A DNA stretch of 64,000 bases, taken from positions 32,409 to 96,408 of the forward strand of contig DYHY01000002.1 in assembly GCA_020723935.1 (NCBI GenBank), written 5' to 3'. The translations under genes and the position numbers were made by a program. Numbering within the stretch: the first letter of the stretch is position 1; every line of letters begins with the position of its first letter. Below the pieces are notes generated by a model, which was given only the letters and a program-made list of their open reading frames with translations, ran no database searches and was not told the origin of the DNA. Positions 1-64,000 of this stretch are shown here, piece by piece. This DNA comes from Candidatus Micrarchaeum sp. GTDB lineage: Archaea; SpSt-1190; DYHY01.

Positions 1-1
1 C

Positions 2-1366
2 TTCCAGATGCGCCCCGCCGACAACGAGAGGCTCGCCGAGATAATGACGCGCGAGACGGCGGGCTTCGGGATAATCGAGCTCATCCTCGCCGACGAGAAG
101 GTCCAGGACATCGCGATAAACGCCCCGACGTCGGCATCGCCCATCCAGCTCGTCCACGCCGATTTCGAGGACTGCCAGACGAACGTCATCCCGACGCAGG
201 ACGAGGTGGCATCCTGGGCCGCGCGCCTGCGCCTCTTCTCCGGCCGCCCGCTCGACACCAGCAACCCCGTCCTGGACACCTCCATCGAGATACCCGGCGC
301 GAGGGCGCGTGTCGCCGCCGTCGCCCCGACCCTTTCGCCCTACGGCCTCGCGTTCTCGCTGCGCCGCCACAGGGAGCGGCCTTGGACCCTCCCGCTCTTC
401 ATCAAGAACCGCGCGCTCACGCCCCTCGCCGCCGGGCTCATCAGCTTCCTCGTCGACGGCGGGCGCACGATCCTGATCGCGGGCACGAGGGGCTCGGGGA
501 AGACGTCCCTCCTCGCCGCGATGATGTGCGAGATAATGAGGACGAACAGGATAATCACGGTCGAGGACACGCTCGAACTCCCCACAATGAGCTTCGCGGA
601 GATGCACTACAACATCCAGAGCCTCAAGGTGCAGAGCGCGATAGTGCAGGTTGGTAACGAGCTCTCGGCCGCGGATGGCATCAGGACGAGCCTGCGCCTC
701 GGCGACTCCTGCCTCATAATCGGCGAAGTGAGGAGCAAGGAGGCCCTCGCACTCTATGAGGCGATGCGCGTCGGGGCCCTCGCGAACGTCGTCGCGGGCA
801 CCATCCACGGCGACTCCCCCTACGGCGTCTACGACCGCGTGGTGAACGACCTCGGCGTCCCGCCGACAAGCTTCAAAGCCACCGACATCATAATCGTCGC
901 GAACCCCATCCGCTCGGCCGACGGCATGCACAGGGTGAGGCGCGTCGTCGACATCTCCGAGATAAGGAAGCACTGGGACAAGGACCCGGTGAAGGAGAAG
1001 GGCTTCGTGAGCCTCATGGAATACGATGCCAAGGACGACGAGCTCAAGCCCAACCAGATCCTCACGGACGGGGAGAGCGAGATAGTCTCAAAGATCGCGG
1101 CGCGCGTGAAGGAATGGGTGGGGAACTTCGACGCGGTGTGGGACAACATAACGATGCGGGCGAAGATGAAGAAGGCCCTCGTCGACTATTCGATATCCAC
1201 CGGGAACCCCAACATCATCGAAGCCCCTTTCGTGATCGCATCGAACGATGCCGCCCACCTCTTCGGTGAGCAGGTGAAGAGGCAACAGGGGACCCTCGTC
1301 TCCGAGTACATCTACCAGAAGTGGGACGCCTGGGTGAAGGAGCAAATAAAGGCGGGCCGGGTTTGA
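2..1366 (+). CDS. Type II/IV secretion system ATPase (TadA/FlaI/VirB11-like), 5' partial
   Basis: This is an ATPase that would power assembly of a pilus or secretion machine at the inner face of the membrane. The frame is open to the window edge, so the first Met at base 8 need not be the start and the N-terminal part is probably missing. Visible motifs are a Walker A (GTRGSGKTS, about residue 158 counted from base 8), the acidic ITVEDTLELP segment after it, and a Walker B-like SCLIIGEVRS followed by the conserved His of GTIHGDS. The order fits the GspE/FlaI/TadA superfamily. The TadC-like gene at 2614 and the following pilin-like genes support a role in this machine. The C-terminal 120 residues do not resemble a known domain to me. 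Confidence 0.88.
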   Translation, partial: FQMRPADNERLAEIMTRETAGFGIIELILADEKVQDIAINAPTSASPIQLVHADFEDCQTNVIPTQDEVASWAARLRLFSGRPLDTSNPVLDTSIEIPGARARVAAVAPTLSPYGLAFSLRRHRERPWTLPLFIKNRALTPLAAGLISFLVDGGRTILIAGTRGSGKTSLLAAMMCEIMRTNRIITVEDTLELPTMSFAEMHYNIQSLKVQSAIVQVGNELSAADGIRTSLRLGDSCLIIGEVRSKEALALYEAMRVGALANVVAGTIHGDSPYGVYDRVVNDLGVPPTSFKATDIIIVANPIRSADGMHRVRRVVDISEIRKHWDKDPVKEKGFVSLMEYDAKDDELKPNQILTDGESEIVSKIAARVKEWVGNFDAVWDNITMRAKMKKALVDYSISTGNPNIIEAPFVIASNDAAHLFGEQVKRQQGTLVSEYIYQKWDAWVKEQIKAGRV

Positions 1367-1525
1367 ATTTTTGAACCGGCCGGCGAGAGGACCGGGACCG
1401 CAGTTAGACCGTCCTCGGCGGAGGGCAGACCAAGGCCGGACGCGTCTGAGGGCCGAGGAGGAGCAACGTACCGGTTTAACCGCAATCAACCTCGGATATT
1501 TCGCCGGCCGGCGCGGGATGCGCGG

Positions 1526-2301
1526 GTGGCAGAGAACGCATACCTGCGGCTAGTGAAGGGGGTCGTTCGCGCGGGAAGCCCGCTCATCGGGAGCGCGCAC
1601 CTCGGGGAGATCCCGCCCGCCTATTCCGGCCTCGTCGTCCCGCACAAGCCCCCATGGAAGGTCTGGGAAATGGAGCCGGCGGTCTATTCCGCGCATTTCA
1701 TCGAGGGGCGGGCGGCCCTCGCGGGAAGCCCTTGATCGCCGGGCGGGTGGGCCACTACCTAGGGCACATGGACTATTTCGCCAAGGACCCTGGGAAGATA
1801 GCGTACGAGCTCCTCTTCCTTCTCGGGATGGTGCCATTGAGCTCAATGTTCGACCTTCTTCCCGCCTACAGGGCGAAGGATCCGGGCGGCTCGCAAGAGA
1901 AGGAGGAGAAGAACCGCAGGCTGCTCATCAGCCCGGCGATCGAGAGGATGCGGGACGGGGAGAGCTTCCTCGCCTATCCGCAGGAGGAGATCAAGAGGAA
2001 GGAGATCCTGCTCTAGTCGGAGGAGTCGCGCCTGCACACAACGGGCGGGTTCTTCTTCTTCTTCTTCTTCGTCGTCGTCGTCGTCGCCGGAGCGGGGATG
2101 CCGATCCTACCGATAGTTGTCTACCGCGAGAAGCGGGGCGGCGTCCTGATAGGGACGGGGAAGCCCATCAACGTCGCGCCGATGGAGCTGGACCTCGCGT
2201 AGCGCCTGTCGGTGGACAGGAAGCTGAGGAAGGGCTGGGAGAAGGAGCTGGCCCAAGAATACTGCGAGGTCTACAGGGAGCTGGGCATCGCCGAGAGCTG
2301 A
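1526..2301 (+). pseudogene. Broken PlsC-like (1-acylglycerol-3-phosphate O-acyltransferase family) gene
   Basis: The reading frames here resemble the lysophospholipid acyltransferase family but are interrupted. A first piece (1526-1735) passes by an apparent frameshift near 1700-1735 into the frame starting at 1654. That frame is then crossed by in-frame TAG codons at 2014-2016 and 2200-2202 before ending at a TGA at 2299-2301. Family-like features in order are GHYLGHMDYF (motif I-like), FLLGMVPLSS (motif II-like), GESFLAYPQEE (an altered EGTR motif III) and MPILPIVVYREKRGG (motif IV-like). It separates the secretion ATPase from the membrane platform gene. I interpret it as a decayed gene; amber readthrough is an untested alternative. 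Confidence 0.55.
2050..2085 (+). repeat. Trinucleotide repeat TTC x7 followed by GTC x5
   Basis: Seven TTC units (2050-2070) run directly into five GTC units (2071-2085) inside the broken acyltransferase gene. In the gene's frame this would code Phe7-Val5. It lies between the two in-frame TAG codons and looks like slippage-generated sequence. Confidence 0.85.
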
Positions 2302-2341
2302 ACTGGGCCCGAGAAGAAAGAAGGAGAGAAAAGAATGAGGG

Positions 2342-2361
2342 GCGGGGGCTCCTGCCCCCGC
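2342..2361. terminator. GC-rich hairpin between convergent remnants
   Basis: An 8-bp perfect stem GCGGGGGC/GCCCCCGC with a TCCT loop lies after the broken acyltransferase gene and before the minus-strand remnant. No strong T-tract follows, so terminator function is only plausible. Confidence 0.4.
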
Positions 2362-2378
2362 TTCCCTTCAGTTGTCTC

Positions 2379-2515
2379 CTACTTGTAGCCGCAAATGTGC
2401 CCGACCTTGTCGCCGTACTCGGTCTTGAACTCCATCCTCAGGACGCCGACGTCGCCCGGGGTTAGCTGACAGGTGCCTTCGTTTTCTAATTTTACCTTTA
2501 TTAGATGGTCAATGA
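2379..2515 (-). pseudogene. C-terminal fragment of an unknown protein (gene remnant)
   Basis: The minus strand is open from just after a stop at 2516-2518 to a TAG at 2379-2381 (about 45 codons). It reads like the tail of a protein (EGTCQLTPGDVGVLRMEF, then KVGHICGYK and stop). There is no ATG near its beginning. The 2302-2613 stretch otherwise holds only the hairpin and the promoter of the next gene. I read it as a relic of a deleted gene, possibly a small surface protein; the family is not recognised. Confidence 0.35.
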
Positions 2516-2580
2516 CCTACGGAAGGAGGCGGGCGCCTGCGCGGCCCCCTTTCCCGGAAATGGCCCTGAAATAGAATGCG

Positions 2581-2587
2581 TTATATG
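2581..2587 (+). promoter_or_regulatory. TATA-like element of the TadC-like gene
   Basis: TTATATG lies 27-33 nt before the ATG at 2614, the distance expected for an archaeal TATA box feeding a leaderless or nearly leaderless transcript of the pilus-assembly cluster. Confidence 0.55.
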
Positions 2588-2613
2588 CTGCCAGGGGCTA
2601 GACTTCCGGGAAG

Positions 2614-4683
2614 ATGTATCCCAACTACTCCCCCCGGCCCGGAGGGGGTGCAAGCCTCGGCGCTTTCACGCCGTCGGACCCCTTCACGAGCCATTTCTAC
2701 AAGTCCTACCGCGCCGAGGAGAAGGTCCTCCCTGCCTCGTTCTACGAGAAGTTCTGCATGTCGGTGCCCAAGTGGGCCGAGATCCCCCTACCCTTCCTGA
2801 GGAAGCAGTTCTCGAGCGTCCTGCGGGAGGCGCTCCTCGTCTGCAGCCCGGGCCAGGTCTTCACGGTGTCCTTCTACTGTTTCCTCCTCGCGATGATGGT
2901 GGCCGTCTTCGTCCTCACCTCCCTCCCCTACACACCCATACTCCTGGGCGTCGCGGTGGTCTTCCCGCTCATCGTCCTCGTCGGCTTCTACGTCTATCCG
3001 TTCCTCAAAATCAAGATGGACCGCATGGCGGTCGTGGGCGAGGCGCCTCTCGCCATCCTCTACCTCGTCATCTCCTTGCGTGTCTCCCCGAGCCTCGAGA
3101 AGGCGGTGTCCTACGCGAGCAAGAACGTCCCCGAGCCCATAGGCCGCGAGTTCAAGTTCCTGATGTGGGACGTCGAGCTCAAGACGAAGAACTCGATGCA
3201 GGAGGCGATGTTCGCGTACAGCGCGCGGGTGAAGAAGTGGGCGCCGGGCTACTCCGACGCGCTCTACCTCGTCACGAACTCCGTGAACGAGCCCACGAAC
3301 AAGTCGCGCCTCGCGGTCCTCGAGAAGGCGATGAGCCAGGCCCTAGACAACACAAAGGGCATCATGGAGAACTTCGCAAGGGGCCTGGGCTTGCCCGTCG
3401 CCGTCACGAACGCCCTCGCAATACTCCTGCCGGTCCTCGGCCTCGTCATGGCGCCCCTCGCATCCGTCTTCATGCAGCAGGCCGGCGCCCTCCCGGCGAT
3501 GCTGGCGATCGTCTACGACTTCTTCCTCCCAATAGTCCTGGGGCTCATCGTCCTCGTGATACTGGCGGGGCGCCCCGCCACCTTCTCGGACATCGACATC
3601 AGGGGCGACCCGGACCTCCCGGCCGAGGGGCACTACAGGGTGAAGGGCGTGGGCGACATACCCCTGAACCTCGTCTGCCTCGGGATCTTCCTCGCCCTCT
3701 CGTTCATCACAATATTGGTCGCGATAAACACGGGCGGCGTCGTGTTCTCCCCCAACCCCCTCAAGGCGGTCGGCGCGCCGATGGGCTACAACGCCCTCAA
3801 CACGATCCCCTTGATAGCGGCCGTGGGTATCTCCTGCGGCATCTACCTCTACGCGAACAACGTCCAGAAGCTCAAGGCGCGCGACAGAATCCAGGAGATA
3901 GAGCGCGAGTTCGCGGCGAGCCTCTTCCAGCTCGGGAACATCCTGGAGCAGGGCAAGCCCCTCGAGGAGGCCTTCGAGATCGCGGCGCGCGGGATGAAGG
4001 GCACGCACAGCGCCGAGTTCTTCACGAGGACCGTTCACAACATCAGGACGATGGGGATGCCGATAAGGAAGGCAATCTTCGACCCCGAATACGGCGCGAT
4101 GAGGACGTTCTCCTCGAGCCTCATGAAGAACGTCCTCGGCGTCATAATAGAGTCCGCCGACAGCGGGCCCATCGTCGCCGCGCAGACGACGCTCTCCATC
4201 TCGAGCTACGTGCAGAACATCCAGAAGGTACAGGAGAAGATAGCCGACAACCTCGCGGACAGCATAACGGCGATGAAGTTCCAGTCCGCCGTCCTCGTCC
4301 CGCTGATAAGCGCCGTGATCGTGGGCCTCACGCAAATGGTGACAAACATCCTCCTCGCGATGAGCAGGAACGTGAGCGATCTCATGTCCAGCAGCACGAA
4401 CGTCGGGCTCTATTCCGTGTTCTCGTCCTCCCTCTTCAACATCGGGAACGTGATGCAGGGCTCCTACCTCCAGATGGTCGTGGGCTACTACACCCTCGTC
4501 CTCCTCACGACCCTCGGGTTCTTCACGGCGGGCCTCGCGTACGGCGTGCACGACAGAATAGCGATACAGATGAACGTGGGGCAGAGCCTCGCCCTCGGCA
4601 TCATTATTTATTCGGTGATAGTCTTCTTCATAGTGACGGTGTTCGGGGGCCTGGCGACGTCCCTCGTCAGCCAGACCGTCTAG
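2614..4683 (+). CDS. TadC/FlaJ-like secretion platform membrane protein
   Basis: This 689-residue polytopic membrane protein would be the platform on which the ATPase acts to assemble pilin-like subunits. It has an about 75-residue soluble N-terminus, then paired hydrophobic segments (about residues 85-135), a cytoplasmic helical stretch (about 140-260) of T2SSF type, more membrane helices (about 265-310 and 350-420), and a second T2SSF-like cytoplasmic block (about 425-560) followed by three to four helices to the C-terminus. The duplicated layout matches archaeal FlaJ/TadC proteins. The start at 2614 sits 27 nt after TTATATG. It is followed at 27 nt by the first small array gene, and its TAG is in frame with that gene. 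The pairing with the ATPase at the window start is broken only by a decayed acyltransferase gene. Confidence 0.85.
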   Translation: MYPNYSPRPGGGASLGAFTPSDPFTSHFYKSYRAEEKVLPASFYEKFCMSVPKWAEIPLPFLRKQFSSVLREALLVCSPGQVFTVSFYCFLLAMMVAVFVLTSLPYTPILLGVAVVFPLIVLVGFYVYPFLKIKMDRMAVVGEAPLAILYLVISLRVSPSLEKAVSYASKNVPEPIGREFKFLMWDVELKTKNSMQEAMFAYSARVKKWAPGYSDALYLVTNSVNEPTNKSRLAVLEKAMSQALDNTKGIMENFARGLGLPVAVTNALAILLPVLGLVMAPLASVFMQQAGALPAMLAIVYDFFLPIVLGLIVLVILAGRPATFSDIDIRGDPDLPAEGHYRVKGVGDIPLNLVCLGIFLALSFITILVAINTGGVVFSPNPLKAVGAPMGYNALNTIPLIAAVGISCGIYLYANNVQKLKARDRIQEIEREFAASLFQLGNILEQGKPLEEAFEIAARGMKGTHSAEFFTRTVHNIRTMGMPIRKAIFDPEYGAMRTFSSSLMKNVLGVIIESADSGPIVAAQTTLSISSYVQNIQKVQEKIADNLADSITAMKFQSAVLVPLISAVIVGLTQMVTNILLAMSRNVSDLMSSSTNVGLYSVFSSSLFNIGNVMQGSYLQMVVGYYTLVLLTTLGFFTAGLAYGVHDRIAIQMNVGQSLALGIIIYSVIVFFIVTVFGGLATSLVSQTV

Positions 4684-4710
4684 GACGAGGAGGATGAAGG
4701 AAGGACAGAA

Positions 4711-4893
4711 ATGGCAAGCGAGAAGGACCTGCTTGAGCTCGTGATGGAGGTCATCCTCGTCTTCATCATAATAATCATAGTGATAGTCGTCATCTTCCCG
4801 GGGCTCAAGGACTACGCGGCCCGGCTCTCGGAGCTCCCGCGCTCGTTCTTCGTGTCGCTCCTGGACAAGATAGGCTACAGCTGGTGGGGGTAG
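4711..4893 (+). CDS. Small single-helix membrane protein (array gene 1)
   Basis: Sixty residues: an acidic N-terminus (MASEKDLLELVMEV), one very hydrophobic helix rich in Ile and Val (about residues 12-30), and a short tail ending in SWWG. No family is recognised. It is the first of a run of 19 same-strand genes behind the platform protein, most of which have the same N-terminal-helix design. A structural or accessory subunit of the pilus-like machine is likely by context only. Confidence 0.7.
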   Translation: MASEKDLLELVMEVILVFIIIIIVIVVIFPGLKDYAARLSELPRSFFVSLLDKIGYSWWG

Positions 4894-4902
4894 AAAGGCG
4901 TC

Positions 4903-5349
4903 ATGACCAGGAGATTTGTCAGGAGGAAGTGCATCGGGCGCAGGAAGGGCAGCTTCATGGACGACTGGGTGATGAAAATAGCCTGGGGCATACTGATCCT
5001 GGGAATCCTCTACATGGTGGTCCTCATCCTCACTGCCTGGCTCAACAAGCGCGCCCCGCAGGACATCAAGCACGCGGGGGACCTCGTGATAAACCCGATG
5101 ACGGGCCTCGCGCTCGGGATCCCGCCGTGGGGCGGCGCAGGGAAGGGGGGGAAGGGCAAGCGCAAGGCCAAGGCCGCGGCGGGGGGCGCCCGCAGGAAGG
5201 GCGACGCGGAGCTCTCCGTCCCGTTCTGGATAATCTTCTCCTTCGTCGTGATGCTCGTCGTCCTGATAGCCCTGAGGTACCTCAGCACCTACCTCACGAA
5301 GGTGCCCGCCCTCATAGGGAGCAAGGCGGCGGGGGGGCGGCTGATATGA
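4903..5349 (+). CDS. Two-helix membrane protein (array gene 2)
   Basis: A 148-residue protein with a basic N-terminus, a helix at about 25-46, a Gly/Lys/Ala-rich basic linker (about 75-100) and a second helix at about 105-125. It starts 9 nt after the previous stop and overlaps the next gene by ATGA, so translation is probably coupled. No family is recognised. The basic linker between two helices would face the cytoplasm or the outside depending on topology, which the sequence does not settle. Confidence 0.7.
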   Translation: MTRRFVRRKCIGRRKGSFMDDWVMKIAWGILILGILYMVVLILTAWLNKRAPQDIKHAGDLVINPMTGLALGIPPWGGAGKGGKGKRKAKAAAGGARRKGDAELSVPFWIIFSFVVMLVVLIALRYLSTYLTKVPALIGSKAAGGRLI

Positions 5350-5516
5350 GCCGCAGGGCCCAGGAGGGCGCGAGGCAGATGCTCGTCTTCGTCGTCGTCC
5401 TGATACTCGCGTTCATCATCCTGTGGATCTTCGCGTCCAGGAGGACGGACCCCGACAAGATGGCGGCCGTCAGGGACGCGCTGCTCCCGATAATAGACAA
5501 GCTCAAGGGAGGATGA
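5346..5516 (+). CDS. 56-residue single-helix membrane protein (array gene 3)
   Basis: The ATG overlaps the stop of the previous gene (ATGA). The product begins MSRRAQEGARQMLVFVVVL, so a short basic stretch is followed by one hydrophobic helix and then a charged amphipathic tail ending in LKGG. This resembles a minimal class III (archaeal pilin-type) signal sequence with hardly any exterior domain. Coding is supported by overlap at both ends and by the regular membrane-helix pattern. Function unknown. Confidence 0.65.
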   Translation: MSRRAQEGARQMLVFVVVLILAFIILWIFASRRTDPDKMAAVRDALLPIIDKLKGG

Positions 5517-5683
5517 TGCTAACAATGGCGATGGAAACGGATGTCGGATCGGGAAGGAAGGGTCAGGCGACGGAGATGCCGGGGCAGGTCGTGTTCTGGA
5601 TACTGGCGCTGATAGGCCTCGTGATCCTCGTGATCATAGTGATGCGTGGCGGGACGCTCTTCAGGAACCTGTTCGGCACGTAG
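5513..5683 (+). CDS. 56-residue single-helix membrane protein (array gene 4)
   Basis: Begins with tandem ATG codons, the first overlapping the previous stop by 3 nt. About 25 polar residues precede one helix (VVFWILALIGLVILVIIV), then a short RGGTLFRNLFGT tail. The start could also be the second ATG (5516) or an internal Met. Unrecognised; assigned to the pilin-like array from position and design. Confidence 0.6.
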   Translation: MMLTMAMETDVGSGRKGQATEMPGQVVFWILALIGLVILVIIVMRGGTLFRNLFGT

Positions 5684-5716
5684 CGGGGGAAGGAAAAGGG
5701 CGAGAAGAAGGGAAAC

Positions 5717-6292
5717 ATGGCAGAAGGCGACAGGAAGACAATAATCGAGACGCTCTTCGCGATACTGGGCGCCCTCCTCCTAATCGGCGTCATCGTCCTC
5801 CTCTTCTTCACCTACGTCCTCCCGCAGCTCCAGACCTACGCGGGGCCCAAGCGCGAGGCTCCGGAGCTGGAGGCGGCGCTCCAGAGCCTCTGCTTCTACC
5901 ACCAGGCCTCGACCGGCCAGTCCCAGGTCGTCATCGGCGGGGGGACGAACATCGCGACCTTCACCGACGACTACGAGCTCACGCCCCTCGCGATCGCGCA
6001 GAACATGTCAAGGTGCTTCTCCGACGTCCCGCGGGGATGCAAGGTGCAGGGCGCGGGCGGGACGTGCTCGGAGAGGTACGAATGGGAGGGCGCGGCGACG
6101 ATAGACTACAGGAGCACCTGCCCATTCAACCACGAGGAGCCGGGGCTTTTCGGGCACATCGTCTGCAGCGGCGGCTGCCCTAACTTCACAAGGGGGACAT
6201 CATACCGGCTCCAGGTCGCATCGACCCTCGCGAGCCCCACGGTCTCCCTCCCCGACTTCTGCCTCTTCTACGCCGAGGAGGTGAGGCCCTGA
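5717..6292 (+). CDS. Pilin-like anchored protein with Cys-rich exterior (array gene 5)
   Basis: 191 residues: short N-terminus, one hydrophobic helix (about 9-32), then an exterior domain with about eight cysteines, implying disulphide bonds outside the cell. The stop TGA abuts the ATG of the next gene with no gap, suggesting translational coupling. No family is recognised. The design (short cytosolic start, single N-terminal helix, globular exterior) is that of pilin or pseudopilin subunits. Confidence 0.72.
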   Translation: MAEGDRKTIIETLFAILGALLLIGVIVLLFFTYVLPQLQTYAGPKREAPELEAALQSLCFYHQASTGQSQVVIGGGTNIATFTDDYELTPLAIAQNMSRCFSDVPRGCKVQGAGGTCSERYEWEGAATIDYRSTCPFNHEEPGLFGHIVCSGGCPNFTRGTSYRLQVASTLASPTVSLPDFCLFYAEEVRP

Positions 6293-6991
6293 ATGGCGGG
6301 AAGGACGGGCCGGAGGCGCGCTAGGCGCGCGGCGGACACCCTGGCGGTCCTCGTCTTCCTGATAGTCGCGCTCCTGGCAATCCTCGTCATATTCATGTGG
6401 GTCCTCCCCTACCTGCAGGACCAGTGGAAGACGGCGGAGTCCTCGATCACGTCCTGCGGCTGCATAGGGAACAGGACCAACATAATCGTGCGCGGCGTCG
6501 CGGACACCGTCTTCAAGAAGCAGCCCAACCCCTTCTCCTCGGCGGAGGTGGAGCTGTGCAACTGCAGGAACGAGAAGATGGAGCTGGGGCGCCGCCTGAC
6601 TGTGGACGCGGTCGTGAACTTCCCCTGCTCCATATCCAAGGGCAAGAACGGCCACCAGGAGATAAACGGCCTCGCCATACCCAAATCGCTGTGGGGGATA
6701 ACCCTCGACCGGGCGCAGGGCGTGAGCTTCGAGTTCAACGATATGGAGGTCTACGTGGACTGGCCCTACAACACCTATTTCATGCTCAAGGACAGGCCCG
6801 CCTTCGACGTGATAGTGCAGAGGATACCTGACTTCCGGGTTCCGCACTTCGACTTCGACTTCGGGAGCACGGACAGGGGCCTCGCGTATTTCAAGCTCAA
6901 GATCGACGGCCAAGACGAGACGAACGACACGACAATCCTCACATCCGTATCCGAGGACAACTCGGTGTGCTTCGGGGAGGCGCCGCCATGA
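6293..6991 (+). CDS. Pilin-like anchored protein (array gene 6)
   Basis: 232 residues with an Arg-rich start (MAGRTGRRRARRAADTLAVL), a helix at about 15-38 and a beta-rich-looking exterior with CGC and CNC clusters. The basic run followed by A-A-D-T and a hydrophobic stretch resembles an archaeal class III signal peptide. It starts directly after the previous stop and overlaps the next gene by ATGA. No family recognised. Confidence 0.72.
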   Translation: MAGRTGRRRARRAADTLAVLVFLIVALLAILVIFMWVLPYLQDQWKTAESSITSCGCIGNRTNIIVRGVADTVFKKQPNPFSSAEVELCNCRNEKMELGRRLTVDAVVNFPCSISKGKNGHQEINGLAIPKSLWGITLDRAQGVSFEFNDMEVYVDWPYNTYFMLKDRPAFDVIVQRIPDFRVPHFDFDFGSTDRGLAYFKLKIDGQDETNDTTILTSVSEDNSVCFGEAPP

Positions 6992-7185
6992 CGGGGAAGA
7001 CGGGGGCGGGGCGGGCCGCAGGCTCTCATCGGAGGGCCGAGATGGACAAGGACATACTGATGGGGGTCATCGCGATGATAGTCATCGCCGCGATAGTGGT
7101 CCTGATATTCGTCTTCGCGAGGAACCAGATAATACACGCGTTCGAGGAGATGAAGAACCGCCTCTCGTTCACGATAAAATTCTAG
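6988..7185 (+). CDS. 65-residue single-helix membrane protein (array gene 7)
   Basis: ATG overlaps the previous stop. A polar, basic N-terminus of about 22 residues precedes MDKDILMGVIAMIVIAAIVV and a short amphipathic tail. An internal Met (EMDKD) could be the true start, giving about 46 residues. It has essentially no exterior domain, like array genes 1, 3 and 4. Function unknown. Confidence 0.6.
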   Translation: MTGKTGAGRAAGSHRRAEMDKDILMGVIAMIVIAAIVVLIFVFARNQIIHAFEEMKNRLSFTIKF

Positions 7186-7228
7186 GCCCCGCGCGGGGAA
7201 GGAAGAAAGGAGAGAAAGGGAAAAGGAA

Positions 7229-7777
7229 ATGGCGCAAAGGAAGGCTGCGGAGAGCAGCACAATCATGCTCGTCGTAGCGATAATAGTCGGGCTCGCGGTG
7301 GCCCTAATACTCCTCAAGGGCGGATCCTTCGTGAGCCAGGGGCAGGGGACGATCACGGGCATCGGGCAGAACATCCTCTCCAGGAACAAGGGCGCCTTCG
7401 GGCAGGCCTGTAGGGAATGGAAGGGTGCAAGCGAGGGCCAGCAGAGGGACCCGGGCTTCATCCTGGGCGCGGCGCCCAACCCCGCATCCATCCCGGGGGC
7501 CGCGGGCGCGTACGGGAACAAGTTCAGCTGCTGCAGGGGGAGGTTCGAGGAGGCCGCCAAATATTTCAGATCCAAGCAGGGCGCGTTCAGCCCGCAGCCC
7601 GACCTGACGATCGAGCCCTACGCAAAGTATGTCGACGAATGGAACCTCTGGAGCATGTGCTATTCGGCGTGCCTGGGCTTCTCGGACGTCTACGACCTGT
7701 GCGCGCAGACCTTCCAGGGCGGGGAAGGGGACAGGGATTTCATAAACTGCCTGGAGAACAGTTCGACCGGCTGCTAG
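7229..7777 (+). CDS. Pilin-like Cys-rich protein, tandem paralogue A
   Basis: 182 residues with an N-terminus MAQRKAAESSTIMLVVAII: a basic pair, small residues, Glu, then a helix (about 11-30). The exterior domain contains eight to nine cysteines and ends in GEGDRDFINCLENSSTGC. It is clearly homologous over its full length to the next gene (shared FGQAC-EW, RDPGFILG, NPASIPGAAGAYGN, WNLW and GGEGD-DFI-CL). Cys positions are largely kept, pointing to a disulphide-stabilised domain. Recent tandem duplication with divergence in the middle. Confidence 0.75.
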   Translation: MAQRKAAESSTIMLVVAIIVGLAVALILLKGGSFVSQGQGTITGIGQNILSRNKGAFGQACREWKGASEGQQRDPGFILGAAPNPASIPGAAGAYGNKFSCCRGRFEEAAKYFRSKQGAFSPQPDLTIEPYAKYVDEWNLWSMCYSACLGFSDVYDLCAQTFQGGEGDRDFINCLENSSTGC

Positions 7778-7809
7778 GCGGAGCGCAGGGAGAAAAACCG
7801 GAGAATAGG

Positions 7810-7816
7810 TATATTA
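7810..7816 (+). promoter_or_regulatory. TATA-like element before paralogue B
   Basis: TATATTA lies about 29-35 nt before the ATG at 7845 in a 67-nt gap, one of the few AT-rich gaps inside the array, and may give this gene its own leaderless promoter. Confidence 0.5.
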
Positions 7817-7844
7817 ATAGGAAAGGGGGTGGAAGCGAGGGAAG

Positions 7845-8411
7845 ATGGCAAGGAAAGCCGTGGAAAACAGCGCGATAATGCTCGTCGTAGCGATAATAAT
7901 AGCGCTCATCATAACCATGATCCTCCTCAAGGGCGGCACCTTCGTCAACGAGAAGCAGGGCACCCTAATAGGGATAGGCCAGAGCTTCTTCTCCGGGAAC
8001 AAGGGGGCATTCGGGCAGGCATGCAAGGAATGGCAGAGGGCCAGCGAGAGCCAGCAGCGGGACCCCGGCTTCATCCTGGGCGACCCGCCCAATCCCGCAT
8101 CCATCCCCGGCGCCGCGGGCGCCTACGGCAACAGGTTCGCCTGTTGCAGGGGGCATTTCGAGTCGACAGCCCGCGATTTCAAGAGCAAGGGGGTCAACTT
8201 CAACCCGCAGCCGGACGCCGCGGTCAAGCCCTACGACACACACCCCAACCAGTGGAACCTCTGGAAGGCGTGCTACGACAGTTGCGGCGGCTTCATCAAC
8301 GTCTACGACGCCTGCGCCCAGGAGCATCCCGGAGGGGAAGGGGACAAGGATTTCATACAATGCCTGGACGAGCGGACCGTGAACTCGGGCTGCACGGACG
8401 GGCCTTTGTGA
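7845..8411 (+). CDS. Pilin-like Cys-rich protein, tandem paralogue B
   Basis: 188 residues, paralogue of the preceding gene. It has the same MARKAVENSAIMLVVAII type signal/helix, ILLKGG junction, NKGAFGQAC-EW and NPASIPGAAGAYGN blocks, and the terminal GGEGD-DFIQCL. The exterior carries about nine cysteines. Unlike most array genes it is not overlapped by a neighbour and has its own TATA-like element. Function not recognised; possibly alternative subunits of the same fibre. Confidence 0.75.
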   Translation: MARKAVENSAIMLVVAIIIALIITMILLKGGTFVNEKQGTLIGIGQSFFSGNKGAFGQACKEWQRASESQQRDPGFILGDPPNPASIPGAAGAYGNRFACCRGHFESTARDFKSKGVNFNPQPDAAVKPYDTHPNQWNLWKACYDSCGGFINVYDACAQEHPGGEGDKDFIQCLDERTVNSGCTDGPL

Positions 8412-8445
8412 TGCGGCAAGAAGGGGGAGGAACTGCGTAAGAAGG

Positions 8446-9738
8446 ATGGAAACGACGGGGGCGCGGCCGGGGAGGAGAAGGCGCGGCTTTGAGCCAGTCA
8501 TTGCCCTCGTCGTCGGGATAATCGTCGTCCTCGCCATAGTCTGGCTCATCGCATCGGGCGTGATCTACAAGGTCGTCCCGAACCTCAAGGCCCCGGGCAG
8601 CGTGTTCCTGGAAATGAGGAAGGACTATCTCGTCGGCTCGTGCAAGGGGTGGGTCGACAGCCTCGGCCTCGCGGCGAGCCTCCCCGAAGACCTCGCGGCC
8701 GCGATAAAGGTGAACAACCTCCACTGGGAATCCTTCTGCTCCAAGGAGGCGATAAAGGACCCGCAGAACAAGTGCAGGTGCCTCAAGGCCTGCGTGAAGA
8801 GCCTGGATGCGGAGGAGGCATGCGCCGCCAACCCCAACGCGTACCATCCGGGCCTCTGGACGCCGGGCGCGGACGGGAAGACCGGGAACATCTCCTCGCT
8901 CATGGGGAGCTTCGACAACGTCGAGGCCAGGATGGCACCGACATACTGCTTCCTCAACTTCCTCAAGAGCCTCTCGACGGTGAGCCCCAGCTGCGCGTCC
9001 GAGAGCTCCGGCGGGTACCTGGTGATGGCGGGATTCACGGTGGCGTACAAAACCCCGAAATCGGCGGGGCAGATAGCCACCTACACGGACTCCGGCGGCG
9101 CCGTGGACGTCCCCGAGATACGCGAGCTCACCGCGTCCTGCACCGTCCAGTGCAGGAACCCGGAGGGCTGTGACAACGTCGTCCTCTCCCTGATGTACAA
9201 GTGCAACAAGTTCAACGGGCGCGGCGCGCCGTGGCTGGGCGACGGGGGCCACTGCTGCGACAGGATAGCCTACAGCTACCTGGGCGACGGGAACTGCTTC
9301 GCGGGCAGGAACTGCGGCACCGACCCGTTCTACCAGGGGCCTGTCTGGGACGTCTATTCCGTGCCCGGCTGGAGGAAGGCCTACGAGACGATGCGCACAA
9401 GCACCCCTGCGGTCGCGCTCCCACACATAAACAGTGGCAAATCCTACACCCAGGATTTCACGCTCTACACCCCGCAATGGGACGTGGTGACGCCCTTCTA
9501 CGCGAACGGCATAAACGACCTGGAGGAGAACAACGTGATGTGCGCCGCGTCCTACGCGGGCGACAGGCTCAATTCCGTCGCGCAGACGGTCCTCGTCGGG
9601 AGCGTCAGGGTCAATTCAGGCATCCAGCCGGACGGGACGGAGAGGAAGCTCATGTGCCTCCCCGGGACGAGCGACTGCCAGGACATCTTCTCCAGGTACT
9701 ACGACCTGGACGCCGAAAGGCAGGTGGCCTGCTCATGA
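8446..9738 (+). CDS. Large pilin-like Cys-rich protein (array gene 10)
   Basis: 430 residues. The N-terminus reads METTGARPGRRRRGFEPVI. The basic block, Gly, then F-E-P resembles a prepilin cleavage site (Gly followed by Phe, Glu near +2) and is followed by a helix to about residue 45. The long exterior domain has more than 20 cysteines, some in CRCLKAC and CTVQC patterns, so it must be heavily disulphide-bonded. It overlaps the next gene by ATGA. No family recognised; candidate tip or adhesin-type subunit. Confidence 0.72.
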   Translation: METTGARPGRRRRGFEPVIALVVGIIVVLAIVWLIASGVIYKVVPNLKAPGSVFLEMRKDYLVGSCKGWVDSLGLAASLPEDLAAAIKVNNLHWESFCSKEAIKDPQNKCRCLKACVKSLDAEEACAANPNAYHPGLWTPGADGKTGNISSLMGSFDNVEARMAPTYCFLNFLKSLSTVSPSCASESSGGYLVMAGFTVAYKTPKSAGQIATYTDSGGAVDVPEIRELTASCTVQCRNPEGCDNVVLSLMYKCNKFNGRGAPWLGDGGHCCDRIAYSYLGDGNCFAGRNCGTDPFYQGPVWDVYSVPGWRKAYETMRTSTPAVALPHINSGKSYTQDFTLYTPQWDVVTPFYANGINDLEENNVMCAASYAGDRLNSVAQTVLVGSVRVNSGIQPDGTERKLMCLPGTSDCQDIFSRYYDLDAERQVACS

Positions 9739-10187
9739 CGAGGCGGGGCGCCGTAGAGGTCACGCTCTCGGCGGTCGCCGCCGTCGTGATAGCGATAATA
9801 GTGATAGCGATCGTCTTCTACAACGTGTTCCCCGAGATAAAGATGGCTGTGAACTCCGGGAAGGACATCAAGGGGAGCCAGTACTTCGACATCCAGCAGG
9901 AGATAAAGCTCTGCCAGGCCTGGCACCAGGTGGATTTCATGGACACGATAAAGTTCGGCGTGGACGCCGGATTCGCCAACCTCAAGCTCAACAACCCCGG
10001 CTTCCAGAACCCGATATGCCTCAACCAGGCCCTCGACTACGAGAACTGTACGAAGAAGTGCGTCTCGATGACAGAAATAGGGGACGCGTGCGCCAAGCAC
10101 ACCGACAAGTGCTACCAGATAGACGCGGCGTTCGACGCGCGCTGCGAGCTTGAGGGATGTGTGGCGCTAGGGGGCCTCATGCCATGA
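9735..10187 (+). CDS. Pilin-like protein (array gene 11)
   Basis: 150 residues, ATG overlapping the previous stop. MTRRGAVEVTLSAVAAVVIA is a good prepilin-like start (RRG then A-V-E). The helix extends to about residue 30 and is followed by a small exterior domain with about nine cysteines. It overlaps the next gene by ATGA. Coupled translation with both neighbours implies a shared stoichiometric assembly. Confidence 0.72.
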   Translation: MTRRGAVEVTLSAVAAVVIAIIVIAIVFYNVFPEIKMAVNSGKDIKGSQYFDIQQEIKLCQAWHQVDFMDTIKFGVDAGFANLKLNNPGFQNPICLNQALDYENCTKKCVSMTEIGDACAKHTDKCYQIDAAFDARCELEGCVALGGLMP

Positions 10188-10816
10188 GCGCCATGCGGGC
10201 CGCGGCTCGCCGGCGGGGGCGCATCGGGGACTTTGACATAATGATGCTCGTCGTCGCGGTGGTCGTCGGCCTCATGATACTCGTCATCGGGATACAGGTC
10301 GCCAAGATCACGAGGAAGGGCGGCGAGAGCGTCGGGAGCGACTACCAGGTCAAGGAGGGCGTCGCGTACAGCCAGCTCAAGCTCAAGTGCGGCCTCTGGC
10401 GCGACTCCATCGAGACGTGCGCGAGCGGCGCCTGCACCGCCGACTGCCCCAACTGCCTCGAGACGTTCGCAAGCGACACGCTGAAGGTCTATTCCGTCCC
10501 CTATTACGTGAGGAACTCGAAGCTGGCGAACAGCAGCTACTACGACCCCGCGAACAGCCTCCAGACGCAGAAATGCGACTCGGCCGTCGACACGTGGGCG
10601 ACGAACCCCGGCGGGGAGGCCGCCCAGGCGACGATGGAGATATCCGATTTCATAAGGACCCACGGCGACGAGGCGGTGCAGATCGCCGAGGCATGCTCCT
10701 ACGTCTGCCGCTGGGTGATAGAGAGGGACGAGGAGTGCAGGACAGGGGCGAGGAACTGCGGGGATCTCGTCGTCATGAACGGCCAGCCGATGCCCTACTA
10801 TCTCTACCTTCCATGA
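10184..10816 (+). CDS. Pilin-like protein (array gene 12)
   Basis: 210 residues. The ATG overlapping the upstream stop is preferred over one at 10157, because coupling by ATGA is the rule here. A basic start (RAAARRRGRIGDFD) leads into a helix (about 19-38), then an exterior domain with CASGACTADCPNC and several more cysteines. Unrecognised family. Confidence 0.7.
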   Translation: MSAMRAAARRRGRIGDFDIMMLVVAVVVGLMILVIGIQVAKITRKGGESVGSDYQVKEGVAYSQLKLKCGLWRDSIETCASGACTADCPNCLETFASDTLKVYSVPYYVRNSKLANSSYYDPANSLQTQKCDSAVDTWATNPGGEAAQATMEISDFIRTHGDEAVQIAEACSYVCRWVIERDEECRTGARNCGDLVVMNGQPMPYYLYLP

Positions 10817-10826
10817 GGGGCACAGC

Positions 10827-11387
10827 ATGGTAGGCCACGCGAGAGCGATGCGGAACCGCGCGAGGGTGGCGATCGGGCGGCGGGGCTCGATGGACCAGAC
10901 GATCTGGATTGTCGTCGCGATGATAATAGCTGTCGCCGTCGGAGCGATAATGATGCGGATGATAGACAAGTCGCGCCAGGTGGAATCCCTCTCCGGCGAG
11001 GACAGGTTCTCCCCGGCGGCCGAGACCTTCTGCGCGGAATGGTTCCAGCCGGCGCAGGAGCCGCGGCCGAGGGAATACGCGCCGTCCCAGGCAGCCCTGG
11101 AGAAGTCGACTGACACCTTCCGGGGCATAGGCTGGCTCTCCGCCCAGAAGAATACCGTCTCCAAGGCCTACATTGAGCCCGGCCCCGTGACAGGCTGCGA
11201 CTGCACGGTCTTCCTCGCCTCCACCGCCGGCCATTCGAGGCTCGGGGAATCGCCGGCCGCCGGGCTCCTGCGGTCCGAGTCCGGGAGCGGTTCGTCCTAC
11301 TCCCCGGAAGCCTGCCATAGGAGGGCTGCCTGCGTCGCCCGCTCCCTCCCCGCCCTGGCCGTCTTCTTCGAGGAAAGAACCTGCTAG
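10827..11387 (+). CDS. Pilin-like protein, member of a three-gene paralogous family
   Basis: 186 residues: basic start with IGRRGSMDQTIWIVVAMI, helix to about residue 45, exterior domain with the family blocks AAETFC-EW, GWLSAQKN and GCDCTVFLAST. The same blocks recur in the next gene and in the gene at 30158, so the three form a family. The TC-terminal end (FFEERTC) matches the end of the next gene (KFPARTC). A helper Met at 10848 or 10890 could be the real start. Confidence 0.72.
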   Translation: MVGHARAMRNRARVAIGRRGSMDQTIWIVVAMIIAVAVGAIMMRMIDKSRQVESLSGEDRFSPAAETFCAEWFQPAQEPRPREYAPSQAALEKSTDTFRGIGWLSAQKNTVSKAYIEPGPVTGCDCTVFLASTAGHSRLGESPAAGLLRSESGSGSSYSPEACHRRAACVARSLPALAVFFEERTC

Positions 11388-11420
11388 GCGCCATTTAAGC
11401 CCTCTCAAAAGGCCAAAACA

Positions 11421-11430
11421 ATAAATAATA
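11421..11430 (+). promoter_or_regulatory. TATA-like element in an AT-rich gap
   Basis: ATAAATAATA lies 27 nt before the ATG at 11457 inside an unusually AT-rich 69-nt gap, suggesting an internal promoter within the array. Confidence 0.5.
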
Positions 11431-11456
11431 CAGTAGCATTAACACAAGACAGCACC

Positions 11457-12050
11457 ATGGCCCACGGACGCAAATCAAGCGAACAACCCATCTGGCTTCT
11501 AGTCGCGCTACTGCTAGCGGTCGTAGTCGGCATAGCGATGTTCAGCACGATCAACAGTGGCATGAACAAGTTCGGCACATTCACCCAGGCCACCGGCCAG
11601 GAGAGCGACCGGATAGCGATAGAGACTTTCTGCAAGAACTGGATAAGGCCGCAGGAAGTCGACCTTGCGGGCAACATCAACCCGCGCGCATCCGAGCCCA
11701 CCGCGCCGGAGCGCGAGAGGGCGACGGACTCGTTCAGGAAGTACGGCTGGCTCCTCGCGGAGAAGGACTCGAACAAGGTGTATCTGGAGACGGGCCCGCC
11801 CAGCGGATGCGACTGCATAGTCTTCCTCACCTCAAGCGTCGGCTCGTCCTCGCTCCCGCCCACCAGAGCCAAGCAGTTCCTCGTCTCCGAAGCCAGCACC
11901 GGCTCAATGTACGACCCGGTAAAGTGCGGATTCAAGGCGTACTGCATCGGGAAGACGTCCATACCGGAGCTTGGGGGCGTCGAGCTGTTCGGCGAGGGGA
12001 GCCTGAGCGCCACGGCGATGGAAGCCAAGTTCCCGGCGCGCACCTGCTAG
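11457..12050 (+). CDS. Pilin-like protein, paralogue of 10827 and 30158 genes
   Basis: 197 residues. MAHGRKSSEQPIWLLVALL is the signal/helix, followed by FGTFTQATGQESDR, AIETFCKNWIRPQEVDL, a KYGWLLAEKDS block, GCDCIVFLTSS and a final PARTC. These are near-identical to blocks of the gene at 30158, where the Gln of FTQATG is replaced by an in-frame TAG. Four to five cysteines in the exterior. Function not recognised; surface subunit by context. Confidence 0.74.
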   Translation: MAHGRKSSEQPIWLLVALLLAVVVGIAMFSTINSGMNKFGTFTQATGQESDRIAIETFCKNWIRPQEVDLAGNINPRASEPTAPERERATDSFRKYGWLLAEKDSNKVYLETGPPSGCDCIVFLTSSVGSSSLPPTRAKQFLVSEASTGSMYDPVKCGFKAYCIGKTSIPELGGVELFGEGSLSATAMEAKFPARTC

Positions 12051-12120
12051 GGAAAGCGCGCCCCGCGGCCGGAAAGCATAAAGACGAAAGGGGGAGCGTG
12101 AGCCGCGGAAGGCGGGGAAG

Positions 12121-12720
12121 ATGGCGCGAAAATATGGTTGCCGGCGGCGCAGGAGGGGCCAGGTCACAGACACGCTCCTCATGGTCGCCTTCTTCGCGCT
12201 CACGATGTTCCTCCTCGCCCGCTGGGCGCTCTACTACGCGAACGTCTCGGACAAGGCGAGGACGATAATAACGATGAACAACATCAAGGACGCGATCGAG
12301 CAGGTCTGCACGAACAAGCGCGTCCAGATATCGGTGAAGGTCGTCCTCCCGCAGGATTCGGCGCTCCTCCCCTTCTCCTGCGACCAGGTCCAGGCGCTCT
12401 CGACAATAGGCCCGATAGGGGGCGTAACCAAGGACGTCTCGCACGTCGGGGGCTTGGAGGCTGTCATTGACGACTGCCAGAGGAAGGGCGAATCCAAGAA
12501 GAACGCTGCCCTCCTCTACATCTGGAAGAAGGACGCCCAGAAGATCCTCTGGGTGATACAAACCTCCCCGGAGGAGCTCAACGTCGAGGCGGTAACAACG
12601 TACTGCGTCCTGAGGGACTATAGCGGGGAGGCGTTCCTGGGCGGAAGGAAGCAGAGCGCGGAGGTCGGGCTCACGCAGGCGGGCGTCGTCTACACGAGGC
12701 CCGTCTCCCTGGAGGCATGA
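12121..12720 (+). CDS. Pilin-like protein with class III signal (array gene 15)
   Basis: 199 residues. RRRRRGQVTDTLLMVAFFAL is the clearest archaeal class III (prepilin) signal in the cluster: basic run, G-Q, short polar gap, hydrophobic helix. The exterior domain has few cysteines (about five) and looks alpha/beta. It overlaps the next gene by ATGA. A prepilin peptidase (PibD/EppA) would be needed for cleavage and is not in this window. Confidence 0.72.
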   Translation: MARKYGCRRRRRGQVTDTLLMVAFFALTMFLLARWALYYANVSDKARTIITMNNIKDAIEQVCTNKRVQISVKVVLPQDSALLPFSCDQVQALSTIGPIGGVTKDVSHVGGLEAVIDDCQRKGESKKNAALLYIWKKDAQKILWVIQTSPEELNVEAVTTYCVLRDYSGEAFLGGRKQSAEVGLTQAGVVYTRPVSLEA

Positions 12721-14372
12721 AAAGGGGGATGGCTGGGAGGAAGGGCGACTGGGGCGGATACTACATAATCCTCGCGATAATGTTCGTCGTCATCGGCGGC
12801 TGGATAATAAACATGGCCGTCAATTCCATGAACACCTGTAAGATGGACGTCCCGGAGAGGACGACGCGCATCAAGGAAATAGTGGAGAAGGTGTGCCTCG
12901 ATCCCCTTCCCGGGACGAGCGAGACGTTCGTCGGGAGCTCCTGCCCCTCGCGCTACGAGGTGACGGCGGCCTCCTGCAGCGACCTTACGTGGCGCATGGC
13001 ATTCAGGGATCTTCGCACGGGGTTCTTCGGCAAGCCCTTCGGCCTCACCTGGTTCTCCCCCCGGACCGGGAGCCCCCCGTCCAACCCCTCGCCCCATTTC
13101 ACAACTAGCCTCACCAACGAGCAGGTCATGAACGAGATACTTGACAGGGCGCGCGAGCTGGACGACCCCGACAGCATACTCGTCCAGACCGCAAGGGTCG
13201 TCCCGCACGGCCACCACCTCCCCGGCACGATCGTCTCCCCGTTCACAAACACATACGTCCCCGAAGTCATAACGAACGAGCACCTCGCGAAGATCCCCGT
13301 GAGCCTGGACAAGACGATCGTCATCTCCGACATGGACGAGGACGACTTCACGGGCGGGATGCTCGCGGCCGTCGCCTCCGCCGAGGAGATGAACTTCATA
13401 TGGAAGAACGACATAAGCCGCAAGCTCGTCGGCGTCTATACGCTCATCGGGATGCAGATATACGGCAGCGTCACCTTCGGCCCGAAGAACTCCCCGGCGG
13501 CATCCTACGTGATAGCGACCGCCCCCCAGTTGACCCTGAGGCGCGACCGGGCCCAGCACCTCGCCTCCGCCTATTTCGACTACGTGGGGAAGTACGGGAC
13601 GGCTTCTGCCAAGGCGATAGCGGGCGGGGCGAACGCGACCGTCTGGAACTCGGCCGATCCATGGCAGAGTCTGGTCGACGCGAGCAACAGGATCTCCTCG
13701 GTCCCGTGCAACGAGCCCGGCGACTTTTGCCCGATGCAGAGCTACGCGAACGACCTCCTCGCCGGGATAAACGACGCCCTCGTCAGGATGCGGGGCCTCT
13801 ACTCCTCGATCGCTGCCGGCAGGGCGGACACGATCGCCCTCCTGCAGGCGAGGATCGATTCCGGGGCCTGCGGCTCAATCGCCAGCGGCTCGGAGAGGTT
13901 CCCGACGTGCGCGGCGATGATATCGTGCAACTGGATAGACAGGACTCTCACCGAGCGCCTCCAGAAGAACGGCTGCCTCATGAGCGCGGTCAACGTCAAC
14001 GGGAACCTGGAGGCGCTGCCCCTCGGCGTCATGGAGCGCGAGGCGGCCCTCGAGGTCTGGGACATAAACCTCCCGGAGAGCACGGCGTCCAAGATCTCCG
14101 GGGAGTACAGCTACCGCCCGGCGATACACTGCCCGTCGATAATCCCCGGAAGCCACCTCCCCGCGTGGGGCCACGAGGCGGAGAAGGTCGTCGCGGTGTG
14201 CATGCACGACAAGAACCCGGAATGCTCCAAGGACGACACCTGCTACTACTGCTACACAATCCAGTGCGCCAACAAGGTGAGCGTGGAGACTGAGCCCGCG
14301 ACGGCGATAACCGTGAAGAACGTCGAGGGGAGCGGGACGGAGCTGCGCGGCGCAATATACCGGATAAAGTGA
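12717..14372 (+). CDS. Large anchored surface protein (array gene 16)
   Basis: 551 residues with one N-terminal helix (about 14-35) after a short basic start, then a long exterior region. It includes an aromatic and hydroxyl-rich middle, and a Cys cluster near the end (CSKDDTCYYCYTIQC). ATG overlaps the previous stop. No domain is recognised. Size and position suggest a minor, specialised subunit rather than a bulk pilin. Confidence 0.7.
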   Translation: MKRGMAGRKGDWGGYYIILAIMFVVIGGWIINMAVNSMNTCKMDVPERTTRIKEIVEKVCLDPLPGTSETFVGSSCPSRYEVTAASCSDLTWRMAFRDLRTGFFGKPFGLTWFSPRTGSPPSNPSPHFTTSLTNEQVMNEILDRARELDDPDSILVQTARVVPHGHHLPGTIVSPFTNTYVPEVITNEHLAKIPVSLDKTIVISDMDEDDFTGGMLAAVASAEEMNFIWKNDISRKLVGVYTLIGMQIYGSVTFGPKNSPAASYVIATAPQLTLRRDRAQHLASAYFDYVGKYGTASAKAIAGGANATVWNSADPWQSLVDASNRISSVPCNEPGDFCPMQSYANDLLAGINDALVRMRGLYSSIAAGRADTIALLQARIDSGACGSIASGSERFPTCAAMISCNWIDRTLTERLQKNGCLMSAVNVNGNLEALPLGVMEREAALEVWDINLPESTASKISGEYSYRPAIHCPSIIPGSHLPAWGHEAEKVVAVCMHDKNPECSKDDTCYYCYTIQCANKVSVETEPATAITVKNVEGSGTELRGAIYRIK

Positions 14373-14404
14373 GCATCCAGGGGATTTGGGCCGCGGAAGG
14401 GCAC

Positions 14405-14413
14405 ATTAATATA
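14405..14413 (+). promoter_or_regulatory. TATA-like element before the transglycosylase-like gene
   Basis: ATTAATATA is 32-40 nt before the ATG at 14445, in the 72-nt gap after the preceding gene. It suggests that the last three array genes form their own transcript. Confidence 0.5.
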
Positions 14414-14444
14414 GTCGTCTAGTCTCCGTGAGCGAGGATACCAG

Positions 14445-15602
14445 ATGGCCGAGGGACCCAGCTCGTCTACAAGCATCGGGACGATACTGGGCCTCGTCAT
14501 CGAGGTCATCGTCCTCATCGTCGTGATGGGGATGGTCGCATCCGAGGTCACGTACCTCGCGACGATGGCCCACCTCCAGGAGGCCAAGATCCTCGCGAGC
14601 ACGATAGCCGGCATGATAACCGCCGTCTCCGCGGCGCCGCAGGCCGGCCTCTACTGCGTCTCCATCCCCGCGACCCTGGGCTACGACGTCGCGATCGGGA
14701 GCGCGAAGCTGGACAACGTCGGGAGCGCCCTGGAGCTTCGCGACGTACCAGACCTCTCCCCCTGGTGCCCCGTGAGCGCCCTGCCCTACGCGGATGCGGA
14801 GGGCGTCCCCTACATCCAGGAGTTCAAGGCCGCCGCCGACAAGTACGACGTCCCGGTCGCCGCCCTCCTCGCCGTCGGGCAGCTGGAGAGCGGCCTGCAG
14901 CACTACGAACCCGACGGCATGACGGTGAAGGTGAGCCCCACCGGGGCGGTCGGGATAATGCAGATTCTGGACGGCCCGACGGAATTGGCGGCGAACATAG
15001 ACAGGGGCGCGAAGGAGTTCCGCTCGAAGATGGACTATTTCGACGGCGACGTCCAGGCCGCCTTCGCGGCGTACAGCGGCGGGAACGCGGGGGCCGCCGA
15101 GCAGATAGACCTGGCCGGGCGCGAGATCTGGATAGAGAGCATTCTGGCCTTCTCGAGCCTGCGCACACACCTCTACAACGACGTGAAGACGTACGGTAGC
15201 TGCAGCTGCATGTCCGCCGACGAGTACCTGGCCGGCACGATGCCCCCGTTCCCGGGCGGCCTCACCTACACGGCCGAGCGCCAGAACGCGTGCGAGGTCA
15301 AGAGGGGGACCGAATACGCGCGCGGCTTCGAGGCCCTCGGCCTGGGCTCGGTGAAATACGGTTTCGTCGCGGCGATAAAGAAGGAGGGGCGCTCTGGAGG
15401 CGTCTCCTACATGCCGGTCTCAAACATCGACAGCCAGGTCATACGCGTGCCCGTCGGGCAGAAGTACACTCTCCTTGCTAAGAAGGCACTCGTCCCGCGG
15501 CTGAGCGGCGGGTATGAGGAGAAAATAGTGCTACGCCTGAGGAAAGGAGGCCTCGCGCAGGCAGGATGCAACGTCGACACCCCGTCGATATGCATCTACT
15601 GA
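14445..15602 (+). CDS. Anchored lytic-transglycosylase-like (SLT) protein
   Basis: 385 residues: N-terminal helix (about 10-33) and an exterior region. At about residues 125-235 it resembles the lysozyme-like SLT fold. LLAVGQLESGL places a candidate catalytic Glu at about 148, SPTGAVGIMQIL matches the GxxGxMQ block, and AFAAYSGGNAGA matches the AYNxG block. In bacteria this fold cleaves the glycan of peptidoglycan without water. Archaea do not make peptidoglycan, so a foreign wall or a related polymer is the likely substrate if active. The C-terminal 140 residues are unrecognised. It starts behind its own TATA-like element and lies just before a degenerate relative. Confidence 0.75.
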   Translation: MAEGPSSSTSIGTILGLVIEVIVLIVVMGMVASEVTYLATMAHLQEAKILASTIAGMITAVSAAPQAGLYCVSIPATLGYDVAIGSAKLDNVGSALELRDVPDLSPWCPVSALPYADAEGVPYIQEFKAAADKYDVPVAALLAVGQLESGLQHYEPDGMTVKVSPTGAVGIMQILDGPTELAANIDRGAKEFRSKMDYFDGDVQAAFAAYSGGNAGAAEQIDLAGREIWIESILAFSSLRTHLYNDVKTYGSCSCMSADEYLAGTMPPFPGGLTYTAERQNACEVKRGTEYARGFEALGLGSVKYGFVAAIKKEGRSGGVSYMPVSNIDSQVIRVPVGQKYTLLAKKALVPRLSGGYEEKIVLRLRKGGLAQAGCNVDTPSICIY

Positions 15603-15604
15603 AG

Positions 15605-16882
15605 ATGGCGGCCGAAACCAGGAGGAAGGGAGCCGCGGGCGGAAGGAGGCGGGGCCAGTCGCTCTCCAGCGTCGTGATCCTGCTCCTCACCCTCACAATC
15701 CTCGTCGTCGTCATAGTCACATCCATCGTCGCGAACGCGGAGTTCAACGCCATGTTCGGCAACCACCTGAAATCGCGCGAGGCGCTCCTGATCGCCTCCA
15801 AGATAACGGGCGCCCCGCAAATAGCCCTGGACATGGGACGCGAGGGCCTGCACAAGAACATGCTAGACACCCGCCGCCTCGACACCCTGAACAGGACGCA
15901 CCGCGCCAAGATGCCGGCGAGCGCCTACGTCTTCTGCTACAACTGGCGCGCCGAGATCTACGACACGGACCTGAAGAAATATTGGGAGTTCGGCGCGAGG
16001 AACCCTGCGAGGGACGCGATGTACGAGCTGTGCCTGGCGTACGGATGGGGCATGGGCGGGGCGGCCTACGGCGGGCAGTTCGAGGACCCCAGCTGCCTCG
16101 CGATCGCGCAGGGCGCCGACAGCAGCGACGTCGGCGAGGACTATTTCGTAATCCCGGTGACACTTGTCAACTACGCAGGCAACAAGCTCAAGAACTACAC
16201 CTTCGGCGCGATGAGGGTGGCCGTCTGGGCGAACTCCAGCCAGTGCATCGGGGAGAACGACAGGGAGAAGCAGTACAACGAGGCCGTGCGCCTCATCGAG
16301 AGCGCCCCCCTGTTCGTGCCCACGAGCTCCCAGGCTGAGCTGCCCTACCAGCCCAAGAGCATCGCCGTCCCGGGCGGGGCGACGTACTCGACGATGAGGT
16401 GTGAGGAGCTCCTGATAGAGAGGATACGGATGCATTTCGACGAGGTGCGCGCCGAGAACATGAAGGCCAGGGCGCCGGCCTACACCGACCGGATCGAGGA
16501 GGCGGCGAGGGCTGCCGACGTTGACGCGAACCTCCTGCGGGCAGTAGTCGCCGGTAGGAGCGGCTTCTCCCCGGAATATCCCAACGGGGGCTTCACGGGC
16601 CTGCCGGCGTCGGTCTATCCCACCCCGCCGATGGACGTGAGCGAGAACCTTGCGGCCGCGGCAACCCTCCTTCGCCAGTACCTTGACCAGGCTTCCACGC
16701 AGTACAACGGCGGGCACTGCTCGCTCAACTATGCGATCTACGCCTATCTCACGAGCGGGGAGGTCCTCTCGCAGTACGTCGCCGGGACACTCAAGCCCTC
16801 CGGCCCGGTAGAGGCAGTCTCCCAGGACATAATCTCGCTTTTCGACAAGTTCAACTCGTGCTCGGAGTCGATAGCTACATGA
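15605..16882 (+). CDS. Anchored protein with degenerate SLT-like domain
   Basis: 425 residues, ATG 2 nt after the previous stop. GGRRRGQSLSSVVILLLTL is a good class III signal/helix. The C-terminal 130 residues (YTDRIEEAARAADVDANLLRA at about 295, NGG...LNYAIYAY at about 365) follow the SLT layout of the preceding protein. The catalytic position reads AVVAGRSGF instead of an E-S-G motif, so Glu is replaced by Arg (about residue 318), and the GxMQ block is altered too. Probably a non-catalytic glycan-binding or structural relative. The middle has a few cysteines and no known domain. Overlaps the next gene by ATGA. Confidence 0.7.
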   Translation: MAAETRRKGAAGGRRRGQSLSSVVILLLTLTILVVVIVTSIVANAEFNAMFGNHLKSREALLIASKITGAPQIALDMGREGLHKNMLDTRRLDTLNRTHRAKMPASAYVFCYNWRAEIYDTDLKKYWEFGARNPARDAMYELCLAYGWGMGGAAYGGQFEDPSCLAIAQGADSSDVGEDYFVIPVTLVNYAGNKLKNYTFGAMRVAVWANSSQCIGENDREKQYNEAVRLIESAPLFVPTSSQAELPYQPKSIAVPGGATYSTMRCEELLIERIRMHFDEVRAENMKARAPAYTDRIEEAARAADVDANLLRAVVAGRSGFSPEYPNGGFTGLPASVYPTPPMDVSENLAAAATLLRQYLDQASTQYNGGHCSLNYAIYAYLTSGEVLSQYVAGTLKPSGPVEAVSQDIISLFDKFNSCSESIAT

Positions 16883-17619
16883 CGGGCGAGGAAGCCGGAA
16901 GGCGGAGCGGCGGGCGCAGGGCGCAGGGCGCCGAGACGATAGTCGTGCTCATCTTCATCGTCGCGATGTTCTTCGCGCTCATCGTCGCTTTGGCGTTCCT
17001 CAAATTCAAGGTGAACTTCGCGATAACGGAGGTGAGTGCGCAGGAGGACCAGCTCCCGACGATGCAGGCGCTCTCCTACTCCACCGTCGGGCGGCTCATA
17101 AGGACGCCCGTGCTCTTCTACAACCTCGCTAGCATCGCATCCGTCACGGGCCAGGACGTCTTCATCTTCTCGGCTGAGAGCGGCTCGGTGAGCATCCAAG
17201 ACATACTGAACCAGAAGCTCGAGACGTATTCCGCGGGGCAGCTAGCGCTCTTCTACCCCAAGTGCTTCGAATACAACCTGAACGACGAGATGCGCGGACC
17301 CCTCTGGACCAAGTTCCTCGCCGCGGGCACGATCCAGGCCGACAGCTGCCAGGAGTACGGGGCGAGCCAGGCGGACAAGGGCCAGGAGACGTTTGCCAAG
17401 AAGAACTACATCTACTTCTTCCCGCTCCCGCCCCTCTCCGACGGGACGGCGCGCCTGAGCGAGCAGTTCATCAGGGTCTTCGCCCTGCGCGACAAGCCCA
17501 GGATCATGGCCCCCTCCGGAGGGGTGGAGCGGCCCGACTGCAACGCCAACGGCGCGGCCGCGTCCCTCCCCGAGGACTGCTGCTCTGGAAGGATGGCTGG
17601 CGGAGTCTGCATGCCCTGA
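16879..17619 (+). CDS. Pilin-like protein (last array gene)
   Basis: 246 residues, ATG overlapping the previous stop. GGRRAQGAETIVVLIFIVAM is a prepilin-like signal (basic, A-Q-G-A-E, helix). The exterior domain has Cys residues only toward the end (CNANG, DCCSG, CMP). No family recognised. It ends the plus-strand array; the next gene is convergent. Confidence 0.72.
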   Translation: MTGEEAGRRSGGRRAQGAETIVVLIFIVAMFFALIVALAFLKFKVNFAITEVSAQEDQLPTMQALSYSTVGRLIRTPVLFYNLASIASVTGQDVFIFSAESGSVSIQDILNQKLETYSAGQLALFYPKCFEYNLNDEMRGPLWTKFLAAGTIQADSCQEYGASQADKGQETFAKKNYIYFFPLPPLSDGTARLSEQFIRVFALRDKPRIMAPSGGVERPDCNANGAAASLPEDCCSGRMAGGVCMP

Positions 17620-17673
17620 GCTCGGGCCCCGGGCCTTCGGAAAAGGAGAACTGAAGCGTCCCTTCTTAACGGA

Positions 17674-18666
17674 TCATTCCTGAATCAGGAAATCTCCGGG
17701 CCAGCCGTATTTCGCCTGCCGTCTGTTCGTCGCGGGCGCAACATCCTGTGCGGGCCCTGGGGAATATGTGACGGGCTTCGGCGCGGCCGGGTCCTGGACG
17801 GCCGCGACCTCAACACCTTCTCCCAGCGGGGCCATGCCCAAGTCGACATCCACGTATCCGAGGGCGATGGCGTTGGGCGCCTGCCAGTAGGATGCTCTGC
17901 ACTCGGGCAAAGGGGGTGTTGTCGTCGGAGTGAGGCTGAAGCCGGCAGTGCTGCCGCCCAAGGCGTCGTTGGCATGCGCGTCAACGGCTTTCCACACGAA
18001 GTCTTCAATCCCTCCGGACGCGAGCGAGCCCATTCCCGTTATTGTCCGCCCGTTTGTCAATATCACGTAAGTTCTGGAAAAGGCCTGATTCTGACTCCTT
18101 TCCCGCGCGACTGCGGCGGACAGGAATTGAGCAACATCGTGTATACTCCCGTCGCGCGCGACATATGAGCCGTTGAGCCCGTAATAGTCGCTAAACGTTA
18201 TTTCGTCTCCGGCTTTCGGCGGCACCACGAAATTGATATATATGTTGTCGTAATAGCCAGGACAGTCAGAGACCGGCGTGGATCTCACGGCGTCTATGAA
18301 CGCTCCGGTGCTAGACACCCACGTCGTTATCGTTGGTTGGCCCGTGCCGAGTCCCTGATCGGTAAAGGGAACTTCTGCCCCCAGTATGTCCGGCCGGAGC
18401 CATATCGCGCCGTCCTGGAACGGGTTGCTCTGCGAGTCGGGCTTCGCGGTCGGTGGGACGGTTGCGGTCGGAGTGGGAGTCGGAACGTAGAGCGTCGCGG
18501 TCGGCAGGACCTGGGTCTGCTCGGCCGTCTCCGTCGGGGTCGGCGCTATCAGGGTCTGGATGACCTGCGGATCCTGGGGCGGGTCGCATCCGCTGAGCGC
18601 AAGGGACACCACGAGGGTGGCCGCGGCGGTCATATAAACCAGCTTTCCTCTCATTCGTGCTGCCAT
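17674..18666 (-). CDS. Lipoprotein with Thr/Pro-rich linker, bacterial style
   Basis: 330 residues. The N-terminus is a lipoprotein signal peptide (hydrophobic run ending LALSGC, Cys at about residue 27), followed by a linker of PTPT and TATVPPTA repeats up to about residue 75 and an exterior domain of about 250 residues. Such PTPT-type linkers after a lipobox are typical of secreted Chloroflexi (Anaerolineae) proteins. Base composition here is visibly less GC-rich than in the neighbours. It is the only minus-strand gene in the first 26 kb. I infer acquisition by transfer. Start could also be the second Met (18654). Domain function unknown. Confidence 0.75.
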   Translation of the reverse strand: MAARMRGKLVYMTAAATLVVSLALSGCDPPQDPQVIQTLIAPTPTETAEQTQVLPTATLYVPTPTPTATVPPTAKPDSQSNPFQDGAIWLRPDILGAEVPFTDQGLGTGQPTITTWVSSTGAFIDAVRSTPVSDCPGYYDNIYINFVVPPKAGDEITFSDYYGLNGSYVARDGSIHDVAQFLSAAVARERSQNQAFSRTYVILTNGRTITGMGSLASGGIEDFVWKAVDAHANDALGGSTAGFSLTPTTTPPLPECRASYWQAPNAIALGYVDVDLGMAPLGEGVEVAAVQDPAAPKPVTYSPGPAQDVAPATNRRQAKYGWPGDFLIQE

Positions 18667-19072
18667 TTTGATTTCGTCACTTCTCCTCTGTCCGTCGCTT
18701 GCTATGATGAATGAATTGATGCTATCGTCCCAATGTATGCTTCAATCCGGTTTATTTATGTTTCGGGAATTTGGTCCGGGAACCGCGGTTTTTCCAGTTT
18801 TTCTTCGAAAAAAGGGGGCTTTTCGCGGGACGCCATCCTCCAACGGCGCGCAATATTGCACCGGGATTGCGCATTGCCGGCATAAATCGCGCTTTGGGGA
18901 TGCGAATCCTGCTCCTGCAGGGGCGCCCTCCGAGCGCGGGCTAGCCGCCGTGCCGCCAAGACGCCCCCCGTTTTCCGCTCCGTCCGGAAAGGCGCCGGAA
19001 AACGGGAAGGCCGACCGAAGGGCAAATCAATATAACGGAAAGCGTGCTAGCCTCCCGGGGACCGCGAGAAAG
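18667..19072. other. Divergent intergenic region, no gene seen
   Basis: The first 115 bases are AT-rich and would hold the promoter of the lipoprotein gene. The reading frame of the giant protein is open through 18668-19072 but codes an improbable sequence (several Met, Pro/Arg/Ala-rich, no homology to the array signal design), so I treat it as untranslated. AATATAA at 19029-19035 is a TATA candidate for the giant gene. Confidence 0.5.
19029..19035 (+). promoter_or_regulatory. TATA-like element of the giant surface protein gene
   Basis: AATATAA stands alone in a GC-rich stretch, about 40 nt before the TTG at 19073. Together they argue for starting the gene there instead of at 18668. Confidence 0.45.
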
Positions 19073-22000
19073 TTGGATTCCGACCGCAAGCCCGGGGATG
19101 CCCGGCTGGAGCAGGCCGCGCGCACGAGGCATGCCGCAGCCCGGGCCGGAAGCGCGGGCCGCAGGGGCGTAGGCCCGGCGGTCATAATCATCGGCGGAAT
19201 CATCGTCGTCGCGATCGCCATCGCCCTGTTCTTCCTCTGGCTCCAGTCGCTCGCGACGATTGACTTGCAGGCGGACATCGAGGCTTCCGAGAACAAGTAC
19301 GTGACCGCGATACATGTCATGGAGGAGGCGCGCATCTACATAAAGACCGCGACGGAATACGCGCTGCAGCTAGCAGTCCTGGACGTCTCTAGGCACGGCG
19401 GATACATCGAAAGTCCCAAGACAGGATCCAACGGGCTCCCGTACCTGGGCTGGATAAACCCCGACTGGACGGCCTTCGCGCCGTGGCTCGGGCGCGACGT
19501 CTACAGCGAGCACGGTTTCCCGCTCAGGTGCCCGGAGAGCGACAGCGATTACGCGTTCGTCATCACCCCGCCGCAGGTGAGCGACCCCAACGCCCGGCCC
19601 CTTGTCGACAAAATACTGCGCGAGATAAACTACTCCGTCCCGCCGATGCTTGAGCAGTACGTGCAGATCCTCGAGAGCAACTCGTCGCAGTACAAGCTCA
19701 ACATCACAGTCTGGGACCACAACGCCGGGAGCTGGTATTTCAACAAATTCTGCCTGGACTTGGGCGGCCCGGCCCTCCCGAACGACCCGGCCCTCTGGAG
19801 CAACATTGAGAGTTCGGGGGTCGCGTGGGTGAAGGCGGGCTTCGCCTGGGGGGACATCCAGTCCGCGCAGGGCGGGGAATACGACTGGACCCGTGTTGAC
19901 GCGCTCTACACGGAAGCCGAGAAAAGGAACATAGAGGTGATCCCGATATTCGGCTGGCCGCCGCAATGGGCGAGGACCGAGGCCGGCGTGAACGACGTCT
20001 GCATCGGCGGCGGGGCGGGCGGCTGCAGCAACAGGCCCGACTACGACAAGTACGACGACTACGCGGCGTTCATCTCGTCCTTCATGAGCCACGTGAAGGG
20101 GCGGGGCTGGCAGATCAACTACGTGATACCTTGGGTCCCGGGGATAAACAAGGCCGACAAGTGGTCCGCCGTCGGGATCGACACGGCGGAGTTCGCGCGC
20201 TTCTTCAAGATAGTCTCGCTCAAGATCAGGGCGACCGAGCCGTCCGTGAAAGTCATACTCCCGGCGCTCACCGAATACGCGGAAGTGTGCGGCTACGACG
20301 GGTACCCCCTCGACCCCAAGCCATGGAGCCTCTTCCAGACCGGAGGGGGGTGCGGCGCGTACGCGTGCCCGGCCGGGAAGAGCTGCGGCGGGGTGAAGTA
20401 CATAGCCGGCTGCGCGAGCCCTTACGACACCGAGAGCCAGGCGGAATGCTTCGCGATAAACGCGGTCGACTGCACGCGCTCCGAGGCGATCCACACCGCC
20501 GGCCCCGACGGCAACCTGACATGCCAGCACTACGACTACTGGCACCCCTACATGTACGACCTGTCCGTGCGCCCGCCCGACACCAGGCGCGTCGTCTACA
20601 CCGCGATGACGCAGTCGGCGTTCCTCAACGACCTCTACATCAACGGAATAAATGACTATTTCGACGCGATGGAGGTCTGGGGGAGGGGCGCGAGCACCGA
20701 CGAGCAGCTCCAGCGCGCGGACCTCTACAAAGGGAAGCTCGAGAGATACAAGGACACTGAGAAGAAGATATGGTTCGAGCCCATAGTGAGCGACGTGTCC
20801 CTTGAGCCGGCGCCCACCGCCCAGTTCATCGCCGAAATCTATTCCAGGGTCCAGCAGTCGCCCCAGTACGACTATCTGGGGCCTGTCTGCCTCGGCGGAT
20901 GGGGCCCGGGCACGATATCGGGCCTCGCCGCGCTCAAGAAGCCAATCTACTTCGCCCCGTGGGGCGAGACCAACCTCACGACGGTGCACGAGACGCGCGT
21001 CTACACGACCCCGCCGTCGGTCGTCTCAAGCAAGCAGTTCACGGGCTTCGGGATGACGAAATCCGTCGACAACACGACCGCGGCCCTGGGCTTCTCGATA
21101 CAGGAGATACTCAACGAGGCGAGGATGATAGCCAAGAACCCGTCGCGCGCGGTGATGTCCGGCGGCGTATCGTGCTCCTCCAAGAACGGCTTCTGCCCGG
21201 CGGCGTGGTGGAAGCGCGGCGACGCGAAATCCTGTCAGATAGGGAACTACGTCTGCCCGACGGACGCGGGGGACGGCGAGATAACCTGCAGCGCGAACGA
21301 GGTCGTCCCCTACAAAATGACATGCACCGCGGTCGCGGCCCTCTACGAATACACCTGCGTCGTCGATTCCGACGACTATCCGGGGCCGGGGGTCCCCTAC
21401 GTCAACGCCAACTCCTGCAATGAGGGCGTGACATGGGTGACCGGGCAGGACGCCGCCGGCGGGGCGACCCTCGGGAGCAAGGGCGTGTGCGTCGCGCTCA
21501 AGGACGCGAAAGACAACGAGATCAAGTGCAGCCAGATAAACAAGGACAGCCACCGCCTCGGGATAAAGAACCCGTTCATATTCTGCAGGAACGTCGACGA
21601 CCAGTGCTGCAGCTGGTCCGACACCCCCTACGAGTACGAGAAGGACCTGAGCATCGCCAAGCAGAGCACCGGATGCTATTGCCAGGCGCTTAACCCCAGG
21701 AGCGGCAGCCCCGGGGACCCTGGGGACAGCAGCGTCAACGACGGGCCCGCGGGAAAATTCTTCTGCACTGGAGGCATACCCAGCTACAAGTGCGACTCGT
21801 GGTTCGGGGCGGACGGATGGGTGGCGAACGACCTGGGCACGGTGGACTTCGGAACGGACTATCCGGACGCCTACATGTCCGGCTGCAGGAACGAGGGAAG
21901 GAACCACGGCGGCGTTCCTTGGGTCGAAATATGCACGAAAAATCCAAAACCCTGCTACGACAGCGCATACGATGGGCAGTCCCCGCCGCCGGAGATATCT

Positions 22001-25000
22001 TTGACAGGCCCGGACTGGGGCGCGTTCCACTCTGAAAGCAAGCCTCCTGAATGCGCGGCCGCCGGTGCCGACTGCGAGCTGGGTCCGGAAGAACCGCAAG
22101 GTTGTGGCGGAGACTTCTTTTCAGACGGGGCCGGCCACTGCTGCAAGATGGTCGGCACTCCTCCACAGCCAGATTGCAGCAGGGACGAGCCCACGAAGCG
22201 CTTCTGGTGGTGCGAGGCCAAGGACACGGATCCGAGCGCCCAACCGCCCGAAGAGAAGCACGTCCCGTGCGGCGACGAGGGGTCCGGCGTCCCGGGGCTT
22301 TGCACGCGCCAGAGGCCCGGAGACAAGAAGATCTACAATCCCCTGCCCTGCCCCGGGCCCAACGGATGCTTCGGAGCGCTCCGGGGCGCGCCCTACCAAA
22401 TACCCAACTACAAGGAAGGCTGGAAGGGCGACGCGCCGGCGAGCGAGATAGACGGCGGCCGGGTGTGGGGCAACGTCCCCGAGGAAGGGGAGAGCGTCGC
22501 ATTCCACCTGCAGAGCGCAGCGGGGGGGAGCCTTAACAAGTGCGCGGATTCCGTAGAGGATCCCGCGTACCCGTATCCGGACAACGCCATGGAATGCTGG
22601 GACGCGAGGCCCGTCCCGACGCTCAACAAGATCCATGACCCGGAGCAGAAGCGAAACGATGTGCGCCTCTCGCGCCTCGACTGCGAGGTGACGGTGACCA
22701 ACGCCCGCTGGGCCCTCCTCTCGCTCACGCAGGGCGAGCTCACATCGGCCGACGCGTTCAAGAGCTTCCCCGACGAGTTCAAGTTCAACCTGGAGCTCCA
22801 GTACCGCGACAAGGACTGCCTAAGAGGCATAGCCGCGGAGGGCGACCCGCCGAGGCCCAAGTCAACGAAGTTCGAGGAGGGGCAGGCATTCGAGCACGAC
22901 TGCACGTTCTACCGCCTGCCCAACACAGAATGGGCCAAGGACCCGGTGCCGGGCGACCCGTGGCCCCCCGACACCGAGCCGATACAGCGCCTTGAGCACA
23001 AAAACCTGCCCGTGCCCCCGGGCTACAAGACGCTGGACATACAGGGCGCGAGGAACTCAATACCGGGCTGCTGCGGCTACGAGAAGAACAACACCGAGTT
23101 CAAGGCGACGATAAACTTCGGCTACGACATAACCCCGCCCGGGCCGGTGAACGGCCTGAACAACCCGGGGGCGGGGAGCGCCGCGGACCTCACCCCCGTG
23201 CCGGCGATCGGGGGCTGCGGCTCGATAAAGCCCTCGTTCACGAGCTCCTCGCAGATACCGAACCTGGCGCTCTTCCAGCAGGTCTCGCAGGAGACAGGGG
23301 TCCCTGTCATCTACCTCCTCGCGAGGGGCTGGGACGAGTCGGGCCTCAACCACTTTTCCACGGACGGGGTCACGGTCAAGGGCTGCACGAGCGGCACGAG
23401 CGGATGCCACGGGTACATCGGCATAATGGCGGTCTCCGCATCGATCCCGGGCGTGACCGACATCCTCACCAACATCCGCGAGGGGGCGAGGAAGCTGAAG
23501 GCGGACATCGACAGGGTCGGGAGCTTCCAGGGCGCGGTCATGATGTATTCGGGCGGCCCGACGGGGGGCTGCCAGCACATAACGACGCTCCTGGGCGGGA
23601 CGGTCGGGGGCTTCTACGAATACGACCTCTCCAAATGCAAGAAGCCACCCGCAGACTGGGTCCCGCAGCTGTCCACGATAACGAGCAGGACATTCAGGGA
23701 CCCCAAGGTCCTGATCTACAACCAAGGGAGCCCGTCCCTGGACGATCGGCAGATATCGCTCTACGGCTATTCGATCGAATGGCAGAACGCCTGCGCGCTC
23801 TTCAGGGATTACGAGGCGGTGCAGGTGATAGCCCCTCTATTGGGCGGAGGCAGCTCTGCGACGACAACCACGACTGCCGGGCCCAGCCCTCCGGCGGGGG
23901 GCTTTGAGCTCGGCGGCCAGGTGGCGGGCGGCCTCTCCGACAACGCCCTCGCCAAGATGAAGTGCTCAGGCATGACGTGGGTGAAACAGCAGATAAGGTG
24001 GGTCCCCGGCGCGAACCCCCAGGATCCGAAGGGCCTGATAGACGACATCCACGGCAAGGGGCTGAAAGTCCTCCTCAGCATAACGGGCGACAACGGGAAT
24101 CCGGCCGCCTTCCCCACGCCCGCGCAGTTCGACAGCTACGCCTCCTACGTGGCGGGGGTCGCGACGCTCGGGCCCGACGCGATAGAGGTCTGGAACGAGC
24201 CGAACCTTGACAGGGAGTGGCCCAACGGCCAAGTGAACGGTGGGAATTACGTCAATCTCCTCAAGAAAGCGTACCCGGCGATCAAAGCCGCGAACCCGCA
24301 GGTCCTGGTGATTTCGGCGGCGCTCGCGGAGACCGGGGCCGCCGGGAGCGCCGGATGCACGGCGGCCTACTGCAACTACGACACGTTCCTCGGGCAGATG
24401 GCTTCGGCCGGGGCGGACGCCTACCTCGACTGCGTCGGAGCCCACTACAACAGCGGCGTCGTCAGGCCTACGTCCTCGAGCGGCGACCCGCGCGCGCAGG
24501 ATCCCAAGTACAGCTACTTCTCTTCCGTCAAGGACACTTACAAGGCGGCGTTCCCCGGCAAGCCCGTGTGCTTCACGGAAATAGGCTACTTCTCCAGCGA
24601 CGGGTTCTCGGGGGCGCCGGCGGGGATCAACTTCGACCACAACCTCGCAGACCACGCGGCATTCGACGGCGAGATACCGACGGCCTCCAAGCAGGATTCG
24701 TTGGTGAAGCTCGCCATAATATGGAACGTGGACTTCACGTTCTACGACCCGGCGGGCGACCCGCAGGCGGGCTGGGCGATAATACGCCCCGACGGGAGCT
24801 GCCCCGCGTGCGCGGCGATGGGCGCGGCGATGGGGGCGCCCGGCGCATCCAGCTGCGCCTCCGCCGGCGGCGGGATCAACGGGGACGAGGAATGCGCGAA
24901 CGGCAGCCCCTATCCCGGCGAGGGGGGGATGGGCGGGGGAGGCGGCGGGGGCGGAGGGCCCTACCCGCCCGGAGGGATCGGGGCGGGAGACTACTGCAAC

Positions 25001-25531
25001 CCAGTCCCCACTTCGACGAGCTTCGGCAACCTGTTCTGCGCGTGGAACGGGCACAACGGCCTGGACTTCATGGCCAACGAAGGCGACCCCCTCTACGCGA
25101 TACAAGAGGGCACAGTCATCTTCGCGAGGGACAGCTTCAACGAGAACTGCGGGGACGCGAGCCTTCCGCCCGGATACGTGCGCTGCGGCCTCTGCGAGAC
25201 GAGGTGCTACAGCTGCAGCAGGAACGCCCTCGTCATACAGCACCCGGACGGCAGGTACAGCACCTACCTCCACCTCAAGCCGGGGAGCATCCTTGTGAGG
25301 AGCGGGCACGTGAACAGGGGCCAGCAAATAGCCCAGATAGGGGACGAGGGCTGCTCCAGCAGCCCCCACCTGCACCTCGAGATGGCGACCCTCGGCTCGC
25401 TAGGCGGGCAGGACAGGGGCTGTAACTCGGGGACCGACTGCTGTAAGGCTTCCTCGTACTACGGCCCGCTGTTCAGCGCCAAGACGATAGACCCCGGACC
25501 GTACACGCAGAGACTATGCACGGCGCCCTAG
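19073..25531 (+). CDS. Giant anchored multi-domain hydrolase: GH-like x2, SLT-like, M23 peptidase
   Basis: 2,152 residues from a TTG start (the frame is open up to 18668). After a basic N-terminus ending AGSAGRRGVGPA comes one pilin-like helix (about 37-58). Exterior regions in order are a clan-A glycosidase-like barrel (about 230-600) lacking the usual N-E-P acid/base motif, a long Cys-rich part (about 690-1350), an SLT-like domain (about 1390-1520; WDESGL gives candidate Glu 1422), and a second clan-A barrel (about 1610-1920) with intact EVWNEPN (Glu about 1709) and CFTEIGYF (Glu about 1836). After a Gly-rich linker comes an M23/LytM endopeptidase domain (about 1970-2140) with HNGLD and HLHLE metal ligands. 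It would act outside the cell on glycans and peptide cross-links of a wall. The single N-terminal helix ties it to the preceding pilin-like array. Confidence 0.82.
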   Translation: MDSDRKPGDARLEQAARTRHAAARAGSAGRRGVGPAVIIIGGIIVVAIAIALFFLWLQSLATIDLQADIEASENKYVTAIHVMEEARIYIKTATEYALQLAVLDVSRHGGYIESPKTGSNGLPYLGWINPDWTAFAPWLGRDVYSEHGFPLRCPESDSDYAFVITPPQVSDPNARPLVDKILREINYSVPPMLEQYVQILESNSSQYKLNITVWDHNAGSWYFNKFCLDLGGPALPNDPALWSNIESSGVAWVKAGFAWGDIQSAQGGEYDWTRVDALYTEAEKRNIEVIPIFGWPPQWARTEAGVNDVCIGGGAGGCSNRPDYDKYDDYAAFISSFMSHVKGRGWQINYVIPWVPGINKADKWSAVGIDTAEFARFFKIVSLKIRATEPSVKVILPALTEYAEVCGYDGYPLDPKPWSLFQTGGGCGAYACPAGKSCGGVKYIAGCASPYDTESQAECFAINAVDCTRSEAIHTAGPDGNLTCQHYDYWHPYMYDLSVRPPDTRRVVYTAMTQSAFLNDLYINGINDYFDAMEVWGRGASTDEQLQRADLYKGKLERYKDTEKKIWFEPIVSDVSLEPAPTAQFIAEIYSRVQQSPQYDYLGPVCLGGWGPGTISGLAALKKPIYFAPWGETNLTTVHETRVYTTPPSVVSSKQFTGFGMTKSVDNTTAALGFSIQEILNEARMIAKNPSRAVMSGGVSCSSKNGFCPAAWWKRGDAKSCQIGNYVCPTDAGDGEITCSANEVVPYKMTCTAVAALYEYTCVVDSDDYPGPGVPYVNANSCNEGVTWVTGQDAAGGATLGSKGVCVALKDAKDNEIKCSQINKDSHRLGIKNPFIFCRNVDDQCCSWSDTPYEYEKDLSIAKQSTGCYCQALNPRSGSPGDPGDSSVNDGPAGKFFCTGGIPSYKCDSWFGADGWVANDLGTVDFGTDYPDAYMSGCRNEGRNHGGVPWVEICTKNPKPCYDSAYDGQSPPPEISLTGPDWGAFHSESKPPECAAAGADCELGPEEPQGCGGDFFSDGAGHCCKMVGTPPQPDCSRDEPTKRFWWCEAKDTDPSAQPPEEKHVPCGDEGSGVPGLCTRQRPGDKKIYNPLPCPGPNGCFGALRGAPYQIPNYKEGWKGDAPASEIDGGRVWGNVPEEGESVAFHLQSAAGGSLNKCADSVEDPAYPYPDNAMECWDARPVPTLNKIHDPEQKRNDVRLSRLDCEVTVTNARWALLSLTQGELTSADAFKSFPDEFKFNLELQYRDKDCLRGIAAEGDPPRPKSTKFEEGQAFEHDCTFYRLPNTEWAKDPVPGDPWPPDTEPIQRLEHKNLPVPPGYKTLDIQGARNSIPGCCGYEKNNTEFKATINFGYDITPPGPVNGLNNPGAGSAADLTPVPAIGGCGSIKPSFTSSSQIPNLALFQQVSQETGVPVIYLLARGWDESGLNHFSTDGVTVKGCTSGTSGCHGYIGIMAVSASIPGVTDILTNIREGARKLKADIDRVGSFQGAVMMYSGGPTGGCQHITTLLGGTVGGFYEYDLSKCKKPPADWVPQLSTITSRTFRDPKVLIYNQGSPSLDDRQISLYGYSIEWQNACALFRDYEAVQVIAPLLGGGSSATTTTTAGPSPPAGGFELGGQVAGGLSDNALAKMKCSGMTWVKQQIRWVPGANPQDPKGLIDDIHGKGLKVLLSITGDNGNPAAFPTPAQFDSYASYVAGVATLGPDAIEVWNEPNLDREWPNGQVNGGNYVNLLKKAYPAIKAANPQVLVISAALAETGAAGSAGCTAAYCNYDTFLGQMASAGADAYLDCVGAHYNSGVVRPTSSSGDPRAQDPKYSYFSSVKDTYKAAFPGKPVCFTEIGYFSSDGFSGAPAGINFDHNLADHAAFDGEIPTASKQDSLVKLAIIWNVDFTFYDPAGDPQAGWAIIRPDGSCPACAAMGAAMGAPGASSCASAGGGINGDEECANGSPYPGEGGMGGGGGGGGGPYPPGGIGAGDYCNPVPTSTSFGNLFCAWNGHNGLDFMANEGDPLYAIQEGTVIFARDSFNENCGDASLPPGYVRCGLCETRCYSCSRNALVIQHPDGRYSTYLHLKPGSILVRSGHVNRGQQIAQIGDEGCSSSPHLHLEMATLGSLGGQDRGCNSGTDCCKASSYYGPLFSAKTIDPGPYTQRLCTAP

Positions 25532-25560
25532 GCGGGCGGCAATCTGGAGAAGAGGCTTAT

Positions 25561-26205
25561 ATGAACGAATGGCGCAACACGGGATACGGGGGAAGGTCGC
25601 TCCTGCTTGCCGCGGCGGCCCTGCTCCTGATCGCCGTCCTCGCAGCCCCGGCGGCGGCCCTCCCTGAGTACTGGCGAGCCGAGCCGCCGGCCAACGGGAG
25701 CATCACGCTCAAGCTCGTCTACGTCGTCGTAGCCGCGAACTCAACGCCCGCCGGGAGGATAAAGCAAGTGGATGTGAGGAACGTGACGATGCCCTTCTCG
25801 CTCAACCTCGGAACGTCGGAAGGCGGCGGCGGCCCGTTCGTCCTGCGGGAGGTCTGGGGGGACGGCTATTCCGCCGAGGCGCGGTTCGGGATAGACGAAA
25901 AAAATCCGGCGACGCAGGATGTCTGGCTGATCTTCAACCCGCCCGAGAGCACCGACGGCAAGACGCTCACGCTGGTCCTCGAGAACTCGGGGGCGGAACT
26001 GGACAGGATGGCGGTGCCCTACTGCGGGGACGGGACGTGCATGAAGGGCGAGAGCGTCGTCTCGTGCGTGCCGGACTGCGGCAGGTTCCTGCGCCTCTCC
26101 CGCCAGCAGGCGTCCAAGGCGGTCCAGTTCCTCGCCGGCGGGATCCTCCTCGCGCTCCTCGCCCTTTCAGTGTTCTTCGTCGCGAAGCGGATGGACGAGC
26201 CGTAG
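25561..26205 (+). CDS. Exported protein with signal peptide and C-terminal membrane anchor
   Basis: 214 residues: Sec-type signal peptide (hydrophobic run ending APAAALPEYW, about residue 35), an exterior beta-rich-looking domain, a Cys cluster YCGDGTCMKGESVVSCVPDCG (with a calcium- or dockerin-like look) and a C-terminal helix (about 185-207) followed by KRMDEP. The ATG at 25561 is preferred to one at 25516, which overlaps the giant gene. A GGAGAAGAGG stretch about 12 nt upstream could bind the ribosome. It probably accompanies the giant protein. Family not recognised. Confidence 0.72.
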   Translation: MNEWRNTGYGGRSLLLAAAALLLIAVLAAPAAALPEYWRAEPPANGSITLKLVYVVVAANSTPAGRIKQVDVRNVTMPFSLNLGTSEGGGGPFVLREVWGDGYSAEARFGIDEKNPATQDVWLIFNPPESTDGKTLTLVLENSGAELDRMAVPYCGDGTCMKGESVVSCVPDCGRFLRLSRQQASKAVQFLAGGILLALLALSVFFVAKRMDEP

Positions 26206-26212
26206 GCGGGGG

Positions 26213-26228
26213 CCGGGCTTCGGCCCGG
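26213..26228. terminator. Hairpin with TTCG loop between convergent genes
   Basis: Perfect 6-bp stem CCGGGC/GCCCGG with an ultrastable-type TTCG loop lies between the stops of two convergent genes. Terminator or mRNA 3'-end role is likely for either strand. Confidence 0.5.
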
Positions 26229-26261
26229 ACGAAGGAAGAAAATGAGGGAAATAAAATCCCC

Positions 26262-27290
26262 TTACGTCGACTTGCCCTCTTCCGGAGCCTTGGACTTGGC
26301 TTCCCCGCCGCTCTCGTCCTGGATGTCGGGCTCTTCCTGGCCCTCGTTCGTCATCCCGCCCGCGGCGGCCCGAAGGCCCATCGGGTAGAGTGCGGCGGCC
26401 GCCGCCTTGAGGGCGCTAGGGTCCTTGCTGTTGGAGAAGGCGTTCGCGAGGTTCGTGAACTCGGCTGGGAAGAAGATCTTCGTCGACCTGCCTTCCGCGA
26501 CCTTCGGCAGGCCCTCCTTGATGTAGAGGTAGTTGAGGGCGTTCTGGTCCAGCTTCTTTGCGGCGTCGCCGAGAGCTTCTATCACGGCCTTCTGCGCGCG
26601 CGCTTGGTACTGCGCCGCCGCCCACTCCTCCTTAGCCTGCCTCCTCGCGTGCATCGCGAACTGGATGCTCTCGGGGATCGTCACGTTCGTTATCTGGACG
26701 TCTATCACGTTCATGCCCCATTCGGAGACGAGGGGCTCCATCTTGACCTTGACCATGTCGTTGACCTTCTCCAGCTCCCCGAAGAGCTCGTTGAGCGTGA
26801 GGTCGCTTGCGATGTCGCGCAGGGACCCGTAGACGAAGCCCGTCGCCGTCTTCTCGAACTCCTTGACCTTGAGGATCGCCTTCTTGGGGTCCAGTATCTG
26901 GTAGTAGACGATTGTGTCTATTGAGGTGCGTATCTCGTCGGTCGTGAGGACCTCCTGCGGGGGGAGGTCTATGGACTGTACGCGCATGTCTAGGACCTCC
27001 ATCGACTCCAGGAACGGGAGGAGGATCACCCAGCCGGGGCCCGCCACGCGGTGGAAATGGCCCATACGGAAGACGACCGCACGCTTGTATTCGGGCACCT
27101 CGGTCACGAAGCCCGCGTTGAAGGCTAGCTGGAAGATGAAGTAGACAAGTATCAGGGCGAGGGCGACGTAGGCCGCGAGGCGTATCTGCGGGTAGAAGTA
27201 GGCGGAGATTACGACCATCACGAGCACGAGCACCGTGAGCTCTACCTTCTCGCTCACGAACTCGCGGACAACCTTGTATTTTTCTCCCAT
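26262..27290 (-). CDS. SPFH/Band 7 (stomatin/prohibitin-like) membrane protein
   Basis: 342 residues. Two N-terminal helices (about 17-55) precede a Band 7 domain (about 60-240) with the family features VPEYKRAVVFRMG, GPGWVILLPF, MRVQSIDLPPQEVLT and TSIDTIVYYQI. A helical C-terminal part (ARRQAKEEWAAAQYQARAQK) and an acidic, low-complexity tail follow. SPFH proteins form oligomeric membrane scaffolds and often pair with NfeD-type proteases; none is adjacent. It may be transcribed with the minus-strand genes upstream of it, although a 75-nt gap intervenes. Confidence 0.9.
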   Translation of the reverse strand: MGEKYKVVREFVSEKVELTVLVLVMVVISAYFYPQIRLAAYVALALILVYFIFQLAFNAGFVTEVPEYKRAVVFRMGHFHRVAGPGWVILLPFLESMEVLDMRVQSIDLPPQEVLTTDEIRTSIDTIVYYQILDPKKAILKVKEFEKTATGFVYGSLRDIASDLTLNELFGELEKVNDMVKVKMEPLVSEWGMNVIDVQITNVTIPESIQFAMHARRQAKEEWAAAQYQARAQKAVIEALGDAAKKLDQNALNYLYIKEGLPKVAEGRSTKIFFPAEFTNLANAFSNSKDPSALKAAAAALYPMGLRAAAGGMTNEGQEEPDIQDESGGEAKSKAPEEGKST

Positions 27291-27365
27291 TTTGAGCGTT
27301 CCTTCCTCCTTTTTCCCTTTCCCTTTTTGAGCTTTTACCCTCTTTGTTTGCCGGCGGAGCCCCCT

Positions 27366-27965
27366 CTACTGGAACTTCCTCTTGATTGTGAACTCGAACC
27401 CTAGCAGGTTGAAGTAAATGACGTCGCGGTTGTACTTTTCCAGGACGCTCTTGTTGAGCGTGAAGTAGAACGTGTCCCCGAGGAACTTCTTGAAGAGGTT
27501 GAGGACGAGGTCGTAGGTGCGCTCGATCCTGTCCGCCATCCTGCCGTAAAAGAGCTGGCTCGCGATGACGTTCTTCGTGAGGATCACGCCCATCGCTATC
27601 TTGGTCATGTTCTCCTTGTATTCGCAGCGCAGCTCCAGTTCCAGCGCATTGTCCATGTGGAACTCGCGCAGGTAGTTGAACTTGACCTGCACCGGACCCA
27701 CGAAGACGGTTATGTTGTAGCGCTCGGCCCCCGACATGTCCTTCACGAGGGCCTGCGTGAACTCCTTCGTGCGCAGGGCGACCTCGGCGCGGTTCGGGAT
27801 TTTGTAGATTATTTCCATGGGCTCGTCGGCGTCCAGGTTTATCGACTTCTTGGAGCCGGTGTAGAATATCGAGCAGATCCTTGCGATCGCGATGAGGAGG
27901 CGCTGCTTGCCTTCCGGCCCGGTTATCGTTGTTCCCAGGTTGACCTTGTAGATAACAACGCCCAT
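27366..27965 (-). CDS. Conserved-looking hypothetical protein
   Basis: 199 residues, soluble, balanced composition with many aromatic and basic residues (GRMADRIERTYDLVLNLFKKF, FNLLGFEFTIKRKF). No signal peptide or membrane helix. I do not recognise a family. The ATG at 27965 lies about 27 nt from an AT-rich TATA candidate (GAATAAATA on the minus strand near 27995). It precedes the SPFH gene on the same strand, possibly as a transcription unit. Confidence 0.75.
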   Translation of the reverse strand: MGVVIYKVNLGTTITGPEGKQRLLIAIARICSIFYTGSKKSINLDADEPMEIIYKIPNRAEVALRTKEFTQALVKDMSGAERYNITVFVGPVQVKFNYLREFHMDNALELELRCEYKENMTKIAMGVILTKNVIASQLFYGRMADRIERTYDLVLNLFKKFLGDTFYFTLNKSVLEKYNRDVIYFNLLGFEFTIKRKFQ

Positions 27966-28032
27966 TTTACGCTCTTTCGCCTTTCCCTCTATTTATTCGC
28001 TATCTCGGCCAAGTAATACCATTCAATGGTGG

Positions 28033-28910
28033 TCACCCTTTGTTTATAAGACTTTTTGTGGAACAGACCTGCTTCCAGGCCTTCCATTTCCCGGCCTTTC
28101 CGCCCGTCCAGTCGAGGAATCCCAGGAGGACGCATAAGGCTTCGAGGAGAGCTGCTCCGAAGGAATAGAAGAGGGTCGCGAGGACGGGCTCCTGCAGGCG
28201 CGCCGCCGCCTTGAAGAGGAAGCGGACCCTCGCGGCCGGGGAGAAGGTGGCTGGCTGGCGCCCTTTTGCGAGGAGCTGGAAGTGGCCGCAGGCTATCCGG
28301 CGCCTCTGGAGGACGAGGTCCGCAAGGGTCTTGGGGCATGAGAGGGAGACTTGACTTGCGAGCGCGGCTCGTAGACCGTGCGGTAGCCCGCCCTCTCGCT
28401 TTCCGACTGGATCCACGCGTCGTCGTTTATCGTCTCCGGGGGCGGGCCCCTTTCCAGGGAAGCCATCCTGACCGCGAACATCTCCCCAGCCTTGGGGGAG
28501 CCGGCCTCTCCGAACATGTCGTGTATCCCCCAGTTCAGGCGCGAGCAGAAGCCTATGAAGCCGCGGGGGGCGCGGGGGATCGTCCTTGCGCACGCCATCC
28601 CGACGGCCGGGTCGGAGAACCGGGAGGCGAGGCGGCGCATCGATTCCGGCCCGGCGACATCGTCGGCCTGGACGAAGACGACGCATCGCGCCCTTTTCGC
28701 GCGGGCGTAATCCAGAATCGCCGTCGCCGCGGCGCTCTTCCCGCGCCTCTCCCTGCTGTAGAGGACCTTGCGCCTCCTGAGCAGCGCGCGCGTCCCGTCC
28801 GTCCCGTCGACCGCGAAGACGCAGTTCGCAGGCAGGCTGGGAAGCAGGCGCCTCATCCCGTCCTCCTCGTCGTATGCGCAGACGCCGACGAGGAAGGGGG
28901 GACTCTCCAT
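28033..28910 (-). pseudogene. Family-2 glycosyltransferase interrupted by a frameshift
   Basis: The N-terminal frame (from 28922 or better Met 28910) codes a GT-A glycosyltransferase. It has VGVCAYDEEDGMRRLLPSL, VFVQADDVAGPESM (metal-binding D-x-D region) and DDAWIQSESERAGYRTVYEP (acceptor-side motif). The expected continuation (SCPKTLADLVLQRRRIACGH, then two membrane helices and a basic tail to 28033) is in another frame. The shift lies at about 28338-28358. Either the gene is inactive or one base is wrong in the sequence. Family members transfer sugars to lipid or glycan acceptors at the membrane. It is divergent from another GT2 gene and shares a TTTAAA element with it. Confidence 0.7.
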
Positions 28911-28934
28911 CCCGGCACGCACGCCTCGAATGTA

Positions 28935-28940
28935 TTTAAA
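28935..28940. promoter_or_regulatory. Symmetric TTTAAA shared by divergent glycosyltransferase genes
   Basis: TTTAAA lies 24 nt from the ATG at 28964 (plus) and 25 nt from the Met at 28910 (minus), so a single palindromic TATA element could serve two leaderless promoters. It also supports 28910 as the minus-strand start. Confidence 0.5.
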
Positions 28941-28963
28941 ACAAGGGTGGGGGATTGCCCGGG

Positions 28964-29659
28964 ATGCCCGCAGCCAGGAAAAAAGCCCTCGTCTCAGTCA
29001 TCATACCCGCCCTTGACGAGGAGCGCACCATCGGGCGCGTCGTCTCCTCCGTGGGAAAATCCCTCGCCGGGGAGCGGGTGGAGATAATAGTTGTCGACAG
29101 CAGCAGCGGGGACGGCACGGCCAGGGCCGCGCGCAAGGCAGGCGCGCGGGTCGTGAGGGAGCACAAGCTCGGCTACGGCCTGGCGTATCTCACGGGCTTC
29201 TCCGCCGCGAGGGGCGAGACAATAGTCATGGTTGATGCCGACGGGACGTACCCGTCCGAGGACATCCACATACTCCTTCAAGCCTTCCGCTCGACGGGGG
29301 CCGACGTCCTCGTCGGCTCGCGCTTCCTGGGGACGATGCGCGCCGGAGCGATGGGCCCGATCCTGCGCTTCGGGAACAGGCTGATAACCCTCGCGACGAA
29401 CATCTTCTTCGGGACGCGCCTCACGGACTCGCAGTCGGGCCTCAGGATACTCTCGAGGGAGGCGGTCCGGCGGATGGCGCCCCGCGCCGAGGGGATGGAA
29501 TTCGCTTCCGAGCTCAACGTCCTCTGCGCGCGCGAAAAACTGCGGGTCGTCGAGATACCGATAGACTACAGGCAGAGGGAGGGCGTCTCCAAGCTCAAGC
29601 CCCTGCGCGACGGCTTCAGGCATTTCGCGTTCCTCCTGAAAGTGAGGCTCGGCTGCTAG
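28964..29659 (+). CDS. Family-2 glycosyltransferase, dolichyl-phosphate mannose synthase-like
   Basis: 231 residues. GT-A fold motifs are LVSVIIPALDEERTIGRVV at the start, EIIVVDSSSGDGTA, TIVMVDADGTYP (D-x-D metal site, about residue 90), GSRFLGTMRAGAM and TDSQSGLRILSREAVRRM. These match the DPM1/DPG-synthase group, which charge dolichyl phosphate with a hexose for N-glycosylation or lipid-linked oligosaccharide. No C-terminal membrane helices, as in the short DPM1 type. The ATG at 28964 is preferred over an in-frame TTG at 28955 because it lies 24 nt after TTTAAA. Confidence 0.88.
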   Translation: MPAARKKALVSVIIPALDEERTIGRVVSSVGKSLAGERVEIIVVDSSSGDGTARAARKAGARVVREHKLGYGLAYLTGFSAARGETIVMVDADGTYPSEDIHILLQAFRSTGADVLVGSRFLGTMRAGAMGPILRFGNRLITLATNIFFGTRLTDSQSGLRILSREAVRRMAPRAEGMEFASELNVLCAREKLRVVEIPIDYRQREGVSKLKPLRDGFRHFAFLLKVRLGC

Positions 29660-29746
29660 GCGCCCGGGCATTTTGGACGCATTATTGGCAAACCTGTGGA
29701 ACTGCTTTAAGGCGGGAGCGCGGCCTACCTCCCGATTCCACGACCA

Positions 29747-30085
29747 ATGGACGCGCACGAGGGGCACGACGAGCACGCACACAGGGAGCACAGCGAGCGG
29801 CGCGACGGCAGGAGCAGGGTAGAGGGGACTGTCTTCATCGGGAACAAGCCGCCCATGAGCTACGTCATGGCGGTCGTCACCGCCTTCCACAACGGCGCGC
29901 CGGAAGTCAAGCTCAAGAGCCGCGGGAGGGCGATCTCCTGCGCGGTCGACGTCGCGGAGATAGTCAGGAACCGCTTCCTCCCGGGGACGAGAGTGGGAAA
30001 AATAGAGATAGGAACCGAGAACGTGACGAGCCAAAAGGGGGAGAAGATGAACATCTCCTCGATCGAGATAACCCTGCTGCGGTGA
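29747..30085 (+). CDS. albA: Alba family DNA/RNA-binding protein with His-rich N-terminus
   Basis: 112 residues. The Alba fold begins at about residue 27 ([16 protein letters not shown]), with the conserved G-N-K-P-x-x-x-Y-V loop whose Lys contacts nucleic acid, then [20 protein letters not shown] and a final beta strand SSIEITLLR. Alba dimers coat archaeal chromosomal DNA and RNA. The N-terminal 26 residues are unusual: five His among acidic and basic residues ([15 protein letters not shown]), which could bind metal. The start could be internal, but no other Met precedes the fold. A TTTAAG element lies about 40 nt upstream. Confidence 0.92.
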
Positions 30086-30123
30086 GCCCGCGGCTTCCAG
30101 GGAAAGCCGTTTTGCGGAGAACC

Positions 30124-30133
30124 GTTAAATAAC
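30124..30133 (+). promoter_or_regulatory. TATA-like element of the relocated pilin-like gene
   Basis: GTTAAATAAC ends 25 nt before the GTG at 30158. This supports the GTG start although the gene's ATG-initiated part begins only downstream of the in-frame TAG. Confidence 0.5.
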
Positions 30134-30157
30134 CCGCGGCGCCGGTTACGGAACATT

Positions 30158-31933
30158 GTGCACTGCGAACGGGCGTCTGACTTCGGACGGGGCCGAAGGG
30201 CGAGAAGGGCCAGCAAGCAGCCGGTTTGGCTCCTGGTAGCGATACTCTTTGCGGTCGTCGTCGGCATCGCGATCCTCAAAATGATGAGCTGCGGCACGAC
30301 GAATTTCGGCACGTTCTCCTAGGCGACCGGCCAGGAGAGCGACCGCGCGGCGATCGAGACGTTCTGCAGCAACTGGATAAGGCTGCAGGAAGTCGACCTA
30401 TCGGGCAACATCAACCCGCGAGCTTCTGAACCCAGGCAGACTGAGAAGGCGGGCGCCGCCGAGATCATGCGCAAGTACGGGTGGCTATCGACCGCGAAGA
30501 ATCCGGCAACCAAGGAATACTTCGAGCTTATTCCGACGGGCTGCGACTGTATCGTCTTCCTCGCCTCGACCGCCGGCGGAACGAGCCTTCCGCCGTCGAG
30601 CGCCAAGGTGTTTTTGGCGCAGAACGCGCCGCCTGCGGACGAGAACAGGTACAGCCCCAACACGTGCAGCAACAGGGCCAAGTGCGTCGCAAACAGGCTC
30701 GAGGGCCCAAATCCCATCTTCGGAATAAACACCTCCGTGAGCGCGCCCGGCGCAACCAACGTTGCTCATAGGGCGGACGTCGTGCCTAACACCTGTTGTG
30801 CGGCCGGAGCTGCTGCCTGCCAGCAGCGGGCTCCGGGAGTTGCCGGGACCGGAGAGACTGGCGGTGAGTCTGGCACCTCGGCAACTGAGACAACCGCGGC
30901 AACTGAGACAACTGCTGCGACGGCAACTGCCGGAGGGATGCAGGTCGCCGCAGGCGACAGCTACGCGGGAGGAACGGTGGGAACAGGCGGGCCGTGGATC
31001 TCGGGCGCGGTGCCCGAAGAGTGCAAGAGGAGTGGGGAGACTGCCTCGGCGGCGGCGGCCGAATGCTGCACCTCAAGCCCCGACGGCACCGCCATCCTCT
31101 TCATCTACGGGCGCTGCTGCAAGGTGGGAAACGCCAAAATCCTCGACGACGAGACCGTGCTAAAGTGCTGCGGCCTGGACTACAGCGGAGGCCCGACGGG
31201 CCCGGGCTATTGCGCCTACGACGCTCTGCCGTCCGGAACCTGCAAGATGTACGGCGAGACCGCCGCATCCGCCGCGGAATGCTGCGCCCCAACTCCCAAG
31301 GACCCGATAATCTACTCGGGCAGGAGGTGCTGCGGCGGTGACGGCTATTCGTTCAGCCAGGTCTACCCGGCGCAGGTCTGCTGCAGCGGGACGATCGTCC
31401 AAGACGAGCTTCCGCAGGACTGGGAATGCTGGGGGAGCGGAGCGGGCGGCCAGAGATGCGGGAGCCCGGGAGAGGCGAAATCCTCGGCAGCGCAGTTCTG
31501 CGGCCACGGCGTGGGCGGTTACGTCCCGGAGGGCAATGCCGACCCTATAAGCGTCGGCTATTCAGGAGGAAAATGCTGCATAGAGGACCTTGGCAGGGTC
31601 CCGAGCGATTACAGGGACGCGGGCGCTTCGGCGTGCTGCAGCGGCGACTTTGGGCCGAGGGCAATTAATTATGCGGCCTTCATCTGCGGAGGCGCGTCAT
31701 GGCCCGGCTGCAAGATGTCCGGAGAACCCGCCTCTTCCGTATTCGAGTGCTGCGAATCCGTCGAGGTTGCCGGCAACACCGCGAGGACGCCTATCTCGGT
31801 CCGCTTCGATGACGGCTGCTGCTGCAGGGCGGGCGGTGAAATGATCAATGCTGAGGAGAGCTCCGCAGTCTGCTGCTCCAACGGGGAGCGGACAATTGAC
31901 CTCGAAGGGCAGCCGACGAGGATCTGCACCTGA
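30158..31933 (+). pseudogene. Pilin-like paralogue with Cys-rich repeat tail, interrupted by one in-frame TAG
   Basis: From GTG 30158 the frame codes a basic start and helix (RRASKQPVWLLVAILFAVVV), then FGTFS, an amber codon at 30320-30322, and ATGQESDRAAIETFC. In the paralogue at 11457 the same place reads FGTFTQATGQESD, so a CAG-to-TAG change is the simplest explanation. Everything after is intact: KYGWLSTAKNP, GCDCIVFLAST, a Thr/Glu/Ala linker (about 30845-30945), and four Cys-rich repeats (31015-31927) of the pattern C-K-x-S-G-E-x-A-S...E-C-C, about 20 residues, G-R/K-C-C...V-C-C. The retained long tail suggests recent interruption or readthrough. An internal start at 30467 would give 488 residues without the helix. 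Confidence 0.65.
31015..31927 (+). repeat. Four Cys-rich protein repeats
   Basis: Within the preceding gene, blocks beginning CKRSGETASAAAAECC, CKMYGETAASAAECC, RCGSPGEAKSSAAQFC and CKMSGEPASSVFECC recur about every 75 codons. Each is followed by a (G)RCC or KCC pair and usually a third CC. This is a tandem, disulphide-rich domain repeat. Confidence 0.75.
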
Positions 31934-32017
31934 GCGGGGCGCCAGCTTCCGAGCCACTCGCCAAGCCCGCCGAGAAGGGAAATATGGTCACAAACCCGTC
32001 CGGGCGTGCGGCCGCCA

Positions 32018-32027
32018 CCTTTTTAAC
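32018..32027 (+). promoter_or_regulatory. TATA-like element of the radical SAM gene
   Basis: CCTTTTTAAC ends 28 nt before the ATG at 32055 and therefore favours this start over the upstream ATG at 31848, which would overlap the previous gene. Confidence 0.5.
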
Positions 32028-32054
32028 CGGCTCGTGGGAGCGCGCAAGGACAGC

Positions 32055-33092
32055 ATGAAGGACGCCTACGTCGGAGGGAGCCTGCCCAAGGGGTGCGAGC
32101 TCTGCATCCAGGGCGCCAAAATGGTCGTCTTCACGACGGGCGTCTGCGGGATGAAGTGCTTCTACTGCCCGCTATCCTTCAAGAGGAAGATGAAGAACCA
32201 GCCCTTCGCGAACGAGAGGAAGATAATGCGGCTCCCCGACCTCATCAGGGAGGCCGAGCTCATGCGCGCCAAGGGCGCGAGCATGACCGGGGGCGACCCG
32301 GTGATGTCCTTTGCGCGCACGGTGCGCTACGTCAGGGCCCTGAAGAAGAGGTTCGGAGCGGGCTTTCACATACACATGTACACGACGGGCGAGAGGGCGA
32401 CTCCGGCCAAGCTCAAGGCCCTGTGCGATGCGGGCGTTGACGAGATAAGGTTCCATTTCAACTGCAGGCAGATCCTGGACGCCCTCAGGCTCCCCTGGAT
32501 CGTCGGGGCGGAGGTCCCGGCCGTTCCCGGCAAGTGGGAGGAGACGGCCGGCTACTTCAAATTCCTCTGGGAGAGCGGGGCGAGGTTCTGCAACCTCAAC
32601 GAGCTGGACTGGTCCGAGCAGAACGTAGAGGCGTTCAAGAGGCGCGGCTACCGGCTCAAGTCCGGGGAAAGCTACGCGGCCAAGGGGAGCGAGCAGATGG
32701 CGCTTCGCCTGGTGAGATACGCTCGCAGGCGCTTCCCGGGCCTGACCGTCCACTACTGCTCAAGCCAGATGAAGGACGCGGTGCAGGTGAGGAAGAGGTT
32801 CATAAGGACGGCGAAGAACGTCGCCCGCCCGTTCGAGCGCGTTGACTCGGACGGCCTCCTTGTCAAGGGATTCGTCGCGGGCGAGAGGAGGCTACTTGAG
32901 GTCCCGGCGCGCCTCCAGGCGTACAGCAGGAAAAAGAAGCGCGTCGAGTTCCCCGAGCGCCTAGCGGCAAGCCTTGCTGCGATGCCCAAATACCGCGGGA
33001 GGGTTTTCGTCGCGTCCGAGCAGCCGACGGCCGATGCGGTCGACCTCGAAATAGAGCCTGTCGGGCAGAGGTCCGCGCGCTCCGGCTTCTGA
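32055..33092 (+). CDS. Radical SAM enzyme
   Basis: 345 residues from the ATG at 32055. MKDAYVGGSLPKGCELCIQG, then GVCGMKCFYC supplies the CxxxCxxC motif that binds the catalytic [4Fe-4S] cluster (Cys at about 35, 39, 42). SMTGGDPVM is the GGE-like SAM-binding motif and HIHMYTTGE the following strand. This N-terminal layout is that of a widespread archaeal radical SAM group related to pyruvate formate-lyase activating-enzyme-like proteins. The substrate is unknown. The C-terminal region has no extra cluster motif. The end overlaps a minus-strand open frame that may be a separate gene. Confidence 0.85.
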   Translation: MKDAYVGGSLPKGCELCIQGAKMVVFTTGVCGMKCFYCPLSFKRKMKNQPFANERKIMRLPDLIREAELMRAKGASMTGGDPVMSFARTVRYVRALKKRFGAGFHIHMYTTGERATPAKLKALCDAGVDEIRFHFNCRQILDALRLPWIVGAEVPAVPGKWEETAGYFKFLWESGARFCNLNELDWSEQNVEAFKRRGYRLKSGESYAAKGSEQMALRLVRYARRRFPGLTVHYCSSQMKDAVQVRKRFIRTAKNVARPFERVDSDGLLVKGFVAGERRLLEVPARLQAYSRKKKRVEFPERLAASLAAMPKYRGRVFVASEQPTADAVDLEIEPVGQRSARSGF

Positions 33093-33588
33093 GAGGAAGA
33101 ATTTCAGAGCGGACCTGCCGGGAAACGCCTACGCCGTGACCTTCCTTCGCCTTCTGGAGAGCCGACGCGTACGCCGCGACGTCGTACGCGAGCTTCGTCA
33201 AGACCAGGGGGTCGTCCGCGTCCTGGGTGAAGCTGTGCGATATCTGCGCGTAGCCGCCCGCCTCGTTGACCGTGACCCGCCCCTCGCCGCGCGAGGAGAC
33301 GCTCTCGCGGATGTCGTCGATCCTCGCTGTGTTCAGGCCGTTCAGGGTGAAGACGGTCCTCACGCGCGGGTTGTCGGATCCCGCCGTCCGGTAGAACTCT
33401 ATCGCGAAGGGATATTTCCCGCTCTCTCCTCCCTCGCCCTTCTCGCAGCCGGCAACAACCTCGCCGAAGAGGGAGTAGGAAATCCTTCCCAGCTCCGCCG
33501 AAAGGAGGGGCTTGAGGCCGTGCGCCTGGCAGCGCGTGGAGTAGCGCTTCTCCTGCTCGCCGTCCCCGACAGTCACCAGGGGGCCCAC
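33083..33588 (-). CDS. Hypothetical protein, ends uncertain
   Basis: From a GTG at 33588 the minus strand codes a soluble-looking sequence (YSTRCQAHGLKPLLSAELGR, FGEVVAGCEKGEGG, YAQISHSFTQDADDPLVL, YDVAAYASALQKAKE). Its composition is not that of a GC-rich shadow frame. The C-terminal end is unclear, because the frame stays open into the radical SAM gene to 32863. A stretch just upstream (33600-33680, another frame) also looks protein-like, so an upstream frameshift is possible. The gene is probably truncated or degraded. No family recognised. Confidence 0.35.
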
Positions 33589-33811
33589 GACGGCGCGGCC
33601 AATGCGCTAGCAAGCGATGTGACGACCCTGGGCGAGATGCTCCCGCTCGCGTACGTTTCGGTGGCTGCTCCCAAGAAGTAGGGGACAGGCACCCCCAAGA
33701 AGGGGCTTGCGCCTTCCGAAAAGGTCTTCATCGGGGCGCGAGCTCGGGCGCGCAGGGCCGAAGCCCCGAGAGGGGCGAAGCCCGTACCGCTGAAAATGAA
33801 AATGAAGCTGG

Positions 33812-33830
33812 CCCCCTTTCCTAAAGGGGG
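33812..33830. terminator. Hairpin after the 825-residue protein gene
   Basis: Perfect 8-bp stem CCCCCTTT/AAAGGGGG with a 3-nt loop lies 8 nt beyond the stop of the minus-strand gene ending at 33838. T-rich stretches occur on both sides, so it could end transcripts from either strand. Confidence 0.5.
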
Positions 33831-33837
33831 TTGTTTT

Positions 33838-36315
33838 TCATTTCCTTTTTTGCTTGGTTTTGCCTCCGAAGGCCGGAACAGTCACTGGCTCCGCATACGG
33901 GGTGAACGCCTCGTCGGTGTAGATAACAACCCTGTAAGCTCTCGCGTCCAAATCGCCGACGCCCATCCTCGTGACCACGAGCAGGCCGCGCGGGGAACCC
34001 GGGAGTCCGAGACAGTTTGTGTAGTCGTTCCCGGGGACCCTCCCCAGACCGATGAGGACCGGGCCCTCCTCGGTGATGCGCACGGCGAGCCTGTGCTTGT
34101 CGCCCGCCACCTCCATCTCGGAGTCGTAGGGGAAGTGGCCCCCTAGCTCCGATAGGCCGCCTTTCCCGTGGGGCTCGTGGGCGACGTACACTCTGTGAGG
34201 CTTCCCGTCCTTGTCCCTGAATTCGAAGACCCCCGCCGACGAGTCCCCTCTGCTTGATACGGTGGTTACCTGGCCCCAGTACTTGGGCGGTACCTGGTTC
34301 ATCAAGGCGTCCGATTCCGGATTGTCGCGCTGCTTGCTGCTCTTGTTCACGTGGTTCCCGTCGACAATTACTATCTTCGCCCCCTGCTTGGCGAAATGCG
34401 TGATTAAACCCGCGCCTCCCGGCAGGACCTGGTAGCGCCTGTGCTGCAGGCCGATGTTGGTGAGCGGCATCGCCGCGCTCAGCCTTCCCGAGAAATAGGC
34501 TAAAAGATCGTACCTCTCCTTGGCGGAGAGCTCTTCCGCTTCGTTCAGCATCTTGACGAACGCACTCGTCTCGAGCAGCGGGTCGAAGGTCGGGGTGCCC
34601 CCGCCAAGTAGGTGGGTGCCATCTGTATCGTCGCCCGTGAGGAGGAAGACGTCGCATTTGATCTCCTCGCCCCTGATCAGTGCGAACTCGCGCTTGGAAA
34701 GCTCCTCGGAGGATTCGTGGCCGGGCTCCCCGTACTTCATGAGCTCGAGCGCCTTGCGGGCGCCTTTGACGTCTCTAGCAGCCCTCGCAGTCCTGTACAT
34801 CAAGAGTATCTCGCCGGCCGCCCTGGACGGGGCCATGGCCGTGACCGAGAATTCAGTCCTCGCGCCGAAGTGCCGATCGCCGCTCTGGACGGCCGTGAAC
34901 AGTTCGTGCTGGGACATTCCGGCGGCTAGCCCCTTGAGAGCGTCGTCGTCCCAGCTGGAGAGGCTTATTTGCCCGCCGTCGACTTGCAAGACTGTGAAGC
35001 CTGGGCTCAGGCGGCCCTTCCCGTACGCTAGGGAGACGGGGTCGCTGCCGTGCTCCCGCTGCTTGGCCCCGTACTTCATCACGAGGTCGCCGTCCACCAT
35101 CATCGGGGCAGTGTACACGACGGTCGCATTGAGCGCGCCGCCTTCGAGCTCCATCTGGGCGGTCCCGCTCTCCGCGGTTATCGCGACATCTGGATGGCCC
35201 TTGAGCATGTTGCTTTTGGCTATGCGATTGATCGGGTTATTCGTCGGCCTCGGGGACGAAAGGGGGGGGCTGTATGCGAGCGCGACCTTCTTCCCGCCGA
35301 CCTCGATGGTCTTGGCGCCCTCCACGACGTCCCACTCCAATCCCAGGGCGTCCCTTATCTGGTCGTCCCTTTCCATCGACGCTATGACCTGCGCCGCGAC
35401 CATGTCGCGCGTGGATGCCCTCTTCTGGCCGGTCATCTTGCAGAAGTCCTTGGCGCCCTTTTCCTGCCTCTGGCGTATCTGCTGGGTGTGGGCGTTGTCG
35501 GCATTGGCCTTCTCACGGGCGGCCCAGAGACGCATAACCTTGCGTTCATAGAGGGTTTTCTCGTCGTCCGCGCCGATGAGGACGAGGCCATTAGCTATCT
35601 CGTACCAGTCATCCGCCTTGAGATCAGTTTTCTTCTCGGCAAGGTACTGGCGCGCGCTCTTGCTGCCCTGCACGCGCTCCTTCAGCGCGGAGAGGCTTTT
35701 GGCGTCGAGGGCCGCCACGGCATCCCCTATCTGCGTGCAGACCGCCTCGGCCTGCGTGGAGCTGTCCTTGTCCGAATAACCCTTGCGGCGAAGGGCGTTC
35801 AGTTCGGCGAGGATGATATTTACCCTGTCGCGCTCCCAGAGCGTGTCATCCGGGCCCTTAACGTAGACCTTCCTGGTCAACTTTGTGACGGCTGGGTTCT
35901 TCAGCGCGTCCACCGCCCTCTTGGCGAGGATGTAGCCGTCGCCGGGCTGGAGCATTTCGGTAGCAGCCGAGACGGCCGCTTTTAGGTGCTCCGGGTTGTC
36001 CGTGACGGCCGAAAACGTGGAGTAGTTGATCATCCTGTTCATCTCGTCCTGGAACTCCCTCTCCGCCACGAAGTTCGGGTCGTCGTCGGGCCTGATCTCG
36101 GGTCTCTTGGCGAGGCGCGTTGAGGCGCTCACACAGGTGACCGAATGCCCGGATGGCTCGTATTTTAAAGCGCCCCCGGCCCAGACAAGGAGGTCGATGT
36201 CCCCCTTGAGTTCCATCGCGCGGGCCGCGCCCTTGAAGAGCGACAGGTCGGCGTCGTGGTATTTAGATCCAAGGTTCGGGCTCCCTATAACTGCAATTTT
36301 CACCATTTCAGTCAA
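33838..36315 (-). CDS. Large protein with metallophosphoesterase-like motifs
   Basis: 825 residues, no signal peptide or membrane helix. Motifs in the second half resemble the calcineurin-like phosphoesterase set in order: FTAVQSGDRHFGAR (about 470), KIVIVDGNHVNKS (about 655), RVYVAHEPHGKGG (about 725) and EVAGDKHRLAV (about 750). Together they offer the Asp, Asn-His and His ligands of a two-metal site. The N-terminus (KIAVIGSPNLGSKYHDADLS) starts like a related domain but has lost its Gly-Asp motif (LLVWAGGAL). A nuclease or phosphatase is a reasonable inference; the specific family is unknown. Codon and amino-acid usage (more Lys, Asn, Thr) differs slightly from neighbours, compatible with a viral or plasmid origin. 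Confidence 0.6.
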   Translation of the reverse strand: MTEMVKIAVIGSPNLGSKYHDADLSLFKGAARAMELKGDIDLLVWAGGALKYEPSGHSVTCVSASTRLAKRPEIRPDDDPNFVAEREFQDEMNRMINYSTFSAVTDNPEHLKAAVSAATEMLQPGDGYILAKRAVDALKNPAVTKLTRKVYVKGPDDTLWERDRVNIILAELNALRRKGYSDKDSSTQAEAVCTQIGDAVAALDAKSLSALKERVQGSKSARQYLAEKKTDLKADDWYEIANGLVLIGADDEKTLYERKVMRLWAAREKANADNAHTQQIRQRQEKGAKDFCKMTGQKRASTRDMVAAQVIASMERDDQIRDALGLEWDVVEGAKTIEVGGKKVALAYSPPLSSPRPTNNPINRIAKSNMLKGHPDVAITAESGTAQMELEGGALNATVVYTAPMMVDGDLVMKYGAKQREHGSDPVSLAYGKGRLSPGFTVLQVDGGQISLSSWDDDALKGLAAGMSQHELFTAVQSGDRHFGARTEFSVTAMAPSRAAGEILLMYRTARAARDVKGARKALELMKYGEPGHESSEELSKREFALIRGEEIKCDVFLLTGDDTDGTHLLGGGTPTFDPLLETSAFVKMLNEAEELSAKERYDLLAYFSGRLSAAMPLTNIGLQHRRYQVLPGGAGLITHFAKQGAKIVIVDGNHVNKSSKQRDNPESDALMNQVPPKYWGQVTTVSSRGDSSAGVFEFRDKDGKPHRVYVAHEPHGKGGLSELGGHFPYDSEMEVAGDKHRLAVRITEEGPVLIGLGRVPGNDYTNCLGLPGSPRGLLVVTRMGVGDLDARAYRVVIYTDEAFTPYAEPVTVPAFGGKTKQKRK

Positions 36316-36603
36316 AAATTCCCCCCTTTTTCATTTTCCATCCCAAGGTAGCCCGCATTTCTTTCAATCCTCCCCTTTCCCCCAAGGTCAAGGCCGGCGC
36401 CCGAAAGAGCGTCCGCCCGAACCCCTTGCAAGCCTTAACGCGCCCGAAGGTTTTAAAGAATTGCTACCATCAATAGATGGTGAACTTAATATAGAACCGG
36501 GCTTGCGCTGGACAAAAACGTCCGAACCCCCCTTTTAAACCGGCGTTTTGTTATTAACGCCATCCAAAATCTTAATAACCGAGCGCAGGGGGCGCCCTAA
36601 AGA
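36316..36603. other. Divergent intergenic region with two inverted repeats
   Basis: No gene is seen. It is AT-richer than average and contains ACCATC-AATA-GATGGT at 36466-36481 and GGCGTT-(8 nt)-AACGCC at 36542-36561. A TATA-like CTTAATAACC lies at 36571-36580, about 24 nt before the NikR-like start at 36604. Confidence 0.5.
36542..36561. promoter_or_regulatory. Inverted repeat upstream of the NikR-like gene
   Basis: GGCGTT and AACGCC arms separated by 8 nt lie directly upstream of the TATA candidate of the ribbon-helix-helix regulator gene, a usual place for an autoregulatory operator. Binding is inference. Confidence 0.35.
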
Positions 36604-36990
36604 ATGGCAGAGATTGTCAGCATCTCCCTCCAGCGCCGCGAGCTTGACACCCTCGACCGGCTTTCCAGGCAAATGGGCTTTGCCGGGAGGAGCGAGGCGG
36701 TGCGGGCGGGCCTGCGCCTGCTCTCCGCGGAGGCGGGCGGGCGCGACGGCCTGGCCGGCCAGGTGCAGGCGGTCCTCGTCGTCGTCCACAGGGAGGAGGC
36801 GGAGGGGGCCGTGAACGAGAAGAAGCACTCCTTCGAGGAGATACTCGACACGCAGATCCACAGCCAGCTGGGGAACGGCAGGTGCCTGGAAGTGTTCGTC
36901 CTGCGCGGCGCCGGCGCGAGCGTGCGCGAGCTCTCCAATTCCATGTCCTCGGAGAAGGGCGTGGAATCCGCAAAGCTTGTTGTGTCCTGA
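36604..36990 (+). CDS. NikR-like ribbon-helix-helix transcription regulator
   Basis: 128 residues. Residues 1-45 (EIVSISLQRRELDTLDRLSR, then GFAGRSEAVRAGLRLL) form a CopG/NikR ribbon-helix-helix DNA-binding domain. Residues 55-128 match the NikR regulatory domain (VLVVVHREEAEG, EEILDTQIHSQL, RCLEVFVLRG, V-R-E-L). Nickel NikR uses three His and one Cys. Here the Cys (RCLE) and the His of TQIHSQ are present, but the His cluster looks incomplete, so metal choice may differ. ATG lies about 24 nt after CTTAATAACC. Overlap-like spacing (5 nt) to the following metal-binding protein gene suggests an operon. Confidence 0.82.
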   Translation: MAEIVSISLQRRELDTLDRLSRQMGFAGRSEAVRAGLRLLSAEAGGRDGLAGQVQAVLVVVHREEAEGAVNEKKHSFEEILDTQIHSQLGNGRCLEVFVLRGAGASVRELSNSMSSEKGVESAKLVVS

Positions 36991-36995
36991 AGGCC

Positions 36996-37610
36996 GTGGC
37001 GCGCTTCGAGATACCATGCGCCTCGTGCAAGGAGAAGAACTGCTGCTCGCGCCTCCGCCAGTTCTCGGCGAGGCGCAGGGAGAGGGAGGACGGGGGCGTC
37101 CCGCTCTTCCCGTGGGAGGTGGAGGCGGCGCGCGGCAGGGGCGCAGCTAGGATCTCCGAAACCGAGCGCGTGAACGGGATAGTCACCCTCTACAGGATGG
37201 CTGGGGAGGGCGGGAGCTGCCCGTTCTTCGACAAGGAGAAGAGGATCTGCACCGTTTATGCCAAGCGGCCCCTCGCGTGCAGGGCGTTCCCGATAGCCAG
37301 GTCCGGGATTCTGGAATACCTCGCCAGGAAGAACCCCTCGCCCGAGGGCGAGCTGTTCTGCATGGGCGGGATAATACCCAAGCTCCCGCGGATGACGCGG
37401 GCCAATTTCATCAAGGCGATGGACGAGAGCCTCGGCGCGCAGTTCTGGCAGGCCGTCCAGATGGACCTCGCCCTGGATTTCGTGAGGAGCCTCGCCAGGC
37501 AGGGGATCGCGTTCCAAGACTCCGGCGAAGGGGGGCGGAAGGTCGTCGAGAAGATCCTCTCCGACCCGATGGAGCTCAGGAAGACGTTCCTCGGGGCGAC
37601 GGAGAAGTAG
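36996..37610 (+). CDS. YkgJ-like CxxC metal-binding (zinc/iron-chelating) protein
   Basis: 204 residues from a GTG at 36996, five bases after the NikR-like stop. FEIPCASCKEKNCC near the N-terminus and CPFFDKEKRICTVYAKRPLACRAFPI in the middle are the Cys pattern of the UPF0153/YkgJ family, thought to bind a metal ion or cluster. The C-terminal 100 residues are helical. No ATG exists near the family start, while frames further upstream overlap the regulator gene. Regulation by the neighbouring NikR-like protein and a metal-related role are inferences from the pairing. Confidence 0.78.
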   Translation: MARFEIPCASCKEKNCCSRLRQFSARRREREDGGVPLFPWEVEAARGRGAARISETERVNGIVTLYRMAGEGGSCPFFDKEKRICTVYAKRPLACRAFPIARSGILEYLARKNPSPEGELFCMGGIIPKLPRMTRANFIKAMDESLGAQFWQAVQMDLALDFVRSLARQGIAFQDSGEGGRKVVEKILSDPMELRKTFLGATEK

Positions 37611-37616
37611 GCCCTC

Positions 37617-38126
37617 TCAGGCGCGCCGTCTCCTGCGGCCGGCTGCCGAAGAGCCCCTGCCCCCCAGGAACCTCCCCTCGTGCAGCTTGTAGAGCGCAAA
37701 GCCTATCGCGGTCCCGAGAACGGCACCCGCCGTGACGTCGACTACAGTGTGCACGCCCTGCATGACGCGGCTCAGAGCTATCATGAACGGGAAGAGGAGG
37801 ATGATTTCGGACGACTTCCAGCGGCCGTTAAGGAAGAAGAGGAAGGAGAAGAAGGCGAAAGATATTGCCGCGTGGCCGCTGGGGAAAGCATAGTCTGCGG
37901 GGCAGGATGGCGTCCCGGCGCACGGGCGCGGGACCTGGAAGACGCCCTTGGAAGCGGCCGTTGTCACGCCCGCGACGAGGAGGACCGCGCCCAAGAAGCC
38001 GGCGAGGACCGCGAGCTTCTCGTCCCTGTGGAAAGCCTTGTGCAGGACGAGGGCGCAGAGGAAGATGCCGGCAATGAAGAGCGGGTCTGTGATTATCCCG
38101 AGGACCAGGGACAGGGCGTTGATCAT
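37617..38126 (-). CDS. PAP2 family phosphatase
   Basis: 169 residues with about five membrane helices. The three PAP2 motifs are complete: K-GVFQVP-RP (KxxxxxxRP, about residue 60), FPSGHAA (PSGH, about 82) and SRVMQGVHTVVDV (SRxxxxxHxxxD, about 118). The family removes phosphate from lipid phosphates such as phosphatidic acid or polyprenyl pyrophosphate at the membrane. The tail is Arg-rich. ATG lies about 25 nt from a minus-strand TATA candidate (GATTAAAAG). Convergent with the YkgJ-like gene, 6 nt apart. Confidence 0.9.
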   Translation of the reverse strand: MINALSLVLGIITDPLFIAGIFLCALVLHKAFHRDEKLAVLAGFLGAVLLVAGVTTAASKGVFQVPRPCAGTPSCPADYAFPSGHAAISFAFFSFLFFLNGRWKSSEIILLFPFMIALSRVMQGVHTVVDVTAGAVLGTAIGFALYKLHEGRFLGGRGSSAAGRRRRRA

Positions 38127-38235
38127 TTCGGTGGGGGCCGTCTTCCCGGCTTTTAATCGTTGCCGGCGGGGACGCGGGCGTCCCCAGGGTGGGCGCTTGC
38201 GCGTCCCTCTGCCGCCTTGAAGAGTTATTGCCCGC

Positions 38236-38313
38236 CTACCGTTTCACCGTCACGGATTTCGCCAGGTTCCACGGCCGAGCGGAAGCGAGGTCCGGGAATC
38301 CGGCCAGCTTCAT
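38236..38313 (-). pseudogene. Relic of a second glmS 3' end
   Basis: A 25-codon frame whose ATG overlaps the glmS stop codon (ATGA) ends in RPWNLAKSVTVKR and stop. GlmS itself ends PRNLAKSVTVK. The peptide is nearly identical but the DNA differs at many synonymous places (roughly 24 of 33 bases match), so this is the remnant of a different GlmS copy and not a recent local duplication. Confidence 0.5.
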
Positions 38314-40085
38314 TTCACCGTAACGCTCTTGGCGAGATTCCTGGGCTTGTCGACGTCGTTCCCCCTCGCGACGCCCACGTAGTAGGCGAGCATCTGCAGC
38401 GGGACCGTCGAGAGCAGGGGATAGAGCAGCGGGTCCGCGCCCTCCGGGATGCGGATGAAGCGGTCGTAGATCTTGTTGGGCCTGTCCGAGACGCCTATGA
38501 CGAGGCCCTCGCGCGCCCGCACTTCCATCGTGTTCGAGACGGTCTCCTCGTACGTGTCGTCGGCCGGGTTTATTGTCACGACTGGCACGCCCTTCTCGAC
38601 GAGCGAGAGCGTCCCGTGCTTGAGCTCGCCCGCGGGCATCCCCTCCGCGTGGATGTACGATATTTCCTTGAACTTCAGGGCGCCCTCTATCGCCGTCGCG
38701 AAGTTTATCCCGCGGCCGATGAAATAGACCGCAGGGCTGCCTTTGAGCTCCTCCGCGAGGGCTTTCACCGTCCCGCGGTTGTCCTCGATCGTCTTCTTCA
38801 CGAGGGCCGCGGCGCCGTCCACGAACCCCTTCGCGTCCTTCCTGTACCTGCCCTGCAGCGCGAGGGACAGGAGCGAGAACATGAGAACCGTGGCCGAGAA
38901 GCTCTTGGTCGCGGCGACGCCCACTTCAGGACCCGCCTGCATGTAGATGACGCCGTCGCTTTCGCGCGTCAGCGTTGAGCCCAGGACGTTCACGATCGAG
39001 TAGACGCAAACCCCCCTCGCTTTCGCCGAGCGCACGGCGTCCATCACGTCCGCCGTCTCCCCGGACTGGGAGATCGCGATTATTACGGTGCCTCTGTCCA
39101 TCGACTGGGCGAAATGGCTGAACTCGGATGCGAGCATAACGTCGCAGTAGATCCCCGCATCCTTCATCAGGATGTAGCGCCCGATGAGCGCCGCGTGGCG
39201 CGAGGTGCCGCAGGCTAGCATCACGACGCGCTTCGCGCCCTTGAGCTTGGCAGCTACCCTGCGGATGCCTGCCTCGTTCTGCGCGACGACCCTTGGGATC
39301 GTCGCCGGCTGCTCTTCTATCTCCTTGAGCATAAAGTAGGGGTATCCGCCGAGCTTCGCCGCCTCCGGGGTCCAGGTTACCTTCCAGACGTCCTTCTTCA
39401 CGCGCTTGCCCCGGCGGAACACCTCCACTGACCTAGGAGTTAGGACCGCAAGCTCCCCGTCGTCCACTACGAGGGCCTTGTTGGTGTGGGCGAGGAAAGC
39501 GGGGACATCGGAGGCTATGAAATTCTCCCCTTTCCCGACGCCTATGACAAGGGGGCTGGATTTCCTGACCGCGACGATCTTGCCCGGATCGCGCGACGAG
39601 ACCACTCCGAGGGCGTATGACCCGTGGAGGAGGGGCAGCGTCTTTGCCACCGCCTCCTCCAGGGTCGAATCGGAGGAATAATTCTCGCCTATCAGATGGG
39701 AGACGACTTCCGTGTCGGTCTCCGAAGCGAAGACGTGGCCGCGGGAAAGGAGGCCGCTCTTGAGCTCGGCGAAGTTCTCGATTATCCCGTTGTGGATCAC
39801 CGCCACCGTCCCGGACTGGTCGAAATGCGGGTGGCTGTTTGGCACCGAGGGCTTCCCGTGCGTCGCCCAGCGCGTGTGCGCCATCCCGGTCGTCCCGTTG
39901 AAGGTCGAATAGTCTATCTGGGATTCGAGGCCCGCGACCCTTCCGACCGCCTTCTTGACCTCAAGCTTGCCGTTGACGACGACGATTCCCGCGGAATCGT
40001 ATCCCCTGTATTCGAGGGTCTTGAGGCTGTCGACTAGAATCCTGGCGCAGTTCTTGTCACCGACATATCCTATGATTCCGCACAT
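38310..40085 (-). CDS. glmS: Glutamine-fructose-6-phosphate aminotransferase (isomerizing)
   Basis: 591 residues, about the usual length. It makes glucosamine-6-phosphate from fructose-6-phosphate and glutamine, the entry to amino-sugar synthesis for glycans. The class II glutaminase domain starts MCGIIGYVG, with the catalytic Cys at position 2, and has THGKPSVPNSHPH and HNGIIENF. Two SIS sugar-isomerase domains follow (CGTSRHAALIG, ISQSGETADVMDAV, then GRGINFATAIEGALKFKEISY and EGMPAGELKHG). The C-terminal DKPRNLAKSVTVK is typical. The start is about 26 nt from a minus-strand TATA candidate (TTATTAAAC). Divergent from a HTH regulator gene. Confidence 0.96.
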   Translation of the reverse strand: MCGIIGYVGDKNCARILVDSLKTLEYRGYDSAGIVVVNGKLEVKKAVGRVAGLESQIDYSTFNGTTGMAHTRWATHGKPSVPNSHPHFDQSGTVAVIHNGIIENFAELKSGLLSRGHVFASETDTEVVSHLIGENYSSDSTLEEAVAKTLPLLHGSYALGVVSSRDPGKIVAVRKSSPLVIGVGKGENFIASDVPAFLAHTNKALVVDDGELAVLTPRSVEVFRRGKRVKKDVWKVTWTPEAAKLGGYPYFMLKEIEEQPATIPRVVAQNEAGIRRVAAKLKGAKRVVMLACGTSRHAALIGRYILMKDAGIYCDVMLASEFSHFAQSMDRGTVIIAISQSGETADVMDAVRSAKARGVCVYSIVNVLGSTLTRESDGVIYMQAGPEVGVAATKSFSATVLMFSLLSLALQGRYRKDAKGFVDGAAALVKKTIEDNRGTVKALAEELKGSPAVYFIGRGINFATAIEGALKFKEISYIHAEGMPAGELKHGTLSLVEKGVPVVTINPADDTYEETVSNTMEVRAREGLVIGVSDRPNKIYDRFIRIPEGADPLLYPLLSTVPLQMLAYYVGVARGNDVDKPRNLAKSVTVK

Positions 40086-40212
40086 GTTTCAACAGTTCGC
40101 CTTGGAACAGGCTTCGTTTAATAAGCATTACTCAAACTAGTCTCCGACACCCAAAAGAGGATTGAAAGTGGTCGCAAAAATGGGGACTGTTTCAGGCTCC
40201 GTTCAGGACAAT

Positions 40213-40222
40213 CATTATAAAT
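40213..40222 (+). promoter_or_regulatory. TATA-like element of the HTH/S-layer-like gene
   Basis: CATTATAAAT ends 21 nt before the ATG at 40243, fixing that ATG as the likely leaderless start. Confidence 0.55.
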
Positions 40223-40242
40223 TCAATACAAGTAGTGTTGCA

Positions 40243-41169
40243 ATGGTGTTAATAGTAGAGAAGGAGGGCGGCAAGTACCGCGCGCTCGAGGGCAAGCTCG
40301 TGACGCCGCAGGCTTTCGCAGTCCTCCTGCATCCAGTGAGGCTGAAGATCCTCTCGGAGCTGTCGCGCGAGCCCTCCTACCCCTCGAAGCTCGCCGAGAA
40401 GATGAGGATGAGCGAGCAGAAGGTCTTCTATCACGTGCGCGCGCTCAAGAAGGCGGGCCTCGTCGAGGTGGAGAAGAAGGAGGAGATGCGCGGGGGCCTT
40501 GCCAAGTACTTCCGTGCGGTGGATTCCGCTTTCGCGATCAAGCTCTCGGGCGAGAAGTCCTTCGACCTCCCCGTCGAGGGGCGGAAGGACGCGGGCGCGT
40601 TCTTCTCGGCGTTCGCGGACAGGAGCGGCAACTTCGACGGCCTGATCGTCGTGGGATCGCCCGACCCGCACGGCCCCAACAAGGCGAGGGCGAGGGACGG
40701 CCACTACGCCGCGGACCTCGCGATGCTCATGGGGAAGTTCGCGAGGATCAACGGATCGGTGACGCGCACGGACACGGAGCTCAAGGAGAGCGAGCGGCGG
40801 CGCAATCTCGTCCTCATCGGCGGGCCGATAACGAACATGGTCGTGGGCGAAGCCAACGCGGCCCTCCCCGTCAGGTTCGATCCCGCCCACAACTGGGACA
40901 TATTCTCGGAGATATCGGGCACGTACTACCACGAGGAGGAATGCGGCCTGATAGTGCGCGCGAAGAACCCCTGGAACCCAGAGGCGGAGATCCTCGTCGT
41001 CGCCGGGAAGAGGTTCTCCGGGACGAAATCTGCGGTCCTCGCCCTGATTTCGAAAGGGGAGCAGGTCGCCGAGGGGAACGTCGGAAGGAGGAAGGCGTTC
41101 GCCAAGGTCGTGGAGGGCGCGGATCTTGACGGCGACGGGATCGTCGATTCGGTCGAGATAAGAGAGTGA
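40243..41169 (+). CDS. ArsR-type HTH protein fused to an S-layer-like domain
   Basis: 308 residues from the ATG at 40243. Residues about 18-85 are a winged helix of ArsR type (FAVLLHPVRLKILSELSRE, SKLAEKMRMSEQKVFYHVRAL). The rest has an S-layer-like pattern (LIVVGSPDPHGPN, NLVLIGGPITNMV, AEILVVAGKRFSGT). Near the end DLDGDGIVDSVEI looks like a calcium-binding loop. Such fusions are known in several archaea; the ligand is unknown. It could regulate glmS, from which it is divergent, linking amino-sugar supply to envelope state. That link is inference. Confidence 0.75.
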   Translation: MVLIVEKEGGKYRALEGKLVTPQAFAVLLHPVRLKILSELSREPSYPSKLAEKMRMSEQKVFYHVRALKKAGLVEVEKKEEMRGGLAKYFRAVDSAFAIKLSGEKSFDLPVEGRKDAGAFFSAFADRSGNFDGLIVVGSPDPHGPNKARARDGHYAADLAMLMGKFARINGSVTRTDTELKESERRRNLVLIGGPITNMVVGEANAALPVRFDPAHNWDIFSEISGTYYHEEECGLIVRAKNPWNPEAEILVVAGKRFSGTKSAVLALISKGEQVAEGNVGRRKAFAKVVEGADLDGDGIVDSVEIRE

Positions 41170-41275
41170 CAATCGAATCGATGGTCGGCGGCTCCCGGGA
41201 GCCCTTCGCGGAGGAAGCGCCGGCGCAGGAGAGACGGGGGGCGGCCCCGCCGGAAGGAAATCTCCCGCCAGGATC

Positions 41276-41626
41276 TCAGAGCAGGCTCTCTATTTGCTTG
41301 CCCCAGTGGGCGCCGGCGACGATGAGCACCGCTCCGAGGCCGAAGAAGATGAGGGATATGTATTTGAGGCCCCCGGTGGGCTTGACGAGGCCGCTTATCG
41401 CCTCGTATATCCCTATCAGGACGAGGCCGACATAGATCGACGTGAAGGCGAAGGCGAGGGTTATGAGGAACGTCTCCTTCTTGGAGAGGACGAGGTAGCG
41501 TTCGGAGACGGTTATCCTCTTGAGGATGTTCTCGGCGAGGCCCTTGAGGCCCCAGGCGTAGACGAGGAGGATGAATATCGTTATGACAAACGAATGGTCC
41601 CTCACTAGGACGGATGCATCAACCAT
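41276..41626 (-). CDS. Small polytopic membrane protein
   Basis: 116 residues with three hydrophobic helices (about 12-30, 47-75, 88-108) and a basic loop (LKRITVSERYLVLSKKE). No family recognised. The start lies about 24 nt from a minus-strand TATA candidate (TTTTAATAG at 41648-41656). Convergent with the HTH/S-layer-like gene. Confidence 0.72.
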   Translation of the reverse strand: MVDASVLVRDHSFVITIFILLVYAWGLKGLAENILKRITVSERYLVLSKKETFLITLAFAFTSIYVGLVLIGIYEAISGLVKPTGGLKYISLIFFGLGAVLIVAGAHWGKQIESLL

Positions 41627-41715
41627 TCAGTGACGGTGAGAACGCCCCTATTAAAATGCTTTTTCCGCAGCAAAGGTAAAAAAGGGCCTCCCCGAGCCTT
41701 CCCGAGGGCGCCAAA

Positions 41716-42045
41716 ATGGGTTTCATACAGATAGGAAGGGGAAGCGCGAAGAAGAGGTCGCGGTTCCTCCACCTCCTAGACTTCAAGAACCTGAGGATAA
41801 TATTCAGTAAGGATGAGAAGGGCGTGCGCGTTGAGGCGTGCGAGAGCAAGGACGCCCCGCCCTACGTCGCGACGGTCAAGTTCTCGTTCTACATAACGGA
41901 GAAGGAATACCGCAGGATCGCGACCAAGCACAAAAACATCATATGCAGGATGATGAGCCAGCTGGAAGGGCTCTCGGAGACGATAGAGGACCTCTACAAG
42001 AGGAAGCGGGGCAAGGGGGGTCTGGGCGATGGCAGCGAAGGGTAG
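41716..42045 (+). CDS. Hypothetical protein upstream of ferredoxin
   Basis: 109 residues, soluble and basic (GFIQIGRGSAKKRSRFLHLL, FYITEKEYRRIATKHKNI). No known domain. It overlaps the ferredoxin gene by 17 nt, so the two are co-translated and may work together. Confidence 0.65.
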   Translation: MGFIQIGRGSAKKRSRFLHLLDFKNLRIIFSKDEKGVRVEACESKDAPPYVATVKFSFYITEKEYRRIATKHKNIICRMMSQLEGLSETIEDLYKRKRGKGGLGDGSEG

Positions 42046-42349
42046 GAAGGCGGAGGGCAAGCCGTTGGGCAAGCCGTTGGGCAAGCCGTTGGGCAAGCCT
42101 TCAGGAAAGGCTGGTGCGGCTGGGAGCGCCCCCGCCGGGGCGAAGTTCAAGATCATCCACGACGTCCCTACCTGCATCGGCTGCGGGGCGTGCGCGGCTG
42201 TCTCCTCCAACTGGGTGATGAAGGGCGAGAAGGCAAAGGTCAAGGTCATGCTGCTCGGGAAGCTAGGCGACAACATAGACGCCGCGGAATCCTGCCCGGT
42301 CACCTGCATACACATCGTCGACCTGCAGAAGAACAAGAAGCTCATCTGA
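42029..42349 (+). CDS. Single-cluster [4Fe-4S] ferredoxin with repeat-rich N-terminal extension
   Basis: 106 residues. CIGCGAC at about 51-57 plus the distant ESCPVTC (about 89) gives the four Cys of a monocluster archaeal ferredoxin, a soluble electron carrier. The first 35 residues are a low-complexity Lys/Gly/Pro extension with tandem GKPL units encoded by a 12-bp repeat. It overlaps the preceding hypothetical gene. Partner enzymes are not evident nearby. Confidence 0.88.
   Translation: MAAKGRKAEGKPLGKPLGKPLGKPSGKAGAAGSAPAGAKFKIIHDVPTCIGCGACAAVSSNWVMKGEKAKVKVMLLGKLGDNIDAAESCPVTCIHIVDLQKNKKLI
42061..42096 (+). repeat. 12-bp tandem repeat x3 in the ferredoxin gene
   Basis: GCCGTTGGGCAA occurs three times without change, with partial copies on both sides, coding in-frame GKPL units. 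The number of units may vary by slippage without breaking the frame. Confidence 0.9.
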
Positions 42350-42382
42350 TCCGCGGACGCGCGCCCACTTCCTTCGAAAAAA

Positions 42383-42994
42383 ATGGCGATAAGACAAATC
42401 AACCTGTTCGGCGAGAAGAGGAGGCATGTCTGGAAGTTCGGCAGGATCTTCGGTCCCCGGGCAGGGAAATCCGACAGCGGGGCGGAAGCCGAAATCGCCG
42501 CTTTCCTGAAAGAAAATGGGGTCAGCTTCAAATCGCACCCGTTCATACTTCCCGCGGCGAGGAGGCGGAAGCCTGCGTTCTCCGAGGCCGAGAAGGGGGA
42601 AATAGTGCGCAAGGGCTCGGGCCTGCCTGCCGGGGATCTGGAGCTCGTCCTCAAGAGAACGCCCCTTGCGCGGGTGAGGCCGGAGCTTTTCAGGTCCGAC
42701 TTCCTGGTTGAGGGGCGGCGCGCCGGGCGGCCGGCGAGGGTCTTTGTCGAATACCTCGGCCTGCACAACCCGCGGACGAAGGTGACCGCGGCCGCGATGA
42801 GGCGGCGCCACTACAGGCAGATAGCCGCCTACACTTTCGTGAAGACGCCCCTCAGGGAGGAGCTCTATAGGAGAGCGGGCCTCGAAGTTGTCATGCTAGG
42901 CAAAAAGGACCTCTCGGATCTTGGGACTGCCCTGGCAAGCGTCCTCGGAATGGATCAGGAAGGGAGCACGCTACACGGCAGAAGATTCGCATGA
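42383..42994 (+). CDS. Hypothetical protein, possible PD-(D/E)xK-like nuclease fold
   Basis: 203 residues, basic, soluble. The pattern SGAEAEIAAFLKENGVSFKSHP, then FRSDFLVEGRR and RVFVEYLGLHNP (an Asp followed about 15 residues later by E-x-L), with YRQIAAYTFVKTPLREELYRRAGLEVVML afterwards, resembles small restriction-endonuclease-like folds. A canonical Lys is not clear (E-Y-L), so activity is uncertain. Starts 33 nt after the ferredoxin stop. Confidence 0.6.
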   Translation: MAIRQINLFGEKRRHVWKFGRIFGPRAGKSDSGAEAEIAAFLKENGVSFKSHPFILPAARRRKPAFSEAEKGEIVRKGSGLPAGDLELVLKRTPLARVRPELFRSDFLVEGRRAGRPARVFVEYLGLHNPRTKVTAAAMRRRHYRQIAAYTFVKTPLREELYRRAGLEVVMLGKKDLSDLGTALASVLGMDQEGSTLHGRRFA

Positions 42995-43053
42995 GGCCCT
43001 GTAGCCGCGCGGGAAAAGCGCTAAAAGCAGGCCGCCCGGCGCACGCGGGCATC

Positions 43054-44226
43054 ATGGCAGGGAAGAAGAAATACGACGTATACTCGGAAAGCCTGAAGCT
43101 GCACGAGAAGCTCAGGGGAAGCTGGAGACTGTCTCAAAGGCGCGCATCAGCAGCAGGAAGCTGCTCTCCCTCCTTTACACCCCGGGCGTCGCGGAGGCGT
43201 CAAGAGTCCTTGCGAAGGACCCGTCGCTTGCGAGGAAGCTCACGGTCAAGGGCAACATGGTCGCCGTCGTCTCGGACGGCTCGGCGGTCCTGGGCCTCGG
43301 AAACATCGGCGCGTACGGCGCGATCCCCGTGATGGAGGGCAAGGCCGTCCTCTTCAAGGAGCTTGGGGGTGTCGACGCCTTCCCGCTATGCTTGGAGACG
43401 CAGGATCCGCAGGAGATAATCGGGATAGTGAAGGCCATATCGCCCGTGTTCGGCGGGGTGAACCTTGAGGACATCTCGGCGCCCAGGTGCTTCGAGGTCG
43501 AGGCGCAGCTTCAGGACATCGGGATCCCTGTCATGCACGACGACCAGCACGGGACTGCGGTCGTCGTCCTCGCGGCGCTCAAGAACGCCCTGAAGGTCGT
43601 GGGGAAGAAGGCGGAAGACTGCAAGGTCGTGATAAGCGGCGCGGGGGCCGCGGGCACCGCGACCGCCAGGCTCCTCCTCGCGTCGGCCGAAAGGCCGGGT
43701 GAGATAGCGGTCTGCGACAACAAGGGCCTCGTCTCCGCCGACAGGAGCGACCTCAACGGCCCGAAGGTCGAGCTCGCGACTCACTCTCACCGGCCAGAGA
43801 AAGTCGATGGGCCTTGCGGAGGCGCTCAAGGGGACGGACGTCTTCATCGGCCTCTCCGCGCCCGGGATAGTGACGCGCGGGATGGTCGCGGCAATGGGGA
43901 GATCGGCCGTCGTCTTTGCGATGGCAAACCCCGTCCCGGAGATAATGCCCTCGGAAGCCCTGGCGGCCGGCGCGGCCGTCGTCGGGAGCGGGAGGAGCGA
44001 CTTCCCCAACCAGATAAACAACGTCCTCGCGTTCCCCGGGATCTTCCGGGGGGCTCTGGACTCCGGAGCGACGAGGATAACCACGCAGATGAAGCTCTCC
44101 GCGGCCGAGGCGATAGCCTCGCTCGTGAAGCGCCCGACGGCGAGGAAGATACTCCCCGGCCCTCTGGACAGGAAGGTAGCAAGAGCCGTCGCAAGGGCTG
44201 TCGCCGGAAAGGCCGCCAGGGCCTAG
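43054..44226 (+). pseudogene. Malic enzyme gene with two frameshifts
   Basis: Three consecutive pieces in different frames make a malic enzyme (oxidative decarboxylation of malate to pyruvate with NAD(P)). The first is MAGKKKYDVYSESLKLHEKL (from 43054). A one-base loss at about 43113-43120 leads to KARISSRKLLSLLYTPGVAE, then VVSDGSAVLGLGNIGAYGAI, APRCFEVEAQL and MHDDQHGTAVVVLAAL. A second shift at about 43778-43795 leads to GLAEALKGTDVFIGLSAPG, FAMANPVPEIMP and FPNQINNVLAFPGI. The pieces together have the expected length of about 390 residues and intact catalytic segments. Either sequence errors or very recent inactivation. Confidence 0.8.
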
Positions 44227-44227
44227 C

Positions 44228-44908
44228 CTAGCGCGCCTTCTTCCGCTTCTTCTTCGCCTTCCCGCCTTTCCCGGGGCATCCCCCGGCCTCGGCTTTCCAG
44301 CAGAAATAGGAATATGCTATGGGCACGAGGGCGCCGACGAGGAGGATCCCCAGTAGGAACCCTATGCTCTCCTTGGCGACTAGGGCGTAGAGGGCCATCA
44401 CCGCGCCCGTGGCGATGAAGGTCTTGCCGCCCAGGTCGTGCGTCCGCTTCCATACCCGGTCGCTCGAAAGGCTCCAGGGCGTCCTTATCCCGCAGAAGTA
44501 GTTCCTCGGGACCCTGGGGAGGACGAAGCCGAGGTAGCCCATGAAAAAGCCGGAGAGGAACATCGCCCAGGAGGCGACGTCAGTCCCCTTCCCCAGGTAC
44601 GACGAGAGGATGACCGCGTTGAGCGCGAAGAAGAACGCGCACGCTCCGAAGGACACCTCCCCGAGGACAGTCCCCAAAGACGCCTTCTTCTCCTCGTTGA
44701 CTATCGGGTCTATCTCATGGAGCTTCTCGATGACGAGGAAGACCACCGCCGAGATCGCCGGAAGGAGGAAGAGCCCGATGTCGCGGGAGGCGAAGCCGTC
44801 CGCCTGGCCGGCGATGTTCCAGTGTATCGGGACCGTGGCGGGCACGAACGGGTAGATGAATAGCGAGAGCAGGAACGACGCGGCGACCAGCACGAAAGTC
44901 CATCTCAT
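44228..44908 (-). CDS. SdpI/DUF1648 family membrane protein
   Basis: 226 residues with about six membrane helices. The N-terminus has the DUF1648 pattern (PFVPATVPIHWNIAGQADGF). The C-terminal half has the SdpI pattern (NYFCGIRTPWSLSSDRVWKRTHDLGG). In Bacillus SdpI gives immunity to a toxin; in archaea the role is unknown. The tail is Lys/Arg-rich (KAKKKRKKAR). The start lies 25 nt from a TTTAAA element shared with the divergent Nudix gene. Its end almost touches the convergent malic enzyme gene. Confidence 0.85.
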   Translation of the reverse strand: MRWTFVLVAASFLLSLFIYPFVPATVPIHWNIAGQADGFASRDIGLFLLPAISAVVFLVIEKLHEIDPIVNEEKKASLGTVLGEVSFGACAFFFALNAVILSSYLGKGTDVASWAMFLSGFFMGYLGFVLPRVPRNYFCGIRTPWSLSSDRVWKRTHDLGGKTFIATGAVMALYALVAKESIGFLLGILLVGALVPIAYSYFCWKAEAGGCPGKGGKAKKKRKKAR

Positions 44909-44932
44909 GGCGCCAGGGACGTGCGGCGCATA

Positions 44933-44938
44933 TTTAAA
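44933..44938. promoter_or_regulatory. Symmetric TTTAAA shared by SdpI-like and Nudix genes
   Basis: The element is 25 nt from the minus-strand ATG (44908) and 24 nt from the plus-strand ATG (44962), the distances expected for two leaderless promoters using one palindromic TATA box. Confidence 0.55.
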
Positions 44939-44961
44939 ACGAGGGGAGGGTTTGCCCGCAA

Positions 44962-45453
44962 ATGAGGCTTGCGACGCTCTGCTTCCTGACGAGGAGGGGC
45001 CGGATCCTCCTGATGAGGAAGAAGTGCGGGATAGGCGCCGGCAAGTACACCGGGCCCGGCGGGAAGATCGAGCCGGGCGAGAGCCCGCGGGGTGCCGCCG
45101 CGAGGGAGGTCTTGGAGGAGGTTTGCGTGAAGGTGCTCCCGGAGGACCTGGAGCTCATGGGCGTGTGCAAGTTCCACTTCGGCAGGAAGCATTTCATGGA
45201 AGTCTTCGTCTTCAAGGGGACGAAGTTCTCGGGAAAGCCCTCTGAGACGGAGGAGGCAGACCCTAGGTGGTTCCCCTTGCGCGACATACCCTACACGGAG
45301 ATGTGGGAGGACGGCAGGTACTGGCTCCCCCTCCTCCTAGCGGGGAAGAGGTTCGGCGGGACTTTCAAGTTCGATCCGTCCAGGGAGAGGCTGGTCTCGC
45401 ACAGGCTCAGGATACTGCCGTCTTCCCCTTCCGGCGGCCGCAGGAATCCCTGA
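44962..45453 (+). CDS. Nudix hydrolase (8-oxo-dGTPase/MutT-like)
   Basis: 163 residues. The Nudix box runs GKIEPGESPRGAAAREVLEE (about 36-55), with the metal-binding R-E-V-x-E-E complete. The usual Gly after E-E-x is Cys (EEVCV). YTGPGGKIEPGE and the WFPLRDIPYTEMWEDGRYWLP segment resemble the MTH1-type oxidised-purine nucleotide hydrolases. It would clean the nucleotide pool or hydrolyse a related diphosphate. Leaderless start 24 nt after TTTAAA. Confidence 0.88.
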   Translation: MRLATLCFLTRRGRILLMRKKCGIGAGKYTGPGGKIEPGESPRGAAAREVLEEVCVKVLPEDLELMGVCKFHFGRKHFMEVFVFKGTKFSGKPSETEEADPRWFPLRDIPYTEMWEDGRYWLPLLLAGKRFGGTFKFDPSRERLVSHRLRILPSSPSGGRRNP

Positions 45454-45478
45454 TAAGCCCGCTGGGACCGCGCGGCCG

Positions 45479-46381
45479 CTAGGGCTTCTGGAGGATGAGA
45501 ATGTTCCCGCGCCCGCGCTTGAACTTCCTCACGAGGCCCCGCGCTTCCATCTCCGATATCACCAGGCTCGCCTTGGCCTCGGAATACGGGAGCATCCGCC
45601 TGAGGTCGCGCTGGCTTATCCTTCCTCCGGCCGCCTCGACCTTCGAGAGGACCTCCTGCACGTCGTGCGAGAGCGTTTCGGCGAACGACAGCGCCCCTTC
45701 GCCTCCGGGCTTCTGCTGGGCCCGGACCTGCGCGGGAGGCCTCGCTGGCACGGTGGCGCGCGCCCGCGCCCCGGGCCGGGCGGACGGTCGTCTCCTCTTC
45801 CTGGGCGCCCCGCCCTTTGCCGGTGGCGCCCGCCTTGCAGGAGGAAGGGCTGCTGCGTTCCTTCTGCGGAAAAATGCGAAAGGGAGCGCCGCTAGGGCGA
45901 GGGCCGCCGCGGCTAGCGCGAGAGGAAGATACTCCGTCCAGGCGCCCGAGTCGAGAAGGAGGTCGGAAGGCGAGGGGGGTGCGTCGCCGCCCTTGAGGTC
46001 GTCTAGGGGGCCGGCGCTGGAAGCGGGATAGTATTCCGGCGGGAATAAGATGAGGTCGACGGAATAGGACCCGTCCGCTCCCACAGGGACCTCCAGCAGG
46101 ACCTCGTCGTAGAGAGCCGTCCTCCCGTCCCTGACGTAGCGGGCGGAGATCTTGTAGTATCCTGCCGGGACGTCGAAGGAATATTCGCCTCCTTTCGTCA
46201 CGGCCGCCTGAGCGGGCGTCGTGTTTATCTCGACGACCGACGGATCCATGACGTCCAGGGTGCTCCACTCGTGCGTCGAGCCGGAGATCCTGGAGAGGGC
46301 GAGCGCGGGGCTCGGGAGGATGAGGAGGCTAAAGAGGAGGACCGTCGCAAGAGAAGCGAAGAGGCGCACGCGAAGCTTCAT
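45479..46381 (-). CDS. Membrane-anchored winged-helix regulator with exterior sensor domain
   Basis: 300 residues. Signal peptide (about 1-29, ending SPALALS), a beta-rich exterior domain of PEGA or carboxypeptidase-regulatory type (about 35-115, GGEYSFDVPAGYYKISARYV), a membrane helix (about 150-170), a basic Pro/Ala/Arg linker, and a C-terminal winged helix (about 235-300, ISQRDLRRMLPYSEAKASLVISEMEARGLVRKFKRGRGN). This outside-to-inside layout is a known archaeal design for sensing at the envelope. The gene is divergent from an exported coiled-coil protein gene. A perfect 11-bp inverted repeat overlaps its promoter. Confidence 0.82.
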   Translation of the reverse strand: MKLRVRLFASLATVLLFSLLILPSPALALSRISGSTHEWSTLDVMDPSVVEINTTPAQAAVTKGGEYSFDVPAGYYKISARYVRDGRTALYDEVLLEVPVGADGSYSVDLILFPPEYYPASSAGPLDDLKGGDAPPSPSDLLLDSGAWTEYLPLALAAAALALAALPFAFFRRRNAAALPPARRAPPAKGGAPRKRRRPSARPGARARATVPARPPAQVRAQQKPGGEGALSFAETLSHDVQEVLSKVEAAGGRISQRDLRRMLPYSEAKASLVISEMEARGLVRKFKRGRGNILILQKP

Positions 46382-46409
46382 TTCCGGTTCCGCTCAAAAC
46401 GGGCATTTA

Positions 46410-46439
46410 AAGCTTTATCTCGCCAGCCAGATAAAGCTT
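46410..46439. promoter_or_regulatory. Perfect 11-bp inverted repeat, operator candidate
   Basis: AAGCTTTATCT and AGATAAAGCTT are exact inverted arms with an 8-nt spacer. The left arm overlaps the TTTAAA TATA candidate (46406-46411) of the membrane winged-helix gene, and the site lies about 50 nt before the divergent start at 46490. It is well placed for autoregulation of both genes. Confidence 0.6.
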
Positions 46440-46489
46440 CACAGACGGCCGCAAGTTTCCTTATAAGAAAAGGCGGGCGGTCCGCCGGC

Positions 46490-47452
46490 ATGAAAAGCAA
46501 AAAGTCGGGCGCGGCGGGAAAGAAGGCCGCCGCGCAGGGGCGTGCCGGAGGAGTGGCAGGCACCGAAAGGGGCGCGGCGGTTGTCGCCGCCGCCTTGTTC
46601 ATGGTCCTGCTCGTCGTCTCCGGTTCGCTCGCGCCGGCCTTCGCTGTGGGCGGGGCGCAGGTGCGGGAGAGGTACAACCAGGCGAGGGCCGAATACGTGG
46701 GCATGCGCGCGAAATACCTGGGCGCTAGGGCCACGTATGCTCAGGCAAGGGGCGAGTTCTTCGGCCTGCGCGCGGACTTCCTGAAGGCGAGGCGCCTTGG
46801 AAGGGGCGGGAACGTGAGCGAGGGCGACCTCCTAGGGAAGGCCAAGGACTACATGACAAAGTCCGCGGACTACCTGGACGGCATGGTCGGGTTCATGGGC
46901 CGCGAGGTGGAGCTGGCCAACTGGACGAGCGACGAGCAGAGGGCCGAGTGGCTCACCAAGCTTGACGGCTACGGCTTGAGCATCGCGGCGATCAAGGGGA
47001 CTATCGCATCGGCCGCGACAAGGCAGGATCTCCTCTCGGCGGCGAAGGAGCTCAAGGACGTCTGGACGCAGGTGACAAGGGACGGACGGGTGATGCTGGG
47101 CGTCGTCACGGCGGACAAGCTCGGCGCGTTCATAGGGCAGCTGGAGAACGTCTCCGCGAGGATAGGGGCCCTTGCCGAGAAGGCGAAGGCGAACGGGACC
47201 GACACCTCCGCGGTGGAGGCGAAGCTCTCCGAGTTCGACGCGAAGATTGCGGACGCCAAGGCGAAATACCAGGTAGCCAAGAGCGACTACCTTGCGGGCG
47301 ACTTCGAGAGCGCCAGGAATCGCCTCAAGGACGCGCACGGCAGCGTGAAGGACGCCTACGCAATACTGCGCGAAACCCTGAAGATGATACGGGACCTTGC
47401 GAAGGCGCGCCGGGTCTCCGATGGTAACGGCTCCGCTTCTCCGTCCGTCTGA
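46490..47452 (+). CDS. Exported coiled-coil protein
   Basis: 320 residues from the ATG at 46490, 20 nt after TTATAAGAAA. Basic N-terminus, then a hydrophobic signal or anchor (about 28-50, ending LAPAFAVGG). The rest is almost entirely helical with Ala/Lys/Glu-rich heptad-like stretches (VRERYNQARAEYVGMRAKYL, VEAKLSEFDAKIADAKAKYQ), so a long coiled coil outside the cell. No catalytic motif. Followed by a lipoprotein gene 14 nt away; divergent from the membrane regulator that may control it. Confidence 0.72.
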   Translation: MKSKKSGAAGKKAAAQGRAGGVAGTERGAAVVAAALFMVLLVVSGSLAPAFAVGGAQVRERYNQARAEYVGMRAKYLGARATYAQARGEFFGLRADFLKARRLGRGGNVSEGDLLGKAKDYMTKSADYLDGMVGFMGREVELANWTSDEQRAEWLTKLDGYGLSIAAIKGTIASAATRQDLLSAAKELKDVWTQVTRDGRVMLGVVTADKLGAFIGQLENVSARIGALAEKAKANGTDTSAVEAKLSEFDAKIADAKAKYQVAKSDYLAGDFESARNRLKDAHGSVKDAYAILRETLKMIRDLAKARRVSDGNGSASPSV

Positions 47453-47466
47453 GGAGGCTGCGGGAA

Positions 47467-47748
47467 ATGGCACGCAATAAGAGAGGCGCGTCGGGCGAGC
47501 GCCGCGGGGCGGGGAGTGCGATCTTCGCGATCCTCCTCCTCGCGATTGCCGTCTTCCTGGCCGGATGCGCGGTCCGGACGGGGGCGCCGGCGGGCGGGCA
47601 GCCTCAGCAGCAGCAGCAGCAACAGGCAGACACGTTGTCGGACCAGGAGCTGGACTCTATCGGGCAGGACCTGAGCAGCTTCGACCCGACGGCGGACGCA
47701 AGCCAGCTGGACGTCCCGGATTTCGACGGCGACCTGACGGGGCCGTAA
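47467..47748 (+). CDS. Small lipoprotein with poly-Gln stretch
   Basis: 93 residues. Basic start, hydrophobic helix and the lipobox VFLAGC (Cys about 33), then a Pro/Gly/Gln linker with seven Gln in a row and an acidic tail (DTLSDQELDSIGQDL, DGDLTGP). Lies 14 nt after the coiled-coil gene, so one transcript, ended by the hairpin and T-tracts at 47775-47833. Function unknown. Confidence 0.72.
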   Translation: MARNKRGASGERRGAGSAIFAILLLAIAVFLAGCAVRTGAPAGGQPQQQQQQQADTLSDQELDSIGQDLSSFDPTADASQLDVPDFDGDLTGP

Positions 47749-47774
47749 GAATCCGCGGCGCGAAGGAAGCGCAA

Positions 47775-47833
47775 GCGGAGCCCGGGAAGGGGACCGGGCT
47801 CCGCGCAAGTTATTTTTCCTGTTTTTTTTTTTC
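47775..47833 (+). terminator. Strong hairpin plus T-tract terminator
   Basis: A perfect 11-bp stem GCGGAGCCCGG/CCGGGCTCCGC with an 8-nt loop (47775-47804) is followed by TTATTTTTCC and eleven consecutive T (47822-47832). This has the form of an intrinsic terminator and should end the coiled-coil/lipoprotein transcript. Confidence 0.75.
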
Positions 47834-47835
47834 CT

Positions 47836-47857
47836 GCGGAAAAATATATTTTTCCGC
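47836..47857. promoter_or_regulatory. 22-bp perfect palindrome upstream of deoxyhypusine synthase
   Basis: GCGGAAAAATATATTTTTCC plus GC is an exact palindrome of 22 bp located 18 nt before the TATA candidate (ACATAAAAGG, 47875-47884) of the following gene. Operator or a second TATA-containing element are both possible. Confidence 0.5.
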
Positions 47858-47909
47858 GCGCGCGGATGCGACAAACATAAAAGGCCGCGCGGATTGGTGC
47901 GAGACAGTC

Positions 47910-49022
47910 ATGGAACACAGGAAAAAATATGACGCTCAGAACGAATTCCCACCCGCCGACACCGCGCAGAGGAAGACGAAACATTATCACAACGGATTCA
48001 TGGACGGCCTGAAGCCCACCGTCTCCCTGGACCTGGGGAAGTGCGCGACGGTGGACGACGTCGTGCGCGGCATGTCGAGCACCAGCTTCGGCGGACGGGA
48101 GGTGGGCGAGGCCGCCGACGTCCTCGAGGCCATGGCGAGGGACAGGGACTGCTTCAAGGTCCTCACGCTTTCGGGCGCGATGACGGTGGCCAAGATGAGC
48201 CTCGTCATCTGCGACATGATAGACAACAAGATGGTGGATGCGGTCGTCTCCACCGGCGCGCTCATGGCGCACGGCTTCGTCGAGAGTGCGGGGATGACGC
48301 ACTTCAAGTACGACCCGAGGATGGACGACAAGAAGCTCTACCAGCTGGGATACAACAGGGTCTACGACACGATAGAGCTCGAGGAGAACCTGGACGACAT
48401 CGAGGAGATAGTCCGCAAGGTCCTTGACGGCGTCCCCGCGGGGGAGCCGCTCTGTAGCCACAGGATAAACAGGCTCCTAGGCGAATACCTCGTCAGAACT
48501 TCCGCCAAGTCCGCGAGGGGCGTCCTCAAGTCGGCGGTTCTCAAGGGCGTCCCCGTCTACGTCCCGGCCTTCACCGACTCGGAGCTGGGCCTCGACTTCG
48601 GGATCTACCGGCGCAGGATGGAGCTAGCCGGGAAGAAGCCGGCGGAGTACAACCCGTTCCTTGACCTCGAGGACTACACCGAGCGCGTCAGGACGTCGAA
48701 GAAGCTGGGCATATTCACCATCGGGGGTGGCGTGCCGCGCAACTGGGCGCAGCAGGTCGGGCCCTACCTTGACATAATCCAGACCAGGATCGGGCAGGGA
48801 GGGGCATTCAAGAGGTTCCACTACGCGGTCAGGATCTGCCCGGAGCCCGTCCACTGGGGCGGCCTCTCGGGCTGCACGTATTCGGAGGGGGTTTCCTGGG
48901 GCAAGTTCGTCCCCGCATCCGAAGGCGGGATGCAGTGCGAGGTCCATTCGGACGCCACGGTCGCCTGGCCGTTCGTGGTGAAGGCCGTCCTGGAGAGGCT
49001 GGAAAAGAAGCCGGCCAAGTGA
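47910..49022 (+). CDS. dys: Deoxyhypusine synthase family protein
   Basis: 370 residues. It transfers a butylamine group from spermidine to a lysine of initiation factor aIF5A with NAD as cofactor. Family blocks present are KVLTLSGAMTVAKM, VVSTGALMAHGF, YNRVYDT, VPVYVPAFTDSELGLDFG, IGGGVPRNWAQQ and the active-site segment TYSEGVSWGKF with the catalytic Lys. Related homospermidine-type synthases share most of these, so substrate is not fully certain. The ATG at 47910 is about 26 nt after ACATAAAAGG (leaderless). Confidence 0.92.
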   Translation: MEHRKKYDAQNEFPPADTAQRKTKHYHNGFMDGLKPTVSLDLGKCATVDDVVRGMSSTSFGGREVGEAADVLEAMARDRDCFKVLTLSGAMTVAKMSLVICDMIDNKMVDAVVSTGALMAHGFVESAGMTHFKYDPRMDDKKLYQLGYNRVYDTIELEENLDDIEEIVRKVLDGVPAGEPLCSHRINRLLGEYLVRTSAKSARGVLKSAVLKGVPVYVPAFTDSELGLDFGIYRRRMELAGKKPAEYNPFLDLEDYTERVRTSKKLGIFTIGGGVPRNWAQQVGPYLDIIQTRIGQGGAFKRFHYAVRICPEPVHWGGLSGCTYSEGVSWGKFVPASEGGMQCEVHSDATVAWPFVVKAVLERLEKKPAK

Positions 49023-49094
49023 GAAAGGAGCCCTTCCCCCAAGAAAGCCCGCCGGCTCCGCAGAGCCCTCATCGGAGGGGCACTTGCGCCCAAC

Positions 49095-50417
49095 TCATTG
49101 AGACGCTTGAGCGGATGGTGCAAGCTTGCACGCGCGATAGACCGTCTGGAACGCGCCGGAAAGGTTCGGGTTCTCGAACAGCGAGCGCTTCTGCATCCTG
49201 AGGAGGTCCTCTTCCATGGAGGCGAGCTCCTCGAGGGGGTCTATAGGCAGGGTCCAGAGGGAATTGAGCGGCCCCCCGCGCCGCTCGAGGATCGCCGCGG
49301 CGAGGTTGAGCTCCTCGTGGAAGCCTATTGGTGGGAGGGAATACACAGGAAGGGGATAGAAGCAGAGTTCGCTAGGCTTCGTTATCAGCACGTCCGCCCT
49401 CCTTATCTCGTGGTGGAGGGTGTCTATCCCATCCGTCCTGCTCTGGAACTTGGCGACCCTCGTCCCTTCCGGGCCCCCGAGGCTTTCGAGGCGCGAGGCG
49501 GCCTCCGTGTGGTGGCCGACGTAGAAGACGATCTCGGGCCGCTTCCCCTTGTACTTGGTGTAGGAGGACAGGAGGGCCTCCATCTGCGGGAGCTGCGCGC
49601 CGGCCCCGCCCATCGCTATGACGTAGCGCGGAGGGCGCGACCCATCCCAATATTCCCAGTCAGAGGGGTTCCACGGCGCGCCCTTGATTGAGCGCGGGCT
49701 CACGGGCTGGCCGGTGATCGAGACGCGCCTCGCTGCGTCCTTGCCCGATATCCCGTAGACTGCGAGCGCCCGCACGACGTCCTCCTTGCTCCTCTTGGAG
49801 CCGACGAAATAGTTCTGCGTCTCCTTCCTCACGAAATGCGGATAGACGACGTCGTCCAGGGAGACGAAGGCGAGCCTGTTGGAATACTGCGGGTGCTTGG
49901 CGAGGACGTCGGCGGGGATGAAGTGCGCGGCGACGACGACCCCGTCCAGGTGCCTCTTCAGGCGGCCCTGCTCCACAATCCTGCGCGTCAGGAGCGATGC
50001 CGCGTCTAGGCGCGAGCTCGTGGCGAGCGAGCGCGAGGCGTCGTTCCAGCTGTACTGGAAGAAGAGGAGGCGCGAGAGGGATTCGTAGAGGTCGCGGGCG
50101 CACCACTCGATCAGGCGCGCCTGCACGCCTGAGAGCATCTCGGGAAAGTACACGAGCTTCGGGGCGAGGACCTCCTTCTCCGAGAGCAGCCCCCGCAGGT
50201 GCAGCTCGTCGTTCACTATCTGCGCGGCGTCGGCGATCGAGGAGGCTCCGCGGTAGTGGCCGTTCCCCGCGAGGAGGTAGATGACGTTGAAGACGAGGCG
50301 CCCCTTGGGCGAGGCCTTGACCGCGGAGGCTATCTCCTCGAGCCTGTCGTCGGAGAGGAAGTTGGAGAACTGGAAGCGCGGCGACTTGCTGCTCCCGTCC
50401 TTGTCGCTTTGGGCCAT
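49095..50417 (-). CDS. Putative GT-B glycosyltransferase, MurG/MGDG-synthase-like
   Basis: 440 residues. The C-terminal half resembles the family-28 acceptor/donor domain: RYVIAMGGAGAQLPQMEALL (strand plus Gly-rich loop), IVFYVGHH, then ADVLITKPSELCFYPLPVYS and LPPIGFHEELN, the usual nucleotide-sugar-binding stretch. The N-terminal half lacks an obvious Gly-rich acceptor loop and looks helical. MurG-type enzymes add sugars to lipid carriers; MGDG synthases glycosylate diacylglycerol. A glycolipid or glycan role at the membrane is the inference. Start about 25 nt from a minus-strand TATA candidate (GGTTAAAACC). Confidence 0.62.
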   Translation of the reverse strand: MAQSDKDGSSKSPRFQFSNFLSDDRLEEIASAVKASPKGRLVFNVIYLLAGNGHYRGASSIADAAQIVNDELHLRGLLSEKEVLAPKLVYFPEMLSGVQARLIEWCARDLYESLSRLLFFQYSWNDASRSLATSSRLDAASLLTRRIVEQGRLKRHLDGVVVAAHFIPADVLAKHPQYSNRLAFVSLDDVVYPHFVRKETQNYFVGSKRSKEDVVRALAVYGISGKDAARRVSITGQPVSPRSIKGAPWNPSDWEYWDGSRPPRYVIAMGGAGAQLPQMEALLSSYTKYKGKRPEIVFYVGHHTEAASRLESLGGPEGTRVAKFQSRTDGIDTLHHEIRRADVLITKPSELCFYPLPVYSLPPIGFHEELNLAAAILERRGGPLNSLWTLPIDPLEELASMEEDLLRMQKRSLFENPNLSGAFQTVYRACKLAPSAQASQ

Positions 50418-50566
50418 CTGCGGGTTTCGGGCGCTTTTTCTTGGTTTTAACCCTTTGTCCGGATGGACGCTACATTCACCGTTTTCCCGTGAAGGGGCTT
50501 TGGAGATTTTCCGGCAATCCTTCGACCCGCGGTACGGAAAAGTGCGAAGAGTGACGGAACGCTTAA

Positions 50567-51181
50567 ATGCGAAAAGGGAGCAGTGTGACGCGAGAAAGGG
50601 GAAGAGGGGGCTTGAACAGGCTAAGCTGGGACGACGTCTTGCCGCTGGTGCCGCTCATTTCCAGGCCCGAGAGCGCGCTGGACGTCTGGCTGGCATACAC
50701 CGGGAAGGGGGACAGGAAGAGGCTTTCCTACGACCTAGACGGCAGGGCGCCGGAGCTCTATTTCCCGGCGGCCGACGGCAAGTTCGTGGTCGTGAAGCTG
50801 GACCTGCGCGACTACGACGAGTCCGAGCGCGAGGAGCTTGTCGGCGGGCTGCTCGGCCGCGAGCCGAGCAGCTATGCGCAAGTCGCGGCAATGGGCCTCA
50901 CGGCACTCATATCCAAGGTCTCCGACCTGGAGGCCGTGCGGGACTGCCAGCAGATGCCCGACGTGATATGCGACGACGCCGGGGACGCGCTCAGGGAGCT
51001 CTTCCCGAAAGCAACGGCCGAATACGACTGGCATAAGCGCGAGTACGTCTTTTCGGCCGGGGGCGAGCAGAGGGCGGTCCTGATGAACGGGAGCCTCGGG
51101 GAATACGAAGCCGTCCGCGAAATCAAGAGGCGGGAGAAGGAGTCTGTCTACAACGTCCAGATCCTCGGCCTGGGGCCTTAG
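50567..51181 (+). CDS. Hypothetical protein
   Basis: 204 residues, soluble, acidic. Sequences such as LSWDDVLPLVPLISRPESAL, FVVVKLDLRDYDESEREELV and FSAGGEQRAVLMNGSLGEYE suggest a compact alpha/beta domain. No family recognised. The ATG at 50567 sits inside a likely TATA box (CTTAAAT, 50561-50567), so the real start is probably downstream, at a GTG near 50584 or a TTG near 50612. Confidence 0.65.
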   Translation: MRKGSSVTRERGRGGLNRLSWDDVLPLVPLISRPESALDVWLAYTGKGDRKRLSYDLDGRAPELYFPAADGKFVVVKLDLRDYDESEREELVGGLLGREPSSYAQVAAMGLTALISKVSDLEAVRDCQQMPDVICDDAGDALRELFPKATAEYDWHKREYVFSAGGEQRAVLMNGSLGEYEAVREIKRREKESVYNVQILGLGP

Positions 51182-51241
51182 GAAGGCCGTCCGGGGGAGG
51201 GGGAAGTTTTTTAGCGGGGGGCTCCGCGGCCTCCCTGCACA

Positions 51242-51505
51242 ATGGCCCCCCCGTCACTCGAGCAGGAGATAATAGAGTCCACCTTCGGAGACATCCTGCG
51301 GGCGATCTCCCAGGGCAGGACATCGGATGCCAGGGCCCTCGTCCCGAGGATGCGCGAGGCCCTCGATCGGATGGATGCCGGCGCCCTGGACGAGACGACC
51401 GACTGGCTTTCCGAGCAGCTCGCCAGGATAGACGATCCGGACCTCTTCGACAAAACCCTCGAGTTCATGGTCGAGCACGACCTCGCCGAGTCGGAAGCGG
51501 GCTGA
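51242..51505 (+). CDS. Small acidic hypothetical protein
   Basis: 87 residues, all-helical in appearance (EQEIIESTFGDILRAISQGR, DETTDWLSEQLARIDDPDLF), rich in Asp and Glu. No membrane segment or known family. ATG about 30 nt after a TTTTTTAG element. Convergent with the uS10 gene. Confidence 0.6.
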   Translation: MAPPSLEQEIIESTFGDILRAISQGRTSDARALVPRMREALDRMDAGALDETTDWLSEQLARIDDPDLFDKTLEFMVEHDLAESEAG

Positions 51506-51558
51506 AGCGCGAAAAAAGAAGATAATTTTCCGGCAAATGGAGGAGCCGGGCTTTCCGG

Positions 51559-51627
51559 CTTACTTGGTTTCCCGGAGCCCCCCGCCGAGGACTTGACTCG
51601 TTCACTCACTTACTTGGTTTCCCGGAG
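51559..51627. repeat. 19-bp direct repeat: duplicated 3' end of rpsJ
   Basis: CTTACTTGGTTTCCCGGAG occurs at 51609-51627 (last codons LRETK and stop of uS10, read on the minus strand) and again, unchanged, at 51559-51577 just downstream of that stop. The copy again encodes LRETK and stop. Confidence 0.8.
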
Positions 51628-51924
51628 TTCAATCTCGATATTGACCCCTTCCGGGACGTGGAGGCGCATGATCTGGCGCATCGCGCGGTCGTCGACGCCC
51701 AGGTCGACGAGCCGTTTGTGCACGCGCATCTCCCACCTCTCCCAGGTCATCGTGCCCTCTCCGTCCGGCGACTTTAGCGTCGTGATCTTGAGCTTCTTCG
51801 TCGGAAGGGGCACGGGCCCGGAAACCTTGACTCCCGTCTTGAGGGCGATGTCCTTGATCTGGGTGCCTATTCCGTCGAGTACCTTCGGATCGGCTCCAGA
51901 CAGCTTTATTCTCGCCCTCTGCAT
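51610..51924 (-). CDS. rpsJ: Small ribosomal subunit protein uS10
   Basis: 104 residues, normal length for archaea. [20 protein letters not shown] at the start, [20 protein letters not shown] in the middle (the extended loop) and [24 protein letters not shown] near the end are diagnostic. Lies 42 nt after the EF-1A gene in the same direction, the usual archaeal order. Confidence 0.97.
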
Positions 51925-51966
51925 GTTCTGTTTTTGGTCTCCGGGTTTCCCTGCTTATCCTCAATC

Positions 51967-53238
51967 CTAATCCTTCTTGGGCACGAGGTCAATTACCATC
52001 CCGGCGGCGACCGTCTGGCCCATGTCGCGGATGGCGAATCTGCCGAGCGGCGGGAAGTCCTTGGCCTTTTCCAGGCAGAAGGGCTTGAGCGGCACGCACT
52101 TTATGACCGCGACGTCGCCCGTCTTGATGAAGTCTGGATGCTCCTGCGCGACCTGCCCCGTCTTCGGGTCAATCTTCTTCACTAGCTCGGTCACCGTGCA
52201 GGCTATCTGCGCGGTGTGGGCGTGGAAGACGGGTGTGTATCCCTTGGCGATGACCGTCGGGTGGTTGAGCACGACTATCTGCGCCGTGAACTCGCTCACC
52301 ACCGTGGGCGGATTGTCCGGCGTCCCCGCGACATCGCCGCGGTGTACGTCGTTCTTCCCTATCCCCTTGACGGAGAAGCCGATGTTGTCGCCGGGCCCCG
52401 CCTCGGGCAGCTGCTCGTGGTGCATCTCGATGGACTTCACCTCGCCCTTTATCTCGCTGGGCATGATGATTATCGTCTGGTTGGGCTTGAGGACCCCGGT
52501 CTCGACCCTTCCCACCGGGACGGTGCCGATCCCCGTGATCGTGTAGGCTTCCTGGATGGGCAGCCTCAGGGGCCGATCCCTTGGCTTTTCGGGCGGCGAG
52601 AACATGTCGCACGCATCCAGGAGCGCCGGCCCGTTGTACCACGGGAAGTTGGCGCTCTTCTTGGTCACGTTGTCGCCCTTGAGGCCCGAGATCGGGATGA
52701 ACTTTATCTCCTCGGGCTTGTAGCCAATGGACTTTAGTATCTCGCTCACGGCGGCCTTGGTCTTGTTGAAGGCGTCCTGGGAGTAGTTTTCGCGGTCGAG
52801 CTTGTTCACCGCTATTATGAGCTGCTTTATGCCCAGGGTCCTTGCGAGGAAGATGTGCTCCTTGGTCTGTGCCTGCGGGCCTTCCACCGCCGAGACGACG
52901 AGGACCGCGGCGTCCGCCTGGGAGACGCCCGTGATCATGTTCTTGACGAAATCGCGATGGCCCGGCGCGTCAATGATCGTGTAGTAGTACTTGGACGACT
53001 CGAACTTCCTGTGCGCTAGGTCGATCGTCATGCCGCGCTGGCGCTCCTCCTTGAGGGCGTCCATCACGTACGCGAGCTCGGTCCCTTCCATGCCGAACTC
53101 CTTGGCCTTCTCCTGGAGCTTCTTCATGTCGCCCTCGGAGACTGCCCCCGTTTCGAAGAGTATCCTTCCTACTGTCGTGCTCTTTCCGTGGTCCACGTGC
53201 CCGATAAAGATCAGGTTCATGTGCGGTTTGTTTGCCAT
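51967..53238 (-). CDS. tuf: Elongation factor 1-alpha (aEF-1A)
   Basis: 423 residues. It carries aminoacyl-tRNA to the ribosome as a GTP complex. GTP-binding motifs are [10 protein letters not shown] (P-loop), the switch region [18 protein letters not shown] and NKLD. Domain 2 ([18 protein letters not shown]) and domain 3 ([15 protein letters not shown]) are complete, ending DLVPKKD and a TAG stop, which shows TAG is a true stop in this genome. An AGGTGG lies 7 nt before the ATG; a TTTAAA 40 nt upstream is shared with the divergent VTT gene. Confidence 0.97.
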
Positions 53239-53277
53239 TTTTCCACCTGTTAGGTTTAGGGGACCCTGCGGGAACCA

Positions 53278-53283
53278 TTTAAA
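53278..53283. promoter_or_regulatory. Symmetric TTTAAA between EF-1A and VTT genes
   Basis: The palindromic element is 40 nt from the EF-1A ATG (minus) and 38 nt from the VTT ATG (plus), equal distances leaving room for short leaders. EF-1A indeed has an AGGTGG ribosome-binding site. Confidence 0.45.
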
Positions 53284-53320
53284 AAGGTTTTCATGAGGTT
53301 TCTGGTGCTAGGAGAGCCGA

Positions 53321-54022
53321 ATGGACGCGAAAAAGACTGCCTTTGCCGTTGTGGGGGTGGCGCTCTACATAGGCATGTTCTTCCTCCTCTACAAGGTATT
53401 CATCGACAAGGCGGCGATACTGGATTTCGCGGAGGACCGGGCGGTACTCGGGCCGACCCTCATAATAGTCCTCCACCTCGTCCAGAGCGTCGTGTTCTTC
53501 CTCCCGGGGAGCACTGTCTCGATAGCGGCCGGATACCTGTTCGGGATGTGGAAGGGCTTCCTCCTTAACCTGATAGGGACCACCGTGGGAACGGCCATCC
53601 TCTTCGTCGTGGCGCGCAGGGCGAGCCGCTTCTTCGGCTATTCCAGGATCGTGACCATGGAGATAGGGTTCCTGAAGGAGATCTTCAGGAAGACCCACTC
53701 GAGGAAGCTTGCGTACATGATAGGGAGGGGGCTGCCGATGGTCCCGGGAGACACCGTCACTGTCTTCGTCGCCTCCTTCACCAAGAACGGCTTCCAGGAA
53801 TACACGATCTTCTCGACCCTGGGCGCGATGCCAAAGCTCCTCCTGGACACATTCACCGGATACGTGATCTTCAAGTACGGGTTCTTCGGATTCCCGACCC
53901 TCGTCACGGTCGCGGCGATCTGCGTCATCCTTGTCGCAGGTTTCATCTGGCAAGCGAGGGAGCAGAAGCGCGAGAAGATGCGCCTCGCAAGGGCTGCGGC
54001 CCGCTGGAAGCGGAAAAAATAG
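53321..54022 (+). CDS. VTT-domain (DedA/TMEM64-like) membrane protein
   Basis: 233 residues with five to six hydrophobic helices. The VTT core is visible: VFFLPGSTVSIAAGYLFGMW, LIGTTVGTAILFVVARRASR, and later GRGLPMVPGDTVTVFVASFT. The family is thought to move or scramble phospholipids. The basic tail (EQKREKMRLARAAARWKRKK) is cytoplasmic. It interrupts the ribosomal/elongation-factor gene run on the opposite strand. Confidence 0.85.
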   Translation: MDAKKTAFAVVGVALYIGMFFLLYKVFIDKAAILDFAEDRAVLGPTLIIVLHLVQSVVFFLPGSTVSIAAGYLFGMWKGFLLNLIGTTVGTAILFVVARRASRFFGYSRIVTMEIGFLKEIFRKTHSRKLAYMIGRGLPMVPGDTVTVFVASFTKNGFQEYTIFSTLGAMPKLLLDTFTGYVIFKYGFFGFPTLVTVAAICVILVAGFIWQAREQKREKMRLARAAARWKRKK

Positions 54023-54049
54023 AAGAGGGGGGAAGGCGGGAAGGAATTC

Positions 54050-56236
54050 CTATTCCTTCGTCTCCTCTTCCTCGACCTTGAGGCCCTTCCTCTTCCTTAT
54101 TTCCGTGACGACCTGCTCGGTGAGGTTCTTGGGGAGCATCTCGAAGCGGCTGTCGACGAGGCTCCAGAAGCCGCGCCCCTGGGTCACCGACCTCAGGTCC
54201 GTCGTGAACCCGAACATTCCCCCGACCGGGACGTCCGCGAGGATCACCGCGCTCCCACTCTCGTCCGTGATCTCGAGGATCTTGCCGCGCCTCGACTGGA
54301 GGAGGGCCGTCGCCGATCCCATCGCCTCGTGCGGGACGTCCACGCGCACCTTCTGTATCGGCTCAAGGAGCCTGGGCTGCGCGCGGTAGAATGACTCCTT
54401 TATCGCGTCGCGCACGGCAGGTATTATCTGCGCCGGGCCCCGATGGATGCCGTCCTCGTGCAGCGTACAGTCCATGAGCTTCACGACAACCGCCTCGCAC
54501 TTCTCCTTGGCAAGCGGCCCCTGGTCGACGACGTTCTTCCATCCTTCCAGGACCGTGTCGATGACCTCGGGGAGGTGCACCTGGCCGCGCGTGAGGTCGA
54601 TGAAGAAGTTGCCTTTGTAGATCTCCACCACCTTCTTCGCGACGTCCTTATCCCATCCGAGCTCCACGAGCTTCTGGACCAGGGCGAGGTCCTTTTGCTT
54701 GATCTTGGTGTCGTAGATGTCGCCGTCCTGGTAGGCCTTGTATATCGCCTCGGGCACGCGGTCCACTATTATGTAGAACTTGTTGTGCTTGTTGGGCGAC
54801 TTGCCCTCCGCCTCGAGGCCCGCTGAGGAGACCGTCTCGCGGTAGACCACGATCGGCTCGGAGACGTTCACCTGGACCTTCCAGTCCCTCTCCAGGCGCG
54901 TCTGCCAGACGTCGAGGTGCAGCTCGCCGAGGCCCGCCCAGAGGTATTCGCCCGTCTCCTCGTCTATGAAGACCTTGAGCGTCGTGTCCTCGCGCGCTAT
55001 CGACTTGAGTGCCTCAATGAGCTTGGGGAGGTCTTGCGGGTTCTTGGGCTCTATCGCCTTTGTCACGACCGGGTCGAACGCGTGCTTTATCGCCTCAAAG
55101 GGCTCGATTATCTCGTTGCAGACCGTCTCCCCGGCGTCGGCGTTCTTCATCCCGACAAGGGCGACGAGGTTCCCGGAGGGGATCGCGTCGACGAGGAGCC
55201 TGAAGGGCCCCTTGTAAATCCCCACCTGCTGGACGACCTCCGTCTGCTTGGCTCCTATGAGGTTGATTGTCTGCCCGGCGCGTATCGTGCCCGAGTAGAG
55301 CCGTACGGCCGAGACCGACCCAGCGTGCGGGTCGCTTATGACCTTCGTGACGACGCCCACCATCGGGCCGCTGGGATCGCACGCTATGAGCGCCTTCCCG
55401 ACGGGGCTCTCGATGTCCCCGTGCCAGATCCTGGGGATGCGGTACTTCTGCGCCGCCACCGGGTCCGGGAGGTGGCGGATGACCATTTGCAGGAACGTCT
55501 GGGTGAGCGGGATCTGCTTGTGGAGGTCGTCTTGCTTGTTCTCCTCTATCGCCTTGATTATCTGGGCGAATCCGATGCCCTTCTCCTTCATGACCTGGAC
55601 GTTTATCGCCCATTTCTGGTATGCGGAGCCGAAGGAGACGCTCCCTTCCTCTATCGAGATGCGCCACATGTTCTTGTACTCGTCGGGCGCGAACTTGTAG
55701 ATTATCTCGTTCACGTTCTGGATGATCTTGATGAACTGCTTCTGCATTATCTCGGGCGTGAGCTTGAGCTCGCGCACGTACCTGTCCACCTTGTTGATGA
55801 AGAGGACGGGCTTTGCGCGCTCCTTGAGCGCCGCGCGCAGGACCGCCTCCGTCTGGGGCATCACGCCCTCGACGGCGTCGCAGAGGACGACCGCGCCGTC
55901 CACGGCCCGAAGGGCCCTCGTGACCTCGCCGCCGAAGTCGACGTGGCCGGGCGTGTCTATGAGGTTGATGAGGTAGTGCTTGTCGCCGTACTCCTGGATC
56001 ATCGACACGTTGGCCGACTTTATCGTTATTCCCCTCTTCTGCTCTATCTCGTCGTAGTCGGTCCAGGTCTGGTTCCCGGCCATCTCGTCGGAGATTATCC
56101 CCGCGCCCGCGAGGAGGTTGTCTGTGCAGGTCGTCTTGCCGTGGTCAACGTGCGCGACGATCCCGATGTTCCTGATGAGCGTGGGCTGAGCCATGAGGAT
56201 CAGCGTTTTTTCCTTGACTTCGGCTTGCGTTGCCAT
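54050..56236 (-). CDS. fusA: Elongation factor 2 (aEF-2)
   Basis: 728 residues, the usual archaeal length. It drives translocation on the ribosome with GTP. Motifs are AHVDHGKTTCTDNLL (P-loop), QKRGITIKSANVSM (switch I region), DTPGHVDFGG and NKVDR. In domain IV LHEDGIHRGPAQIIPAVRDA contains the His that is turned into diphthamide, so the modification pathway is expected. Ends RKRKGLKVEEEETKE with a TAG. TTTAAA lies about 35 nt before the start. Confidence 0.97.
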   Translation of the reverse strand: MATQAEVKEKTLILMAQPTLIRNIGIVAHVDHGKTTCTDNLLAGAGIISDEMAGNQTWTDYDEIEQKRGITIKSANVSMIQEYGDKHYLINLIDTPGHVDFGGEVTRALRAVDGAVVLCDAVEGVMPQTEAVLRAALKERAKPVLFINKVDRYVRELKLTPEIMQKQFIKIIQNVNEIIYKFAPDEYKNMWRISIEEGSVSFGSAYQKWAINVQVMKEKGIGFAQIIKAIEENKQDDLHKQIPLTQTFLQMVIRHLPDPVAAQKYRIPRIWHGDIESPVGKALIACDPSGPMVGVVTKVISDPHAGSVSAVRLYSGTIRAGQTINLIGAKQTEVVQQVGIYKGPFRLLVDAIPSGNLVALVGMKNADAGETVCNEIIEPFEAIKHAFDPVVTKAIEPKNPQDLPKLIEALKSIAREDTTLKVFIDEETGEYLWAGLGELHLDVWQTRLERDWKVQVNVSEPIVVYRETVSSAGLEAEGKSPNKHNKFYIIVDRVPEAIYKAYQDGDIYDTKIKQKDLALVQKLVELGWDKDVAKKVVEIYKGNFFIDLTRGQVHLPEVIDTVLEGWKNVVDQGPLAKEKCEAVVVKLMDCTLHEDGIHRGPAQIIPAVRDAIKESFYRAQPRLLEPIQKVRVDVPHEAMGSATALLQSRRGKILEITDESGSAVILADVPVGGMFGFTTDLRSVTQGRGFWSLVDSRFEMLPKNLTEQVVTEIRKRKGLKVEEEETKE

Positions 56237-56312
56237 TATCCTATCGCAAAGGGGACTCAGAGGGCGGTTTTTAAACCTTCGGGAGCCGTCAAAGGACGCG
56301 TTTTCCGGATGC

Positions 56313-57572
56313 TCAGTACAACTCCCCCAGGGTCCTTTCCATTTCCCTCTCCCGGGCGATTGCGTTCTCTAGGTCTATCCTGAAATAGTGGTCCTGCGCC
56401 GGCCGTTCCAGGTAGAGGGCCATCGCGACGGCGGTCCTCGCGGGATCCTCGGCCTCGCGCAGGGACGGCGAGAGGACGCTCACAATGGTTTCTCGCATCT
56501 CTTGCAAGTTCATGTAGAGTGCCTTCCCGTCCGCCGCGGCCTTTCCCTGGGAAATAAGTATCCCCCTGCTCTTGGGCCGCGCCTTGACCGTCAATTGCGA
56601 GCCCCCCAGTCCCGAGACGAATGCGGCGGTCCCCGCCGCCGAAAGGATGCGGAAATAGTCGCGGGGCGTAGCCCCTTCCGCAAGCCCGATCTCGGCGGAA
56701 AGGACGTATCCGGCCTCCGACCCCTTCCCGTAGACGTCCACGAAGAAGGGGAGGAGGATCGAGGGGTCCGTCAGAGTCGCGAGGCCCTTGCCGCCCGCGT
56801 ACAGGTCCATCGGACGGCCGTCCGAGAAGTGGAACTCCTCGCCAGAGCGCGCGAGCGCTTCGAGGCCCGCCGTGGGACCTATGAACACCGAATAGAGGCC
56901 GGGCCGCCTCCGGCAAGCCTTCGGCGCGGCGGGCGCGCTTTTCGTCGGGAGCGTCCCGACGGAGGCATTCTCGGGGGCCTTATAGGGGACGATCACGCGG
57001 GAGCCAGAATATCTCACGAGCGGGATTACTATCTCCCCGTCCCCTCCGGACACGCCCTGCGCCGAAAGCACCTCGCTTGCGACTATCTCGTAGAGCGCGC
57101 CCACCCCGTTGAGGAGATTCACCGCCTTCTGCCTTTCGACCCGGTCGGAGGGGTCCGAAAGCCTCACGGAGAACTCGGTCGCGACGCGGAAGGATTCCTC
57201 GGCGCGCCTCTCGCCGTCGGGGTATTTGGGCTCTATCACCGAGAATACGCGGCCCAGGTCGGAGAGGCCCTCGTCCCAGGTGTTGAGAGCCTGCGCGATG
57301 GATGCGCCCAGAGTCCCCCCATCGTCCGCAGGCTTCCCAAGGAGAGACTGCCTCGGATATGGGTTGTAGGCTTCCACGCTGAATTCGCCGGACATCGTGA
57401 CTGCCTTCCCGGCGCCGCGGAGGCGCTCGACCTTGAGGCGCGCCGAGGGGAAGAAGTCGGCTGCGGCCGACCTGGGATCTATGTTGTAGACCTCTATCGG
57501 CGAGGCGTCGGGGCGGGCGAAATCGGAATACACCTGCGAGAAGTCCAAGCCTATCGACGCGTTGGCTGCCAA
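56313..57572 (-). CDS. Hypothetical protein, 419 residues
   Basis: The TTG at 57572 is chosen because it begins the well-composed part (MAANASIGLDFSQVYSDFAR) and lies 38 nt from TTTAAA; the frame is open to 57707 but Pro/Arg-rich there. The protein is soluble, mixed alpha/beta (EGATPRDYFRILSAAGTAAF, AVAMALYLERPAQDHYF). No signal peptide, membrane helix or family recognised. It sits between uS7 and EF-2 genes on the same strand. Confidence 0.62.
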   Translation of the reverse strand: MAANASIGLDFSQVYSDFARPDASPIEVYNIDPRSAAADFFPSARLKVERLRGAGKAVTMSGEFSVEAYNPYPRQSLLGKPADDGGTLGASIAQALNTWDEGLSDLGRVFSVIEPKYPDGERRAEESFRVATEFSVRLSDPSDRVERQKAVNLLNGVGALYEIVASEVLSAQGVSGGDGEIVIPLVRYSGSRVIVPYKAPENASVGTLPTKSAPAAPKACRRRPGLYSVFIGPTAGLEALARSGEEFHFSDGRPMDLYAGGKGLATLTDPSILLPFFVDVYGKGSEAGYVLSAEIGLAEGATPRDYFRILSAAGTAAFVSGLGGSQLTVKARPKSRGILISQGKAAADGKALYMNLQEMRETIVSVLSPSLREAEDPARTAVAMALYLERPAQDHYFRIDLENAIAREREMERTLGELY

Positions 57573-57609
57573 GTTCCCCCGTTTCCCAGGGGGATGCGGG
57601 CGTCCCGGC

Positions 57610-57615
57610 TTTAAA
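57610..57615. promoter_or_regulatory. Symmetric TTTAAA between divergent genes
   Basis: TTTAAA is 38 nt from the TTG at 57653 (plus) and 38 nt from the TTG at 57572 (minus), the same equal-distance arrangement as at 53278. Confidence 0.45.
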
Positions 57616-57652
57616 CTGTTTCGCGCCGGAGGGCCTCCCCGGGACAAGTTTT

Positions 57653-59572
57653 TTGAACTGTCCGCGGCCGGGGAGTGCCAGGATTGTGGACGGAAAGGCT
57701 TCCGCATATGCGGCGCTAGCCAAGGTCATCCTCTCCCTCGCGGCGCTCGGCTTCACAGCAAGCCTCGGGGGCGGGCCCCTCCCGGTCGCAGCGGTCGGAG
57801 CGCTGATGCTTGCGCAGTTGCTCGGGCGGGGGCGGGCGAGGCAGGCGGCCCTGTTCGCCCTTTTCGCCGCGACGGCAGTCGCCTTCCTCTTCTCCTCGCC
57901 GGGCGTGCGCGGCGACCAGATCCTGCAGGCGCGCGCCCTCGCGGGCGACCGGATATTCGTGGAAATCTCCGGCAACGCCAGCGGCGGTCCGGGCATCGCA
58001 ATCTCGGCGAGGGCTTTCCCGCGCTCCGCCTTCGCGGCGTTCTCGAGCAGGCCGCTGATATCCGCGGGCCAGCCCGAGGGGCTCTCGGTCATCCTTGCCA
58101 CGTTCTACGCCCTCTTCGGCGCGAAGAGGGTCTTGATTCTGTCAGCCTTGCCGGCCGCGCTCATCGCCGCGATCGTCTTCCTAGCGGCGTCGAGGACCGG
58201 CATTCCCGACGCCGCGTCCGGAGCCCTCGCGGTCTTCTCGGTCTTCAACCCCCTGCTCCTTGACGTGGCCTACAACGAAACGGGGTTCGTCCTCGCCGGA
58301 TTCCTCCTCGCGGCCGCCGTCTTCCTCGCCGTCTTCCGGGAGGAAAGAAAGAAGGCGGGCGGCGGAAAGCCGCGGAAGGAAGGCTGGGTGAGCCCGCTTG
58401 CCGGCGCCTTCCTCGGGGCCCTCGTCGGAGTCAGGCATGAGCTTGCGATCGTCGTCCCGTTCGTCGCGCTCGCCTCGCGGGGGAAGAACAAGGCGCAGCT
58501 CCTCGCCGCATTCATGGTCTTCGCGCTCCCCTGGACCGCCTGGCACTCCGCGGTCCTCGGCAATCCCCTGGCAAGCGAGGTCCAGTCCTACGCGCCGCCC
58601 GACCCTTTCTACAGGCACTGCCTCGGCCCCCTCTGCTTCAGGTTCAACGGCCTCCTGAACTTCCAGGAGGAGGGGATAGTCAGGACGCCCGGGTACGGAT
58701 ATCCCGTGTTCGTCCTCCTGCCCCTCGCGCTGCTCGCCTCCTTCGGGGTCCTCCTCGCCGCCCTCTCGGCAGCGGGCGCGGCGGTCTTCGTCCTTTTCCT
58801 CCTCCCGATGGAGAACTGGGAGGCACACAAGACGGGGCTCCTCTACCCGCTCGTCCCCGCCGTGGCGATTGTCTGCGCGGCGGGGATCGGGGCGCTCGCG
58901 GAGGGCAGGCGGGCGGCGATCTTCGCCTTCCTCGCCGCCTGCGCCATCTCCTACCTCCTGGTCCTGGGCGTCTTGGCCCTCCCGCGCTTCCCGGAGGATC
59001 CGAGATGGCACGAAAGGTTCCCCAGGGCGCAGAGCGCGCGGATCTCGGGTATGGAGAAGAACCTGGGTCCCGCCTCCGTCTGGCCCCTTCCCATGAGGGC
59101 GCATTTCATCGAGAAGGCTCCTGCCGTCCTCGAGACGGGCGCGCGGGAGGAAGCCGGCGCGCCCCCCTCTCCGCACGGCCCGGGCAATGGCGCAGTGGCT
59201 CCGGAGCTCGCCGGGCCGTGCGGGGGACTGTCATACCGGGGGACGGCCTTGGACGCGCGCCGCTCCCTCTTCCTCACCGAAAGGCTGGCGTATTATTGGG
59301 AGATTGCGCATTGCCTGCCGCTCCTTGATGCTGAGGCCGTCGGCGTCTACGCGGCGCCGGGCTTCAGGGAAGCCCTTGAGGGGTCCGACCTCTACGCGCT
59401 CCTGCCGGCCGTCAAGGGGGAGGACCCGGTCTTCATACGCGGCCTGGCGGAGAAGATCCCATCCTACAACGAGACGCAGTTGGGGACGCTGGGCCTTCCC
59501 GACGGAACCCAGATACCGGTCGTCAGGATAGGGAAGCCTTCGCGGATCGCTTCTTCGGCAGCGCTTCCATGA
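57653..59572 (+). CDS. Polytopic membrane protein, possible lipid-linked-sugar glycosyltransferase (GT-C type)
   Basis: 639 residues from a TTG (an in-frame GTG at 57686 is an alternative). About 12 membrane helices fill residues 15-450, with a charged loop after helix 1-3 (GDQILQARALAGDRIFVEIS) and others such as VGVRHELAIVVPF. The last 180 residues are outside or soluble. The layout of many helices plus a long C-terminal soluble domain is that of GT-C enzymes (ArnT/PMT/GT39-like), but the diagnostic acidic motif in the first loop is not clear. The 3' end overlaps the convergent aminotransferase gene by 50 nt. Confidence 0.6.
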   Translation: MNCPRPGSARIVDGKASAYAALAKVILSLAALGFTASLGGGPLPVAAVGALMLAQLLGRGRARQAALFALFAATAVAFLFSSPGVRGDQILQARALAGDRIFVEISGNASGGPGIAISARAFPRSAFAAFSSRPLISAGQPEGLSVILATFYALFGAKRVLILSALPAALIAAIVFLAASRTGIPDAASGALAVFSVFNPLLLDVAYNETGFVLAGFLLAAAVFLAVFREERKKAGGGKPRKEGWVSPLAGAFLGALVGVRHELAIVVPFVALASRGKNKAQLLAAFMVFALPWTAWHSAVLGNPLASEVQSYAPPDPFYRHCLGPLCFRFNGLLNFQEEGIVRTPGYGYPVFVLLPLALLASFGVLLAALSAAGAAVFVLFLLPMENWEAHKTGLLYPLVPAVAIVCAAGIGALAEGRRAAIFAFLAACAISYLLVLGVLALPRFPEDPRWHERFPRAQSARISGMEKNLGPASVWPLPMRAHFIEKAPAVLETGAREEAGAPPSPHGPGNGAVAPELAGPCGGLSYRGTALDARRSLFLTERLAYYWEIAHCLPLLDAEAVGVYAAPGFREALEGSDLYALLPAVKGEDPVFIRGLAEKIPSYNETQLGTLGLPDGTQIPVVRIGKPSRIASSAALP

Positions 59573-60758
59573 ACGCCTTGAGCTTCCCGAAGGCCTCCTC
59601 GAGGACTGGGACGGGTGGGAGTATGACGGAGCGGAAATGGGAGCGGCAGAGGAACCCGTCGCCGTTCACAAGGACGAGGCCCGTGTTCTGCAGGACGTCG
59701 AGGACGAACTCCTTGTCAGTCGCCCATCCGCCGGCGGAAAGGTCCACCTTCGGGAAGATGTAGAAGGCCCCCGCGGGCTTCCTCGCCGAAAGGCCAGGTA
59801 TGCTGTTGATCATCTTGTGGGCTGCCTCCGCCCGCTCGGAAAGCTTCTGCCTTATCTCCTTGAAATGGTCCGCGTTCTCCCAGGCCGAGTGCAGGGCGAG
59901 CTCTATGGGCGTGCAGGACGAGAGGCGCAGGCGCGCCTGGCGCTTGAACCCCTCCTCGAGGTCCGAGAAGCTCCTGTCGGACGTTGGGTTGTGGAAGCAC
60001 ACATAGCCGGCGCGCCACCCGGGCGAGAGGAAGTTCTTCGAGAAGCCGTTCAGGAGGACCACCGGGGAATCCTTGGCGAGGGAGACGGCCGAGGCGAAGG
60101 GCACGTCGCGGAAGATCATCCTGTCGTATATCTCGTCGGATATGACGGGGATCCCGGCCTCGGCCGCGATGCCGATTATTCTCTTCACTGCCTCCGGCGG
60201 ATAGACCGCCCCCGTCGGGTTGTTCGGGTTGATGATGACTATCGCCTTGGTGAGCGGGGTGATCTTCCTGCGCACGTCCTCGGCGTCCGGCTGCCAGTCC
60301 TCCTTCTCGATGCAGTCGTAGGTCACCGGGACCCCGCCGAAGAAGGTCGCGTAATCCGCGTAGGGCGGGTATGTCGGGGAGGGGAGGAGTATCTCGTCGC
60401 CCGGCTCTAGGAGCGCGCCCATGAGGAACATGAGCGCCTCGGATAGGCCCGTCGTGAAGACGACGTTCTCGTGGCTTATGTTCGCCCCGGTCTTCTTGCT
60501 CTCGTATTCGGCTATCTTCCTGAGGAGCGTCATGTCGCCCTCGGAATCCGAATAGTAGCCGGCCCGCGTGTCCATGACGCGCTTCATTGCCTCGCGCATG
60601 TGCCTGGGCGTGTCGAAGTCGAACTTGTTCGGGTCGCCGATGTTGAAGTAGTACATCTTCTTCCCGCCGGCGGCAAGCTTCCTCGCCGGGCCGAGGATGT
60701 CTCGTATCGGCGACTTGAGGCCGGCCGCGCGCGCGGTGACAATGGGCTTGAGTGGCAT
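59523..60758 (-). CDS. Pyridoxal-phosphate aminotransferase, class I/II (alanine/aspartate type)
   Basis: 411 residues. It transfers amino groups between amino and keto acids in the cytoplasm. GLSEALMFLMGALLEPGDEI, IVIINPNNPTGAVYPPEAV, PVISDEIYDRM and NGFSKNFLSPGWRAGY (Lys forming the PLP aldimine, about residue 238) are the fold type I landmarks, and the Arg for the alpha-carboxylate is expected near RSHFRSVILPP. The similarity is greatest to archaeal alanine aminotransferase-like enzymes (MYYFNIGDPNKFDFDTP). Leaderless start about 25 nt from AACTTTTTAT. Confidence 0.93.
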   Translation of the reverse strand: MPLKPIVTARAAGLKSPIRDILGPARKLAAGGKKMYYFNIGDPNKFDFDTPRHMREAMKRVMDTRAGYYSDSEGDMTLLRKIAEYESKKTGANISHENVVFTTGLSEALMFLMGALLEPGDEILLPSPTYPPYADYATFFGGVPVTYDCIEKEDWQPDAEDVRRKITPLTKAIVIINPNNPTGAVYPPEAVKRIIGIAAEAGIPVISDEIYDRMIFRDVPFASAVSLAKDSPVVLLNGFSKNFLSPGWRAGYVCFHNPTSDRSFSDLEEGFKRQARLRLSSCTPIELALHSAWENADHFKEIRQKLSERAEAAHKMINSIPGLSARKPAGAFYIFPKVDLSAGGWATDKEFVLDVLQNTGLVLVNGDGFLCRSHFRSVILPPVPVLEEAFGKLKAFMEALPKKRSAKASLS

Positions 60759-60872
60759 TGCGGGCGCTGCTACGGGCGGGGAAATAAAAAGTTATCCCGC
60801 CTTCAGGGAGGGAAGGGACGGTTTTATGCATCCTGGCTCGCGCTAACCGCAGCAAAAAAAGAGGGGGCAGCC

Positions 60873-61478
60873 TTACTTTGCCGCCTCGGCCTGCCGCTCA
60901 ATGTTGTCTTTCTTCTCCACCGCGAAGCTCTTCGCGTCGCCGGTGGAGGCGTTTATGAGCTCCTCGACGAGGACGTCGGTGAGCGAGTGGTTGGACCCGC
61001 GCGAGCGGTTGAAGCAGCCCTTGGTTATCAGGCTGAGCGCGATGTCCACGCGCCTCTGGGGAGACACGTCGACCGACACCGGCCTTCTCACCCCACCCAT
61101 CTGCACGGATGTCGTCTCGCCCCTGGGAGCTACCCTCTCCACCGCGCGCACGAGCACCTCTATCGGGTTCTTCCCCGTCCGCTTGTGGATGCGCTCGAAG
61201 GCCTCCTCTATGACCGCGATCACCTTCTGCTTCTTGCCCGTGTTCCTGCCGCTCGTGAAGATGTGCTTCCTCGAGAGGCTCGAGTGGCCGGTGACAAGCA
61301 TCTTGTTCGCCAGGCGCTCGACAATGTTTAGCTTGTTCTTCCAGAAGCGCTTCTTGACGTGCTTTCCGCCGGAGTGGGGCACGTAGATCGGGCGCAGGTT
61401 GATGTAGTCGGCGAGGCCGGGAGCCACGACCGCGACCGTAGTGAACTCGTACTTGTCGAATAGCTTTGGCGCGTCCAT
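60873..61478 (-). CDS. rpsG: Small ribosomal subunit protein uS7
   Basis: 201 residues. Diagnostic stretches are RPIYVPHSGGKHVKKRFWKN, NIVERLANKMLVTG, KTGKNPIEVLVRAVERVAPR and MGGVRRPVSVDVSPQRRVD, followed by the archaeal C-terminus. It binds the 16S rRNA 3' major domain. Lies 6 nt after the uS12 stop, in one operon with it. Confidence 0.97.
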   Translation of the reverse strand: MDAPKLFDKYEFTTVAVVAPGLADYINLRPIYVPHSGGKHVKKRFWKNKLNIVERLANKMLVTGHSSLSRKHIFTSGRNTGKKQKVIAVIEEAFERIHKRTGKNPIEVLVRAVERVAPRGETTSVQMGGVRRPVSVDVSPQRRVDIALSLITKGCFNRSRGSNHSLTDVLVEELINASTGDAKSFAVEKKDNIERQAEAAK

Positions 61479-61484
61479 CGCAGA

Positions 61485-61922
61485 TTACCTCTTCTTCTTC
61501 TCCTTCTTGCCGCGGCGAAGCTCCAGGACCGCTATCCCGTTGACCTTCGTCACGATCCAGCGCACGCCCGGGATGTCGCCCATCGCGCGGCCCATGGCCC
61601 CGCCGATGCCCTCGATCTCGACCTCGTCGTGCTCGTCTATGAAGGTGATCGCCTTGTCCCCCGGCGTCATCGCCGTGATCTGCTTGCCGTTCTTGATGAG
61701 CTGGACGCGCACGCACTTCCTTATCCCGGAGTGCGGCTGCTTGGCTTCGACGCCGACCTTCTCAAGGACTATGCCTCGCGCCTGCGGGGCCTTCTTCAGG
61801 GGATCCGCCTTGAGGCGCGTCCCGTAGAAGACCTGCCTGAAACCCTTCTGGGAGAGGCGGAAGTTCTTGCGCTTGCGCGCCAGCTTTGCCGCCGCAAATA
61901 GGCCCTTTGTCTTTCGTGCCAT
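61485..61922 (-). CDS. rpsL: Small ribosomal subunit protein uS12
   Basis: 145 residues from MARKTKGLF; the frame upstream of this Met is not S12-like. Key stretches are the decoding-site loop [20 protein letters not shown] (a P-x-S-x-x-R-K segment) and [20 protein letters not shown]. Leaderless or short leader: CTTAAAAAGG lies about 25 nt upstream on the minus strand. Confidence 0.97.
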
Positions 61923-62047
61923 CGCTGCCGGAGGGTCCGGAGAGGGCCTTTTTAAGGGTTGCCCTGGGTTTTTCAGGAGGGTTTTTGCGGCCCGCCGGGA
62001 AGCGCGGGGGGCGGCTTTATCCAAAGTTCACTCGGGCGCCGGGAGGC

Positions 62048-63207
62048 TCACCCGAATGTGAATGTGTATGTCATCAGGCCCGGCGCGGCCGGGATGAGCT
62101 CTATTTTGTGCTCCCTGTAGCCGGAGGTGGAGTTGTAGACCTGGTAGAGCTGGAAGCCGTTTATTATCGTCTTCCCTGCGGGCTTGTCGTCCACGCGGAT
62201 TGTCAGCTCGATAGGGTCCCCGCTCGTCCCCGCGACGAGGAAGACGTTCCTCGCGTAGAACCTCAGGGAGATGGAGCCCGGGACGGATGAGAGCTCCATG
62301 TCGTCGTTGGTGTTCTTCCAGGAGCCGGAAAGGTAGAACCTGTCGCGCGCGAGGTCCGTCGGAAGCAAGTATGCCCTTGTCTCGTCCGGAGCCCGCCCCT
62401 GGGTGTTGCCCATCTGTCCGCGGGAGAAGCCATACTCCAGGTAGATTTCCGGCGTCAGGAGGAAGCTCGAGGGTTCTGCTCGGCCACGTCGACGAGGCCC
62501 CCCGCCGGAGTCTCGTTCGCCAGCAATAGCACCCGCGAGCGCTCGGCGAGGGCTTCCTGGATCCTCTTCTCGGCCTCGCCGTAGCCGCCCTCGCCGAAAT
62601 GGCTGTAGACGACGAAGCCGTCGGTGTCTATCAGGTATTTGGCCTGCCAGTAGCAGTTAGCGTAGGCGTTCCAGGTGCCATACTGGTTGTCCTGGGCGAC
62701 GGGATATTCGATGCCTAGCTTCCTCACCGCGCGCTCGACGTTCGCGAGGTCCTGCTCGAAGGCGAACTCGGGGGTGTGGACGCCGATGATCTCCAGGCCC
62801 TCGTCCTTGTACTTGCCATACTAGGCGTTAAGGAAGGGGATCGTGCGCAGGCAGTTTATGCAGCTGTAGGTCCAGAAGTCTATCAGGACGACCTTCTTCC
62901 CGATGTTCTCGCCGACCGTGACGTTCTTGGCGTTGACATGGCCTTGGGGGGAGACGAGCTCCGGGGCGCGCTGGAAGCGCAGGGCCTTGGCTACGGCGCG
63001 CAGGTCCGTGCTCAAGGAGGAGTTCGGATTGCCCGCGATCGGCGCCGGACCGTAGGAGGGGGGCACCGCCTTCAGCCGGCTCAGGACCGCTATGGAGACG
63101 ATCGTCAGGACGACGAGGGTGAGGAGGATCGCCGGCCTTGATGTGCGCCTTTTCGCGCCGGCGGCCGCCGCAGCCCTCGCGTTCTTCCTTGTCGCCATTC
63201 GCATCAT
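62048..63207 (-). pseudogene. DipZ/TlpA-like exported thioredoxin, with one TAG and one frameshift
   Basis: N-terminal membrane anchor (about residues 25-45), then a TlpA/DipZ thioredoxin fold with IDFWTYSCINCLRTIPFLNA (intact redox C-x-x-C). A TAG at 62821-62823 follows, where relatives have Trp or another residue, and the frame continues in phase: YGKYKDEGLEIIGVHTPEFA, then AKYLIDTDGFVVYSHFGEG. At about 62455-62475 a one-base shift leads into the typical DipZ C-terminal domain (FLLTPEIYLEYGFSRGQMG, then a beta-rich domain to 62048). Two lesions in 1.16 kb next to a broken ccdA indicate a decayed thiol-redox locus. Confidence 0.72.
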
Positions 63208-63208
63208 C

Positions 63209-63899
63209 TCAGTTCAGCAGGAGATAGTTGAGGAGGCCGAAATTCGCCAGCTGCCCGAGGTTCTGCGTGAAGACGAGTATCCCGAGGAGGAGGAGGAGGA
63301 GGAGGAGGCTGACGACCGCGTTGAAATACCCAAAGAGCCTCCCGCGCTTCCTGAAGAAAGAGAGGACTCTGTCGGAGAACAGGCTCGTCGCGAGGAACGG
63401 CAGGCCCAGGGAATAGACGGCCATCAGGAGGAAGCTGGACGCCGGGTTCTAGACCGCCAGGGCGAGGAGCGAGCCGAGGATCGGCCCGACGCAGGGCGTC
63501 CAGCCGACGGCGAAGGCCGCTCCGAAGACGAACGAGTTGAGGAAGCCCGGCCCGAAGAACCTGGAGAGGTCCAGGCGGTATTCGCGCTCGAGGAAATCTA
63601 GCTTCAGGAGGCCCAGGGTCTGGAAGGCGAAGAAGATTATGACGAGGCCCGCGACCCTCGAGAGCCACAGCTGCACGCCGTAGGAGGCCTTCGCCAGGAC
63701 CGTGCTCAGGAGGACCCCGAGGACCGAGAAGCACGCCAAGAAGCCAAGGACGAAGAAGACGGTGTTGAGGAAGAGGGATTTGCGGCCCGCGCCCGATCGG
63801 CCGGCGAGGTGAGCGAGGAAGGCAGGGTATCACTCAGGGGGAGACGAACGATGCTAGGCCCGCGATGAAGGCGGCCGCGACCGAGAGGCCATCTTGCAT
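63209..63899 (-). pseudogene. CcdA-like thiol-disulphide transporter, multiply interrupted
   Basis: The start MQDGLSVAAAFIAGLASFVSP is typical of CcdA, which passes electrons across the membrane. The next codon, a conserved Cys in relatives, is TGA (63834-63836). A frameshift at about 63820-63833 then leads into PAFLAHLAGRSGAGRKSLFL and FVLGFLACFSVLGVLLSTVL. GWTPCVGPILGSLLALAV keeps the second Cys, and an in-frame TAG (63449-63451) precedes NPASSFLLMAVYSLGLPFL. The last part ends normally 1 nt before the thioredoxin gene. Three lesions make a functional product unlikely. A TTAAATA element lies about 18-25 nt before the ATG. Confidence 0.68.
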
Positions 63900-64000
63900 C
63901 CCGCGGGGCTCCCGAGGGGATATTTAACGGTTCCTTGGGATGAAACGTCCGGCTCGTCGATCGAATGGTGCCTTGGGCCGAGCCTAGGCGAGGTCTGAGG

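Follow-up and report, generated by a model that had tools for sequence, protein, structure and literature searches.

We found that a pilus-type gene cluster in a Micrarchaeum genome carries predicted wall hydrolase domains built into pilin-like subunits, and this modular grafting is the new element of the system. We consider it probable that the cluster encodes a DPANN-type type-4-filament machine whose modular hydrolase pilins cut the bacterial wall on contact. The cluster lies in the window, i.e., the whole 64,000-nt stretch of DNA that was analysed, and the secretion ATPase, the TadC/FlaJ-like platform, and the 19 same-strand genes that a sequence-only reading had described there proved to be real and correctly placed. 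Its broader proposal of a pilus-type machine with a common pilin-like anchor and wall hydrolases was likewise supported. Both halves of the system, the multi-pilin TadC loci and the murein hydrolases of DPANN archaea, are already known, and our literature search found no paper joining them.

Two genes encode the core of the membrane machine:

1..1366, plus strand: C-terminal part of a CpaF/FlaI-like secretion ATPase (Pfam T2SSE, 6.6e-17)
2614..4683, plus strand: double TadC/FlaJ-like membrane platform, 689 aa (homologues in archaeal genomes; alignment A1)

The ATPase is of the T2SSE/VirB11 type, and its full gene (766 aa, L009:17475-19775) starts upstream of the window and ends at window position 1366. 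Degenerate acyltransferase-like ORFs (1480-2202) lie between it and the TadC-like gene; the two genes adjoin in most relatives examined. The platform protein matches Pfam T2SSF weakly (14.8 bits, under the cut-off of 25.2), its own family was found in 35 of the 61 archaeal genomes searched, and its location beside the ATPase is conserved across DPANN-type genomes. The genome also encodes a prepilin peptidase of the A24 family (E=3.4e-9, over the cut-off), a component on which the sequence-only reading had made its interpretation depend. The Tad-specific TadZ, RcpA secretin, RcpC/CpaB, and Flp pilin had no match in a Pfam scan of the larger cluster proteins (all but g03, g05, g06, g09, and g13).

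Divergent from the ATPase, on the minus strand, is a pair of coiled-coil genes (L009:16062-17018 and 16984-17373) whose homologues sit next to other arrays (E values as low as 1e-20 and 1e-17), as compared with the DPANN-type genomes searched rather than with the sequences of PMC11291902 itself. That paper describes type-4-pilus-like DPANN loci with CpaF, TadC, and coiled-coil proteins (CCP), in which the ATPase and TadC are of the same kind and a divergent coiled-coil pair lies upstream, as in the Micrarchaeum locus. One of its loci is reported to contain FlaF/PilA filament proteins, and autolysin-like proteins are given in a separate list, whereas hydrolase domains inside subunits, present in Micrarchaeum, are absent from its description of the loci as far as the accessible text goes.

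Downstream of the ATPase and double TadC are about 20 genes, nearly all single-pass and pilin-like, of which g03-g21 form 19 same-strand genes at 4711-17619. These genes, apart from g19, g20, g22, and g23, which are listed further below, are as follows:

4711..5683, plus strand: g03-g06, small membrane proteins (60, 148, 56, and 56 aa) with an N-terminal helix (matching slots in relatives)
5717..7185, plus strand: g07-g09, pilin-like subunits (191, 232, and 65 aa) with an N-terminal helix (same order in G001)
7229..8411, plus strand: g10 and g11, tandem paralogous Cys-rich pilin-like subunits (182 and 188 aa; 63% identity)
8446..10816, plus strand: g12-g14, pilin-like subunits (430, 150, and 219 aa; matches in the G001 array)
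10827..12050, plus strand: g15 and g16, paralogous pilin-like subunits (186 and 197 aa; mutual identity 39%)
12121..14372, plus strand: g17 (199 aa) and g18 (551 aa), the latter a large pilin-like subunit (C-terminus matched in G001)
16879..17619, plus strand: g21, pilin-like subunit, 246 aa (N-terminal helix preceded by RRAQG)

A single strongly hydrophobic N-terminal helix is present in all of g03-g21 except g04, which has two, in keeping with the earlier remark that nearly all array genes have one pilin-like helix. The g03-g06 slots are also filled by small genes (about 45-71 aa) in seven relatives (G001, G002, G004, G005, G006, G008, and G009). In the G001 array there are matches to g12 (E 2e-10), g14 (E 1e-8), and the C-terminus of g18 (a 753-aa protein, E=7e-6), and the g21 slot corresponds to a 188-aa gene. 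Orthologues of g15/g16 are present in G001, G004, and G002, and the g10/g11 family forms an 8-member alignment (A4).

Class III signals, whose prediction the sequence-only reading had proposed as a check, are predicted from motif enrichment: a [KR][GA] pair lies beside the helix in 161 of 299 array proteins, compared with a mean of 62 and a maximum of 82 in shuffled sequences and with 25 of 95 other N-terminal-helix proteins. Class III-like leaders are thus more frequent on array subunits than chance would give, and runs of such genes outside arrays reach a maximum of 5 (median 1). The pilin fold of the subunits is putative and unproven, as both AlphaFold2 models have low confidence; that of g10 (pLDDT 54) is all-helical, unlike a classical pilin head, and that of g19 (pLDDT 46) has a helix at 11-63 and strands flanking its transglycosylase region.

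The view that archaeal systems have few pilins, taken in the sequence-only reading, was incomplete, since DPANN dark-matter islands combining FlaI/TadC with many diverse pilin-like genes had already been described (Makarova 2019, PMC6393860). These islands resemble the Micrarchaeum locus in having multi-pilin arrays beside the ATPase and TadC; murein hydrolase domains are unmentioned in the accessible part of that paper.

Such domains are found at the end of the Micrarchaeum array, which reads as follows:

14445..15602, plus strand: g19, pilin-like subunit into which a lytic transglycosylase (SLT) domain is inserted at residues ~127-222 (Pfam SLT 1.7e-7)
15566..16882, plus strand: g20, pilin-like subunit with a degenerate SLT-like C-terminus (alignment A2; match to a 324-aa G001 protein)
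19073..25531, plus strand: g22, pilin-anchored protein of 2152 aa with a TTG start, TIM-barrel-like regions, and SLT-like and M23 domains (M23 4.7e-16)
19757..20992, plus strand: first glycosidase-like region of g22, without the NEP catalytic motif (GH30_2 E=0.016, below cut-off)
23120..23581, plus strand: SLT-like transglycosylase domain of g22, catalytic Glu present (A2; match to the g19 SLT)
23828..24787, plus strand: second glycosidase-like region of g22, with NEP and TEIGY motifs (GH39 8.6e-4, below cut-off)
25049..25390, plus strand: M23 peptidase domain of g22, with HNGLD and HLH metal/catalytic motifs (Pfam M23 4.7e-16)
25516..26205, plus strand: g23, signal-peptide protein with a C-terminal anchor (hydrophobic segments 29-47 and 205-223)

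Two array proteins, g19 and g22, carry peptidoglycan hydrolase domains. The g19 SLT is over the Pfam cut-off and has the catalytic Glu; its region had no match among PDB sequences. The nearest orthologue of g19, a 181-aa protein in G001, matches both flanks and has no SLT; compared with it, the g19 SLT is an insertion. The SLT of g22 shares 31% identity with that of g19 (E=4e-16), and both are SLT/GH23 lytic transglycosylase domains with the catalytic Glu and predicted activity. The M23 domain of g22, also over the Pfam cut-off, has its HxxxD and HxH motifs as HNGLD at 1994 and HLH at 2099. The two glycosidase-like regions of g22 align with each other (E=0.008); their PDB matches are weak (E 0.005-0.011 for the second), so we do not claim glycosidase activity for this weakly supported assignment. 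The pilin module of g22 matches a 654-aa G001 protein. By profile comparison it is also shared, at modest homology, with the hydrolase-bearing proteins of another group, those of G077, G078, G079, and G094 (hhalign E=4e-6, probability 87%). The array end proposed earlier stands for the SLT of g19 and the SLT and M23 of g22, whereas g20 is degenerate, with Arg in place of the catalytic Glu (A2), the g22 glycosidases are weakly supported, and g23 seems not to be a pilin and is probably an accessory protein.

Archaeal enzymes of this kind have been reported before. Large murein-like lytic transglycosylases are known in Woesearchaeota and Pacearchaeota (Castelle 2021, PMC8204110; Vigneron 2022, PMC9723730); they belong to the same class, occur in small, probably symbiotic archaea, and have the same proposed bacterial target, but they are described as large extracellular proteins, and the word pili is absent from both main texts. 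Some of the large SLT proteins in the genomes analysed likewise have no pilin anchor. Archaeal peptidoglycan hydrolases, M23 among them, also occur in archaea lacking peptidoglycan and can kill bacteria (PMC12352652); the enzyme examined in that work has a modular build that includes wall-binding domains, and pili and pilins go unmentioned in the text. It is possible, if improbable, that the Micrarchaeum cluster is a type II secretion-like piston, or releases hydrolases as bacteriocin-like weapons, with the pilin-like parts acting as pseudopilins or membrane anchors. Such a role would fit the many different short subunits, the lack of an obvious single major pilin, and the bacterial killing just mentioned, but the hydrolases are fused inside an anchored subunit instead of being encoded as separate secreted substrates.

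The ATPase-TadC-array order recurs in DPANN-type archaea, with an array in 31 of the 38 loci examined and a median of 9 pilin-like genes. In relatives, the genes keep the same order beside ATPase/TadC; they are not scattered without that pair, which the sequence-only reading had named as a refuting outcome. Most arrays, including those of all f2-family relatives, have no recognisable hydrolase, so wall cutting is optional rather than central to the machine. This would suit a DPANN filament for DNA uptake or for motility and adhesion, in which the core machine has another job and the hydrolase grafts are incidental, e.g., for passing bacterial biofilm or debris; we regard this as very improbable, as non-homologous SLT, M23, M15, and Amidase_2 domains turn up repeatedly in or close to the same slot across several groups of family rank. 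That recurrence argues for selection on wall cutting.

Within the Nanoarchaeota type, one orthologous subunit has no hydrolase in G114 (462 aa), M23 in G116 (618 aa), and SLT plus M23 in G131 (865 aa); these payloads lie at one point of the subunit, whose orthologue in related genera is hydrolase-free. A related carrier module bears SLT in G077, G078, and G079 and Amidase_2 in G094. In addition, M15 adjoins the SLT subunit in G165, and GH5 adjoins the amidase in G094. Hydrolase subunits are encoded at the array's 3' end or close to it. In 6 genomes, an SLT follows TadC on the same strand at a distance of no more than 10 kb, compared with 0.33 expected (P=1.5e-6). Several hydrolases of the same archaea are located outside arrays. 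The M23/SLT protein of G003 (L071; 3.8 Mb genome, 6% contamination) was left out of the counts. Two further candidates were not counted: the 3624-aa SLT protein within the G132 array, which carries a secretion signal plus a C-terminal anchor in place of a pilin leader, and the large SLT proteins of the f52 family that lie outside arrays and differ in architecture.

By leader and context, the subunits g19, G116, and G131 are each predicted to consist of a pilin-like module and a separate functional domain. Streptococcus sanguinis PilB/PilC likewise join a functional domain to a pilin module so that the filament displays it (PMC8179133), but those pilins are bacterial and adhesion is their common theme. 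The archaeal grafts, some of which lie inside the subunit, are instead peptidoglycan hydrolases. As bacterial modular pilins are often adhesins, the hydrolase domains might serve at the filament tip to hold a partner by its bacterial peptidoglycan or glycans, without meaningful cutting. LamG lectin domains on a 1492-aa array subunit of G042, the missing catalytic Glu of g20, and the missing NEP motif of the first g22 glycosidase-like region point this way. We judge such binding without cutting rather unlikely, because catalytic residues are kept in g19, in the SLT and M23 of g22, and in the SLT domains of relatives, and because enzymes that cut glycans and enzymes that cut peptides occur together in several arrays.

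Mur ligases were not found in the Micrarchaeum genome or in nine relatives, eight of which have array-borne hydrolases, so the hydrolase substrate is presumably foreign. We infer that the target is the bacterial wall. The attack on another cell's wall suggested by the sequence-only reading is compatible with the kinds of enzyme encoded and with the missing Mur ligases; these data do not distinguish bacterial prey from a bacterial host.

In the wall-cutting machine that we favour, the ATPase and double TadC platform would extrude a short heteropolymeric filament or pseudopilus, whose numerous distinct pilin-like subunits would be processed by the genome's own peptidase of the A24 family. The large subunits encoded last would be modular pilins, with an N-terminal module anchored in the filament, probably at the tip, and a grafted domain working outside (here, two lytic transglycosylase domains, one M23 endopeptidase, and glycosidase-like domains). 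On contact, the filament may cut the bacterial wall locally, for attachment, feeding, or lysis. A bolder version, which we put forward tentatively and with some doubt, is a contact-dependent wall-piercing pilus, heteropolymeric and with interchangeable tip subunits, whose paired glycan- and peptide-cutting enzymes would let some DPANN-type archaea breach the walls of bacterial prey or hosts. If true, it would mean cross-domain predation or parasitism via a previously unrecognised class of weapon.

Cultivated DPANN archaea have been reported to live on archaeal hosts (PMC11291902). Compared with free hydrolases, peptidoglycan enzymes that form part of a surface machine's subunits, and that differ between matching subunits of different lineages, are a more direct pointer to bacterial targets, and they suggest a device for opening bacterial cells. 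The loci mark genomes and domains worth testing for life on, or predation of, bacteria, and they would carry the principle of modular pilins beyond bacteria, into archaea, and beyond adhesion, into wall hydrolysis.

An assembly chimera or contamination of the window was considered and rejected because the flanking gene order matches that of relatives (the coiled-coil pair and ATPase upstream; Band_7, Alba, and radical SAM genes downstream) and third-position GC in g19-g22 (0.81-0.88) resembles that of the rest. Scans for tRNA and Rfam families over the window were empty. Between g21 and g22 there is a low-scoring minus-strand lipoprotein-like ORF (17674-18666). Two features lie farther downstream:

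29747..30085, plus strand: Alba-like gene, bordering such arrays in many relatives (array neighbour in L053, L061, L062, L069, L114, and L120)
30086..31933, plus strand: third g15/g16 paralogue with a Cys-rich extension and, in its sequence, one in-frame TAG (30320)

The latter is probably a broken copy.

The window (contig positions 32409-96408) belongs to an archaeal genome of 1.14 Mb that is 91% complete and spread over 47 contigs. This genome carries a pilus-type cluster whose parts are listed below; gene calls were made with a simple codon-usage script, so individual gene starts are uncertain.

Start 5' of the window: CpaF/FlaI-like ATPase, 766 aa, first gene of the cluster
2614-4683: double TadC/FlaJ-like protein, 689 aa, after degenerate ORFs
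4711-17619: g03-g21, 3' of TadC
17674-18666, minus strand: low-scoring, Thr/Pro-rich lipoprotein-like ORF with an LSGC motif, directly before g22
After that ORF: g22, 2152 aa, then g23

The run of mostly pilin-like genes from g03 to g22 is referred to as the array. By TadC, the closest named relative is MAG CSMAG_2918 (JAUXGB010000013.1; 51% identity), which was deposited under the name 'Candidatus Altiarchaeota'; other TadC relatives carry the labels SpSt-1190, DPANN group archaeon and Undinarchaeales. The ATPase and TadC genes adjoin in most relatives examined; here, stop-split remnants of an acyltransferase-like ORF lie between them (1480-2202). Upstream of the ATPase is a divergent coiled-coil gene pair. 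Other DPANN-type loci have homologous pairs at the corresponding position, and the pair fits the pilus-like loci with coiled-coil proteins described in PMC11291902. DPANN multi-pilin TadC islands are described in PMC6393860.

The TadC family was found in 35 of 61 genomes searched, and a profile built from nine members detected it in all 38 tested transglycosylase-bearing genomes of the phylum of G035, which we infer to be, and label, 'Nanoarchaeota-type'. An array is present at 31 of 38 TadC loci, with a median of nine pilin-like genes, and at the other 7 there is none by the rule applied. Relatives from the group to which the window belongs (G001, G004, and G002) keep the gene order 3' of TadC, which the sequence-only reading had proposed to seek in related genomes. 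Set against g03 to g22, the G001 array encodes proteins of 64, 51, 62, 62, 160, 178, 52, 186, 173, 133, 221, 143, 147, 753, 181, 324, 188, and 654 aa, and G004 and G002 have shorter versions; direct sequence matches back the correspondence for g10, g12, g14, g15/g16, g18, g19, g20, and g22, the remaining genes being paired by order and size.

Two array subunits bear grafted hydrolases. Residues 22-88 and 306-347 of g19 (385 aa) align to 21-89 and 111-152 of its 181-aa G001 counterpart, and the lytic transglycosylase (SLT) domain of g19 (127-222) lies between these blocks, so it is either an insertion here or a loss in G001. The N-terminal module of g22 is common to the 654-aa G001 protein, in which no hydrolase was found with Pfam. 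Both g19 and the SLT-like domain of g22 have the catalytic Glu; g20 has Arg at that position. The M23 peptidase motifs of g22 (HNGLD and HLH) are intact, and of its glycosidase-like regions, assigned with Pfam scores below the cut-offs, the second has NEP and TEIGY and the first lacks NEP.

The same graft pattern appears again in Nanoarchaeota-type genomes. A 462-aa hydrolase-free subunit of G114 is collinear with a 618-aa M23-bearing subunit of G116 (4-342 to 13-341, 345-461 to 502-615); the 865-aa subunit of G131, which bears SLT and M23, is collinear with it too (1-341 of G114 to 1-331, 345-461 to 739-861). The SLT subunit is the last array gene in G077, G078, and G079; G094 has an Amidase_2 domain on a related carrier, with a GH5-like subunit just before it, and G165 has SLT, then M15. 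Wherever arrays have hydrolase subunits, these are the 3'-terminal genes or lie close to that end. In a profile comparison, the carrier module of g22 matches those of the G077, G078, G079, and G094 proteins (hhalign E=4e-6, probability 87%). SLT is encoded no more than 10 kb downstream of TadC, and on its strand, in six of the SLT-bearing Nanoarchaeota-type genomes versus 0.33 expected (P=1.5e-6; SLT places counted by hand), and this proximity is not chance; in one of the six, G132, the SLT protein is not pilin-like.

Bacterial-type peptidoglycan is the substrate of the SLT, M23, Amidase_2, and M15 families. Mur ligase (PF08245) was not found in this genome or in nine relatives, eight of which have array hydrolases. 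These genomes are 77-97% complete, and an assembly gap is unlikely because the absence is common to all of them. A foreign, bacterial target would therefore be the simplest reading. DPANN murein transglycosylases (PMC8204110, PMC9723730) and archaeal peptidoglycan hydrolases that kill bacteria (PMC12352652) have been reported; among the open-access papers searched, we found none describing hydrolases inside pilus-machine subunits, and given that scope the priority of this finding is not certain.

A [KR][GA] motif adjoins the first hydrophobic helix in 161 of 299 array proteins, versus a mean of 62 and a maximum of 82 after shuffling the pre-helix residues, and in 25 of 95 other N-terminal-helix proteins of the same loci. 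This genome encodes an A24 prepilin peptidase, as do 12 of the 13 others searched. The parts list and grafts are direct observations, and we infer processing, polymerisation, location, activity, and purpose: probably, leaders would be trimmed by the prepilin peptidase, a mixed-subunit filament would be extruded by the ATPase and platform, and the large modular subunits would sit at its tip, as proposed for bacterial modular pilins (PMC8179133), where they may cut or grip a bacterial wall on contact. Neither of two structure models was confident.

Several further features were observed. A Cys motif like CGDGTCxxGExxxxCPxDC is common to g23 (25516-26205) and the 654-aa G001 protein (locus L053), and is repeated in the latter. 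Directly after an Alba-like gene, a third g15/g16 paralogue (30086-31933, plus strand) with a roughly 280-aa Cys-rich extension has a single in-frame TAG at 30320, where g16 has Gln; since 16 of the 47 well-scored genes here use TAG as their stop codon, recoding is less likely than a broken copy. In G042, LamG/concanavalin A-like lectin domains (E=5e-39) give a 1492-aa array subunit (L063, minus strand, 4867-9345) a payload for binding instead of cutting. A 2108-aa protein of G003 (L071, 806-9967, plus strand), a large MAG with 6% contamination, has M23 and SLT together, and the genes after it resemble in size the two TadC-linked genes of that genome. Outside arrays, and near several lipoprotein genes, genomes of family f52 (L116, L126, L129) encode very large SLT proteins of 1458-2029 aa with multiple helices, a separate architecture of archaeal transglycosylase. 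Neighbouring SLT and M23 genes, for the most part 300-370 aa in product length and 1-2 kb from each other, recur away from TadC in families f66 and f67 (G187, G190, G193, G199, G201, and G202) and are possibly a secreted pair.
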